The translations under genes and the position numbers were made by a program. Below are positions 1 through 64,000 of a stretch of 64,000 nucleotides of DNA, one piece after another. Each line of letters starts with the position of its first letter. Positions within the stretch are counted from its first letter, which is position 1. The stretch lies in assembly GCF_000003815.2 (NCBI RefSeq), contig NC_049983.1, positions 22,907,800 to 22,971,799 of the forward strand, in the 5' to 3' direction. The DNA comes from Branchiostoma floridae (lineage: Eukaryota; Chordata; Leptocardii; Amphioxiformes; Branchiostomatidae). Under the pieces are notes generated by a model. That model did not search any database. It was not told the origin of the DNA and saw only the letters and a list, made by a program, of their open reading frames with translations.

Positions 1-47
1 GATGAAAATACTGAGTAAGTCCGTGGACAATTCCATATATATATATT

Positions 48-54
48 GAGAGAG

Positions 55-86
<32 letters not shown>
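48..86. repeat. GA-rich microsatellite
   Basis: A run of (GA)n interrupted by GAAAGA units. It is simple sequence with no coding potential and lies about 80 bp beyond the donor of the last EGF exon in the window. Confidence 0.9.
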
Positions 87-163
87 TTTGTTGTGACATG
101 TAACGAAAATAATTTCCAACAAACGAATGTTTACGAATGTAAAAGCAAATTCTTTGCTCTCAC

Positions 164-3100
164 CATCACAGTCGACTCCGTCTCCACTGTAACCATTGTT
201 ACAAGTACATGTGAACGAGCCGGGTTCGTTAGTACAGGTTGCGTCATCGTCGCAGTTGTCGGTACCATCAGTACATTCATCGTCATCTTTAGATACGAGC
301 AATACAAGTGAACAGGGGTTAATAAATATTAGACCTTTATCACATTTACGAAAAATTGTGTGTCCAGGGAGATTGAGAAAGAAAGCTGAAAAAGACAGAG
401 TGAATCAGTCGAACATTTGGGTGACACAATGTGTTGTGAAATGGAACTTAATGAAAACAATTTGGTACTTTTACAATATAATGTTCACTTTAGTAGTGAT
501 ACTCGGCCTTGTTGATTTGAGTACATGGATGACATCCACACGTGCATTATTTACTGGCTGTTTCCAGAAATAAAATAAAAGTTTTCAACCATACCCTAAA
601 TCGTACATAGCAGCTTCGAAATAATATAAGCAAATATAGTCCGAGGATTGCAATGATAGATATAACAAAACGTATACTAATGTCATAGAACATTACAAGG
701 TCAAAGAAAATGTGAAAGAACAAATAAAACAAATGCATTGTTTGGTATAATTTATTCTGTGTATTCAGTCATTTATTCAACCTCCCTGGCCAATACGATT
801 CTATAATGAAGTAAATTTAATTCGCACGATCCCATCAGTTTATGTTCCCAGAGGATGTCAACCACATAATCAAATTAACATGGCCTGATTAAATTCGTTG
901 TTCGTACCAGTGCAGGAGACTCCGTTCCCTCTGTAACCGTTGTTACAGGAGAACGTGCCAGGTTCGTTTCTTTTATTTATCGTCAATCTGTATTAGTCTT
1001 GGATAGGGATTGGCGTTCGTATTCATATTAGTACAGTCTAATAAAGATGTCTGTTGTCTTCAAGATATAAGTGCAAGTGGTCACAGGCTTTTCATTTTCT
1101 ATCATTTAAAAGTAGATTAGTTATGTCTGCCGGATTCTAAATGTAACGGATAGTCAATTATGCCAAGTTTACATATGGCTCTATACGACGTTCAAAGCTT
1201 GAGGTGATAATATGTTTCTCTTTCATATGTCTATTTGAATGTTTTGTATGTCCTCAACCTCAATTTGTTTCTATGGTTTTCTTGGTAATGTCCACTTGTA
1301 ATAATATTTTTGCATAACCAACTTCTTTGCTCTCACCAGTACATGTAACTCCGTCCCCACTGTAACCGTTGTTACAAGTACAGGTGAACGAGCCGGGTTC
1401 GTTAGTACAGGTTGCGTCCTCGTGGCAGTTGTCCGTACCATCAGTACATTCATCGTCATCTGTCGATACAAACAATACAAGTGACCAGAGGTGAACAAAG
1501 TTTTGAGACCGACGTCACACATGCTAAAAGTTATATGTCCAGGAAGATTGGGTCAGAGAGCTGAGGTAGACGTCAGTTGAAAATTCCGAAGAGGGAATGC
1601 ATTGCAAAACGGAACTTAATGGAAGTATGTGTAACAGTGTTATATTTACTTATGCATAACGATATTTTTTGCTCTCACCAGTACAAGTGACTCCGTCTCC
1701 GGTGTAACCATTGTTACAAGTACAGGTGAACGAGCCGGGTTCGTTAGTACAGGTTGCGTCATCGTGGCAGTTGTCCGTACCATCAGTACATTCATCGTCA
1801 TCTGTCGATACGTATACAAACAATACAAGTGACCAGAGATAAACGACCATATGAGACATATGTTACATTTGCGAGCAGTCGTGTATCTAAAAAGGTTGAG
1901 TAAGATTGATGGAGACGACTTAGTACGTCAGCCAAAAATTCCGAAAAGACAAAGGTGTTATAAAAAGGAACTAAAGCAAGTATTTTATGTGACACTATTA
2001 TTCTAACCAATGAATAACCAATTTTGTTAACTCTCACCATCACAGGTGACTCCGTCTCCACTGTAACCATTGTTACAGGTACAGGAGAACGAGCCGGGTT
2101 CGTTAGTACAGGTTGCGTCTTCGTGGCAGTTGTCCGTACCATCAGTACATTCATCGTCATCTTTAGATACGAGCAATACAAGTGAATACAGTTATATGAA
2201 CATATGAGACCGGTGCAACACATACAAGACAGAATAGGTCAGTTAGTTGGAAATTTGGGTAATACATGGTGTTGTGAAATGGGACTTCTGTATCTGTATC
2301 TATATAGCCAGTATAACCGCCCTTCGGCGTAACACACCAGCTTCGCAGGCACGCGGTGCGGCAGCATATGGTTATATTACACTGAACGATCCGTCACACC
2401 TAACTTCTGCACATCTATCTGTAAGCGTTCTTTAAAACTATCCAGAGAAGATGCCCCTCCTGTGGTTGGTGATAACAAGCTCCACTCTACAATAGTTCTG
2501 GGAAAATACGAATTTTTGAACACATCAATCCTAGGTTGGTAACTCTGGTACTTGAAGTCATGGCTGTTTCTTGTTCATTTTTTGAGCTGGTATTAGATAC
2601 TTACCAGTCGGTACGTCCACCAGCCTATTGGTCATTTTGTACATCATGCAAAGTCTGGAAATTTTCCTTCTGTCATCAAGTGATTTCCACTGCAGATCTG
2701 TTTTAATTTTGGTAACACTAGCATCCCTGTTGTAGTTGTTTGTACAGAATCTGGCAGCTTGGTTCTGTACCCTTTCAAGTTTCTCTTAATGGATATAATA
2801 TTGTCCTGTCCTATATAGTGTTCACTTGTAATAATATTTTTGTATAACTAAATTCTTTGCTCTCACCAGTACAGGTAACTCCGTCCCCACTGTAACCGTT
2901 GTTACAAGTACAGGTGAACGAGCCGGGTTCGTTAGTACAGGTTGCGTCCTCGTGACAGTTGTCCGTACCATCAGTACATTCATCGTCATCTGTCGATATA
3001 AACAGTACAAGTGACCAGAGGTCAATGAACATATGAGACCTATGTTAGATTTGCTAGATATCCAGAGCAATTAAGTAAGATTGCTGACGTCGTACGTCCG

Positions 3101-5616
3101 CCAAAAATTCAAAACAAGACATTGTGTTATAAAAAGGAACTAAAGCGCGTACAGCCAAACATGTTTTAGTGGCCACATTTGCATAGTGACGACCTGAACA
3201 TTGCAGCCACTTGACGTCGGTCTCTTGTATTTTTCCACTGACCTAAGCATTAAGAAATAGTCTATAGCGGTTACCTGTGCAACGCGGCCACGGACACACA
3301 ATTTCCGGTGCCGCACATACAGAAACACTGCCTATTATGACCTTACAGCGGCCGTATGGCACCCTGCGCCATGTTTAAAATCGTACTTTGCGAGGATTTG
3401 CCGTTGCCGATAGGGTCATTTTTGCGGTAGTGGAAGGTACGCGTGCTTTGATCGTTAGAGCGCAAGTTTTTCTGTCGAATTTACCAACACTACTCATGGC
3501 CATATCAATCGTCTTCGGTAGATTTGACTTTGGCGGGGTCAGCTGAATTTTGGGACGATCGAGACAATATTACTTGGTGAGAAAGATCAGTTGGTACTGA
3601 AATCATGTGTAACTTATTGCTTGTGGTCAATTGATCAGTATTTTCACTTAAGTGGCCACATTTCTGCAGTCCCTTCAGTGGCCGATTCATACAGGTTTGA
3701 CTGTATTTTATGTGAAAGTATTATTCTAATTTATAAATAACCAAATTCTTTTCTCTCACCATCACAGGTGACTCCGTCTCCGCTGTAACCGTTGTTACAA
3801 GTACAGGTGAACGAGCCGGGTTCGTTAGTACATGTTGCGTCATCGTCACAGTTGTCTGTACCATCAGTACATTCATCGTCATCTGTCCAAACAAACAATA
3901 CAAGTGATTAGAGGTAAATGAACGTATGAGACCGGTGCAAAACATACAAGACAGAATAGGTCAATTGAAAATTTGGGTGATGCATAGTGTTGTGAAATAG
4001 GACTTATGGATATAATATTGTACTGTCCTATATAGTGTCCACTTGTAACGATATTTTTGTATAACCAACTTCTTTGCTCTCACCGGTACAGGTAACTCCG
4101 TCCCCACTGTAACCGTTGTTACAAGTACAGGTGAACGAGCCGGGTTCGTTAGTACAGGTTGCGTCCTCGTGACAGTTGTCCGTACCATCAGTACATTCAT
4201 CGTCATCTGTCGATATAAACAGTACAAGTGACCAGAGGTAAATGAACATATGAGACCTATGTTAGATTTACTAGATATCCAGAGCAATTAAGTAAGATTG
4301 CTGACTTCGTACGTCCGCCAAAAATTCAGAAAAAGACAATGTGTTATAAAAAGGAACTAAAGCGAGTACAGCCAAACCTGTTTTGGTGGCCACATTTGCA
4401 TAGTGACGACCTGAACATTGCATGCAGCCACTTTACGTCGGTCTTTTGTATTTTTCCATTGATCTAAGCATTAAGAAATAGCTTATAGCGGTTACCTGTG
4501 CAACGCGGCCACGGACACACAATTTCCGGTGCCGTAGATACAGAAACACTGCCTATTACGACCTTACAGCGACCGTATGGCACCCTGCGCCATGTTTAAA
4601 ATCGTTCTTTGCGAGGATTTGCCGTTGCCGATAGGGTCATTTTTGCGGTAGTGGAAGGTACGCGTGCTTTGATCGTTAGAGCGCAAGTTTTTCTGTCGAA
4701 TTTACCAACACTACTCATGGCCATATCAATCGTCTTCGGTAGATTTGACTTTGGCGGGGTCAGCTGAATTTTGGGACGATCGAGACAATATTACTTGGTG
4801 AGAAAGATCAGTTGGTACTGAAATCATGTGTAACTAATTGCTTGTGGTCAATTGATCAGTATTTTCACTTAAGTGGCCACATTTCTGCAGTCTCTTCAAT
4901 GGCCGATTCATACAGGTTTGACTGTATTTTATGTGAAAGTATTATTCTAATTTATAAATAACCAAATTCTTTTCTCTCACCATCACAGGTGACTCCGTCT
5001 CCGCTGTAACCGTTGTTACAGGTGCAGGAGAACGTGCCGGGTTCGTTAGTACATGTTGCGTCATCGTCACAGTTGTCCGTACCATCAGTACATTCATCAT
5101 CATCTGTAGAACAAAGCCATACAAGGAACCATAGGTAAACGAACATATGAGATTGTTGTCACATGTGCAAAAAATTACGGATTTAGAAAACTTGCGTCTG
5201 GGAGCTGAAGACTGTGTATGTCTGTGCAAAATGCCGGAGAGTCGCACTGGTATACAGGGAAACTTGGTTGGAGAATCACATGTACTCTTAAAAGTGCAAT
5301 GTTTATTTATGCACAACAGAATCTTTACTCTCACCAGTGCAGGTAACTCCGTCCCCGCTGTAACCGTTGTTACAGGTACAGGTAAACGAGCCGGGTTCGT
5401 TGGTACAGGTTGCGTCATCGTGGCAGTTGTCCGTACCATCAGTACATTCATCATCATCTGTGGATACAAACAATACGAGTTAGATGAGCATTCGGTTAAT
5501 ACATGATGTTGCGAAATGGAACTTATTGACATGATATGGTACTGTCAAAGTGTAATCATTTTCACTCCGCGCACCGTAGGTACGCTAGGGAGTGAAAATA
5601 TTATGTTCGTAATGTT

Positions 5617-5704
<88 letters not shown>

Positions 5705-8700
5705 TCCTTCTTTCTTTCTCCTGTCGCGATCGTTAAAGTGATTCCTCTCCGTCGTTCCTGCACCGAATGACCTGAAATTTGGCACCGAGGTAGAGTGGGC
5801 CAATACCCAGACCCGTTTTTTTCTTTATAGATACCTTTAAAATAATTTTATGCATGCACGGTGTCCTGACCGAACTGTATAATTGTGCCTCCCGTGCCCA
5901 GGTACTAAGCCCAAGGGGCCCGAAATTTGGTATGATAGTGCATGAGATATTTACTAAAAGGACCCCGTTATCATTTTTTTTGGCACAAAATCACTTTAAA
6001 AAGGATTTATAAGCCAATTTGGCGGGGTTTTTTTTTTCGTCTTCGTTTTCGTCTTCGCCGCCTCTGAGCGTCTCACCATATATGGTATACCTTGCCTGTG
6101 TGTAAGACCAGGTGGCGGCCAGCCGCGGCCGTGAACGGGGTCGCTTATTGGAATAGTTAATAACACGGCGCGAGACATTCACCATAAGCCATAAGCTCGG
6201 CAACTCGGCTACAGCCAATGAGGAAGGGTCTTTCAAATTAGCAGGTTATAATACTGTACCGGGAGCAGGACGCGCGCCGAAGAATATTGTTCCGTCAAAA
6301 GTAAGTAAAAAACTGTACTGTTTATCTTACAATTGACAACAATACACAAAAGCTTTAACAAATTCAGGAAGCTTGTCGTCGTTTGTGGACCGGTATTTTT
6401 TTTTATTTTACGCGAGTTTGGGGTGTTGGTTTTAGTGATAGCAGAATGCTGCAAATGTAGATGGGAGGGGGGCCTTGAGAGCGCACGCGTGCATTTACAG
6501 CTATTTAATCACGACATGGAATATTGTTTGCAGCTGTGCAGTTGATTGATGACATGTATCTGTATACTGTGAAAAGTGTAGAGTAGTTCTCTTTCCATAG
6601 TATATTATAGTACAGTTTTTCAGGGGCTTGTTGGGAATTATCCATGCATGTTGGTTGTATCAGGTGTGACTTTTTTCTAGTGAACAAGCAAAAAAGATCT
6701 TCCTTTTACTCTGGGTGGCACATGAAATTACACAAAGGAAACAATAATTATTGTATTCCATTCTATTTTCTAGCAGATGAAGAGGAGACATCAATAACGT
6801 TGTGCAGACACGTGGGTTTGTGTCTTGATAGCAGTTGTCAGTTTAACAGTGCCATTATCTACCTGATGCTGGAACTCTAATGTTACCAAGAAGACTGCCC
6901 TAATGCGGCGGCTTTCAGAGGGCACAATAGTCAACTGGCTACAATAATAAATTGTGACAGCTTTAAGTATGACTAGTCTATTTGGGACAATACTGTAACT
7001 TAGTGATAATACAATATTAGCCATGAGTTAAAAAATTGCAGTTCATGACAGACATTTTTATGACTTTTCAGACACCACAACATGGTATATGCTATGTATT
7101 TTGAAAATGCACTGTACTGTTTATCAGCACTATTAAATAATCATATTCTAATTAGTTTATGTGCAAAATAAATGAGACTTTAAGGTTATGGCAAACACAT
7201 GATTACTGCAATTGCTGCATCCTTTTTTTTAACAAAAGAATACAACGTTAAGATATACAAAACAGACATGGCGCAAATATACAGTGACTTATTAGCTTTG
7301 TCCATCAAGACATATGTATTAGCTAATTATAAGTATAAAAACAGAATGTGATCCTTCTAACTTTATATGTATTTGTACTGATAATGTCATTGTAGTGCAG
7401 CCATGCTATCCAATTGGATTTTACTACTTCACTGAAAAATGCTGAGTAGGACAGTGCTGATAAGCATATTTTGGTAAAGAAGTTTTGTTTAGTGAGGTCT
7501 GTTTGTATGAAGATAATACTTGTGATAAGTTGAATAAGTACAGTAACTACCCTTGTCTTGTGTATATAAGCAAGAAAACCACGCTATTGTCTGATGTGGG
7601 TATGTAATACAAAAGTTTAGAATCTCATAACGTGTTCAATCTGTAGAGAAAATACGACACAATTTTCGTTTTTGAAATAATTTTTTTTTTCTTGAAGAAC
7701 AACGGTGTCTTCTTTGTTAATGTGTAAATCACAAGCATGCTGTGTGCGTGTTGTAATCAAGAAAAAAAGTGTGATTACTGTACAGTACTAGTATGAAAGA
7801 ACCGTGGTTCCGAGTCATTCTCAAATGGGATCTCTTTTCAAATTCAATTTTGGAACAGTCTATCTTTGCAAGGAGGAGCGGAGTGAAAATAGCTAAATTT
7901 GCTCCTAAGCAAATACCGGCCTTTCTAGTGTTCACCTAACTTTTGTATAAGAAATTCTTTATTCTCACCAGTACATGTGACTCCGTCCCCACTGTAACCG
8001 TTGTTACAGGTACAGGTGAACGAGCCGGGTTCGTTAGTACAGGTTGCGTCATCGTCGCAGTTGTCCGTACCATCAGTACATTCATCGTCATCTATCAATT
8101 GAAACAATACAAGTGAGTGAGATGAACATTTCAGACAGATGTCACATTTGCGAGAAATCGTGTGTTCGGAGAGGTTGAGTTAAAAAGCTCGAGAAGATTA
8201 AGTCAGTTAAAAATTCTGGTGAGACATTGCGTTATAAAATGGAACCTAATGGAATTTAAATAGTACTTTCATGGTGTAATGCTTACTTTACGTTTGCATT
8301 ATTATGTTCGCTATTCTTACCAGTACAGGTGACTCCGTCCCCACTGTAACCGTTGTTACAGGTACAGGTGAACGAGCCGGGTTCGTTAGTACAGGTTGCG
8401 TCATCGTCGCAATTGTCCGTACCATCAGTACATTCATCGTCATCTATCGATACAAACGAGTAATCAGAGATGAATGAAAACATGAGAAAGATGTCACATT
8501 TGCGACACATTGTGTGTAAAGAGACATGGACTAAGAAAGCTGAGGAACTGTGTCAGTTGAAATTTCGGGTGAGACACTGTGTTGTGAAATGGAGCTTATG
8601 GAACCATTCATAGTCATATGTAATGCAAACAATGCAAGATGCCAATTCTAATCACACCTGCAATAAGTAACACGTCCAAAGATATTGGTTCAATGATGCG

Positions 8701-8886
8701 AAAAGACTTCGTCACTTCTCGAAAATCTCGGTAACTTATGCATAGCCACTTTTTTACTCTCACCAGTACAGGTGACTCCGTCTCCGCTGTAACCGCTGTT
8801 ACAGGTACAGGTGAACGAGCCGGCTGTGTTAGTACAGGTTGCGTCATCGTCGCAGTTGTCCGTACCTTCAGTACATTCATCGTCAT
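164..8886 (-). CDS. Multi-cbEGF-domain protein (partial gene, 12 exons seen)
   Basis: Exons in transcript order: 8764-8886, 8321-8443, 7969-8091, 5335-5457, 4981-5103, 4084-4206, 3760-3882, 2867-2989, 2038-2160, 1679-1801, 1337-1459, 164-286. Each is exactly 123 bp, follows an AG acceptor, ends at a GTGAG or GTAAG donor, and is phase 1 at both ends, so any number joins in frame. Each codes one six-cysteine EGF domain starting D-D-D-E-C and containing C-x-N-x4-F-x-C-x-C, which fits calcium binding and Asn hydroxylation. Only one residue lies between C6 of one domain and the next D-x-D-E-C, as in the rigid fibrillin-type rods. Expected role: extracellular or membrane-bound structural or adhesion protein. 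No start, signal peptide, TM segment or stop is visible; the gene continues left, and its 5' part may lie in or beyond the gap after 9300. The family member cannot be named. Confidence 0.9.
908..968 (-). pseudogene. Relic of a cbEGF exon
   Basis: The minus strand codes the second half of the same EGF domain (N-E-P-G-T-F-S-C, then N-N-G-Y). It lacks the 6 bp that code T-C, has G-N in place of G-D, ends in GGTACG instead of a good donor, and has no first half or acceptor. It is a truncated, decayed copy lying between the exons at 1337 and 164. Confidence 0.75.
2291..2790 (-). mobile_element. 3' fragment of a non-LTR retrotransposon (LINE)
   Basis: The minus strand codes a recognisable LINE reverse-transcriptase C-terminal tail: [11 protein letters not shown], then [13 protein letters not shown], then V-D-V-P. 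After this the frame is broken by stops. The remaining sequence matches the usual end of such elements (K-N-S-F-F-P-R-T-like region with frameshifts), and the copy ends in a short TATAGATACAGATACAG tail. It is a dead 5'-truncated insertion in an intron of the EGF gene. Confidence 0.7.
3152..3703. mobile_element. Non-autonomous TA-flanked DNA transposon, copy 1
   Basis: The element begins CAGCCAAACATGTTTTAGTGG and ends CAGGTTTGACTG, so its termini are inverted repeats of the CAGTCAAACCTGT type, with TA on both sides. GGCCAC motifs recur inside. It matches the ends of the element at 47892-48789. TA target sites suggest the Tc1/mariner/pogo superfamily, but no transposase is present. Confidence 0.75.
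4370..4924. mobile_element. Non-autonomous TA-flanked DNA transposon, copy 2
   Basis: This is nearly identical over its length to the copy at 3152-3703 and sits at the same place in the duplicated intron. It was therefore copied with the segmental duplication and did not insert a second time. Confidence 0.78.
5458..7968 (-). other. Large intron of the cbEGF gene
   Basis: No exon is recognised here. It holds a long TTTC tract, an AT-rich stretch and low-copy sequence. Small ORFs in it show no family resemblance. The exon spacing either side is about 350-900 bp, so this 2.5-kb gap probably marks a boundary between blocks of EGF duplication. Confidence 0.6.
5613..5720. repeat. (TTTC)n microsatellite
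   Basis: An almost pure tetranucleotide tract over 100 bp long. The open frames through it (KERKKE on one strand, FLSF on the other) come from the repeat and are not genes. Confidence 0.97.
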
Positions 8887-9299
8887 CTGTCGATGTAAAC
8901 GATACAAATGAACAGAAGTAATGAAGATATGAGATTGATGTCACATTCATGAGAAATTGTGTTTCAGAGAGGTCAATTGAGATTGCTGAAGAAAACTTTT
9001 CTTTTAAACAATTTCGCTCTACTTAAAAGAAATGTCTTAGTCGTGGCCCCCCGCTGTCCCTGTTATCTTCTTGCTAGCTTTCGGATCGCGGCATCTGCAG
9101 CTTGAAGTACAGCCTGTTTTCTAGATATTTGCGTAACAGCCCAGCATGTAGCTGCGGGTGCCGGTCCGAATTGACTTGCATAATGAACGTAAAAATGGCA
9201 AAACGCTTAATGATGGGATTTTTTTTTTACTTGTGACATTTGTAAGCTTAGTCAAGGATGAACAATACCATGCATAAATCATGTAAATGTCTAAGCCAT

Positions 9300-10162
9300 N
9301 NNNNNNNNNNNNNNNNNNNNNNNNNNNNNNNNNNNNNNNNNNNNNNNNNNNNNNNNNNNNNNNNNNNNNNNNNNNNNNNNNNNNNNNNNNNNNNNNNNNN
9401 NNNNNNNNNNNNNNNNNNNNNNNNNNNNNNNNNNNNNNNNNNNNNNNNNNNNNNNNNNNNNNNNNNNNNNNNNNNNNNNNNNNNNNNNNNNNNNNNNNNN
9501 NNNNNNNNNNNNNNNNNNNNNNNNNNNNNNNNNNNNNNNNNNNNNNNNNNNNNNNNNNNNNNNNNNNNNNNNNNNNNNNNNNNNNNNNNNNNNNNNNNNN
9601 NNNNNNNNNNNNNNNNNNNNNNNNNNNNNNNNNNNNNNNNNNNNNNNNNNNNNNNNNNNNNNNNNNNNNNNNNNNNNNNNNNNNNNNNNNNNNNNNNNNN
9701 NNNNNNNNNNNNNNNNNNNNNNNNNNNNNNNNNNNNNNNNNNNNNNNNNNNNNNNNNNNNNNNNNNNNNNNNNNNNNNNNNNNNNNNNNNNNNNNNNNNN
9801 NNNNNNNNNNNNNNNNNNNNNNNNNNNNNNNNNNNNNNNNNNNNNNNNNNNNNNNNNNNNNNNNNNNNNNNNNNNNNNNNNNNNNNNNNNNNNNNNNNNN
9901 NNNNNNNNNNNNNNNNNNNNNNNNNNNNNNNNNNNNNNNNNNNNNNNNNNNNNNNNNNNNNNNNNNNNNNNNNNNNNNNNNNNNNNNNNNNNNNNNNNNN
10001 NNNNNNNNNNNNNNNNNNNNNNNNNNNNNNNNNNNNNNNNNNNNNNNNNNNNNNNNNNNNNNNNNNNNNNNNNNNNNNNNNNNNNNNNNNNNNNNNNNNN
10101 NNNNNNNNNNNNNNNNNNNNNNNNNNNNNNNNNNNNNNNNNNNNNNNNNNNNNNNNNNNNNN
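9300..10162. other. Assembly gap (863 N)
   Basis: A run of N. The 5' exons of the EGF gene could lie in or beyond it. Open frames that span it are artefacts. Confidence 1.
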
Positions 10163-11821
10163 ATTTGGAGTGCGCAGCTCGGGGACCCCAACAAACTCCT
10201 CGGGTGGGCGGAGCAGTACCAAATCCACATAGTCAGGACACTACCAGGATCTATCTGACTTAGAACATGGCCATCTTTCCGAAGCAAAATACACTTATTT
10301 AGTCATTAGAAACATGCAGTTTGTTTTCCTAGCAAGCGAACAGACAGGCTATACTAGTATTCTTCTCCTATTTCCCATTCATGACCCTGGTGATGGCGCC
10401 TCACACCTTTCCTCATGAGGCTTGTGTGAAATTCATGTCTGGTTTTACAACACTTTTTTTGCACCACAATGCCATTGTTCTGTGGGTGCATGTCAGATCA
10501 TTCCCAGTTCCCAACCTGACCTCAAATGAGCAGGACGTGGCATGTCTTGGAGGCCCATTTTCTCGAGTATGTTCAGCCGTTTTCACAGTATGTTCAGGCG
10601 AGTTCCGTACACAACCCGACATGTCTGAGTTCCAGCTCGAGCTGGTGTAAAACGTGTTCCTGCAGCATGGTGGCATCTCTGCCGAACTGTTCTGTAGTTT
10701 TGATCCTGACCAGTTCTTGCCCGACAGACCGGCCAATGTCGCTGCCTCCTCCCCCATTTCATTCGCCCTGCTGGAGCAACCGTTCTGACGAGCTGTCCTG
10801 TTCCCAGTTTGACCCGTTCCTGGTAGACCACATCATGCATTATCTTCCTGCATTTTTAGTTTGTTTCTCGTTTATGGAAGTATTGATCGTTTTGATCAAT
10901 TTAACTCGCATGTTTTTATGTAGCATCTCTACTAGTTTTTCTTTACTATCTTGGAGCCTGTTCCCTAGCTTGATGTAACCAAGGAGGTTATATTTTTCAT
11001 GTCTTTGAAAGTTTGATGTAACGCTGTTTGTACATTTTCTTGTTACAAGAAACTCTTTATTATTGTCTTGTTCGTTTTCTGACTTTCTTTCATGATCGTA
11101 AGAATTTCCTTTGTTTATGTTATGAATAAAGATGTTCAGTAACATAGGTTGATTTGCTGTTTCCCTTTTTGTTAATTCTTTAATTGCTTCTATTTGCATG
11201 AGAAAGGTGGGCGTCTCCAACTTAGTCAATTTATTCGTTGGTTGGTACACCCCTACCCCTAGGGACACCATACTATGTGGATATAGTCACAAGAAATACT
11301 CGCTCCTGATTGGCTGAGGAAAGATGGCCATGTTCTAACACGGAATATCTCGTCAAACCTTCCGGGGGACCAAGCAACGTCCCCCGTACACCGACCCGGC
11401 GATACCGCTAAACCCTCGAGGTCCCTTCGGCGTCCCAGACCGACCGTCTCTGGGCGCTGGAACTAACGCAAACCTCCTGTCGGCATCTTCAGCTTGGACA
11501 TGTTTGCTTCGGCGGTGCCGGTGGAGTGTGGACCCAGACGTGGTCGGGGATTTCTGGCAGCATGCACGTTGTGCTCAGGTGTGCACCTCTATATATATAT
11601 ATACCTGGTAACCGGAAGTGACGTCATCCCTATCGGACCAATGGGCGAACAGAATAAATAGTGGTTGCAATGTGCAAGTGGTATATTGCACGCTGGAGGG
11701 GGATCTCTCTCAAAAACCTGGAATCGAATCGAACCAAATCTTTTTTTTTAATAATATTTTTTTCCAGGGGAAATTATAATCATAAAGGCCGAGGTGTCTG
11801 GTAGAGGGACTAAAGCATGTA
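10163..11821. other. Intergenic sequence, no gene recognised
   Basis: Overlapping open frames of 75-150 codons occur on both strands without family features. A short TA-repeat lies near 11590. Nothing here supports a named gene. Confidence 0.5.
10840..11271 (-). CDS. Unrecognised 143-codon ORF
   Basis: ATG-initiated frame rich in Lys, Asn and Thr, longer than expected by chance in AT-rich DNA. There is no signal peptide, membrane segment, cysteine pattern or known motif, and the neighbouring open frames are out of phase with it. It could be a chance ORF, a decayed transposon frame or an unknown gene. I do not assign a function. Confidence 0.15.
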   Translation of the reverse strand: MVSLGVGVYQPTNKLTKLETPTFLMQIEAIKELTKRETANQPMLLNIFIHNINKGNSYDHERKSENEQDNNKEFLVTRKCTNSVTSNFQRHEKYNLLGYIKLGNRLQDSKEKLVEMLHKNMRVKLIKTINTSINEKQTKNAGR

Positions 11822-12032
11822 CTGTAATTGCAGAAATGTTCGCGGTGGATTAATGTTCAGGGTTTTCGCGGCGACCACTTCACCGCCAACTTAAAACCAC
11901 CGCGAACATTTTTCTATTATGGTAGTACTAGTAGAGAAGATCAGTAGACTGCAGGCTATGTTGCTTCCGCGAAATTAAAACCACCGCGAAAAGTGTTTTT
12001 TTCGGCTACCGCGAGCTTAAATGCATTTACAG
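11822..12032. mobile_element. MITE with CTGTAAATGC-type ends, copy 1
   Basis: The ends are CTGTAATTGCAGAAATG and, inverted, CTGTAAATGCATTTAAG, flanked by TA. The inside carries several inverted copies of the motif ACCGCGAA / TTCGCGGT. Related copies lie at 50553-50703 and 59172-59302. Confidence 0.75.
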
Positions 12033-12685
12033 TATATCTTTAAAATCTTGCTAATTAATTTGACCTATATGGCATGCTTTGAGCTGTAGTTGACCTCCAT
12101 CTTTGACGAAGTGGACTGATCCATTGGGGCAGGGGGTGAAATCCTGGTATCGTGACATTCTTCTGGATGAAGCTCGTTAAAATGCCGGAGTTGAACTCCA
12201 GCTTTTTTAATCAAAACAAAGTTGACAAATCCAGCTTGGTAGTGGGGATGAAGACTTGAGGTTTAAAATGCAGGCAAATGTGTTTTTAAGTGATTGTTTT
12301 GCATGGCTTTACACTTTCTCCCCTCAACCAATAGCATAGGCTTTCCAATAACCTTTGACCTTCGGGGAAGTTTCCCGCGCTTTTTGCTTTGCTTGCCAAG
12401 CATTCTGACTGACTCGGCTCACAGAAATCAGGTCGTCTGACGGCTCCAGCTTGCTTCATTTCCGGAAAAGAGGAGCTAGAACTGCTTATAGTGTCAGGTG
12501 AGAATAAGAACATGTTTATACCACATTTTCAGAGCCGATCTTGAAACTGAAAAGAAAGAGAGATAGAGATCACTGTCAATTTTCAATGATCGGCTGCATA
12601 TTTCTGGGGAGGGGGGCGCCGGGGGAAGCTGATGATAGGAATCGATTCTGCTTGTTTTAGTCCCAATGTAAATGTACTGATGATT
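12033..12685. other. Intergenic sequence
   Basis: No exon, RNA gene or repeat family recognised. Confidence 0.5.
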
Positions 12686-12923
12686 NNNNNNNNNNNNNNN
12701 NNNNNNNNNNNNNNNNNNNNNNNNNNNNNNNNNNNNNNNNNNNNNNNNNNNNNNNNNNNNNNNNNNNNNNNNNNNNNNNNNNNNNNNNNNNNNNNNNNNN
12801 NNNNNNNNNNNNNNNNNNNNNNNNNNNNNNNNNNNNNNNNNNNNNNNNNNNNNNNNNNNNNNNNNNNNNNNNNNNNNNNNNNNNNNNNNNNNNNNNNNNN
12901 NNNNNNNNNNNNNNNNNNNNNNN
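12686..12923. other. Assembly gap (238 N)
   Basis: A run of N abutting a GT microsatellite, which probably caused the assembly to break. Confidence 1.
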
Positions 12924-13095
12924 GTGTGTGTGCGTGTGTGTGTATGAATGTGTCTGTGTGTGTTTTTGTGAGTGTTTTGTGTGTGAGAGTGTGTGTGTTT
13001 GTGTGTGTGTGTTTATATCTATGTGTGTGTGCATATGTCTGTGTGTGTTTGTGTGTGTGTCTGTATGTGTGTGTGTATGTTTGTGTTTGTGTGTC
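12924..13095. repeat. (GT)n-rich microsatellite
   Basis: Imperfect GT/TGTG tract immediately upstream of the Kelch gene. The alternating Cys-Val open frame is a product of the repeat. Confidence 0.95.
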
Positions 13096-13215
13096 GTTGA
13101 TCTTCATGAAGGAGTAAAGGTTTAGCATCTCTTATAATCTTGTTCTGCTATGAGCCATTCCTGCATGTCAAGAAATATAACTATTAGAGAACTTGTGTTG
13201 CAGAATTGGGCTACA

Positions 13216-14913
13216 ATGGCATCTGCACAGAGGTCACAGACATCCTTTAACTTCTGCCATGACACACACTCGAGCGCCCTCTTGCAGGGTTTGCAGGAAC
13301 TGCGATTAGAGAACCTGTTGGTGGATGTCATCCTGTGTGTCTCTGGAAGAGAAATCCCCTGCCACAGAAACGTGCTTGCTACTTGCAGTGAATATTTTCG
13401 CGCAATGTTCTGCAATGGACACCTCGAGAGCAAGGAGCATAAGGTAATCATCGAAGAACAGAGTGCCAGTGCCTTGCAGCTTCTTGTTGACTACGCCTAC
13501 ACCTCAAGGGTGACGATCACTGAAGACAATGCTGTGGAACTGATGGAAGCAGCCAACTTCTTCCAGATTCTACCAGTCAAGGATGCATGCACAAAGTTCC
13601 TATCGGACAGTCTATGTGTCAAGAACTGCCTGAAGATGGTAAGCTTAGGCGGCATGCTGAACCCCATCCTGGAAGCAGAAGCGCTGTCGTATGCCATGAA
13701 GAAATTTACTGCAGTCAGCAAGACACCAGAGTTCATTGATTTGACAAAGGACCACCTCATCAAGCTCATCTCCTCTGATGACCTCAATGCACCTGAAGAG
13801 GCTGTGTACACAGCAGTGATGGCATGGATCAACCATGACACCAGGAAGAGGAAGAAGGAGATGAGAGAGCTGATGGAGCTGGTCAGGTTCCCTTGGATGG
13901 ACAAAATGTACTTCCTAGAGAAGGTGGAGACTGACAAGACACTGCGCAAGTGCTGTCCAAATGTTGTGGCAGAAGCTCTGAGGTATCAGGCATTCCCAGG
14001 GGAGGTCCAGTCACCTCGCACCCGTCCCCGCCGTGCCAGTGGTCTGAGGGAGGCAGTGGTGGTCATTGGAGGGTGTGAGAAGTTAGAAAAAGGAAATTTT
14101 TCGGGTTACAACAGCTCCTTTATGATGACACACTCCTCTGCACAATGGGTCACAAGTTGGGTTTCTATGACAACAATGAAGAATGAGAAGGACCATGGAT
14201 TTGCTGTGGCTGTTTTGGGCACAAGTGACATTATTGTGTGTGGTGGGATTCATTGCAAGGATGTTTGGCTGTATCTGACAAAACTTGACATCTGGTGTAA
14301 ACTTGCTCCAATGCGCACAGATAGGGCCTATTGCAAGCTGGCTGTAGTGCAAGGTAAAGTGTATGCCATTGGTGGCAGAAGCCGCCACCCACCTCTAGTT
14401 GTAGAAGCAGGTGTGGAAGTTTATGACCAGAGCCTGAACAAGTGGACTGAAGGTGTTCCACTGCCACAGCCAAGGTTCCTGCATGCAGTTGCAGTGGTAG
14501 ATGGCAGCATATATGTAATAGGTGGACGTGATGCTGAGAGAAAGTCAACATCTACGGTGTTCCACTTCAGTAACTCCCAGTGGCATACAGGAAGGGACAT
14601 GCCTGTGGAAGACGAGGATATTACAGCTTCAGTTCTCAATGGTAGCATCTATGTTGCTGGGCTTCGATGGAAACTGCTGTGTTACAGGCCAGAAGAAGAC
14701 TTGTGGACTGAAATATTCCACACTGATATTGGACGCAGATGTGGCATGACTGTCTTTGGTGGGCAGATTTACATCTATGGTGGCATGGACAGTGATAGCA
14801 ATGGAACAACGAAGGTTTTGCAGCTTAATCAAGAAGATGAGTCACTTGAGCAGGTGGGGAACATGCCCAAGGGTCTGTTTGACCAAGCTTGTGTTACTAT
14901 ATTAAAGGGTTGA
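13216..14913 (+). CDS. Kelch-like BTB/BACK protein, KLHL24/KLHL35-like, single exon
   Basis: 565 residues from the ATG at 13216, chosen because it has A at -3 and G at +4. An in-frame ATG at 13150 would add 22 residues, but the sequence just before 13202 resembles a splice acceptor (TTGTGTTGCAG), so the upstream part may be 5' intron. BTB domain about 15-125 (V-D-V-I-L-C-V, then C-H-R-N-V-L-A, then Y-F-R-A-M-F), BACK domain about 130-235, the linker S-P-R-T-R-P-R-R-A-S-G seen in KLHL24-type proteins, then six Kelch blades with paired glycines (V-I-G-G-C, V-C-G-G-I, A-I-G-G-R, V-I-G-G-R, V-A-G-L, I-Y-G-G-M). The fifth blade has a single Gly. Family role: substrate adaptor for CUL3 ubiquitin ligases, cytoplasmic. 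The frame has no introns, so retrogene origin is possible. The exact orthologue is uncertain. Confidence 0.95.
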   Translation: MASAQRSQTSFNFCHDTHSSALLQGLQELRLENLLVDVILCVSGREIPCHRNVLATCSEYFRAMFCNGHLESKEHKVIIEEQSASALQLLVDYAYTSRVTITEDNAVELMEAANFFQILPVKDACTKFLSDSLCVKNCLKMVSLGGMLNPILEAEALSYAMKKFTAVSKTPEFIDLTKDHLIKLISSDDLNAPEEAVYTAVMAWINHDTRKRKKEMRELMELVRFPWMDKMYFLEKVETDKTLRKCCPNVVAEALRYQAFPGEVQSPRTRPRRASGLREAVVVIGGCEKLEKGNFSGYNSSFMMTHSSAQWVTSWVSMTTMKNEKDHGFAVAVLGTSDIIVCGGIHCKDVWLYLTKLDIWCKLAPMRTDRAYCKLAVVQGKVYAIGGRSRHPPLVVEAGVEVYDQSLNKWTEGVPLPQPRFLHAVAVVDGSIYVIGGRDAERKSTSTVFHFSNSQWHTGRDMPVEDEDITASVLNGSIYVAGLRWKLLCYRPEEDLWTEIFHTDIGRRCGMTVFGGQIYIYGGMDSDSNGTTKVLQLNQEDESLEQVGNMPKGLFDQACVTILKG

Positions 14914-16564
14914 GGTACAACCTAGTACCATACATTCCTAAGAAGTCACAACACATGTGTTAGTGTGAAGTAAGCAAGCAGAGCTAACCAACATTGCATC
15001 AATGGACAGTGTTGATTGTAAACATGACTTGATAGGGCTGTCTGTGTACCTGTAAAATTCTAAAGGAACAGGTATGGACCTGAACACCTGGTGTATATGT
15101 ACCTGTACCTCAACAAACTAACTCATTTGTGAACATGATTTTTCAGACTTCTAAAGATTTATTCTTAGCCAATGATACAACTTTGATAACCTGCAAGACA
15201 GTTGACAATTAAGAAAACTTACAAATAGACTCATTTTGAGACTCAAATGAAATATGCAAAGATGACAATTTACCACATGACAGTGGTACAAGCTATGGAT
15301 TTAGTATTAGTAATAAGGAAGGTGTGATGAAAAATGTATGAAGATGATACAGTTTACACATATTCTATCTTAAAACATGTTCAAACATGTTGACTAGTGT
15401 AGTATTAACTTAGATATGTTTTCTTCATTAATCATTTAGATAAAGATTAATCATTTCAAAGGTTACAGTACTTTGTGACATTTGACCATTGACTCACTCT
15501 GCTGTTCAAGCTTAACTGGAAAAGGGACGGAAAGGATTGTCTTAACTTCTTTAACACTCCTAAGGTCTGTTTCAGTTATCAGTTTCTTAATGTTAAATTT
15601 GTTTTAGACAATGTCAATGGCAGCTGTATCCTACAGAAAAGTTTTGTAATCAGTTAACTAACATTAATTGTTAATTGATAATTATGTGCATCCCATCAAT
15701 GGAGGAATATTCTCACCAACTGCTACCCATCAATGTTGATACTAGTCCAAATTCGATTTCAGTTTTTTTCGTTTGCAAGTGAACCGATGTCCTTTTTCGG
15801 TTTTGAATTTATGAAGTGGTAATGTTTACTTTCTTCAGATGCAAGACAGTATGTGTATTTGACAAAGGTCTTAGTATTGATTAACCAAGTTCTGTTTAAA
15901 AGAATTACCCGAAAAAGTGCCTGCTGTGAGTTGTGTTTTTTGTCATCATACATGTACATTTTTATGAATTTAGTTAAAACTTTTATGCCAAGTCTTACAG
16001 CACAATTGAAGTGCCTTTATCACTTAATCAGGTAAGAGTTGGGCGAGCCGCTAGAGGCGCGATTTAGTCAGGCTACCCAATCAGGGAGGACGAGGCACTC
16101 TCCAAACAGACTTTGGGCGGGGATTCTAATAACTTTTCTCTGACAAGTCAGAAAACATGACGATTTCCATTCCAGTCCCTGCTTGGATATCGGTTTAAAT
16201 AGACGCACTTTTCTTTCCATTCATTCCTATTTTTAAGTATCGCTGAATATAGACCACAGCCTAGATGGCTGCGATGTTTTACAGCCTAAATCATTCTCAT
16301 TTCTACCACAGCAATCCGTAGCCACGTGCAGGGGAATGTGTTAATGTTACCGAGGGAGATAGGGAGGGTCGCGGGGCACAGATCAGGCCGTGAACTTGTT
16401 ATTTTAGTCTACATTTCCCGATATCTCCATGGTTACGGGGCATAACGACATTCCACATACCCCATAACGCCCCTGGATGGTCTTAGGGCGTGTGCGCTGG
16501 CATTTAGGGATGCTTGTTGGTCTGTTATATACAGCGTATTGATGATTTATTGGAGGGAAATAAA
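14914..16564 (+). other. Probable 3'UTR and downstream flank of the Kelch gene
   Basis: AT-rich and without long ORFs. The first plain AATAAA I find on this strand is at 16559-16564 and another is near 16839. Where the transcript ends is not certain. Confidence 0.4.
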
Positions 16565-17667
16565 CAAAGCAGGATTAGTGAAAATAAATCAGACGTTGTC
16601 GATTCTAGTCGCATGGTTGTACTTTGTTCCCTATTCTGTATTCGGTTGGGAGAAGATGACAAAGAAGAAAAGACGCATCTTTTGTAGGACCTACAGAAGG
16701 AAGATGTACATCTGCTAGGGCATAGATACATTGCTACTTCCAAAGAGTATGTCAATATACAGGATCTGAGGATTATGTTCGTCAATGTCTTTATGCGTTG
16801 CTGACGTAGATTGTGTATTCATATGCAAAATGCAATAAAAAAGATACAATTCTGTAGTATAGTATGAGGCTCATACTTGTTGCATTGCCATCACGCGATC
16901 GTTACCTTCTTTTAATTATCGCCCGCTTCCAACTGTAAATTCAGTCAATTTCGCGATGATGGTATTTCGCGTTAGAAGGAAAACGGGGTTTTCAATTTGC
17001 GGTTTAAATGATTATCTAGATTGTCGCACAGCCAACTTACTCAGACAGCATGGAGTCAAGCCATGTGTGGCAGTGCCGCATAGTTTCCTTTATCAGACAA
17101 GCCTTGGCTACAGTACAGTAGTGTGGGAGAAGTCAGTTTGGAGGAGGAGAGAACATGTCTGCTCCATTAACACAGCCACCCCTGGCTGTTCGCCAGGTCT
17201 CGCGGCTTTCATCACAGTTCTAGGGAGACCGAGATCACATGCAGCCCCGACACCAGCCGAGCCGCCCGGACTACAAGTGCAACGCTCTGTTGACATAAGT
17301 AAGAAGTACAGAATCCAAGGATCACGTCCAAGATTGCCTTGTCTTAAGTGCAAATCTGTGTAAATGCCAACGCGCATTCAGTGACGATCTTCACATGGCA
17401 ACTATGATACTTTAAGGCGATACTAAGACTAACGTCTTTCCATAAAGTGGGCAGGCTGGGGGAAATATGCGAAAACTACGATATAAAAGACAAGAAAAAC
17501 ACAAAACGCACCAAAAATAATTCGTACTTAATGGCATAAACCTTGATTTTTCGTTTCCACAAACGACAGGGCCCCGGGAAGGAAATGCGACGTAGGACTG
17601 ACTGAAGAACACTGCATTTCGGTTCTCGCACAGTTCGGCCCCTAGCCAACCAGTAAAATTCGACACC

Positions 17668-17742
17668 ATGTGGTTAAGGTTACGGTTAAAATTAAGGTTA
17701 GGGTTAGAGTTAAAGTTAAACTTTATGTTAGGGTTAGGCGTC
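17668..17742 (+). repeat. Degenerate telomere-like (TTAGGG)n tract
   Basis: About ten diverged hexamers such as GGTTAAGGTTACGGTTAAAATTAAGG, then exact GGTTAGGGTTAG and TTAGGGTTAGG. It is a short interstitial telomere-type repeat, not a chromosome end. Confidence 0.7.
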
Positions 17743-18596
17743 CTCTTTCGGCGAAACGTCTCGATTGACTCTAAAAGTAGTCCTAGGCCTGGTGCCGAAC
17801 CGTCCAATACCTGTTGGTTCATCGTCCTCATCGGCTAGGGACCGAACTGTCCAGATGCCGAAACATTCGCCATTCTGTCTTGATCCGGTGCCATCAAGTC
17901 GTTTTACGGCATTTACGTCATCAATCGTACAATTTTGTTCTCTTCAATCAAGTCGAACGTCTTAATCCGTCGCAAAATAATCGACGTAATTGATTTCAAC
18001 CGTTCGGCAAGACCAAAACTATCGTCCCCGGTAGCGACCAGAAGCTGAAACAGAAACCAGAGGTGCGGTGCAGTAGGTATAGGGTGATGGAGACATGAAG
18101 CAGGTAACGTTAGACCAGGCGGTTTTTCTGTGAACTGTAGTGGATCGAGGTCTGCACGGCTATGTACAGACAAAGTGAACATGACAGAAACCTTGGCGGC
18201 AATCTGGGAAATTCAGCAACAACTGAACAAGGAGCACATTCGGAGTTGATGTTGGAATTGATCTATGAGTTAAACAGACCCATTCTCGTACTGAATGAGC
18301 TGAATCCACGTCGTAGAAACTCCTCTTACCGAGCGGAGTTCTAGGAATTGAAGCGGTTGGAATCTATATATGCGTAGGAGAATGGAATTGCCGGGCTGCC
18401 CAAGAAGAAGAATAACTTAGATAAATCTACGCTGCTCCAACTTTACCAGCTATGGAGTACTTATGTCTCCAGTCTCCAGCTTTGTGTCCGGCTCAATATT
18501 TTACGTAGGAGAAGAAGCGCTATGAAAAAAGACAGATTCTTAAGAAAGACGTACTATATAGTTTCACAAGACACATGGAAAACACAGAGCTTGTAT

Positions 18597-18680
18597 TGAA
18601 CAAATTCCTAGAACTACGAATTCGTTACACAACCTTCCTTTAATTCTTCGGAGGTTGTGTAACGAAGAAGACTTTGTTCA
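18597..18680. repeat. Short foldback (inverted repeat)
   Basis: Arms TTCGTTACACAACCT and AGGTTGTGTAACGAA are separated by about 16 bp. The outer parts also partly pair (GAACAAA / TTTGTTC). Likely a small MITE remnant. Confidence 0.7.
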
Positions 18681-19805
18681 ATTGATCTACCAACCTGATG
18701 AAACTATTTACGAACTGAGCTTGTATGGCCTGTATATGCTTGGAGGCTAATATCCCCCACCTGACTCCTTCTAGGCCGGGGTACAGAAGAAATTGGCCCT
18801 AATAGGGAACATAATTGGCCTGAAGGGATAGCTGGCCCGAGAAGATCAGAGGTCCAATTTTGGCAGAGTTTGGGAGCTGGGACGGACATGTCGATAATTC
18901 TAGCGGCAAGTTGGCAGGTCTTTCCTGGTACCGTGCCAGATGACGTCATGACCAAGGCTACACGCGTCCATCCGTGTCCGGCGAGGCCAGCCTCTGGCCA
19001 TGAGACTTGTAACTATCTTACTTTAGAAAGATACTGAACCCACGAGTAGTCCCATTTGGTCACTAGTATAACAAGATATTAATTGGCTGTGTTTATTATT
19101 GTGTATTCCATCACGAAGGAAAACATTTTTGGGGTTAGATTTCATCCTCTTTCAAATAAGATTTGGACCATGGTTACTGGTTAAGTAGCGACTGTTCGAT
19201 CACTTAATTATGTAGCAAGTGACAAGACAGAACTGATGAAGTTGGTCACATCAAATATTTGATGAGTTTGAGTAAGAATAAACAGTAGTAGTTTGTAAGG
19301 CTAGACATATGTGAATGTAAACATTATGTATTGTTTACAAATTTTCTCTTTCTACTGCTAAACTTTAGTGTTTAGCTAGTAAGCAGAAGTTTGACGTTTA
19401 TTTTGTATTTCAATTTTGCTGTACTTGTGTTGCATTAAAGCTTCTGCATAATTTCAAGGGCAAGTTGGCAGTCCTTTCCTGGTCTGATAACAGTTAACAT
19501 GCATCCATCCGTGTCCTCCGAGGTCGGCCTCTGGCCCTGAGCCCAATTATCATATATCATTCATACACAATAACTTCAGTATTGTACCGTATCGTGCCGA
19601 GACCTGGCTACTTTTCATTTCTTCTGATCTAGCTCATGATAAAAGCGGTTGTGGTGAGAGGATTTATTATCACGACTGAACAGGTGCGACCTTGGTGGCA
19701 GGGTGTTATGAAATTGTGTACGTTTTTCGTTCCGGTGAGAGAACAAAGCCTTTAGCAGAGGTCAAGTCGTTGTGATGACGTAATCATGGATGCAAGACCC
19801 CGATC

Positions 19806-19880
19806 TTAATAACAGGATATAATAATCTTTATTGCAAATTAATGCCCGAGGGCTCATTGCATACAAAGTAAAGCAGTAGT
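19806..19880 (-). mobile_element. LINE 3' tail fragment
   Basis: Read on the minus strand it is GAGCCCTCGGGCATTAATTTGC then AATAAAG, matching the 3' end of the element at 58040-58475 (AGCCCTCGGGCAAGAATTTGC then AAATAAAC). Only the tail is recognisable. Confidence 0.55.
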
Positions 19881-21616
19881 GGTATACATAATCATACTTA
19901 ACAAAGAGGGAAAATGATACTCATGGATAAATCAAAAGGGAATAACGACTAATCTAAATCTATTTCTATTTAAGCTATTTGATGGGTTTGACTTCTTTTC
20001 CGTATGCTTAATGGGTCCTTAATCGATTTTGGCCCTGGAGCCGAGGAGTTGGCCATGTGTCTAGTGACGTAACGATGGTGTAACGATTTCTCCTTGCCTT
20101 TACTGTTTGAAATCATCAACAGGGATAAATTTACACTGAACTTGTATCAATGTTGGGCAAAAATTCTCTCTTGGTGAAGTATTGTTTTGGTCTATCTGTG
20201 GGTGTGACTGTATGTCTGTCTGTCTGTGTTTCTCAAATGCAGTACCTGTATGTTCTGCAAGGGGCGCTTACCAGGACGACTACTCTGATTACATTGTTAA
20301 TGTTTCACGTTGCTTGATCTTGCTTCACAGTGTAAACCGCACCTTAAGAATTTTTCACGCTTTAAGCGTCAAATTCCTTTGGGCTGTAGAATCGTAGAGG
20401 TACAGTTGATCGCAGTTGACTGCATGGCTTGTCAAAGGAGACTAAAGCGCATTAATGGACTGATGATTAACCGCCTCGAACCGATTCTAACCATTTCTCA
20501 CAGCCGAAATGAGTTTCTGGCGGAGCGTACTAAGACATCTCTCATCACCCGGCCAGTAACAGGCCTTCTGGCGATGACAGCGCTGTCGGAACCACAAAAT
20601 GTCGGTCCAGCATAGAACACAAAACACGGGGGTGGGTTTGTGGTAAATATGATAGGTGTCTTCATGGTATTGACCCTTAAAGGGACCCTCTTGTAAATAT
20701 CAACGTTACAACAATCGAGTAGACATAAAGATGGGCTACTAACGATACTTATTAACGTCTAGTTCTTCTGTATCCTTGTACAACGTTTCTGCACTATTTC
20801 AGACCGAAGAAGGTACATGCTGTTTTCTTTACATTTCGTCGCGTTGGACAATTTTACGCTCCTAATCCGTTTTTAATAGTGTCAGGAGGTTCTGGTGATG
20901 AAACCCGGCGTCTGGACTCCCCCGCTACAAGGCTCGTAAAGGGAACCTGAGAACGCGTGTACATGGGGTGTGCATGGGGCGCTCCTAGTTAGCCTCTTAA
21001 GCAGGCTCCGCGGGGGACGTTTTGTAACGCCGCTTTATGTTGATGATGCGTATAATCTCCAAGCAGATGTTGGGATGGGAAATTGTAAATTTTTATGAGC
21101 ATCGCCTTTTCGCAACCGTCCCATGCCCAATGGTTTGTCCAATAATTTTCCACCCTACTGGCCGTAGACTATTTCTTCCGAACCAGTGTTACCAAGTGGT
21201 GTAACTCTTACTTCTTCACCATGTTCACCGTGGTTTTCTGTAAACGACCGAATGCATTAATCTCCAAGAAGATGTTGGGTGACGCTTAGCAGTTGCGTCT
21301 ACCCTGTGTCAAACGTTTTGGGGTAGTTTTACACGAGAAAAGGCAGCTAGGAAAACGTTGACATCTGCTTGAAGATAAGATTTATTACAAAGAGACCACA
21401 ACATCGGCGCGTGGCTCGAACAGTTTCCCTAAATCGCGCGTCGCGGGGGTCGGAGTGAGCCGGGCCCGGTCCCCATCATATCAGCACCAGGCGGATCGAG
21501 TTTCCAGCACACATAGCGGCGGGACAGACGCGGTCTGTTGGCTAGTCACCGGCTCGCGCCAGAGGAGGACGGAATCTCCTGCCTTTCTGCGACTCATCAA
21601 CACTCGACTCATCAAA

Positions 21617-22130
21617 ATGACGGGTAACATGGCGACGATAAGGCGGCTTGTAGGGGTGGACGTGTTTCTCGCGGTGTTGCTCTTGTTACAGGTTGGACTA
21701 ACGCTCACGGAGCACCACCGGGACACGGCACGAGAGGCCAGGGCGCCTCAGCCGTTCCCCGTACCGGAGGACCCCATCACTGTGACGCGGTCTCTCTGCA
21801 ACAACGTCGACAAACCGGCGCTACAGAACAGGACGGCGGTGTTCGAAACTTCGGATGGATCCGGATCCGTCGTTTTCAACCACATCTACAACTTCCACAC
21901 CAAGAAGTGCGAGGATAATAATAATAATAACGCCGGCGTTAACGATGCCCTCAAAGCTCTGTTGGAGTCTGTAGACGCCATGGCTAAATCGACGCGTAGC
22001 CTTCGGCAGGACATTCGCAAGGCCCGGAAGGACTCAGCGTGCTGCGGTCGTCTGAAAGACGGACCAGGAGAGCTTGGAACCGACAAGTGTTCATCAACCA
22101 CATCTCCAGAACCCAGTCCCACACCTGAAG
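21617..22130 (+). CDS. Fibrinogen-domain gene, exon 1
   Basis: Codes the leader, the N-terminal region, an Asn run from an (AAT)n tract, the helical stretch and the Pro/Ser linker. The donor is GAAG|GTAGGG, phase 1. The frame stays open upstream to 21455, but the start context favours 21617 or 21629. Confidence 0.85.
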
Positions 22131-25100
22131 GTAGGGTACTATACTAACATTGCCGGGGTGACGTTACAAAGTTGTTATTTATGTCTTTCCTTATCCAGAA
22201 GAAAATTTCTATTTCGGTACCCGGTTGGGAGGAGAGGTGAGGGGAGCACGTAATTTGATACCATGATGATGACCAGTTTCCGTCACGTTTAGTTTGTTAA
22301 TGGTCAGGAAAACGGTTTCCCCGGACCCCGCCAGACGGTCTGAAAGTTTCTGTCAATGTCCTAGGCCTGTTGCAAAGTTGTCTTGGGGGTGACAGGGACA
22401 GGTCAGATCGCGCTGGCTACTTGACAGACAGCAACACCACGCAAATATGCCGGGCAAACAACCGCCATATGCATTGAATGTCATCTTGCTTTTATTACTA
22501 TTGTACCACAAGACCAGACGCATTCTTTAGTACCATCCTCTGTAGCTAGTCCTGGAGATAGTTTCACTGGAGACATGCTATTTGCGGGTTGTCGATCATC
22601 GTTCAAATAATGCCGACAAACAACTAACGCATGCAGTGAATATCACATTTCTTTTTATCACTGTCCACTCGAGTTCGGAACAGACGTTCTTAATTCAAGC
22701 CTCTACAATGTGCATGGTGGTGATACATGAAGGACTGGCAAAACGATTTATCTATATTTGTGAGTCGTTAACTACCGTGTACATATGCCAGCCAAAAATA
22801 TCTGTCGTATGTAGTGAGTATCACCTTTCTTTTTATTTTGCCCATTATTGTAACTGCACATATGTCTAACAAACACAGTATGCAGGCGAATATATCATAA
22901 CTCTTTTTATCATTGTCCACCCTGTTTCATTGAGCAGACATACATGGTTTTAGGATTTTACAATCGGTGGTGGTTGAACTAGAAAATCGCTCCATCTCAC
23001 TTTATCTATATTTGAGAGTCGTTAAACACCGCGCAAATATGCCGCACAAACAAGTGCCTATCGCACTGAATATCACCTTTCTTTTTATTACTGCCTATTA
23101 TTGTACACCAGGACCACAGGCATAGATGAATTATTTCATTGAAGGTAGTATTGTGACTGGGTGAACGCTCCAGCCTTAATCGTCGAACACCATCTAAACA
23201 ACAAACCTTTCTTTTTTTATATTGAACAAGAAGATCTGAAACGCACTGGCCTTGGCGTTGAAGGATGGGAAAACGTTCTACCTATTTGGGAATCGTCAAA
23301 CGCCGTGCAAATATGCCAGACAAACAACTGCCCTTAATGTACTACTAAATATCGTGTTTCCCTTTACTTGCTGACCACTTCAGGCTAACTAGCAAGACCA
23401 CAAACACGCGTGGTTTATTCAGGAGTGGCCGTGTTCCGCCTGAGTTCCGACCGTCGGCATCGTCAGCCTGTCATTTTCCGCCTCACGGGAAACGAGGACC
23501 GGCGAGTCTCTTAGCTTTTCATGTTTTACAATCAGCAAACATGGCTCCGAATGATACTGGTCGTCAAATAACCTGCATCATTCCGTTTGCTTGTTTACAT
23601 CGTGCGCTGTTTGCGAGGCAAACGTTTGGATAGCGGAAATGGGTTGACACAGGGCTATTTTTAAGGTTTGTTTAACAGAAATGAGTTGGCAGAGTTCCGT
23701 TTCTGTTTTTCCATCTGGCCGTGCCAATACGACCCTGTTCCGGTGTGGATGTTGTTCCTACAAGACGTCGGCAACTTTCTCCTCCTACTGTCTGACCTGT
23801 TGCGGATATCCGTGACCCGAAGTGTACACACTTTAATAGGCTCTTGTGCGATGTTTGGTACATAGAGCGGTCGTTATTGTATAAACACCTGTCACGTCAA
23901 ACGCGGGAGGTCGTTACCGAGAGGCGAAAGCTGCGGGATTGCTTTACCCTGCAGGGGTGGAAGTTGGAACCGCTCGGGGGGACTCGGCGGGACTGGGCTT
24001 TTAATTTCCGCTTTGACCTATTCAGGACGCGGGTTGGGTTCACCCGTCTGGTAATCTTGGGCCGTGCGATTTTGATTTCATGGATTACAGTCGAGCACCG
24101 TGGAGTGTATAATCCTTGCTAACAAGGCGACTCTGACCCAATTTAGAGAAAAGAATGTCTTTCGAAAGGCAAGCTAGCTTGCTTACAGTTCTCTCCCTCC
24201 CCTGCGTCACATTGAGCATGTTGAAAATCTAGAAGTCGTGATGAGCGAGAAAATAAGAGAATGTCGACCTGTATTTATCCTAAATGTCTTTTTTCTATCC
24301 GTTTCTTTGAAGTGTGCGAATGAAATACCAGTGATAAAAGATTCTGCATTTGTTATCCATTTTGCTATGTCTTCAAGTTCCAAATTTAGCTACCAGCTCT
24401 CCTTCTGGAAAAATAGCCTTGAGTTTTCACACTCCTGCGTCACGATTCATAATTATAATTGGGTATTTCTAAACAATGTTGTCCTCGTGTATTCTGACCA
24501 AGTACCAACCTGCTCACCTCGCCCATCTTGCAACACTTGTAGCAGGATTAGCCACATTACCAAGTTCACGTGGGAGGACATGTAGCAATTCACGGCGAGC
24601 CGGTGTCAAGGGCGGGCGGTATACCCGGGGATATGGCGGGAAATACCGGTTACTTAGGCCAGCTTTGGGGTAGCTCCGGGGAGGAAAGGGAGCTCTAATA
24701 ACTGTTTAGGGGGCGTTAGATGAATGAATGATGTGTTTTCCTGGTGTTTCCTCCCCGTTCGGAGACGTTTTCGCCCAGACAGACTGCTGAGATCACGTCC
24801 GAAATACTTCAGTAGTCTGAGAGGGTACGTGTGCAAGTCGTGCTGCAGGGTGGGAACTGGCTTGATCTACGAGTACAAGTGATGTATCAGTCGGGCTTGG
24901 GTCTTTGCCTTAATCGCCATCTTTGAAAGTTGAAAAGATTCACCAGTGGACGCACTTTATGTTGCAGAAACACACGTAAAAGAGGGTCTGTATATGCACT
25001 GACAACAGGGGTCCCGACAACGCTTCAGAGAAGAACCACAAGGCTTCATATACAGTTAAAATCAGCGAAGGCAATTACGTAAAATGTGGTCGAATCGCTA

Positions 25101-28100
25101 CGTGCCTTTCCCTATGGATTTACGGAAAGTCAAAGTAGGCTGCCTACACCTTATAGAAAACGGTCAGAAAGCTGGCCCTCGTAAAACTGTGAGGCTGAGC
25201 GTTCTTACATCTGCTTGGAGATGGGAAGTCGTGGAAATCGTGGCCAGTTGTTCTGTGTAGGTCTGTTATTGTACTTAACACTTGGCACTCGGAGAGGGCA
25301 GACCCCACAACTTGTCAATTTGACGGGTCAGATCATTAGGCACAACACTGAGGACAATCTGTCATATGATGGGCTATCATTTACTGATAATCACCAAAAC
25401 TGTTCTCTAATATTTGTCATTTAGGTTCTTGTTTCTTCGTATTTTCCTTAGTAACCTGTTTCCTATGGGAACACGTTTGATCAACCTGGGAAATAGTTGG
25501 TCCAGTTCCTAATAGGTTGTTGGCATAGCAAACATGGAAATGGGCTATAAGGTTCCAATCATTGGCGTGTGTCTATACACAACTGGCTGGTAAAATACTG
25601 TTGTGGGCAGCTCTCGAATGATGAGCAGAACACATCACACAGTGAAGTTTAATTCGTTTAATTCTGTGACTTTATTTTTAATTCTTACACTATATGTAGG
25701 TAAAGGTAGTCCCATAGTCTTTTCATGGCGGTAGGTTGTAGGGGCAGTGGGTTGAGTGAGGAAAGTCGTGTAGAATGTCTTTTCAAAGATCGATTGCATG
25801 AAGGGATTCGAACCCCGGACCCCTGGGCTAAACACTAACACGCCGATTCTCATACAGTGCCATACAAATGAAGTAAAAAGACAACATATGTACTGAAGAG
25901 TCCGTTTGAAGAAGATATTGCAATGAAGTGAAGGCTAGCATTAGGCTAGATGTCTTCTGCACTGAGGGAGCGACCAGACGTAAAACTAAATATAGCGAAG
26001 ATGGTACCCAGGCTACTTCCTAACCAAGCCTGTTCCTCGAAAATGTATGGCTCTGGTTTGTGTTGCCTTCATAGTTTCCGGGTAATCAAAACAAGAGGAA
26101 ATACCTACGGGACATCTGCTTGGAGATCCCATGTAAGTTTAGCCTGAGTGCCAGCCTCGTAGGATCTCGTAGTAACCGTAGTGACCGCTGGTTAGCAAGC
26201 GGAAAGTATTGAGCCAGCGGACCTTACGGTAGTACGGATGATGACACCTAGTTTCTACCAGACCGTACTGCCTTGCCGAATAGCAATAGCGGACTTTGGC
26301 CAAGTTAGGAGTAAAAGTCTATACTATTAGAAGTTAATTGGCCTAGGAGTGAACTGACCGGCCGACGGGATAGCTGGATGGACTACAAAAGACTGACTGA
26401 GATCCCAAGGCAACCTATTTGTCCCGGGTATTTGGCCAAATTCTTCTCTTTTGTCATCCAGCAGTCTGCTTGGAGACTAGCTGACTGTCAGGCTATGTAA
26501 TAAGTTAGCACAGAGAGGTGAGAAGACATGTAAGTCGCGACCCGTGAGCACCCCACATATTTATATCTCCGCCAAATATTTTCCCCACCACTCCCGCGAG
26601 TCTTGTGGCGATGCTGCACGTTTGCAAGCAGACCCTACGGTGCCTTAGAGGTAGAGATAGTATCAAAGCTGGCCAAGGAGTATATGTAGCCGGCCAAAGG
26701 GAGTCAAACGCCGGCTATACTCCTTGGCCACATTTTTTACTATCTCTAAGGCATCGTAGGGTCTGCTTGGAGACTAGGTTCTCGTCTCTCTGATCAAGGG
26801 CCTTCGAGAACCTTTCTACAGTCATCCTGCCAGACCCTAGCCTGGATACCATACCCCAGCCCGATCCATCCCTGCACGATAGGAACTTTGAGGTCGGGCT
26901 GGGGTTTGGTAACCAGGCTAGCCAGACCCATACGAGATAGATATTTTTGAAGTTGGGGTCTGGTATCCAGACTAGGATGCTGCCCGTTATCTCCCCTTAT
27001 CCTGATCGGACTAATCCTTACAAGTGGGCCGACCCGGACCTGACCCCGGCCCCGCTACCTGCGGCTCGACCAAATCGGTCGCAGGGACAACTTTCTCCGC
27101 CTGACCCTTTGAACCGGCAGGGTAGCCAGATCGTATCGATTGATTCGCTCCAGACCTTTCCCAGTCGCGTGGCCTAGTTTTCATTTGGTCGACTCCGCCG
27201 AAATAGTTTTCGTTCTCCCTTTCCAATCTCGACCACTTCAGTCTTTTTCCTTTCCTGTCTAGGTCTCCGAGCAGACGTGTCTGCAGAGAGGAATTTGGCC
27301 AAATTGGGACAAATAAGTTGCCATGGGATCTCAGTCTTTTGCAGTTCACTCCTAGGCCAATTAAATCCTACTAGGCTTTTATCCAAAACTTGGCCATAGT
27401 CGCCTATTACTATTCGACCAGGCCAGAGTCTGGTAGAGACTATTTTTTGCATGTTAGCTAGCCTAGTAGTGCAATGCTGTTTCGCTACATCTCGTGTATT
27501 TAGACAAGCACACCGCGTACCGGGTCACCTCTAAAGGGTCATCACTACTCTTCTCGATAAAAGAGTGGGGTCTTTTACGTCCAGAAGGTTACCGCCACGC
27601 TTGAACTTGAAGCTCTTAAACATGGGGCCGCCGGCTTTGCTTCATCATCTGAAATTACGAATGCAATCCCTTATGATTACTTATCCGAACCGGAGCCGAT
27701 CCTGGGATGGAACCCCGCCCACGGATCCACGGAATTTTAGCGAGAATACTTGTAATACGATTTGACCGAATAGGGTGAAAGTTGGCCCGAACAGTGAACC
27801 AGCCCTAGGGCTTAAGACACTAACACATACCCACATGGCCAATTTCTACTTTTCTATCAGCACTCAAAGGAGTCTGGTAGTCTTAAAAGTAAATCCTGGT
27901 ATCCAGAGCGCACGTGACATTTAAGGTTTTAAGACCGCGATGCCCAAACTAGGAGGTGTGCTCACACTTGTAAATTGGGATCAGCTTTTGTAGTTGTTCC
28001 AAGTTTGGAGGCAACACAGCAAGCTTTTATATATATCAGGGAGTGTTTTGAGTTTGGGAATTTCAATCAGATGTTTCGCGCGAACCAAGCGTTCCTATAT

Positions 28101-31100
28101 ACATGCTCAGTACTTTTGATCAATGGGATATGGGAGGGAAGGGGAAACGTTTCCCTGGGAGCCAGACAGGACCGGGTAGCTAGCGATTTTTGTTCGGGGA
28201 CCCAAGGCAGTCAGCCTGCAGATCTCACATTAGTGCTCCGGGGAGTTTAAGCCTGAAGGAGTTATCGCTACCCGCTAGAACTTAGAAGGGCAGATAAACT
28301 GTCCTAGCTGCCCGATCCCGGCTGGCTCCCAGGGTAGGGAAACGTCAAAAGCACTCGGTTCTGAGTGAGAGAAGCTATAACGGATAACGGCCAGAGCTGG
28401 CAGAAAAATTCCGATCGGTGAGGACATGGCAGAAGCGTTTGAGTAATTGATAGATCTGCGATGCCTCACATTCCAGGACAGCTTTTAGTCCAACCCAACT
28501 ACAACCAGATTTCAAGCAGATGTAGAGTAGAGGGTAATTCGTTTATTTTTCTTAGGTGCCCTTTTCTGTGTCTGTGTCAGGGCAGCTTCGAGGAAAACGT
28601 AACATTTTAGCCCCAAGCATTTGCTTGAAGATAGGCAACCCCGCATTCTACAAACTGATTTCTCATGGCTATGGTTTCTTGTCAGTAATTTCTAGGCGGA
28701 AGCTTTCAAATGTCTTCCTTTCTGTTTTAATGAATGAATGAATGAAGACCTTTATTGTACATTCATACCCACTGGGTTTAGTACAGGTCACAACAAATGA
28801 TACAACATGATATAATGATACAATGAATCTACACTACTCAAGGATCGTATTCTACTGCGTACATTCGGCTTCTTCTCGTTTCTTTGTGATATTGAAAATG
28901 TAAGAACAGATATGCTTTATAAGTAAAGGCTTGTCTAGATTCATAAGGAATATAAATTTGTCTATATTACTTAGTTGTATGAAGTGGGGGAACATGGATT
29001 CTATTAGTCTGTAGAGTTCAGCTCTCTCTTTCTTGTACAAACTACATTCTACTACAAAATGATGTTCGTCTTCTAACTTATCTAGATTGCAGTATCTACA
29101 TATTCGTTGTTCTAGAGGAGTGCGGTTATGTCTTCCGGTTTCGATGTGTAATTTGTGGCAACTGACTCGTAGTTTTGTGACGGCCGTCCTGTGCCGAATA
29201 TTGTCAATATCCAGGTATTGTTCCACATTATAAGTGGACTTGAACAGTCTGTAAGACCTCAATTTGTTTTTAGCGGATCCACCTTTGTTGTCATTGTGTA
29301 CCTCTCTTAAAAAAGTTTGAAAATAAATGTCTTTCAGACGCTGATTGATAGAATTGATAATTTGAGACGAATTTGTATTGTGCTGTAGAGGACAATGCCA
29401 TACATAACCATAGCCGCATTCCTCCAGTGACTGGCGAACTCCTGACGCCCAACACTTGGCTCCAGCCTTGTCTAAATCTATCTGGCAAGAAAGAGCGTCT
29501 GACTGGAAACTGTCTGCTGGTACTTTCTGGCGAAGTCTAATTAAGTGTTTAATAGCTTAAATGAGATGTAATTGTTTCTGACTGGTCTGCCAATGTGTAT
29601 GTCTTTGTGTTTCCGACCTGTATGAAGGGGGTGAAGTCTGCTACCACTGTCTTGTCCTTTTTTACCGTTTCATTGTTTTCACCTCATCATCTACTTTTAC
29701 TTCCCCTTTTACTTTCTTTCACGACTTACGAAATCCGCCTCTAGTGACCTACGGCAACCCTCCCACGTGCAATTCCCCCCCCCCCCCCCCAAACATTTGT
29801 AGAGACCAGGTGCTACCGGTCTGCATCCCTGCGTCATAATCAGTCTTGCCTCCCAAATCTCGCACTTTGTCCTCACAGGAAGAAGGCGCTTAGGGGCAAA
29901 TTGTTCCAAAACGAGTAGATTAAAAGTTTATATAAGTGGAGTTATAAGTGTAAGCTAGTGTGTGAACTAGAGGTTAATAGTCTGCCTTCTCAATTTTCGT
30001 GACGCGAACCATGTGTTTCTGAGAGCTGTGGTTCTGTGTCGTTTCCAACAGAGTCCTTTGTTTGCTTAAAACAAGTACTAGTAGAGTCAAGCCAGTCTGT
30101 AGTGACTAGTCAATTGACTTTATAAACATGGTCACGGTGGACAGGTGTTAGTTATAGGCTAGGTTCTTAACTTTAAGCTAATGGAAAAATCAATCCAAGG
30201 GACCACAATGGTGGTTCTTTTGATGAGGCCGTAACTAGTATAGAATTGTAGTAGAGATTGGTTTGGAATAGATTTTGCCTGAGGCCGATATAGCTAATCA
30301 CTCAGAAAATGATGAACGATTTCCACTATTATTACTTTTTGTCGGGAAACAAAGAAAGCCCGGTGGCAAAGAACGTGAGGTTGGACCAATGACGTATATA
30401 ACGTTCTTGGTTTGACGGACAGCTGGTTGTTTTTCCCTCCACCCCACCTCAGGGGCGGCAGGGAAATATATCGTTTCCTTTGGTGTCGCTGGTTCTGATT
30501 TTGAAAACCAAAAGATCGAATTCGAGTTGACAAGCTTGGTAGATTTTAATCAAAACTTTAGCAGCTTCAATATCTCACCACGAAAGAACCATTTCAGTTA
30601 ACTGTTAATAGACACTAAGAATAGAAGACAAGAAATGACGACTAAGTTGAAGGTAGCTAGATTGCCTCACTTAGTGCAGCTGTAGAGGATCATTTTGGAT
30701 AAAAAAAATGGTGAAATATTGGTGCTTATTGCTTATCAGATGGTCTTCCCTGCGTTTGGAGGTCAGGATATAAGCAATGTTGAAGGGTTTCAACTTGACT
30801 GCAGGATCCTTTCAAATTCTACGCTGACATGTACCTACTCAGATCATTTACGTAAACTTATTTCAACAAGTCCTAATTCCAGTATGAACATACCATACCA
30901 TACCATAGTAGACGCTCCACTAGAGTACGTGCAGAAAGCCGGAGTCCAAAATGTAATCATTTGGCGGGTCATTCACTGTGATCTTGAGTGCCGTAGTAGC
31001 TACTTCCATTTGAGAGTTATCGGATTCACATACAGAGAGACACAGACTGTCAAACAGACAAAAACACGAAGCTGACAAAAACATAACACTGTGATTTGTT

Positions 31101-34100
31101 CAATTTTCACTCTATTATAACCTATCCGCGGAGCCTGGTATAGGCTACAGTACTGTGTACTCTTGAGCGCCGTCTGTAGGTACTTCCATGTGGGAACACC
31201 CGAGGGTGGTCACCCCACCTCCAAGGGTGAAGCCATCATGTCACAAGAATCGGACTAATTTTCCCTGATTGTTTTCATGTCGTCCCTGTTAACTTTATAC
31301 ACGGGTTAAACAGGTGCACGTGAAGGCATGCCCTTGGCCTTGGGGCTCCCGCGCCATATTTGGACATTCGAACGTGACTTATGACGTGTAAGGGCCGCGG
31401 TGATTGACGGGAGGTCTCGCTAGGCTGACCTCGGATGACCCCGCCTGCTGTAAAACTCCAAGGGATCTACAGAAATGTAAAACAAACCCTGGCCTGAAGC
31501 CACTGTGATTGCTTGTATGTCAAATTCGTCTGTACCACTTTGACTTTGACTTTCTTGACGATGAGACATGTAATTACAAGGATCTACCTAGGCAGCTTTG
31601 GGCTAGACCATTTTGATTGCTTAAAACAGTTACAAATTTTCCAAATCTGTTGTACAATTTGCTGGTACCTTGCTTGCACTTGTGTAATCTCTCACAGGGT
31701 TACACTGGTGCAAGCAAAGTTGACTACTTTTATTCTGACTATTTCGTCCCTTTCCATCTTTGTACCAACCCAAGATGTATCTTAGAGACTTATGTTTAGT
31801 CACAAATCATGAGATGAAGAAAAACTACCACTGGGTACTACTTGAGAATGATGGGTTACCCAAATATCATGACTTCTACAACACAATAAAAAAAGTTATT
31901 CAAGCACCTGCTGTCTTTCTTCGCGTCAGTAATTTTAACGACGAAAGATAGCGAAAGCTGCATGAAACGTCTGGTTTACCAACCTTACCCACAGTTTGTG
32001 TGGATGTCTAAACAATCTTCGTCGACGTAACCTGTGCAAAATAAATTGCAATATCAAACCGCGCGCCACCGGTCCCCGGAGCTTGCTGTGTCCGCTATCA
32101 TACCAGCTTCATATCTAGCCGGCCTGTTCCCAGACTGTCGTAAATTGGGCCGGACAGGGTGCTGAAAGAACACAAATCTCATTCAAAACTCTGCACGTAC
32201 AGTCTGTAGTCATTACTCTTCTATATCTTATAAATTCCCCCCGCGGTTCACGGTAGCCTGTGGGCATCATGTCGGCAGGACAGGGTCAATGTTAGGAGAC
32301 CCTCCGTCCATCATGGTCTCTACTGTACTGTCTGATGTCAGAGAGCGAGGTAAACAGTCGACCTAGAAAGTAGTATGATATCTAACTGACTTCATAGGTT
32401 GCTGAAAGTAGTGAAATTGGACAAATATAGACCAAGGACGTTATACAACGTCCTTGAATAGACTGAATGATATGCTATAGAAGTTGTATCCGGTATAGAA
32501 GACTATAGTTTGCGAACTCTTCTGGGATTTTATTGGACCACTTTCAAGCTGCTATTCCCAGTAATCTACAAGGGCGACTGAACTGAAATTGAAGTCAAAG
32601 TCCTCAGCGACTTCTGATGGACGAACATCATCATCACCATCATAGTCTGGTAGCGAAAGCTTGGAGCCTATTAGTAAAGACAAGTTGCCCTAAATGTTCA
32701 AAATGACGGAATGACAAATTTTTATTAAATGTTAACAGAATTCCATGACATCGTACATAGGCTGCAGTTTTGTCATGTAACAATAAAAATAATTTGTAGT
32801 CAATTTGTTAATATTTATCTCTAGTCTGTGAAACACAAGGTTTCCTTGTCCGGGCGCCCCCTACACGGAGGTCGATTAGTGGGAGTGTCGGGGGGAGCAT
32901 AGTTTAATCAGGCTTCTTTGGAGAAAAATTGAAAACAAACATTACATAAACCACAACAGACAACTCGCAGTTTGTGTAGAGACCAGGTGGCGGTCCCAGG
33001 ACATGTTAAGGTGTTGATTACATCTGTGTGTGTACTTACAGTTTTGAAATAACTACACATGGTAACCCTTAAGGAGGAAAATTTGATACTTGTCAATCAG
33101 GGAATGATATGGATCACGGAGATCATGGTTGGCAGACTCTACGTTTACCCATTTATTTGGACAAAAATGTACCGATTAAACTCTCGCCTGGTTTCTACCG
33201 TACCTCTTTACCGGCTGAAAATAAACCACAACAAAGACGACTTTTGCGGTCATAAGTGTCATTCCCCCGGTTTTGGCAAATTTCTACCTTCCTTTAGAAA
33301 CCGAAAGGTCTGGCAGAATTGCTATGAACTATTAAAACTCAACAGATTTGGAGACTGAAATCAGATTGACAAAGACCACGTGTACGTCGACTCTCAGTAA
33401 ACACGGCAGTGTGGGGTTTAGGGTCCGAACTCCACGTCCGTGGTCCAGTATGTGCGCAGTGTACGTGCTGCTTGACCGCTCTACGTCTGCAAGCGGCGCC
33501 ACTCGTCAATCATAGACAGGTCCAACATTGACCCCGCACTGTCCTGTGAAATGTTTCGTTGGTTTTGGGTGATCTTCGCTTACCACCCGTGCCATGGGTT
33601 TTAAACATTTGACCTCAACCTCGACCCAAAGATCTGGACCCTATATGTCCAACCACGAGCTTTTTCTTTAACTTTTAAAAACTAAAGATAATATATCAGA
33701 CTCTTATAGTGGATGACTGCAGTATTCGCATAGAAATTAAATGGAACAAGGAGGTTAAAAAGAATTTTGCCAAAGGTGCCTTTACCGTTAATCTGTTCAA
33801 CTGACCATGACAGTTTCTGTTATTACTTACGAGGCCAAAGGCAAAATAGGGATACTCGGTGGGGAAACTGAGCTTAATTAAGAGCTTGTCTTGAAGAACA
33901 GTTCATTCGGGCGCCGTTGGTTGGTTGCAAATGGTAACTACTATATGGTCAGCAAAATTAACCGAGTCCTCTGACAAATCATTAAGCTTTTCTGTCCAAT
34001 GCTCTCTTTCCATTAATGTTTGGAGTCTGATATAGACCAGTGGATTCTGACCCCACAGAACTGGAAAGGACCAAGCGAACAATGTGGCTTTGTTGTTAGG

Positions 34101-37100
34101 GCTTAGTCAGTCCAACCTTACATGTTGTTTGTGTACATGGAATTCCTCTCTCCCACACAGTCGGCATCAAGTGTATATCCATAACACATCGGCTGGATAT
34201 GTGTTAGATATGTGTAACTCATTGTGCTGATAGTTTCCCCCAAGCGACCAGACACTAATCAAAACTTGGCCTTGCCGTCGGCAGTATTGTGTGTAGATTT
34301 CTGCGCGTGTGTGGTCATTTCCCAACTCAAATGTCACAGCTGCCCGGAAGTATTGCAGAAAAGTAATAATGTTTTCAAGGACAAAAAAGACGCAAACTGC
34401 CTACAGACGACATCCGGCCAAGAGTTCAGCATTGGCGCGACATGTCAGTCCCCACTTTTCTGGAGTCTCCGAGCAGACGTGTCAGCTGGATGACAAAAGA
34501 GAAGAATTTGGCCAAATAAGTTGTCATGGGACCTCAGTCAGTCTCATTTTTTCAGTCTATCAAGCCAGTTCACTCCTAGGCCAATGAGCTCCTTCCAGGC
34601 TTTTATTCCCAACTTGGCCTTAGTCCCCTATTATATTACTATTCGACCAGGCCGGAGTGTGGTAGAGACTAAGTTTTCTGTCTTCCCAGCCAATTGAAAG
34701 CGTCGAATGTCGCACCCTGTAACTTATGTAAGAGACGTGTCAGGAATTAAACAGGCCGTCTGAAGACTATAACATCTCCAGGGAAAAAGATACAAAAACG
34801 TGAAGATCTGTTGCAGTTCGGAGGTCACACACCAGGGGGCCAAAAATCGAGCTTGACCTTTGTCTTGCCAACACCATCACAATCCATCCAGACTTCTTTA
34901 GCAATTGCTAACCACACACACACACAAAAAAAAACAGAAATACAGACGGACAGACGCACCCAACAGAGTACTTCCATTTCTTCACGGAGGTAACAGAAAC
35001 AATAATAGCCCGCTTGCACTTGCAGGTGCATTTAGACGAGAACCAGACCTGCAACTCTGTATGTTTTGACAGCTGATGACAGAAACTAAGTTTACCAAAC
35101 AATGACACACATCATTGATCAACCTCGATGGCGGGCATCGGTGGGAAAACTTGTAATACACCTTTGTCAATAAACTTGAATAAAGATACAAATTCAATAG
35201 GGGACGACGAAATTAGTTGGATTTTTGCTTGGTGATTGAATGCCTTGTTGTGTGTTCTTACGAAGGCTAGTGTTCACTAGGCATTTGGACATTCCTTCAA
35301 CAATGCGTCTTCTGATGTGACTGGACACGGATGATTCAATGAGAAAGGCTCAAGGGACCACATTCTTTTGATAATGACGGAGGGAATTATTCGGATTTTA
35401 TCTTTAATGTTTATTAGCTACTATCTACCTAGTCCCTTTACCTTCACGTCGATAAGGGGCACAAGGTAGGGAAGAAGAACTGTGTGTAGGTCCTCTACTC
35501 ACACGTAATTTTAATATTTTCCATCACACGTAATTTTCATATTTCCCTTCCTAGGTTTCTTCCCCCGTGACTGCGCGCAGGTGCTGAGACAGGGGAACGG
35601 CCAGGCGCCCAGCGGAGTCTACACCCTGTACCACGCCGACAAGTCCTTCCGGGCCTACTGCGATATGGACACGGACGGGGGAGGCTGGATCGTAAGTACA
35701 GCTATAAGCCACTTCACTGTTCCTAGTGCGCATAGGCAGTTGTGGTGTATTGTGGGATCTGTTGTTGCCTAAGGTGAAAGTCTTTCCGTGCAAACTGCGA
35801 TATGGACACGGATGGAGGCGGCTGGATCGTAAGTACAGCAATAAGCCATTTCACTGTTCCTAGTGTGCATAGGCAGTCGTGATTTATTGTTGGTCTAAGG
35901 TCAAAGTTTAGAGGGCCTTTCTTGTTCCTACTGTAGACAAAGAATAGCTTAGACTTTGATTTAGGGCCTTAAAGTTGATTGTAGACGACACTGCTTCACA
36001 TGCGCACTAGGAACTGTGAAATGGTTTATAGGGCGTGTGCACGTCTGACGCCATCTTCTATCTTAATATTTGCTAAGAGATTACCTGAAAAAATCAGAAA
36101 TATAAACCTGCATGTGTATATCCAAGGAGGTTCCAAGGTGAACCATTTAACATGGCGGACGCACGTATCGGCCATGTGTGCAAACAGCCTATAACGCCAG
36201 TTCACCTTTACTTATTCGCTGGGTAACGTATATCCATTGTTTAAACGGGGATATTGCAATTTCAAATCAACGCCCGTCGACTTGATATCCCTGGATAGCA
36301 TTTTTTGCGACGGAAATAGGTTTCCCGCGAATAAAGGTGGACTAGTATTTCCCATAGCTTACAATTAACATCTTCCAAACAATACTGTTGGTCAATTGTA
36401 CATGTAAAAACCTCGATTTTACTGTCCTTACTGGTTAGATATGTTGATGCTACCATATGTCTAAGATCAAATATCTCCGTTACTGTTTATTTTATGGCAC
36501 AGAGAAACCACAAGCCTCTTTCAGCCTCCTTGCTCTTACGAATGGCCCCATGTAAATTAGTACATCAGGACACAAGATCAAGTATATGTGGCCCATGGCG
36601 AAGGTCAGAAATAACTTCCCAAATATAAACTGGCCGGTGCTTGACCCTCGTCTCGGCAGGGTCATAGTGGGGTCATCATGGGCTCTTGATCGATGTCCTA
36701 ATCATCCATCATCTAGCCTCTACCAGGCTCCGCAGATCGGTGGTCTAATTACAGAAATTGGACAAATAGAGTCTATAGTACACTAGGGCGGCTAATTCCC
36801 CTAGCGTACTATAGACTATTAACTCACTATTTGTTCAATTTCAACAATTACACCACCCATCCGCGGAGCCTGGTAGAGGCTATCCATCATTCTCTGGGAC
36901 ATCGTTTGTTTCCTTCCAAGCGGACATGTTTGGGTGGGCACTCCAGGGTGCTGAGGGGGCACGTTTGCGTGAAATGTTTATCTCTCGCGCTTTTGTTGTT
37001 TGCTGTGGATTTTGTCTTCCTGTCGAAACAAACACATGGTGACATACGACAGTACATACGGCATGTTACATGTCCATCACGGGAAGATAGAACTTCGTAG

Positions 37101-40100
37101 ATGTCTTGTTCGTTCACTTTAGAGGCGGAAACAAAATCTTGGGGATCCTGGTAATAGTTGAGTTACATTCATTCATTTGTTCACCATGCTTGTAATTTTG
37201 TATGTTGTTGTTGTTTGAATAGAACAGTAATCATCATCATCATCATTCTGATACATGTCCATCCGAAGAAGGATATAACTTCGTCTTGGTCGTTCACTGA
37301 GGTGAAAACAAAATCGTGATACCTTTCATTTGTGGATCCTGGGACGAGTTTAGTTATAAGTGTAGCAATTTTCAACTTCAATAACTTCAACTTCGGTGAC
37401 ATCGATCTCTTGCACCAAGGAGTTTTCATTCCTTGCTTGCACACGGTAACCATGACCATGACCAGTATACGAAGTACTAGTAGTACCAGTAGGACTCTGT
37501 TTCGGCAAGGAGGTTATATCCCTTGGTTTCGGCGTCCTTTTCGTTGCAAGCCCTTCCTGTTGTTCAACGATTCGCTTCCTGCGTCCTTTAGTCCGTGCAG
37601 CCCTCGCTTCTGCCGCCTTTTGTCGCTGTCCCTTTGTCTCCTCGTCTCTGTAGTCTTTTTTCCCGAGGTTCAGGCTGGGAACCCAGTCAACATTGTGTCT
37701 ATCCCACACGGGAGCAGACTTCCCAGAAACAAAATGGCGACCACATACCCGTTGGGTTTGAAGAATGTTCTTTGTAGTCGTATCTGTGCGGCTGATCGCC
37801 GAAATCCACAATCTACGACGTTCTTCAGTGAGCTTCTCATGTTCCACTCCTTGATTGGTAACTACTTTAGGTATACATGAAAAAGAAACCTTCTCCTTCC
37901 TTCTTCTATCGCTTCTTGATCCACAGCCGACAATAATACAGAGAACCATCGCCCGGAACACGTACAGAACGCCGGAGGGGCACAAAGATGGCGGATAGCA
38001 ACCGTTGCCAAGGCCGACCGGGTCGGGTCGGGTCAAGTGACTAAAGGCGAAAATTTGCATATCCTTACTGACGTCCACTGTACGGCGATCTCGCTGTGAC
38101 CTACATTGTAAATTGCGTGTAACCCTTGACTATCATGTAAAAGTATGACTGAAAATACAACGAAACACAGAAATCGTAAAAAGATTCTTTTTCTATTAAA
38201 GAAATTTTAGGTCGCAGCGCATTCGTTGGTGGCGCGTGAACTGCACTGTTACAGCAGCAAGGTCGCCACCTTTGTCGAATGGGGATAACCAGATGACGTA
38301 AGGGGTCATGCCGAAATCCGAAAGTCAAATGTTTTAATAGCTCAATGGTATATGCTAAAAACGCTGGGTGCAAGCATCACTCTTTTCATTAATGGTATGC
38401 AGATATGTAACCTCTATTCTTACCATATATCATATGATCATCATGATGTATACATTACAGGTAATTCAGCGCAGGACGGACGGAAAACAACGTTTCTATC
38501 GGAACTGGAAGGCTTACAAGAGAGGGTTTGGGAAATTGGAAAAGGAATTCTGGCTAGGTTCGTAAGTTTACTTTATCATATATGAAAGGACTTACTTTTA
38601 TATTTAAAAACATGACAAAGCCATACATTTTCTCGGAGATGTAAAACTCACATAATTCAGTATCGTACTACATTTTTGTGCCAGGTTGGGGTGGAAAACG
38701 GATTAATTGATTGTCTATTTGATTGATTGATTGATTGATTGTTTGTTTGTTTGATTGATTGATTGATTATTTATGGCCAATTATGAATCTCATCCACGTA
38801 CGTATCGGGTTCAGTCTCCTGCTCTCGTGAGGCTAGGTCACTCCGTGAACAAAATTTTGCTGAGACATCGAAAATTTGGAGGTATTATATGCCTTTACTG
38901 ATACCTTAAAACTGAAGAACATTCTATTATTAACTGTATTCATACGTGACTGTTAAACCTCTTCCACCATTCAACTGAACACATATCTTTACAGGTAATG
39001 ACATCATCTACAAGCTGACCAACGCCCAGCATAACGAGCTCCGAATCGACCTGGAGGATTTCGAGGGGGAGAAAACTTTCGCCAGGTACGAGAAGTTCCG
39101 CATCGGCAACATCGCCGACAACTTCCGACTGGAGGAGCTCGGCGACTACAGTGGCACTGCAGGTACAGTGGGGAGTCCATAAAGCCAAAGGCGGGGCCAT
39201 TGTAGCCTCCTTCGCATACGTACCTCGCAGAATTCTGGTAGTCTCTACCAGACTGCCAGACTAACTGCACTGGCAATAATCGGGAAAATGATTTGCAAGG
39301 GGAGTTTTGCTACTAGAAGTTTTGGCCGGCCGCGTAGCGGAGGGGAAATGATTGGCGTGGAGTCATTGACTTACTCCCTGGCCAATTTCCCGATTTTCCC
39401 CCGAGTTCTACGATCCCCGTACCACAGTAGGGAGGCTTGACAAGTGGAAGCTGGACTTCTAGCGGCAGCGCTGATTCCTGATTTTCAAGTTTCTTTAATG
39501 CCAGGTGAGGGAGTTCCATATTAGGGAACCCTAGCCCATGTTAAAAATGACGAATCAGCGCTCCCGCAAAAGATAAAATCCAGGCCTGCTACAAGTCTGC
39601 GAAGGAGGCTAGAGCCATTGAGCGTACAAAAAAGGTGACAAATGTCTTAATGATCTTTCAATGAGCGCTCAATGATCTTCAGTGTCATCTCTTAGGTCAC
39701 CAGTGACTGCTTCATGATGTCCAAGATCTTCCGATGATCTTTCAATGACATCTTCCGATGATCTCAGTGATCTTTTAAAGATGTCATTGATATTACCTCG
39801 AAGGTCTTCATGAATTTCCCCATGGTTTAATACTTTGATGATCTCCAATAATTTCTCAATGATCTTAGTCGGAACAATCTCTGTCTAGTTAAAAATTATG
39901 TGGCCTATAGCTAAGGAATGAATCTCCCACAGGTCCACTTAATGTCGCCATGGGCTTGGTAGACTTCTAATGTCCTACCTGCGGGGTGCAATTAGGACAA
40001 GCAGACAGGTTGCTTAGTAGACGAAGCTCTCCTTGAAGTAGCAATGATATCATCTTGGGCCCCTGAACGTCTACCAGAAATCATCACACTCACACACGCA

Positions 40101-42094
40101 CATATACAAACATAGACATACAGGTTCTTAACGCAAAATGACAGACATGGAATGTTCCTACTTTGGGAAACTTAAGTTGAGCATAACGTTGACTGAAAGC
40201 TGCGTGATGAAACGGACCCCAACCGTCGTCCCTTTTTCACGCTCTTTTATTCCCGTTCTTCTCTGCCACTTTTTATTAGCTGATAACGAGTTCCAGCGTA
40301 TGCAACCGCTTAACGGTTTATTAACTGGAGCGGTAATATAACCAGGAAAACCTGGCGACAGACCAGGCTTAAGATTGTCGATGGAATTCTGCAACGCAGT
40401 TTTAGGGTGGGCTGTGTTGAACAGCTCACTAGCCGTCGCTGCTGGAAGCCGTCTTTTAGAGCACTTTCCCATCTGTTTCAGACGTTTCTTAACGACCGGT
40501 ACTAAAGGCCCATTAAGAGCTGGTTACTTTCCCAGTATAATCCCCCGTAACCCGCTACTGACATGTATGAGTTTTACAGAAGGGAAAGCCTGCATGAACT
40601 TTCACTACATATCACGTGCACCCTTCGTGGTTGTCTGGCACGTGCTATGGCAGGTCTGGCATGGCGGCTAAACGATAGCCTGAAATATAATTCAAACGAT
40701 GATGGATAATACGGTAGAAGCCGCTTAATTGCACGGTCTATTTGCCAGTGCATTTCGTTCAAGTATCCGGCTGGTGCAATACTGCGAAGTTATCTAGCTG
40801 GACCTTGAGATTTTGGGATTCCGTGCAGTTAACAGACATGTACGTTAATCCGTTGTGCAATTAACTGGCTTCTACGTTATTATGATCCATCTAGCTTTGA
40901 CACCACCCTTGCATGGACCAAACAAATCATCGGGACGTTGTGATACACATGGACAAAGCCAAGATGTCAGACACTAGTACTGAGCTGGATTATCTAGTCG
41001 GTTGGCGGTATAGACTTCGAGGAAACTTGTGACTTAATTGATGGACGCCATTATTGGGTCAGTGTACGACGGAATCTATCATTCATCCTAAAGAAGCCCA
41101 TAGGCTTGTGTGAACATTTGGTGAGAGTATGCGTTTGTTTACAACTTGAAAAGGATCAGAGGACTGGTTGAAAGGTTGTTGGTAAGCGCTTTATTTTTGC
41201 GTACAGTTATAAAGTTTAGAATTATATCATAACAAGACTAATATGTTTTTGTGTGAATTTCAGGGGATTCTCTGATATACCACAAGGGCATGGAATGGTC
41301 CACACGGGATGAGGACAACGACAACAGCTCGGAGCAGTGCGCTGTGGTCAACTACGGTGAGGAACATTCCTTAGTCCTCACAATAAGGCAAAGAGTAACG
41401 CTTTTTCTAGCCTGTGTGTCAGGCTTGTTAGTTTACCGGGGCTCCCATATCATGGCATATGCATACCCTTCCTCACCTCACCAACCGGTAAACTGGCTAC
41501 GCTTTTTTAATAGCTAGTAGTACATTTTAGGCAAGCACATCGTACACAGTCAACCTTACTCCTATCGATAATTTGGTTGGGTTCTTTGATTGTCTAGTCC
41601 ATTCATCCATAACCAATACAAATTTGCTGCCAAACGGCTACCTTAGCTTAGCAGGTTATAGTTAACCTTCTGACGTCACGGGTAGGTGCTGGTACAAGAT
41701 GCATAGATTATGTTATTGATCCACCTCTCACGTGGTGGTACGACATGCATAGATTATGTTAATGATTCACTCCTTACGTCACAGGTACGTGGTGGTACAA
41801 CTTGCATAGTATGTTAATGCTCCACTTCTTACGTCACAGTTGCGTGGTGGTACAACATGCATAGATTATGTTAATGATCCACCTTTCACGTGGTAGTACG
41901 ACATGCATAGATTATGCTAATGATCTATTTCTTACGTCACAGGTGCGTGGTGGTACAACAGGTGTCGGGTGTCCAACCTGAACGGTCGCTATGGAGACAA
42001 CACCAAAGACGGCATCATCTGGAAGACGTGGAAGGGTGACGACTACTCCCTGAAGGCCACGGAGATGAAAATAAGACCCTTCTACTTCAAGTGA
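21617..42094 (+). CDS. Secreted fibrinogen-domain protein (ficolin/FReD type), six exons
   Basis: Exons: 21617-22130, 35555-35691, 38461-38557, 38995-39162, 41264-41356, 41943-42094. Joined they give 386 residues and all phases agree (1, 0, 1, 1, 1). Residues 1-35 hold a signal peptide or N-terminal anchor (V-F-L-A-V-L-L-L-L). Residues about 125-155 are a short helical, possibly coiled-coil, stretch followed by C-C-G and a Ser/Thr/Pro linker. Residues 172-386 are a complete C-terminal fibrinogen domain with all four expected Cys, the calcium loop D-E-D-N-D-N, and G-A-W-W-Y-N-R-C. Such proteins oligomerise and bind acetylated sugars or pathogen surfaces in innate immunity. The start at 21617 has A at -3; the next ATG (21629) has a better context. 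The first intron is 13.4 kb. Linkage of exon 1 to the rest rests on phase and order, not on a transcript. Confidence 0.9.
22430..23400 (+). repeat. Diverged tandem array in intron 1
   Basis: Four to five degenerate copies of a unit containing CCGTGCAAATATGCCAGACA, then A-C-T-G-A-A-T-A-T-C-A-C, CTTTCTTTTTATTACTG and a later ACCAGGACCACA. Copies begin near 22436, 22600, 22770, 23018 and 23290, so spacing varies from about 160 to 275 bp. Confidence 0.65.
25745..25862 (-). mobile_element. tRNA-derived SINE fragment
   Basis: The minus strand has a B-box-like GGGGTTCGAATCCC and a weaker A-box region. It shares the downstream block CGACTTTCCTCACTC with the copy at 50025-50236. It is not a tRNA gene, since no cloverleaf is complete. 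Confidence 0.6.
26258..26482 (-). mobile_element. MITE of the TCTCCRAGCAGA family, copy A
   Basis: Inverted relative to copies at 27266-27440 and 34463-34675. Shared blocks include GTTCACTCCTAGGCCAATTA, a Y-A-T-T-C-G-A-C-C-like region, and AGAATTTGGCCAAAT. One end reads TCTGCTTGGAGA. Confidence 0.65.
26623..26771. mobile_element. Long-arm foldback MITE
   Basis: Arms of roughly 60 bp. The left begins AAGCAGACCCTACGG and the right ends CCGTAGGGTCTGCTTGG-like. Both contain GGCCAAGGAGTATA or its inverse. Related to the element at 42874-43050. Confidence 0.8.
26837..26921. repeat. Foldback repeat
   Basis: Arms AGCCTGGATACC / GGTAACCAGGCT and ACCCCAGCCCGA / TCGGGCTGGGGT around a 20-25 bp loop. 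Confidence 0.7.
27266..27440 (+). mobile_element. MITE of the TCTCCRAGCAGA family, copy B
   Basis: Begins TCTCCGAGCAGACGTGTC, contains TTGGCCAAATT and CACTCCTAGGCCAATTA, and ends TCTGGTAGAGACTA. Confidence 0.7.
28143..28350. mobile_element. Foldback MITE
   Basis: The left arm AACGTTTCCCTGGGAGCC is matched in inverse by GGCTCCCAGGGTAGGGAAACG on the right. Inner blocks GGACCGGGTAGCTAG and CTAGCTGCCCGATCC also pair. Confidence 0.7.
28729..29556 (-). mobile_element. 3' part of a non-LTR retrotransposon with C-terminal zinc knuckle
   Basis: One uninterrupted minus-strand frame of about 235 codons runs from 29556 to its stop at 28852. It contains [34 protein letters not shown] and then the knuckle C-R-Y-C with [10 protein letters not shown]. 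This is the tail typical of LINE polyproteins. The 3' flank ends at a (TTCA/TGAA)n tract at 28729-28745. A stop at 29557 and loss of the reverse transcriptase upstream make it a 5'-truncated dead copy. Confidence 0.8.
29777..29791. repeat. Poly-C tract
   Basis: About fifteen C in a row. Simple sequence, liable to length error. Confidence 0.9.
34463..34675 (+). mobile_element. MITE of the TCTCCRAGCAGA family, copy C
   Basis: Begins TCTCCGAGCAGACGTGTC, ends GTGGTAGAGACTAAG, and shares AGTTCACTCCTAGGCCAAT and ACTATTCGACCAGGCC with copy B. Confidence 0.7.
35555..35691 (+). CDS. Fibrinogen-domain gene, exon 2
   Basis: Starts the fibrinogen domain: [10 protein letters not shown], then S-G-V-Y-T-L and [12 protein letters not shown]. 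Acceptor TTCCTAG, donor ATC|GTAAGT, phase 0. Confidence 0.95.
35657..35930 (+). repeat. 137-bp tandem duplication of the exon 2 donor edge
   Basis: The last 35 bp of exon 2, its donor and about 100 bp of intron (35657-35793) are repeated from 35794. The second copy keeps ACTGCGATATGGACACGG, the coding frame and an intact GTAAGT donor but has no acceptor. Confidence 0.88.
36714..36882. mobile_element. Long foldback MITE with TAGCCTCTACCAGGCTCCGC ends
   Basis: Both ends read TAGCCTCTACCAGGCTCCGC in inverse. The arms, about 80 bp each, include AATTGGACAAATAG and a centre of CTAGGGCGGC / TTCCCCTAG. Part of the same family is seen near 31105-31145 (GCGGAGCCTGGTATAGGCTA). Confidence 0.8.
37350..37949 (-). 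CDS. THAP zinc-finger domain protein, antisense in an intron
   Basis: 199 residues. Residues 1-95 form a THAP domain: C4 and C9 (C-x4-C), W48, then C69-x2-H72 (V-C-G-R-H-F), and the terminal V-P-S-L that replaces the usual AVPTIF-type box. THAP domains bind DNA through a C2CH zinc site. Residues 100-135 are strongly basic with a likely nuclear localisation signal (K-G-R-R-K-R), and the tail is acidic. The start has G at -3 and G at +4, and the frame has no upstream ATG. It lies within intron 2 of the fibrinogen-domain gene on the opposite strand. No polyadenylation signal is obvious, and further exons downstream are possible. THAP genes may be host factors or derive from P-type transposons; no transposase domain is present here. 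Confidence 0.78.
38461..38557 (+). CDS. Fibrinogen-domain gene, exon 3
   Basis: Codes [13 protein letters not shown] and [13 protein letters not shown]. Acceptor TTACAG. Only the donor CTAG|GTTCGT keeps the frame; it is weak, and a consensus GTAAGT starts 4 bp downstream of it. Confidence 0.9.
38698..38772. repeat. (GATT)n microsatellite
   Basis: Imperfect GATT/GTTT tetranucleotide repeats in intron 3. Confidence 0.9.
38995..39162 (+). CDS. Fibrinogen-domain gene, exon 4
   Basis: Codes [10 protein letters not shown] through L-R-I-D-L-E-D-F-E to L-G-D-Y-S-G-T-A-G, the core of the fibrinogen fold. Acceptor TTACAG, donor GCAG|GTACAG, phase 1. Confidence 0.95.
39640..39870. repeat. GATCTT-rich degenerate repeat
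   Basis: A cluster of imperfect ATGATCTTTCAATGA-like units in intron 4, dense in GATC. Confidence 0.7.
41264..41356 (+). CDS. Fibrinogen-domain gene, exon 5
   Basis: Codes [15 protein letters not shown], then the calcium loop [11 protein letters not shown] and A-V-V-N-Y. Acceptor TTTCAG, donor TACG|GTGAGG, phase 1. Confidence 0.95.
41675..41945 (+). repeat. Minisatellite made of the exon 6 acceptor edge
   Basis: Five units of about 46-58 bp precede exon 6. They share GTGCGTGGTGGTACAACA-like sequence and GCATAGATTATGTTAATGAT. Three units carry CGTCACAG or CGTCACGG before the exon-like block, so decoy acceptors lie directly upstream of the real one at 41942. Confidence 0.88.
41943..42094 (+). 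CDS. Fibrinogen-domain gene, exon 6 (terminal)
   Basis: Codes [17 protein letters not shown], then I-W-K-T-W-K-G and the ending K-I-R-P-F-Y-F-K followed by TGA. Confidence 0.95.
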
Positions 42095-42643
42095 CGTCCT
42101 ACCGTAGCTGTTACTTGTGTATATTAGCATAGTTAGTGTCTACTTTGGGAAGATTTTCTTTTGTTTCGAGCAAGTTTCAAATGTCTACAGTCGACATGCA
42201 TCGGTGGTTGTTTCCCGAAGACGGTCAATTGATTGATTGATTGCAATTTTCAAAACCAGTATGATATTTCTACAACTTTTTTTTCATAGTTTTGAATTTT
42301 TTCACTCTTCTCCATGTTGATAGAAATAAGTCTGCTTCGTTGGAAATATGTCATTTAAGAGTACTTTATAACAATAATGATTTTAAAGAAAGGCCGCAAA
42401 GATTGACCATCGCCAAAGCCTTGAAGTGTTTGTGCAGAGTTGAAGAACTTTGTGCTATTTTGAGTATGTCGTTTCCATTTATGTCGTATTTATCTGGTGT
42501 TCATTTGTATATACAGTATTCAGCAGATACAGAGTCCATGTGTCAGCACACTTTTATACTTACGTATTCTCGTAGTCCGTATCATAGCATATGGCCAGTT
42601 ATTTGTAGTATAACTAGTTACAACTATTTGTTTTGCATCCAAG

Positions 42644-42649
42644 AATAAA
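42644..42649 (+). terminator. Polyadenylation signal of the fibrinogen-domain gene
   Basis: AATAAA 550 bp after the stop codon, the first on this strand after the gene. Confidence 0.6.
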
Positions 42650-42873
42650 TTCATCGGATTAGTAGAATATAGGATATTAAGGTTTCTCTTTCCACAACCT
42701 GCTTACGTTACGAAGTCTCTGTGACACCTTTTTCAGAGCTTCGGACTGGAGTTCTGCTTCTCGCTGCTATATGTAGCAAATGTAGGTGGCGCTTTTGTGG
42801 CGAGAACATTATCCAGCAGGAGGCGGGGGGGGGGGGGTACAAACTTAGCCACGTTTGGGATAGCTAGGCACAA

Positions 42874-43050
42874 CCTAATCTCCAAGCAGATCCTACTATG
42901 GCATGAGATAGTACCAAACTGGCCAAGGAGTGTAGTCAGCCAAAATGTGTCCATTTGCCTTGTAGCGAATCACACTTCTAAACCGGCTTTACTCCTCTGC
43001 CAGCTTTTGATACTATTTTATGCTACCGTAGGATTTGCTCGGAGATTAGG
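42874..43050. mobile_element. Foldback MITE, CCTAATCTCC ends
   Basis: The ends CCTAATCTCCAAGCAGATCC and GGATTTGCTCGGAGATTAGG are inverted repeats. The inner GGCCAAGGAGT block is shared with the element at 26623-26771. Confidence 0.78.
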
Positions 43051-43527
43051 TACAACCATATGTTTTGCAACTGAATAATATCTCGATCCAATAGTGCACG
43101 TGTGTGTGTCTTGGGTAAAATTAAAGTATTTCATAGGATTGTTCAAGTTTTGTTTTGGTAATGACTAGCTTCAAAGTGTTCCGAATTTCATAAGATGTTC
43201 AGATATCATTTTTTAGAAGTAGACCATTCAGCCCTGCACAGCCAAGGATTTTATGATACATGTATATAGTGCAAGACTGGGATAAAAAAAGTGGTGTCTT
43301 GTCAACCGACTTTCTCAATAAAAACGAGTGTACACAAGATGATGCAATGTCACCATTCTTTACTGACTTCATCATATCATATCTCTGGTATATTACATAG
43401 AAGGCGTATTTAATTGATTTTATGAAAAAAAGTTAGACATTTGTATTTGACTACATAGCATAGCTCATACCATGCATATCAGGAAAAAGCCTGTACGTGG
43501 TTAGAAATATAGTTCTGATTCCTAAGG

Positions 43528-43533
43528 TTTATT
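43528..43533 (-). terminator. Polyadenylation signal of the receptor kinase gene
   Basis: Reads AATAAA on the minus strand, about 95 bp past the kinase stop codon. Confidence 0.6.
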
Positions 43534-43626
43534 GAAAAAAGATAATGTACAGTAGTCACGGCTAACACGGAAGCACACAGAAAAAATACTATTCTATTCT
43601 ATTCTCGTTACAGAACTAAAGCATAT

Positions 43627-46443
43627 TTACACCGCAGTTTCCATTTCAATGGCCTCATGAGGAAGCAGTATGTGGATCAGTTGTAGCAGCCTCTGTTCTA
43701 TCCCATCTGGAGTCGGTCTTGTAGCTGGAACGTCGCGCCAACACGCCCTCATCAGTCGGTACAGGTCCTCTGGACATCCCGGCGGCCTCTTCATCCGTAT
43801 TCCTTGCCTCAGAATCCCCACCATCTCAAGAAAGCTTAGCTGAACCATGCCATTGTAGCAGGGATCTTTCCCCAGCGTGGCGATCTCCCACAGCAGCACA
43901 CCGAAGGACCAGACATCACTCTCACAGGTGTACTCGCCAGTCTCGATGGACTCCAATGCCATCCACTTCAGCGGAAGGAGTTCGTCAACGCCTGGACGGT
44001 TACATCGTACATACTGAGTGGTGGCGTAGACATCTCTGGCCAGTCCGAAGTCAGCCAACTTGGCCACGTTATCTGCAGTGATGAGGACGTTTCGAGCGGC
44101 CACGTCACGATGGGCGATTCTCAAGCGTTCCAGCTCTTGTAGAGCTCGTGCAATGTGGACTGCGTATCCAAGAAGGTTTCCAAGTAGGTCGTCTTGATCA
44201 ACATCCCTTATCCGCCGCAGGAAGCCTAAGAGATCGCCTTTTGGAGCATATTCCAGAAGAATGTACTTCTCCGAAGACTTGGTGATGAGGCCCACAAGAC
44301 GAACGATATTGGACTGACGACCACCGCCTTGTCGCACTTCATGCACACATACCAGTATAGCTGCTTCTCTGTAAAAGTCCCGATAGGACTGTGAGTCCTC
44401 GACGCGAACGGTCTTTGCGGCAACGTCGAGCTTGCCCTTGGGTGTTCGCAATTGTGCCCTTCTGACTTGCCCAAACATCCCTTCTCCTAGCAGGGGACCA
44501 GGAGCAAGATGGCTGATCTTCTTCTCCCAACGTCCCAGCCAGCCCGGTTGTAGGCTCTGTGCTAGGTCTTGCTCCATTCTCTTCAGCTCGAAAAGTATAT
44601 TGTCCTCCTCGCGTGTATCGGGCGCGGAGCATTTCAGAACCCCCGTTTTGTAGAGAAGTGTCATCACTATGGTAACGAGCAAGACTAAAGAGCCCAGTGG
44701 TATCAGACTTTCGAGTAGTGGTTCATATCTGCTTGTCTGCAATTGGTCACATTTCCGCCCCGTCCATGGCGTCACGCAAGCACAGCTGCCATCCTCATTG
44801 TTGCATGTGGCATTGTTCTTACAGGAACAAGCTTTATGACATCCCCAGCCGTACCGACCGCTTGGACACGGTTTGCTGCAATCCTTTCCGTACCATCCTC
44901 CAGTGCAGTTACACCTGCCGTCGCTAAGGCCACAACTAGCACCATTAAGGCAAATACAGTCCTTGCTACAGTCTTTACCGTACTTGTCGCCCGGGCATTG
45001 TGTCTGACACCTGGGTCCCGTCCATCCCGGCGGACACACACAACCATCCCAGCGGTCACAGCTGGCACCTTGTAGACAGTCACATCTTTCCTTACAATGT
45101 GCCCCTTTGCGATTCGGTGGACAATTAGCAATATTGAGTACAAAGGTTGTATTGTACGTCTTACCCTGCGTGTCTTCGACCTTGCAGGTGTAAGGGCCAC
45201 CGTCTTTTGCTTGTATGTTTCGTACCACAATGTCGATTCCTCGTACACCTATACTGACTTTTTGTGAGGCGTTTGGAAATTTGAAAGACACAGTTTTCAC
45301 ATCGATATGATGCACCTTGCAATAAAACGTCAAATTGGCGGAAATATAGACATATTTAGGGTCACTAGGTGTCAGTTCTATAGAGGCTTCAGGTTTAGGA
45401 ATATCACAGGCCACACCTTTCCAGCCAGGTGGACAATTGCAGGCGCCGTCAAACCCGTGGCAGCGGGCACCGTTCTTACAGATACAGCTTTTATCGCAGA
45501 GGAAGCCGTATTTTCCGACCGGGCAACCTACTGGTTTCACGTGTATGTCAAAATATTCAATAGTAGTCAATTTTGCGTGGACCGTTCTGATGTGGTAATC
45601 AAACGATGGAACTTCGCAATGGTATGTTTCTTTGTCTTTTGTAAGAATCGTTAGAGAAAACAAACCAATAAATTGGTATATTTTATCGAAAACAATCTCT
45701 TTGGGAACATACTTAGTTAAGTCCATGAGTTTTGAACTATCGCTATCACTTCGTCTGAGGCTGTACAAGTTGATTACAAGTGTTGGTAGTTCAGACCCGG
45801 CGCTACATGACGTCTGATCTATGTTATTTATCCATAAATCCTCTAACATTGTGAGATCCTCATGGTGAGAAACGTAAGAAGCTATACGGATATTGCAATC
45901 ACTGTTTTCTGTGTGTACCATCCAAGGGTAAACAGTTTCATGGACCCAGATATCATCGACAGTGCCGTATGTACGGCTGAAGACGAAAAGACCTCCGTCG
46001 GTGGTCATTGCCTCCGCTCTCACTGTAGGACTGAATAACATTTCTCCCGGTCGACCGTTATGGTTGATCGGAGTTTCACACGTTTCGTTATACACAGGAG
46101 GATAGCCCTCAATGTCAGTCAGCTCTACCTTGATACTGGTGTCGTGTTGAATGTGGAGCAGATAGACCGACTGTACTGACCAGTCCAGTGGGTTGGCGAC
46201 CACAACGGTGCAGTTCTCCGTCACCTTGAAGCGGTCGTACGGGTCTCCCTCCATTTTGGCACACGGAAGTTCCGCTTTTTCTTCAGCCCTTGTCTCTTCA
46301 GGTAGTCTCGACGGGCCGAAAATGGTCTCTCCGACAGCGACGTTTTCTGGCACGGAAACGATGAACTCCTCTGCCGAGGTGGAACAAGCAAGTTGACCAA
46401 GCGCCAACCAAACACTTACGAATACAAGAAGATTTCCTGCCAT
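43627..46443 (-). CDS. Receptor tyrosine kinase with EGF-Ig-EGF3 ectodomain, single exon
   Basis: 938 residues with no intron. Signal peptide 1-24. Residues 25-306 are a unique region that opens with V-S-V-P-E-N-V-A-V-G, faintly cadherin-like, and holds only scattered Cys. Then EGF (307-346), Ig-like (353-438, C375 and C420), three EGF-like modules (441-479, 483-522, 526-565), TM about 579-598 and a kinase domain 645-925. All catalytic residues are present: G-E-G-M-F-G loop 653-658, K677, E693, H-R-D 778-780, N785, D-F-G 798-800, and activation-loop tyrosines 806 and 811. The kinase resembles the FGFR/Tie branch; Ig plus three EGF recalls Tie, but FN3 repeats are absent. It should be a cell-surface receptor that signals by autophosphorylation; the ligand is unknown. 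The start has A at -3 and G at +4. The lack of introns suggests a retrocopy origin within a lineage-specific kinase family. Confidence 0.95.
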   Translation of the reverse strand: MAGNLLVFVSVWLALGQLACSTSAEEFIVSVPENVAVGETIFGPSRLPEETRAEEKAELPCAKMEGDPYDRFKVTENCTVVVANPLDWSVQSVYLLHIQHDTSIKVELTDIEGYPPVYNETCETPINHNGRPGEMLFSPTVRAEAMTTDGGLFVFSRTYGTVDDIWVHETVYPWMVHTENSDCNIRIASYVSHHEDLTMLEDLWINNIDQTSCSAGSELPTLVINLYSLRRSDSDSSKLMDLTKYVPKEIVFDKIYQFIGLFSLTILTKDKETYHCEVPSFDYHIRTVHAKLTTIEYFDIHVKPVGCPVGKYGFLCDKSCICKNGARCHGFDGACNCPPGWKGVACDIPKPEASIELTPSDPKYVYISANLTFYCKVHHIDVKTVSFKFPNASQKVSIGVRGIDIVVRNIQAKDGGPYTCKVEDTQGKTYNTTFVLNIANCPPNRKGAHCKERCDCLQGASCDRWDGCVCPPGWTGPRCQTQCPGDKYGKDCSKDCICLNGASCGLSDGRCNCTGGWYGKDCSKPCPSGRYGWGCHKACSCKNNATCNNEDGSCACVTPWTGRKCDQLQTSRYEPLLESLIPLGSLVLLVTIVMTLLYKTGVLKCSAPDTREEDNILFELKRMEQDLAQSLQPGWLGRWEKKISHLAPGPLLGEGMFGQVRRAQLRTPKGKLDVAAKTVRVEDSQSYRDFYREAAILVCVHEVRQGGGRQSNIVRLVGLITKSSEKYILLEYAPKGDLLGFLRRIRDVDQDDLLGNLLGYAVHIARALQELERLRIAHRDVAARNVLITADNVAKLADFGLARDVYATTQYVRCNRPGVDELLPLKWMALESIETGEYTCESDVWSFGVLLWEIATLGKDPCYNGMVQLSFLEMVGILRQGIRMKRPPGCPEDLYRLMRACWRDVPATRPTPDGIEQRLLQLIHILLPHEAIEMETAV

Positions 46444-47124
46444 GGTTTTCTGACACTTGCCTGTCTCTGGACTGGCGAAAACTTCTCAATCAACTTGTGA
46501 AGTAACAACGTCAACGCTTTATCTTTAGAGAACGTTTCCTTTTACTGTTCCTTTTTTTTTTGCCAGGGCATGTGGCATGCCTATTGATTGACTCCTATCG
46601 TATGTCATCACCAAATACAAAGCGTCTTTTGTATGTATATATATATAGGAGAGTAAAAGAGGAAGTTAAGGACACGGTTTATAAGAGGAAGACATGACAA
46701 TAGTGACAGAAATGAGACAAGGACCACATCCTCATCACGTGTGTATTATTTGTTGATGAATGTTATCTAAAGTTTCTCTCTAAATATCACCGTGAACACC
46801 TGGGGGACACCAGTGGCTTTCCCAGTAACATAATCCAGCTTCTGCGAGCAATCTAACCGAAGAGTTAGTTACTCTAGCTAGTTACTCTAGCTATGGAAAA
46901 GCAAACAGCGTTGATTGTATTTCATACCCAGTAAACTGCCCCAAGGAGTCACACATAAGATCTATTATGCAGAGTAGTACAAGCCGCATATCAGGAAAGA
47001 CTTTAACTGATCCACTCACACCCGGGGAAGGACCCTTGCTCTTTTTTTGATAAATGCAATACCGTAGGTTCTATATGATGTTTGAGGTGTGGTTCTCCTC
47101 AAACACGGGACCTTCATTTTACTA
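46444..47124. other. 5' flank of the receptor kinase gene
   Basis: No TATA box or intron is clear. A short (TA)n tract lies near 46640. The promoter of the kinase must be in this stretch or further right. Confidence 0.4.
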
Positions 47125-47232
47125 CTCTCCAAGCAGAGGTTGAGTCTCGGCGATAAAGTAGTGGAGAGGAACGCGTCGGTAAATTTTCCGACTACTACTA
47201 TATCTCCACGACTCAACCTCTGCTTGGAGAGG
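47125..47232. mobile_element. Short foldback MITE, CTCTCCAAGCAGAGG ends
   Basis: The first 22 bp (CTCTCCAAGCAGAGGTTGAGTC) are repeated exactly in inverse at the other end, and the arms continue with mismatches. Confidence 0.85.
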
Positions 47233-47891
47233 ACATTTTACGTCCTATCAGAGGGACGGCCATAAACGACACTAGGTATACTCATTTGCACTTGAGTCGT
47301 GTTAAGTGTATTCCAAGGGTATTCGAAACCAGGCTTTGAGTCAAACAATCTACTTTTACGCTGTCCAACGCCACTGCCTATCATACCTGTAACATAATGA
47401 TGTACTTCCTATCTACACATACTAGATAAACAAGAAGAAGTCTGAAGCTATTTAAGGTACTTTATTTAATACCAAGTCGATGAAACTCTCACAAATCACC
47501 ACCACCATCTCTTGGAGCATCTTTACAAGAAAATTAACATATTTTTTATAACTGAATATTTAAAAGCTTATTTGACACAAATGACAAAAATTCAGAATAT
47601 TATTTAACGTCTTTGTGAGACCTTCAAGAAGGATTGTGTCCACAAAGAATATTATTTTGAGGGCTTCAAATACAAATACATGTATTGCTTTGAGGGCTTC
47701 AAATACAAGTTAAGGGGGTCATCATCAGTTACATTTACAGTACATTACACGGATGATTCAATTCAAACAGGCTCTAATAAGAACGACATTATAATTAATT
47801 TACATGTACAAAGGACTTTGGCAGTTTGGAAGTCCTTTCCTATTACAAATAGCACCAAGCTCATTATGTTTTATCCTTACGTTTACATATA

Positions 47892-48789
47892 CAGTCAAAC
47901 CTGTCTATAGCGGCCACTCAAGGGACTGGTCAAAATTGGCCACTATAGAGAGGTGGCCACTATAGAGAATATGCTAATTAATTGACCACATGCAATAAGT
48001 TACAAACGGTTTTAGTACCCACTGATCTTTATTCACATAATACAGTACTGTACATGTACTGCAATGATTTTTACTCTTAAGAAAACAAAAGCTATAAAAA
48101 GTTTTAAATGTTCTACAGTTGATATTGTCTGAAGAGACCGGTATCGTCATATTTCTTTGATCTTTCGTCTTGTATCCTTTGATACTTCGCCGTCCGTATG
48201 TTCCCGCTCGCGTTCACACGTCAGATTCGCCCATTATGTTGTTGTAGTACTCACAAGAAAAGTCTCGTCATTTTAGACTTATCTCTTAATAAATGTAAGA
48301 ATAAAATCCACCATAGTCTGAAGTTCATATCATTTTGCCTTTGTAACAATTTATTTGGAAAGTTTTTGTGATGTAAATTAACCTCAGCGATAGTGTATTA
48401 GGACGTAACTTTAACACAATTTCCCTCCGTAATATTGGTGTCGTCTATTGACCTTATATGACCTCGTTTGTCAGCGGGTATGGGTAGCGCCAGTTTACGA
48501 AGTTTTGTTTTGAAAATAAATCAAAGGGATTTTAAATCCGGCGTAGGGTGACAAAACGGCCGCTGTATATGGCCAAATGCGTGCCGAAACATAGATCAGC
48601 GGTCCGCGTGGCCGTAATCGGCAGTGTTTTTGTATCCGCGGGACCGGAAATCGTGTGGCCGTGGCCGCGTTGGACAGGTGGCCGCTAAGCCTATTTCTTA
48701 ATCATTACGAATCCAAGGGACCGACAAAAAGTGGCCACTATGGGCAGGTGGCCGCTATGCAAAGGTGGCCGCTAATACAGGTTTGACTG
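47892..48789. mobile_element. Non-autonomous TA-flanked DNA transposon, full-length copy
   Basis: Ends CAGTCAAACCTGT and ACAGGTTTGACTG are perfect inverted repeats with TA on each side. Inside the ends are several units of TAGCGGCCACCT and its variants. It is 898 bp long and has no transposase frame. Relatives at 3152-3703 and 4370-4924 are shorter. The superfamily is inferred from the TA target only. Confidence 0.82.
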
Positions 48790-50024
48790 TACTTTTACAA
48801 ATAACAAACTAAAATGTATTGAAAATTTTTAAACATTTATGAATCTAATGGCAAGTATCAATGTAATTTTACATGTTGTATATTCAGTTTAACATTGAAG
48901 TACATGTAATGGGTTTCCAACAAGAATCTTTCTAAATTTAGGAAAATAACCACGAATTTGAGGTAGCCAATCATGCTTGCTTTTTGGAGTAGCTCATTGT
49001 TGCCATGGACACCATCTTACACATTGGAGAATGTAACCCGCTAAAAGACAACAGTGCTAATAGGCTAATAGCTACAACATGTCCGGCAAACACTTATCAT
49101 TAGAAATTGTTTTCTTCAGGGCACGGTCACAAACGTCGTGCGATCATCGTACGATTTTGCTGCCATAGGATTTTCAAGCAGGCTGTGACAGAAACAACCA
49201 CCGATATGGATACAAAACAACATTAATTCTGTGTACCAAGGCAGTTAAACTTTGGAGGAGACATGCATTTTTGTCCTCCAAAATGCTTGAAGTTAGTGAT
49301 TGTGTGACGATTGCACAAACTATGTGACTGCGCCCTCACATTGCACATGACCTACATGTATTCGGGCTTAACAAATTACAACCGAGAGTCGGCGTAATGT
49401 ATTTGTGACATTTGCAAATAGACAAAATCACAACTCAATACTGATTGACAACAAACAACACTTGTTTTATAACAGAAATATAAAAAATTTATCAATGTAT
49501 AATTACTTTACGTGCTGATATTGCGCAGATTTCATTTTGGTGCTAAAAAAAAATTTCTAGATATAAATTCAGTGTGGCAACACTGCCCCCCCCCCCTACC
49601 TCCATCCAGGCAAGATTGTGCTTTCTGTATTTTCCATATATCTGCACAAACCCTCTTTCAACTTAAACATTCAATAATCTATAGTCTAATCAAAGTTTAC
49701 ATAAAATTAGACATATAGAAAAAATCTGTATAGAATCTGACAACTCTCTTCTCTAATGTTCTCTAAGAAAAATATTTGTCTTTGAGTACCTCTAAGAGAA
49801 AAAGTTTCAAAGTAATTATTCTGGAGTCATGCTGAGAGTATTTCATGATATGGATCAGTACACTGAAAAATACAACATGGCTATAGTTTTGGGGGGTCTG
49901 TTTAGTAGATGTTATCAAGGTAGGTGTCTTCTACCACACAAAGCTTAGTCTAAACATTTCCCACTGTTTTTCTAGTGACCTGCAGTGCACTAACGAAGCT
50001 GTACTACTTGTCAGTTTGGTTTGG
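48790..50024. other. Intergenic sequence
   Basis: AT-rich, with a poly-C tract near 49584. No exon recognised. It may belong to the 3'UTR or flank of the SLC41A gene. Confidence 0.4.
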
Positions 50025-50236
50025 TTTGGTTTTAATTAGGATCTCCATTAGTGACTGATGCGTCACTATTCTTTCTGGAGGCTGGGTGAATGACACTCAT
50101 TTTCGCTTGAGTGAAGTGAGGAAAGTCGTGTTAAGTGCCTTTCTCAAGGACACATGATCAGTGACATGGCGTGTTTCGAACTCGGGACCTTTGGGGTCTG
50201 AGCCTAACACGCTGCCGATTGGGCCACGCGATCTCA
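50025..50236 (-). mobile_element. tRNA-derived SINE
   Basis: The minus strand starts GATCGCGTGGCCCAATCGGC (A box) and continues to GAGTTCGAAAC (B box), as in a tRNA-Arg-like head. Then comes a body with CCTTGAGAAAGGCACTTAAC and ACGACTTTCCTCACTTCAC. Such a body is a conserved SINE type; I do not name its domain. Confidence 0.75.
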
Positions 50237-50552
50237 GTCTGCTATGGGTAGCGATTTGAGGGATCCCACTCTCTAAAACTTTAAAACTTTGCTTCCTACA
50301 ACTTTGCAAACATCTAATGGTTTGAAACAGTTTGATTAAAAATACATTTTTTTCATCTATAGAATTTTTGGAGTGGAAGCAGTTGAACTATGGAAGTTAT
50401 AAACTGATTTTAACAGGAAAGGCTGATATCTGTGACAAACCTGCTCCCAGATTGGAATTCGGGGTACATTTATGGATCAATCATCTACAAGACAGAATCA
50501 ATGTGCTGCTGCGCCTCCTGTTGATAATTCTGAAACTGCAGTTAAAATGATA

Positions 50553-50703
50553 CAGTAAATGCAGATCTTTTCCTTTTTTTCAGTGGCTTTATGTTTGCGT
50601 TTTTGAGGTGACCACTGCAAACTTCAAACCAATGCTAACATGCCATTTTGTCCCTACAACAAAATTTAATCCCAAGCCTGTAAACTTAAATGCATTTCCA
50701 CTA
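50553..50703. mobile_element. MITE with CTGTAAATGC-type ends, copy 2
   Basis: Begins CAGTAAATGCAG, ends CTTAAATGCATTTCCAC, flanked by TA-like sites. More diverged than the copy at 11822-12032. Confidence 0.5.
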
Positions 50704-51337
50704 CTAGTATTAATATTGCAGGCTTGGGAGAAGTTTGTGCTTCTGAAATAGAAGTGTTTTAAAGATGTCTGTACATCATAGAGCACATCAATGGTGAATT
50801 GCTTTCTGTAAATGTTCCAGATGTACATGTACTATATACAATACTGAAAACTGTTATAGTTCAGTTCAGTGCTGTTGTCATCTCCAAAATGGGACCTTTT
50901 AAGAACAGCAACTATATGTATGATGGGGTAAAAAGTTAGCAAAAGACCATGGCTTAGATTACAAACAATTTCTGTTTGAACTACACTGTATTATATACAA
51001 GAAGGGTAACTAAAGGTTCTTCAGTAAAATCTATGATCACTTTACTATACATACTGGCTCATCAGTCACAAAACTACAAATGACTTTTGCATCACCTTTT
51101 TAGCAAGTACATTGTATATTTCCTATTCAGAAAAGTATTGCCCTGGCTGTATGGATATCACAATGTACAATGTAGGTCTCAAAAATACTTTTTTCTTCTC
51201 ATCTGTACCCAAAATGCTGTTGCTGATTACCACAGGGCAGACTTTGTTATGCTGCTACTTTTGATTCCTATTACAAGCATTACCAGCAACCCATTGAAAA
51301 AGTGGGTGACTTTTGAATAAGTAAATAGTCTTTTACA

Positions 51338-52976
51338 TCACTATCACTGTCACGAATAAGCCAGAGTTTGTGGAGAGTATCTACCTGCAATCCTGTTAAA
51401 AATTGGCTGATAACTTGAGAATAACTGACTGTTTCTTAAACACCCACCAAGTGACTATTGAATGCACAAGGAGTTAAATCCTCTCTAGACACAACATCGC
51501 TATCGCTATTGCTATCTCTGTCGCGATGAGCCAGGGTGTGTGTGGAAGGCAGCCACAAGAAAAGCTGGTGATTATTGAATAATCACTGCGTCATTATTGC
51601 ATTTCTACAGGTGATTATCCACTGATGTCCTGATTATTGAATAATGACCCACACAATAGATGGATTCAACCCTGTCTAGTCCAAAAATCACTATCTCTGT
51701 TGACAAACTGTCAACGATGAGTCAGAGTGTGTGGAAGGCATCTACCAGCAACCATTTGAAGAAGTGACTCATTGACAGATCATAAAACAACCATCGGATG
51801 ATTATCAAATAACGACCTACATGTACATAATGGATCTAACGCTCTCTATTCCGGATTATAAAATAGTGACCTGCACAGCACTTTCTACTCTCTAGTCCCT
51901 GACATCGCTGTCCCTGTCGCCAAGAAGCCAGAGTGTGTGGAAAGCATCTACCATTTATAAAAGCGACTCATTGACAGATCATTACACAACCATCAGATGA
52001 TTATCAAATAAGGACCTACATGTACATGGATCTAATGCACTCTATTCCGGATCATTGAATATTGACCTGCCCTCTCTAGTTGCCGACATCAATGTCCCTG
52101 TCTCCGATAGCGTGAACCAGAGCTTGCTGAAGGGCACGGTGATTGTAATAATGAAATACTGTAGTGGGTGATTATTGAATAATGACCAGGCATTTATCAA
52201 ATAACAACCTACATAATGGCTGTAACTCTCTCTACTCATGACTATTGAATAGTGACCTGCACAGCACACTCTACTCTCAGGAAGAATAGCCAACAACATC
52301 ATTTGTTAAAAGCTAATTGTGGATCATCGGGGACTCGACTCTATAGTCAAATCCCTGATGTCGCTGTCCCTGTTGCCGATGAGCCAGAGCGATTGACAGG
52401 CACGGTGATTGTGATAATGAAATACTGTAGTGTGTCATTATTGAATAATCAGGTGATTATCAAATAATGACCTACATAATGGCTTTAATTTTTGTCCTGA
52501 TTATTGAATAGTGACCTGCACAACACACTCTACTCTGGTGATAACGAAATAGTGGGTGATTATTGAACACCGACCACTGGCAGATGATTATCAGATAATG
52601 GCCTACATAATGTAATGGTTGTAACCCCTCTGCATGACCCTTTCTAGTTGCCGACATTGCTGCCCCTGTCGCTGATGAGCCAGAGCGTGTTGACGGGCAC
52701 GGTGATTGTGATGATGAAATACTGTAGTGGGTGATGATTGAATATTGACCAGGTGATTATCGGATAATAACCTGCACAGCCCTCTCTAGTCGCCGACATC
52801 GCTGTCCATGTTGCCAATAAGTCAGAGTGTGTTGAAGGGCACAGTGATTGTAATAGTGAAGTACTGTAGTGAGTGGGTGATCATTGAATAATAACCAGGA
52901 TATCATAAAGTTCAAAATGGATCTAAACCCTCTAGCCTTGGTCTTGACTATTGAATAGTGACCTGCACAACCCTCT
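51338..52976 (-). repeat. Array of copies of the SLC41A C-terminal coding end
   Basis: Eight diverged copies of the last coding stretch of the SLC41A gene lie directly downstream of its stop. They start near 51340, 51485, 51675, 51887, 52072, 52341, 52640 and 52780, with the real one at 52977. The unit is about 140-300 bp. Each has a block like CGCTGTCCCTGTCGCCGATG, then AGCCAGAGTGTG, separated by AT-rich linkers with TGATTATTGAATAATGACC. Read on the minus strand the copy at 52640 still codes T-L-W-L-I-S-D-R-G-S-N-V-G-N-stop. Confidence 0.88.
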
Positions 52977-53162
52977 CTAGTCGCCAACATCGCTGTCCCT
53001 GTCACCGATGAGCCAGAGCGTATGGAAGGCCACGGCGAGCAGTCCCGTCCCCAGCAGGTCTCCGAGCGCGGTGAGGTACGGGATGGTGCAGTTGTCGGGG
53101 TCGTTGCCCTTTAGCCACATGTAGTGGACCAGCCAGTTGGCCACAAACAGAAGGATTGCAAC
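52977..53162 (-). CDS. SLC41A gene, terminal exon
   Basis: Codes [16 protein letters not shown], the D-P-D-N motif of the second half and the ending D-R-D-S-D-V-G-D followed by TAG. Its 3' edge seeds the array to the left. Confidence 0.95.
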
Positions 53163-56100
53163 CTGTAGGGAAACAACAATAGGTTATCCTTAGTTATCAG
53201 ACATCTTTAGGTACAGGCACTTTTCTATCAGGAGAATCGCCTAATGGCCACAAGGAAACAAAATGGCAGGGTTGGACAGTTTACATAGAAAATTTACTTG
53301 CCCTAACTAACTTTTCACTTGTCGGGACAAATTTCATTCTTACCAGAGACGGGGTCCAATATTGCTTGCCAGGCAATTACAATTAATTGCTTGTGTTAAC
53401 AAAAGTTACAAAGTCAAAAAAGGAGTGTGAAAACTTTTTCTTATCAAAAATAAAACTTCACAAATATCAATTCCATTTTTGATTTTGTCTTCCCTAAAGT
53501 GACCTAGATGATTTCTTGATGGAGTACTTGGAAACTATAAGCTTTTTTTAAAACTTAAAATGAATATACAATATACAACTGGTTGCCATGGGAACTGACC
53601 TGTATCATAGCTGCGATGAGGTAGACCACTGTGAAGATAGCCGTGATGGTTGTGTGGCCAGCGTTGGCGTACGCTATCAGGTACAGGAAGATCAGGTGAC
53701 CCGGGACCACCAATAGGAACAGCACCCTGGCCGTCCTGGAGTGGACACCTGTTGACAGACAACATAAACCTTGGTGTGAGACACACAATGATCAGGTGAC
53801 CCGGGACCACCAATAGGAACAGCACCCCGGCCGTCCTGGCGTGGACACCTGTGCACAGAGAACATGAACATAGGTGTGAAACCATGATTTGGTGACTTTG
53901 GGACACCTGCTGACAGATATAATAAACCTCGGTGTAAGACCATAACAGAATGATCACATGACTTTAAAACACCAATAGGAACAGCACCCTGGCCGTCCTG
54001 GCATGGACATCTGCAGACAAACATAATAAACCTTTGTGTGAGACTAAAACAAAGACTAATCAGGTGACCAGGTAAGGTACTCTTGAGTAACAGCCTCAAA
54101 ACAACCATTCTAAGGATGATGTAATGTTAGTGATAAGTCAATGGACAGTGATTTCAAATTACAATTTTTTTTCAAAATAATGCAGTTTGAAACCACTGTC
54201 TGTTAGTTTGATGTCCATAAATATTGTGACTTAAGATACAACAGATGTAGGTTACCACGCAGATAAAGGTGAACTATTATTATGTATGGAATAAACTATA
54301 AATCTGAGTCATGAAAGAAGTGTTTTATCCTGACCTGAAGAGAAGAATGTTCTGACAGGGTTGGGACAGCCGTGTATGGCCCCCTCCGGCAGCTTCCCAG
54401 GCTTGCCTCTCGTGTGGAGCCAGGTGGACAGTCTGCTGGCCTGGACAGCCACCAGGTTACCCCCAACACCTGCAGGGGACAGGGAGACATCTCATCTATT
54501 AGTCCTGCTGTACATTGTGTACAGAAATGCCTTTACAGGTGCTAAGACATGTGACAGCCTGGGTTCTCCAAATAACTAAAGGCTATCACTGGACATGTCC
54601 CCATGGTGCCATTCTCTTATACGGATTCAAACTCACTCCTGCACGGAGCAGGAAAAAGGACAATACAGATCAGAAAGCCATCTAAAACAAGACAAAAGAC
54701 ATGTACAGTCAGAACACCAGGTAAATTTCTCTAGCTCTTATCGACAAGTTATGAACAGTTAGACTGACTGAAAAACTTTTGCATGAAAAGTAGTTCATGC
54801 CTACTATGCTACAGCGCCTCCTATCTTTAGCTTACAGTACTGCAGTTTGTTGAGATGCTTGTGGCAAAGTTTGGCAAAATCTCACATTGCCAGGCACAGT
54901 TGCTGTCAAACACAAGAAATGGAAATTGAAAAAAGACTGCAATACTGCAATAAGTCAAATTTAAAGTTGGTTACTCACCATTTATGATAGGAGTAAAAAC
55001 TGCAATGCCATGGTATGCAGAAACAGCAAAGTCTAGGATGAGGCCTCCTCCACTGGGGGAACATAGGAGAAGATCAAGATCATCAACATTAACTTAATCC
55101 TTCTGTCTCTTCTTACGTTATATGCATATGTCTCTCAATTCCAGTATGTTCAAAGCAGCTCAATTCAGTTCAAGTAATATGTGGCTTCAGATTTGGGAAG
55201 GTGGAATGATGGAAATTTGACAAATTTGCATTTCAAATTATTGCTGAATGTAAGTCACTGTAAGTTCAGGTCCACAAGAAGACCACTCCCTGCTACCAAT
55301 GGTCAAAACCAATGCAAATTTGCAGGAAAGGTTAAAAATGTGCTTTACTTTACATTATGATGTCTTTTAATTTCCAATCATGAATTTCAGAACTACAATG
55401 TATATACATATAGTAATTTTTGTCTTTGGATTACCTAATGATTAAACACATTCTCTGAGTTCCAAGTGTCTTCATAAGGCAAAGTACAAACTTAAGTCAA
55501 AGAGAACAGCATTATGATAAGTTATAATTGATACTGTATATGATAAATACTAACCTGCTGATGACCATGGCACATATAACCGGCTCCCAGCCATGTCTCA
55601 GCACCTCTCTCGTGTGGGGGTTCTTGTGCGAGATGTACATCCAAAACGGTGCCGATAAGAAAAACGCTACGGTGATCGTCGGAGCCATCCAGAATCTTGC
55701 ACCTAGAAAAAAAGAAACAAGAGAGGTATGTGAAAGCCAGAGTAGTAAAACTTAACTTTCCAGAATAGGCAGGTTTATAACTACTAGTATGGCACGTCCC
55801 AATGTTGTGCTTTTATGTAATTAGGTGCTTATGATCAACACAAATTTCCTCACTTAAGCTTGGTTCTGAGGTGATAATAATAGCAAAGAACGGTTCTCTT
55901 GAACGGTTCGTAAAGCCAGAGGTCCAAGTTTGAGAAGAGGTACCTCTGAGCACGTTTAAGAAACTAGCAAATGTACTGATAGGTGTCCATCCCAGCGGGA
56001 GTGGATAAATATCATCAGTCTGGTCTGATACAGATTGTACTCATAGTACAGTTACTGTAGAAAATTGTTGTGATGTGCCTTAAATTAAGGTGATCTACCC

Positions 56101-59100
56101 ATTATATGTTGCAAACAAATGGCAAAAAAACAGCCCAATGACCTACCATCCTCCACTGTTATGGCCCTCCATAGAACATTACTGATCCATGATAGCAGTG
56201 CCAGGGTGGTCAGGTCACAAACAAACAAACAAACAAACAAACAAATAAACAACCACCCACCATCTTCCACTGTTATGGCCCTCCACAGAACATTACTGAT
56301 CCATGAGAGTAGAGCCAGCGTGGTCAGGTCGCCCAGACTGGCAGCGATCGGGGTCGCCACGTTGTCTGGGTTCACCTTACACTTCCGAGACAGGATCACC
56401 ACAGCGATCATCACCGTACCTGAGAAGGAAAAATAAACATTAATCGGTATCAAGAAGGAAAGCTGAGAGACTTTGCCCCCTTTCTCTTATTGCTTTACAG
56501 CCTCATCTGTGGAACGAACACACAATGCATAAGTTTGGAACTGGTCAATTAATCTCTTTCAGGTAGTGTATTGTATTAGTGTATGAGAGAAAGCACATGT
56601 ATATCAAAATTAATGTAATATGTATTGTGATATATGTATTTACAGTCTGTATGACTTGTTTAGAACCACTGGAAAAATAGCTGGCCAAATTCCAGCTTAA
56701 TAATTGTAATAACATTACAAGACAATGGCTTCTCTAGTAGTAGCAAACCTCCCAAATTGAAGGAAATTACAGTGTATATGGAATACATTTAAATTTGTAT
56801 CTGCATTTTTAAAAACTCTTAAAACAGTTTGTATATGATGTCACATGAAAAACAATATTGAAGAAGGAATTAAAGAAAACCCCCTCACCCAGAATGGCGC
56901 AGGCCAGTGAAGCTGTGACCATACTGGAGGCTGTGAGCAGGAAGGCGTGGTGGATGTCAAACTTTCCTTCAGGGATCCAGCCAAACACTATCGCCGCTAC
57001 CGCTGCTAGGAAACCTACCACTAGGGCTTGGGCCTGGTGAGGATAAAACATTATTAGAAACATGTTCTAACAAAAACTGAGATATGGTGGATGTCAAACT
57101 TTCCTTCAGGGATCAAGCCAAACACTATCGCCGCTACCGCTGCTAGGAAACCTACCACTAGGGCTTGGGCCTGGTGAGGATAAAACATTATTAGAAACAT
57201 GTTCTAACCAACACAGGGACAAGTACATTATATATGACAGATGTCAGCCAAACACTATCGCTGCTACGGCTGCTAGGAACCCCACAACTAGGGCCTGGGC
57301 CTGGCAACGTAAAAGGTAAGGGTAAAGGTAACACCACATAGCCTTTGGGATATACAGGTAGCTAATTGCTGTTAATGCTGTCAGAAACACCACTACTAGT
57401 AGTGCTTGGGGATGGCAAAGTATCAATCAAAGCATTCTAACCAAACCAAAAACTATACCTAAAAATATGTAAAAATGATAATTCGTTTAGAGTACAGCAG
57501 GACTTTTCTCACAGATGCCAATGGGTCAAAAGAAAAAAACAAACACCTACAGACTCTACCCCCATAACTCACTGATAAACAATGGCAGCATACTCCCTAC
57601 CTGTGTGAGAGCCATGTTGCCCAGTATCAGCCTCCACTGTTCTTTCCTGTTGTCCATGTAACCCAGGTTGGCCTGGTAGGGAGACAAGAAAGGTGAAGTT
57701 GTAATTACTTAATTGAATTATTTCTTCCATCAGTATTCATGCACTGCTATTAACTAAGCAAAGCCGAGAGCGATTCACTACTAATAGAAATTTGTGCTAT
57801 TGGGTTAGGACTAGCAATTATGTTGTGTTTTGTTTAATACAGTCCTAAAAAAAGGTTGGAAGGTAGTTTTGTCCCTTGCCAGTGATCAATTCAAGAGTAA
57901 GGTTGGCAGGTTGGTTATAACGTTACTAGGTAGCCTAACACCTGTAAATCCGTATATAAAAAAACATGTCAAACTCACTCAAAGTAACAAAAATGTAATT
58001 AACAAGGAGAATGTACCATTGTGATTGTATCTGTAAAGTTAGTGTACTGAGTACATACAGCAAAGGGTGACTAGAGAAGCTATTTATTTTATTTCTAACT
58101 GCATCTCTAATGACCTGGAAGGAAAGAAGTTATTTGAAGAGGTATGCAAAACACACAAAAATTTCCAAACGCATACCGACGAAAACAAAACTTTAAGTTT
58201 ATATAACGCTATTAACGTCACATAATCCACTCATCATAGAAAAAGTGGGGTACTTCGTCTTCCACTGATTGCAGAAAAGAAGTCAAACCCCAAATGTGTA
58301 GATTGTAGCTCTCAACAGTCCATATCATTGATAGAATAGTCACTTGTTTACACTTGTCACCATTGTTATCTATATCAAATTACTTTATTTTATGTATGTT
58401 TACTATATTTTCTGCATGTTTCATGTTGCAATTAGCCCTCGGGCAAGAATTTGCAAATAAACATCAACCTTTATAATAAATACTCACAGCAGTAGAGAGA
58501 CGTGAGGCTAACGTCATCTCCAGGTTCCCCTTCAGCCCCAACAGTGCAGGAACTAAGATAAACACTTCTGATACCTGGATAAATACTGGCCAATGCTGCA
58601 ACAACAAAATATGACACATTGTTATATTTCAAGACACTGTATGAACCATGATAAAAACTTGTTTATATAAACATCCTGGGCTTGAAATATAGTTCTTTTC
58701 CAATTTTAAAAAGAAGATAAGATAATATCATTGAAATGAAAGACCAACATGAAAAAAAGGAGAAATTTTACATCTTTGTTCACAGCTCATCAGGGGGTGA
58801 ACATCTACATTTCTTCTGCTAAGATGTTACTTACATATTTGATGAAAGTCAAAGAAATAAATTGGTTAGTCAATTCTAAGCTAAAGATTCTATCAGTAAT
58901 TGCTGCATCTTCAAAAAACAAACTTCTCATTTTAACTGTCATACATACAATTTGTATGTGCTCATACCAATACGATAATTAAGTTTTGACACAGTATATA
59001 TTGTCCCCCCCCCCCAACTATAATTACTAGAATCCACTCTAGATCTTCTCATCTGATTGACCTAACAATACCTTGAGGTCACTTAGTTGATGCAATAAAC

Positions 59101-61248
59101 ACTAAGTAAAGGGCAAAAGTCCATTCTTCAAGTTACCTGAAGTCAACACACATTTTTATACTGCTTATATACTGTATATGCAGAAACATTTTTCTATGAC
59201 AGTAACATTGCATGGTGCTACCGCTAAATTAAAACCACCACAAAAAGTCCATTTTCCCGCTACCGCGAAATTAAATCTCCGCAAACTTAAATGCATTTAC
59301 AGTAACCTTCATGCTGAAGTACGTTTCATAATAAAGTCAAATAAAGTCAATACATTTTATAGTGAACAGTATGTTTTTATAATCTCCCTGTAATATGAAA
59401 CAGTTCAAGAATTTTGAAATGTTTACATAGGCTACTACTAGCTAGTACCTTCATGCTCATGCTATCATAACATAGCCCTGGAACAACAGGAATAGTGTAA
59501 AGTGTGTACATTACTAGTAATAACTTTCCCGACACTTCTTTATTGTTGGAGCAGAGGACATCCGGTTGAGTGTGTACATGTACATATCCTGGACAATGGG
59601 AGTGCAGTGGAAGCTGTGGACATCATTACAAGCCCATCGTCCCAAAACATATTCATTTTAATAATTTGCAGCTAGTGTAAATGCATCTAGGACACCCTGT
59701 CGAATAGTGTGTACATATACATTTTGTACAATGTCGTGTAGTCTGCTGCCTACAGTACTAATAGTGCCGGTATGTCTGTACTTGGCACCAAAGCTACATA
59801 CAAGTTTAGCTACTAGTACATAGAGAGTAGTAACTACCTTCAACCTCAACAAAAACACATCAGAAACGTTTAAGTAGTATAGTGCAGTGCAGAAATGCAA
59901 TATGGACAGAGGTTTAGATGCAACATTTCGGTAACTCTTGTGCTGTCACTTTTATCGTTAGAAAACAAACTGTAATACAGCTGTAAAACCTGGTCTATGC
60001 ACAAAATCTGTGCACTAGTACTTCAAATAAATGCTGTTGGTTAAAGCTGTAGAGAACTTTTTCCATCAATCAAAACAATCTTTCTGATGAACAACTACAA
60101 CAGATACAGAAAGAAACAACAATATTAAAACCATTTCAAATAGGATGGTCATAGTAAAAGGTTACTCTTGCAACACATGCAGTTTGTGACATGTCACAAA
60201 GAAAAATGTTGCAAATTGCGAAGAATGAGACTTCCTGCCACATCACCGCTGAGTCTGTCACACAAAGAACAGACTTTCATCCACATAATCTTAACATAAT
60301 CACATAATCAGTACCTTGAACATTAAGCTGAAAAGCCAGTGTTGACAAGTAGACCTAGCTATAGCTAGGGAGTCACCTTTGTGTCAAAAAGTACAAGGCA
60401 TTTAAAAAAAAAAACTGTTAAGTATAGAATGATGGGGATATTCAAAGTACCAGGACTGTAAAATTAGTTCAGCTTGCATAATCCTCTGTTTGTTTGTATT
60501 GTTTGCAATGCATACCCCATAAACTGCCTCATGGCATAATACTGGTCACCAGCTTGTACTGAATAGTCAGGACAGTACATAGATTTATAAGAGAATCCCC
60601 TGTTCTACATGTAAGTTGTACTTAGTCAACTACATGTACTTGTCTTATTGTTATAATATGTCTCTGTTCTCACCATACTATGTTACCTGTTTGTCTCACC
60701 TGTAAGGTAAGAGAATTCCTCACCTGTACAATATCTAGCACCATCCCTGCCGCCACCATTCCGAACCCTGCCACCAGGTAAGGGAAGAAACATTCCAGTG
60801 CTATAGTCAACGCCGTTTCTTCCTTGTGTTTCATTTCTCCCCTCTTCTGTTCTTCCCTCGCTTCCCGTTCCCTGATCAGCGGCTGGGAGTCGACGACCTC
60901 CACTGACAGGTCTTCTGAAGGGACTGGCCCGTTCTCAGACGTCTTTCTCACACGGTGGGTGGATTTCACATGGTCCGGGTCGGAGGTCAAGAGGTCAGGG
61001 GGGTCGATCCCTGCCTCGGTGTCTGAGTCGGTGGTGATCTTTGGAACCATTTTGCTGGCTTGTTTACCCTGTGGTTCTTGTTGTTTACTTTGTTGTTGTT
61101 GTTGTTGTCTCCTCTGCCGGATGCCCGCCTTGTCCGCAGGCATCATCTGGGAGCAGACGCTACCGAAGGCTCGCTGTACCACATGCTCCGTGGGGTTAAA
61201 GGTCAACCTCCTACCAATGTCACCTGCCAGTTCCGGACTCTCGCCAAT
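52977..61248 (-). CDS. SLC41A-type magnesium transporter, ten coding exons seen
   Basis: Exons in transcript order: 60724-61248, 58488-58595, 57601-57672, 56889-57033, 56261-56419, 55555-55702, 54979-55052, 54335-54469, 53600-53748, 52977-53162. All junctions are GT/AG with matching phases and join to 567 codons including the stop. The product is a multi-pass membrane protein with two MgtE-like halves: [15 protein letters not shown] in the first and D-P-D-N, then [14 protein letters not shown] in the second, with G-W-I-P-E-G-K-F and [11 protein letters not shown] as further family signatures. SLC41 proteins move Mg2+ across the plasma membrane, probably by Na+ exchange. The start is unsettled: the first exon seen opens in frame without ATG, so translation starts at the ATG at 61146 or 61143 (about 532 residues) or in an unseen upstream exon. 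Orthology to A1, A2 or A3 is not resolved. Confidence 0.94.
53600..53748 (-). CDS. SLC41A gene, exon with [10 protein letters not shown]
   Basis: Codes [21 protein letters not shown] to A-A-M-I-Q. Acceptor CAACAG, donor CAG|GTCAGT, phase 0 out. Confidence 0.95.
53788..54015 (-). repeat. Two partial copies of an SLC41A exon 5' edge
   Basis: Copies at about 53788-53855 and 53955-54015 repeat the acceptor and first 50-60 bp of the exon at 53600-53748. The nearer keeps CACAG|GTGTCCACGCCAGG and an open frame for about 20 codons. Neither has the rest of the exon or its donor. Confidence 0.85.
54335..54469 (-). CDS. SLC41A gene, exon with [11 protein letters not shown]
   Basis: Codes the conserved [19 protein letters not shown] and a cytoplasmic loop with [10 protein letters not shown]. 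Acceptor CTGCAG, donor TCAG|GTCAGG, phase 1 out. Confidence 0.95.
54979..55052 (-). CDS. SLC41A gene, 74-bp exon
   Basis: Codes G-G-G-L-I-L-D to A-V-F-T-P-I-I-N-G, a membrane segment of the second half. Phase 2 in, phase 1 out, donor AATG|GTGAGT. Confidence 0.92.
55555..55702 (-). CDS. SLC41A gene, exon linking the two halves
   Basis: Codes a membrane helix with [10 protein letters not shown] and the conserved [13 protein letters not shown]. Acceptor TTCTAG, donor GCAG|GTTAGT, phase 2 out. Confidence 0.94.
56142..56217 (-). repeat. Partial copy of an SLC41A exon 3' edge
   Basis: Repeats about 75 bp of the 3' end of the exon at 56261-56419 with its donor (GATG|GTAGGT), a few substitutions away. 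It keeps [12 protein letters not shown] in frame. A CAAA microsatellite separates the two copies. Confidence 0.88.
56218..56256. repeat. (CAAA)n microsatellite
   Basis: About eight CAAA units between an SLC41A exon and its partial duplicate. Confidence 0.92.
56261..56419 (-). CDS. SLC41A gene, exon with [11 protein letters not shown]
   Basis: Codes [11 protein letters not shown], then the first-half signature [22 protein letters not shown]. Acceptor CTCAG, donor GATG|GTGGGT, phase 1 both ends. Confidence 0.95.
56889..57033 (-). CDS. SLC41A gene, exon with G-W-I-P-E-G-K-F
   Basis: Codes [23 protein letters not shown] and a following membrane helix. Acceptor CACCAG, donor CTGG|GTGAGG, phase 0 in, 1 out. 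Confidence 0.95.
57084..57420 (-). repeat. Partial copies of an SLC41A exon 5' edge
   Basis: The 57084-57213 copy repeats the acceptor side and first half of the exon at 56889-57033 at an offset of about 137 bp with very few differences. A diverged third copy is at about 57245-57305 (still [18 protein letters not shown], then stop), and a trace of a fourth lies near 57375-57420. None has a donor. Confidence 0.88.
57601..57672 (-). CDS. SLC41A gene, 72-bp exon
   Basis: Codes [20 protein letters not shown] plus A-L-T-Q. Acceptor TACCAG, donor ACAG|GTAGGG, phase 0 both ends. Confidence 0.93.
58040..58475 (+). mobile_element. LINE 3' end
   Basis: Ends TTGCAATTAGCCCTCGGGC, then AAGAATTTGC and AAATAAAC, matching the inverted tail at 19806-19880. 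The upstream part is AT-rich non-coding sequence and its limit is uncertain. Confidence 0.5.
58488..58595 (-). CDS. SLC41A gene, 108-bp exon
   Basis: Codes [20 protein letters not shown] and [16 protein letters not shown], a hallmark stretch of the family. Acceptor TTGCAG, donor GCT|GTGAGT, phase 0 both ends. Confidence 0.96.
59172..59302. mobile_element. MITE with CTGTAAATGC-type ends, copy 3
   Basis: Begins CTGTATATGCAGAAAC, ends CTTAAATGCATTTACAG, flanked by TA on both sides, with internal CTACCGCGAAATTAAA. Confidence 0.72.
60724..61248 (-). CDS. SLC41A gene, N-terminal exon
   Basis: 175 codons. The first 150 form a variable cytoplasmic N-terminus with a Gln run (about 48-53), then [24 protein letters not shown] starts the first membrane helix. 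The acceptor CTTTTCCAG precedes I-G-E-S-P-E-L. No ATG lies upstream in the frame; the first ones inside are at 61146 and 61143. Confidence 0.93.
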
Positions 61249-62276
61249 CTGGAAAAGATGCAAGCAAAAAGAAAACTTTATTGCACCACAATTTCATAAC
61301 ATAAGAAGCATGGATCCATAATGTTATATGGGCATAAAACTGCAAGACTGTGATAACTAACCTTTCTAGACCCTAAAACTATCAAGAATACAGAAAACAA
61401 TGATGATCTATGAGTTGAATTTTAGCCATTTCCTAAATTTAAAAAGCATAACCTAGGAGTTCCTGCACCCCATATTTTACTGGCTATTAAGTTGTGTGTC
61501 ATTTGAAAAAGATCAACTGGAGAAGACAAAATCCCTTGTGTTTACATTTAGGACACATTCATGAACAACCATGGATTGTGTCTTCCTTTAAATACAAATA
61601 CAGATGTTTGTTTATAAACATTGTAAACTCTTTCCACTCATTTCAGCTTTCCAGCAGTAAACAATGGAATTTGACACTTTGGCAACAATTATAGATGACA
61701 CCATGATTGAAGGGTTCCCAGGCAAGACCAGATCTTTATCCTGTGGATTCCAGTTCACAAAGGGAAGTAGAACGTACGTGGCACTGGCATTGTCCATATG
61801 CATGTGTTATGCATGAGCCGGAGGGCATATGGGTTAACTAAGTACTTCTAATTTAGGCTTGTTATTTTGTAGGTCCTCCAACGCCAACTCACTCCAAGTG
61901 GCTGGGAAGTTGCCAATACAAACTAACAATTGACCCAGGTCTGTTTGACCGAGTCAAGGCTACGTACACCTTTCGAACCATTTTTCTATAGAAAAAGCAT
62001 TATAGCGTTCTATGATGATGCAAAGCAGTAAACTATGTAAATAAATAGGAAAAGGATCTAATCAACTTAATCCTCGATCTCATACAGTCATGAGAAAATG
62101 TTTTTAGATTCCTGGTTAGGTTTCAACATTGTCCAAACTATACCAGACCGAACGTTACTTTTACTTAACTGTTGACATATTTTTCAATTTTAACGTGCGT
62201 GGGCCTTGAGAGAAAATCCTATGTTGACATATGACGCAATAACCCGAATTTAACGATTTGTACAAACTTGCCATAC

Positions 62277-62404
62277 CTTCTTGCGAGAGCAAAACGTTGT
62301 CTCTTCCCTACACTGTGAAAGTTCCGGCTGTTGAAGTGTTCTAGTGTTTGTTTAGTGACGTTTGACGCGAGCAGAACGTGAGAAAACCGGACACATCACC
62401 AACA
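62277..62404 (-). other. Candidate non-coding first exon of the SLC41A gene
   Basis: The minus strand shows a possible donor CAAGAAG|GTATGG ending at 62277, about 1 kb upstream of the first coding exon and just downstream of the YY1-type motif. The only ATG inside it runs to a stop after 14 codons. This is an inference from position and splice context. Confidence 0.35.
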
Positions 62405-62480
62405 CGCCGCCATCTTACCATCTGCGAACTCTGACCCTTAAACTCTGACCTTCCAGGATTTGGACTTACCACATGTATGT
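62277..62480. promoter_or_regulatory. Candidate bidirectional promoter with YY1-type motif
   Basis: CGCCGCCATCTT at 62405-62416 is, on the minus strand, AAGATGGCGGCG, the YY1 consensus that often lies just inside the start of TATA-less genes. The SLC41A gene starts to its left on the minus strand and the small ORF to its right on the plus strand. Confidence 0.5.
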
Positions 62481-62629
62481 GTGTTGGATCTAGACTCAGA
62501 AAGATTTCTGTATTTTCACCGTCCTATCATCGTTAGGAAAAGTAGAATCTTACAGAAAAAGTCTTTATACAGAAAGTAAGGTATTCTAGATAGAGAAAGG
62601 AAGGCCTTTGGTAACTTTTGGGCCAAATC

Positions 62630-63405
62630 ATGTCAAATGGGGAGTCAACACCTAAAGATCAAAAAGATCTCAAGACACAGGATGGAGAATCTATAGGGAC
62701 AGAAGAAAGAGTTCCAAGGCACTCCAGTGAGCTTCTTCAGATTGGGACAGGTACGTTAGGTCAAACTTATGTTCAAGACTCTACTCTACTAATCTCTTTT
62801 TTTTTTGGAATTCAGAAAATATTTTCAATATCTTGGTTCTAATTATTTTATATCACGATTCACATGCTGCTTGTGCTACACATCATTCATGATCATGAGT
62901 CTATGACTGAGTATGAGTATGAGTATGACATTGTGATGAATGTGAGGTTTATAGTTTTCTGTCAACAGCTAACAACTGAGTTATCCACGATAAGTAAACC
63001 CCATAGGAATAGGAGGCTACATTTTGTGTGTAACATTACATTTCATGTGTATGTTTGTCCATACATACTGTGATAAACCTACATGCTTGAACTGTAACAC
63101 CAAGAAAGGCTTTATGTAACGTTACATAGTAACATACACATGTTTTTCACCTAGACTAAATGTTGGGCAGAATTGCATCATTGATAGCTGTTTCAGACTA
63201 AAAGTAATGAAAGATCCTTCAGTAAATTGTACTGTTGAAAACTATTACTGTTCCAAACTGTTTACTAAGAAAAGTTCACAAACCTCCAGTCCCAACTGCA
63301 TATCTGTGCTCCCAATTCCGTAGACGTTCTGACCAGCCTTGTTTAAACGACCATCCAGCAACAACCAGCGCTAGCACAGATTCCCTACCAGAATGTAGAG
63401 TCTGA
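62630..63405 (+). CDS. Possible two-exon small protein, unknown function
   Basis: Exon 1 is 62630-62750: ATG with A at -3, 40 codons rich in Glu, Asp, Lys, Ser and Thr, then a good donor GACAG|GTACGT in phase 1. A matching acceptor at 63289 (CCTCCAG) opens a frame of 37 codons ending TGA at 63403-63405, with C-S-Q-F-R-R-R-S-D-Q-P-C. The product would be 78 residues, hydrophilic, without membrane segment. An AATAAA follows 114 bp later. I recognise no family. Exon 2 has a weak pyrimidine tract, so exon 1 may instead join exons beyond the window. Confidence 0.35.
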
Positions 63406-63518
63406 CATGCCTTGGGGCGGTGATAAAAATGTTACCACGACATGTTTATTTTTCTTACTTTTAAATACAGGTTTTTGCCCCTTAATTTTTCTATCAGCTG
63501 TTCAATATATGAATTGTA

Positions 63519-63524
63519 AATAAA
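63519..63524 (+). terminator. Candidate polyadenylation signal
   Basis: AATAAA in TGTAAATAAAGTTG, placed where the small two-exon gene would end. Confidence 0.35.
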
Positions 63525-64000
63525 GTTGACATGTTTTATATTAATTACTGTAAACTGTGTTGTTTCTGGTTGATTAGAATGTTTCTTGGAACATTTTAAG
63601 GTGGCAGATATTTGGGGGGTTACAGTAAGTTGTCTTGTATCGTTTACCCCCGTGGGCTATTCTTGTCTGTGTTGGGGTGGAGCATCTAAAGATAGTTTAA
63701 ATATCAGAACCCAGGGCTCAAAATACTGGTACACTTTTGTGCACAGCCAAAGTTTATAAGATAGACACATTTTTTTTTACTGTGGATGCACTTAAATATT
63801 TGTGCATAGTTTCATAAGTTAAGGTACACATAATATAAAACTCATTCTCTACATGTTGCATGTGTCAGAAAAATAATAGAATATCTGTAAGTAATTGCTT
63901 GAAGTTTTCTGTAGATTTGAGTTCATCACAATTTTCCATAGCTGGGAGACAAAAGTTAAAACTGTAATTAAGCCTTCTGACATTCATCTTTATTCTTTGT
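63525..64000. other. Right-hand flank, nothing recognised
   Basis: AT-rich, no exon or repeat family identified. Confidence 0.4.

Follow-up and report, generated by a model that had tools for sequence, protein, structure and literature searches.

The stretch of DNA analyzed here, referred to as the window, is 64,000 nucleotides from Branchiostoma floridae. It raises the question of whether local tandem duplication favors exon ends. The window encodes a fibrinogen-domain gene, whose 5 exons join into a continuous frame (Pfam Fibrinogen_C, E 1.2e-74), and an SLC41/MgtE-type transporter, whose 10 exons do the same (Pfam MgtE, E 1.3e-48). The exon models of both genes are sound. Sixteen coding exons had been predicted originally; 15 were recognised and a sixteenth was not identified. 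These 15 exons provide 30 ends (28 splice sites and 2 stops), which are the denominator used for the window. A candidate first exon at 21.4-22.1 kb had no Pfam match. A tRNA scan and an Rfam search at gathering thresholds gave no matches in the window.

Copies of exon ends were located by TRF and self-comparison of the window. Partial tandem copies were found at 6/30 exon ends across the two genes, and all six that had been predicted are present. The copy regions are 35641-35893, 41646-41960, 51326-53038, 53690-54072, 56112-56330, and 56948-57304. At three 5' edges the copies lie upstream, at two 3' splice edges they lie downstream, and the sixth affected end is a stop codon (52977), which the original prediction had taken for a third 3' edge. 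The repeat unit crosses an exon-intron boundary in five of the six cases, and in the sixth it crosses the stop codon. The predicted geometry, with the intact exon on the inner side, was borne out, and the true exon end always lies within the outermost repeat copy (6/6). The self-comparison pairs listed for the copy regions have scores of 45-259 bits. Chance similarity is excluded, because three Markov-simulated windows gave zero pairs at 30 bits or more.

Two of the affected exons belong to the fibrinogen-domain gene on the forward strand (spliced frame and Pfam for both). The first domain exon (35555..35691, 137 nt) is followed by a partial copy of its 3' part at 35778..35893, in which the last 51 nt are joined to the GT donor and 65 intronic nt (88% identity, period 137). 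A paralogue as the source of this copy was rejected; the best other match in a genome search was the adjacent exon. The last exon (41943..42094) has an array of ~50-bp units at 41646..41960, upstream of and entering its 5' edge at 41943. The units hold the first ~15-17 nt of the exon.

The other four belong to the transporter gene on the reverse strand (again from spliced frame and Pfam). The last coding exon (52977..53162) ends in the stop codon. Eight decayed copies of its coding end were aligned by self-comparison at 51326..52972, downstream of the stop and presumably in 3' untranslated sequence. Exon 53600..53748 (5' edge 53748) has two upstream copies at 53783..54072 containing the acceptor and its first 65-66 nt. 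Exon 56261..56419 (3' edge 56261) has one downstream copy at 56112..56216 containing its last 69 nt and the GT donor. Compared with its exon, this copy has 6 synonymous and 0 non-synonymous changes. A genome search with exon 56261 and its copy found only their own place and no second locus, and therefore any exchange there would be allelic. Exon 56889..57033 (5' edge 57033) has two upstream copies at 57085..57304. One contains the acceptor and the first 86 nt with 1 difference, and the other contains the acceptor and 56 nt with 6 synonymous differences. A decayed copy, read by eye, lies further upstream at 57374..57420. The spliced frames remain intact at the copied exons.

The copies are amphioxus mirages, a known phenomenon, and the set in the window is unusually rich. 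Mirages, including those around Adh, are described in PMC3087553 and PMC3902484 as an amphioxus trait, in agreement with the original prediction, which named minisatellites at Adh genes and suggested a possible genome-wide trait. Earlier reports date to 1998 and 2002 and proceeded gene by gene (as cited in PMC3902484). The globin genes BflGb6 and BflGb9 carry tandem-duplicated 5' or 3' intron-exon boundaries in units of 150-160 bp, with AG/GT in many, not all, copies, concerted evolution, and copy numbers that differ among haplotypes; the same paper calls the origin of mirages unclear (PMC3087553). As in the globins, both 5' and 3' boundaries are affected in the window, and AG/GT is often kept. 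Unlike the globin study, this one concerns other genes, includes a stop-codon array, measures the background rate, and tests the differences at the codon level. The Adh3 minisatellites of B. floridae and B. lanceolatum have units of 10-72 bp (Canestro 2002, quoted in PMC3087553) and show somatic instability with normal mRNA (as reported via PMC3087553 and PMC3902484). They also cross exon-intron junctions; window-type units are ~37-190 bp. Lancelet PGBD5 has 60- and 108-bp imperfect repeats over its splice sites, with the origin left open in PMC3902484. The window repeats are likewise imperfect and include splice sites, and PGBD5 is a single gene. The Rogers model derives intron gain from tandem duplication of AGGT-containing exon sequence (cited in PMC3087553). 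It shares with the window the copying of splice-site sequence by tandem duplication, but here existing introns gain decoy edges and no new intron is formed. AGGT-duplication intron gain was rejected; the exons join in frame at their existing boundaries, and the copies are located in introns or past the stop codon. Mutually exclusive exon pairs are tandem whole-exon copies, each with an acceptor and a donor. They too are tandem exon copies with splice sites (an example is L033 3897-4182), and they were rejected for the window, where the copies are partial.

The process recurs elsewhere, as had been suggested. Eight further mirages were found in loci picked before repeats were examined. They affect an AASS-like exon (L015), a kelch-gene exon (L023), and six myosin exon ends: one in L034, four in L036, of which one is borderline at 45.5 bits, and a decayed one in L039. 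L015 is in the end count and outside the edge-versus-intron count, as its gene showed a single exon there. The L014 7692-8670 "duplication" was rejected as an assembly artefact, with halves 100% identical around a 100-N gap; it was struck from the affected ends, and its exon end was retained in the denominator. L014:1596-2139 is a likely 5'-edge mirage of an exon without a Pfam match above the cut-off, and it was kept outside the end and array counts and inside the codon test. L033 3897-4182 comprises two whole exons and was placed in neither the edge nor the intron class. L037 is a 93% copy of L033 and was excluded as non-independent, together with its one cluster. A lower cut-off of 38 bits adds one edge case (L033 2184-2305) and one intron case (L010 8603-8693), both outside the main counts.

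The background rate was measured in 20 loci at round coordinates, selected blind to repeats and covering 199.6 kb. These contained 33 local tandem duplication clusters, ~1 per 6 kb, and therefore much of the exon-edge excess is background. With 9 clusters in 10-64 kb, hand-grouped from self-comparison pairs, the window is not denser than this. Searches with P450 and tyrosine-kinase genes returned mostly large single-exon matches of little use as samples.

The strongest alternative is pure background. Tandem duplications would fall at random, those that disrupt exons would be removed, and those spanning edges would only seem frequent. This impression would come from a repeat-rich genome, from slower-evolving exon sequence that keeps pairs recognisable longer, and from a window picked for its repeats. 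The chance expectation per exon end is 3.0% for the outermost copy and 8.6% for any copy. The 6/30 ends in the window exceed both (P 2e-4 and P 0.04), in a window selected after the fact. In the blind loci, 8/133 ends (6%) were affected. The refuting condition named originally was a frequency no higher than at random, and these 8 ends compare with ~4 expected at 3.0% (P 0.05) and fall below the 8.6% any-copy expectation (P 0.89). Leaving out the myosin gene L036 gives 4/127 (P 0.53), and the 20 random loci alone give 2/47. Two P450 loci, L032, L035, and L038 had no tandem cluster. These counts from the blind loci fit pure background. Against it, in-gene arrays of the blind loci lie on exon edges in 7/9 cases versus 21% expected (P 5e-4), or 35% under a twofold detection bias (P 0.012). 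Counted once per gene, 4/6 are on edges (P 0.02; P 0.12 with the twofold bias), and without L036 the count is 3/5 (P 0.07; P 0.24 with the bias). In the window, 6/7 in-gene arrays are on edges (5/6 without the stop codon), and the edge-versus-intron outcome is unchanged with the low-complexity filter off. A modest true excess at exon edges is likely, in a small sample in which one gene carries much of it. Pure background is a credible explanation that we rate at a little under an even chance.

Exon edges could instead be mutational hotspots that seed duplications, for example through transcription-linked nicks or breaks or splice-site-like sequence. Edges are over-represented among in-gene arrays, and several are hit per gene: four of six ends in L036, and three splice edges plus the stop in the transporter. 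The per-edge excess in the blind loci is nevertheless marginal and depends on one gene, the array at the stop codon lacks a splice site, and clustering by gene is equally compatible with regional instability. The original interpretation is partly supported. A hotspot at exon junctions is suggested and unproven, and as the full explanation we consider it possible and on the unlikely side.

AG or GT is kept in 43/53 copies with an alignable junction (window and other loci), 22 of which belong to a single array; the count is 44 by eye, after correction of one junction boundary that was off by one. At 13 splice edges, copies differ from their exon by 37 synonymous and 13 non-synonymous changes (P 3e-5, against a null of 55% non-synonymous, the share expected if a constrained exon had neutral copies). 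Copies compared with each other give 47 synonymous to 40 non-synonymous versus 72% non-synonymous expected (P 4e-7). One allele-like pair has ~3.6% third-position divergence, an approximate yardstick with one exon unframed and at least two misframed. The exon 56261 copy has 6 third-position changes in 23 codons, a contrast that weighs against allelic exchange at this exon. Allelic polymorphism as the sole source of the synonymous differences is unlikely by this one yardstick.

The same pattern would follow if the copies were themselves functional, as alternative or regulated exon ends under selection. Copies with synonymous differences alone (56148, 6/0; 57245, 6/0; L036-333, 7/0; L023-5195, 6/0) favor this, as do the kept AG/GT and the array L014:1713-2234, which is open in frame across its units. 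However, each copy has one splice site, neither of the periods 100 and 137 is divisible by three, and copy 57245 leads straight to an in-frame stop. Other copies look neutral (the best copies of exon 53748, the stop codon, and L039 together have 8 synonymous and 18 non-synonymous changes). We regard functional copies as improbable.

Assembly artefacts, as uncollapsed haplotypes or contig ends, are very improbable despite the proven case in L014, since the window arrays contain no N (N runs are confined to 9300-10162 and 12686-12923), each copy differs from the sequence it derives from, and published mirages, which reportedly splice normally, have RT-PCR, trace, and resequencing support cited in PMC3087553 and PMC3902484.

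One myosin exon bears on whether copies move between lineages. The nearest copy of the C10 exon differs by 7/0 (synonymous/non-synonymous) from its own exon and by 4/0 from the C1 exon. The nearest copy of the C1 exon differs by 5/1 from its own exon and by 3/1 from the C10 exon. The two loci together have 11 aligned copies, of which 8 are nearer the C1 exon, 1 is a tie, and 2 are nearer the C10 exon, and therefore a fast-changing C10 exon explains most of the pattern. True reciprocity of the swap rests on one copy. The C1 and C10 arrays differ in their copies, and the loci may be paralogues. Two transporter arrays were used as queries against the genome, and neither revealed a second haplotype. 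Together with the synonymous bias, this exon hints that copies may be exchanged between functional lineages.

We consider it highly probable that mirages are local tandem duplications, in units of ~37-190 bp straddling an exon end, that arise and persist in four steps. The genome makes and keeps many local tandem duplications, at the rate found in the 20 blind loci. Breakpoints in exon and intron leave a complete exon beside the array, and the duplication is probably tolerated because that exon remains. Each extra copy has one of the two splice sites, acceptor or donor, never both, and a spliceosome that recognises whole exons may therefore ignore it. The arrays would then persist and turn over, and copies may pass between homologous arrays of alleles or paralogues; a copy next to one exon may then be another lineage's former functional end. 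This last step is suggested by the synonymous bias and the one myosin exon. A stronger version is speculative and rather doubtful: edges would be preferred duplication sites, and arrays would also serve as exchange points through which divergent alleles or paralogues trade functional exon ends. Intronic copies would then store other lineages' former coding ends, and selection on the exon would filter what returns.

The synonymous bias of the copies is a new clue. With the background rate, a defined null, and the codon-level signature, the hotspot question can be tested across the whole genome. If copies really change places with functional ends of exons, coding variation and shifts of exon boundaries would have an origin that has gone unrecognised. 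Either way, gene prediction in a key chordate genome can be led astray both by mirages and by assembly artefacts resembling them.

Two multi-exon genes in the window (C5:22907800-22971799 of a 513-Mb genome in 431 contigs) carry partial tandem copies at exon ends, and both give open frames once spliced. The fibrinogen-domain gene (+ strand; Fibrinogen_C, E 1.2e-74) has domain exons at 35555-35691, 38461-38557, 38995-39162, 41264-41356, and 41943-42094. It has copies at the 3' edge at 35691 and the 5' edge at 41943. The SLC41/MgtE-type transporter (- strand; MgtE, E 1.3e-48) has ten recognised exons from 61248 to 52977. It has copies at the 5' edges at 53748 and 57033, the 3' edge at 56261, and the stop codon at 52977. 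The functional end was in the outermost array copy at 6/6 ends, a position that survival of the exon requires. Pair identity ranged from ~66% in the old stop-codon array to 85/86 exon bases in the nearest copy at 57033. Markov-simulated controls (n = 3) contained no pair of at least 30 bits. Tandem-repeat finding and self-comparison, with these controls null, bear out the partial copies at six exon ends described in the original prediction. It had counted three 3' edges; 35691 and 56261 are splice edges, and the third (52977) is a stop codon without a splice site, so there are five exon-junction cases.

The window contained several other features. A THAP-domain open frame (37353-38129, -) lies within an intron of the fibrinogen-domain gene, and the majority of 53 genome matches to an initial query fall in a dispersed repeat at 36190-36350. 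A BTB-BACK-kelch gene (13138-14910, +) and a receptor tyrosine kinase of ~950 aa (43627-46485, -) each have a single exon. The genome search for the kinase family gave 141 matches, many of them single open frames of ~900-980 aa, and the window kinase seems to be one of a greatly expanded set of kinases that apparently lack introns. EGF-like exons, read by eye, lie at 1260-8960 (-) with whole-exon copies ~320-1,250 bp apart. An element at 47877-48804 has inverted ends with 28-nt arms that are 79% complementary.

Exon-edge tandem repeats are a real, recurrent, and already named amphioxus trait (mirages; PMC3087553, PMC3902484). The suspicion of a wider trait was thus sound, given the published cases and further cases in blind loci, which were picked before their repeats were inspected. 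PMC3902484 adds a case in PGBD5 and cites troponin C. Among titles and abstract starts, we found no genome-wide count of such repeats, and the terms "minisatellite" and "tandem" are absent from the portion consulted of the lancelet pangenome paper (PMC12373286). The first recognised transporter exon has a second TACAGGTGAG 24 nt beyond its donor (60690-60735, -), which is perhaps a very small mirage.

For the background rate, we sampled 20 10-kb loci at round coordinates, 199.6 kb in all. One of their 33 local tandem clusters is an assembly artefact, and the density is ~1 cluster per 6 kb. A random position had an 8.6% chance of lying inside any copy and a 3.0% chance of lying inside an outermost copy on the appropriate side, with a few satellite-rich loci carrying heavy weight in both. 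The window, which was chosen for its copies, had them at 6/30 ends (P = 2e-4 vs 3.0%; P = 0.04 vs 8.6%). In the 20 loci, we placed 30 exons with 47 ends between them (two of the 49 rows were copies), including one end without GT (L027 3367). By Pfam, 13 exons were above the family cut-off, 7 were below, 7 had no match, and 3 were untested; the 17 not above it were supported by neighbouring exons or by our own reading. Three ends were flagged, of which one (L014:7692-8670) was the assembly artefact. The two remaining cases were in L015, at an AASS-like exon with a Pfam match below cut-off, and in L023, at a BTB-kelch gene exon with ~five copies; this exon has no Pfam match, but the others of its gene do. 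The L015 mirage region also contains a shorter relative of the window's inverted-end element (L015:460-640).

In L014, the 5' edge of an exon in a putative gene is preceded by four copies of itself (L014:1596-2139). The units are mostly 111 nt, so the array is open in one frame for ~170 codons. We rejected L014:7692-8670 as a mirage; its two 435-bp halves are 100% identical and flank a 100-N gap, an assembly artefact.

P450 and myosin genes were fetched by exon coordinates from family searches before repeats were inspected; the limits of each match served as its exon ends and were adjusted by eye only at clusters. Two P450 loci (10 exon matches) had copies at 0/20 ends. Seven myosin loci (33 exon matches) had copies at 6/66 ends (one in L034, four in L036, one in L039). 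The blind total was 8/133 (P = 0.05 vs 3.0%), or 4/127 without L036 (P = 0.53), and it was below expectation against the 8.6% any-copy chance (P = 0.89). The rate is partly the genome's general tandem-duplication load.

Duplications of the observed lengths (hand-entered) were placed at random and kept if exons were spared. The simulated share on edges was 16% for window genes and 21% for blind genes. The observed share, counted by hand, was 6/7 in the window (5/6 without the stop codon) and 7/9 in the blind genes (P = 5e-4, or 0.012 if edge pairs are detectable twice as long). Two blind arrays were intron-only, L023 6488-6833 and L033 7191-7294; 33 nt separate the latter from the first recognised exon, which lies downstream of it. 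Without L036, 3/5 were on edges (P = 0.07, or 0.24 with doubled detectability); counted once per gene, 4/6 were (P = 0.02, or 0.12). With the low-complexity filter off, window and blind genes gave 14 edge and 3 other clusters, from which one edge cluster (artefact) and one other (a whole-exon pair) were dropped. The predicted excess at exon edges is likely for arrays within genes but marginal per exon end in the blind loci. An edge preference is likely, not proven.

The copies also differ from their exons in a biased way. Under a neutral null, in which a copy decays beside a constrained exon at substitution rates taken from L033/L037 non-coding sequence, ~55% of differences should be non-synonymous. 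The best copies at 13 splice edges summed to 37 synonymous vs 13 non-synonymous differences (P = 3e-5), or 40 vs 21 with the stop-codon array (P = 7e-4). Four of these edges are window splice edges (all but 41943, whose copied part was too short); of the nine at other loci, one belongs to the unlabelled L014 exon. Copy against copy, there were 47 synonymous and 40 non-synonymous differences where 72% non-synonymous was expected (P = 4e-7, with copies non-independent within an array and multi-change codons split by a fixed rule). The signal was uneven. Copies 56148, 57245, L036-333, and L023-5195 were purely synonymous; copy 53783, the stop-codon array, and L039 looked neutral. A genome search with transporter exon 56261 gave no second locus, and allele-like third-position divergence elsewhere is only ~3.6%, so neither readily explains the bias at 56261.

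Unequal exchange between homologous arrays would mix copies and may be a cause of the bias. The L036 myosin exon (C10) has a relative on C1, and in both exons the 5' edge as well as the 3' edge carries an array (the C1 3' copy identified by eye), so the arrays probably predate the C10/C1 split. On C10, the exon-nearest copy differs by 7/0 (synonymous/non-synonymous) from its own exon and 4/0 from the C1 exon. On C1, the exon-nearest copy differs by 5/1 from its own exon and 3/1 from the C10 exon. Among 11 aligned copies, 8 were nearer the C1 exon, 1 tied, and 2 were nearer the C10 exon; extensive change in the C10 exon itself would therefore account for most of the pattern, and the apparent reciprocity rests on one copy. 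The two loci may be paralogues or misplaced alleles. L033 (C9) and L037 (C11) are 93% identical across 4.6 kb, myosin exons included, and are recent paralogues or misplaced haplotypes. L033:3899-4177 (-) contains two tandem myosin exons, ~74% alike with AG and GT on each, apparently a mutually exclusive pair.

Both leads, the preference for edges and the bias towards synonymous differences, deserve a genome-wide test.
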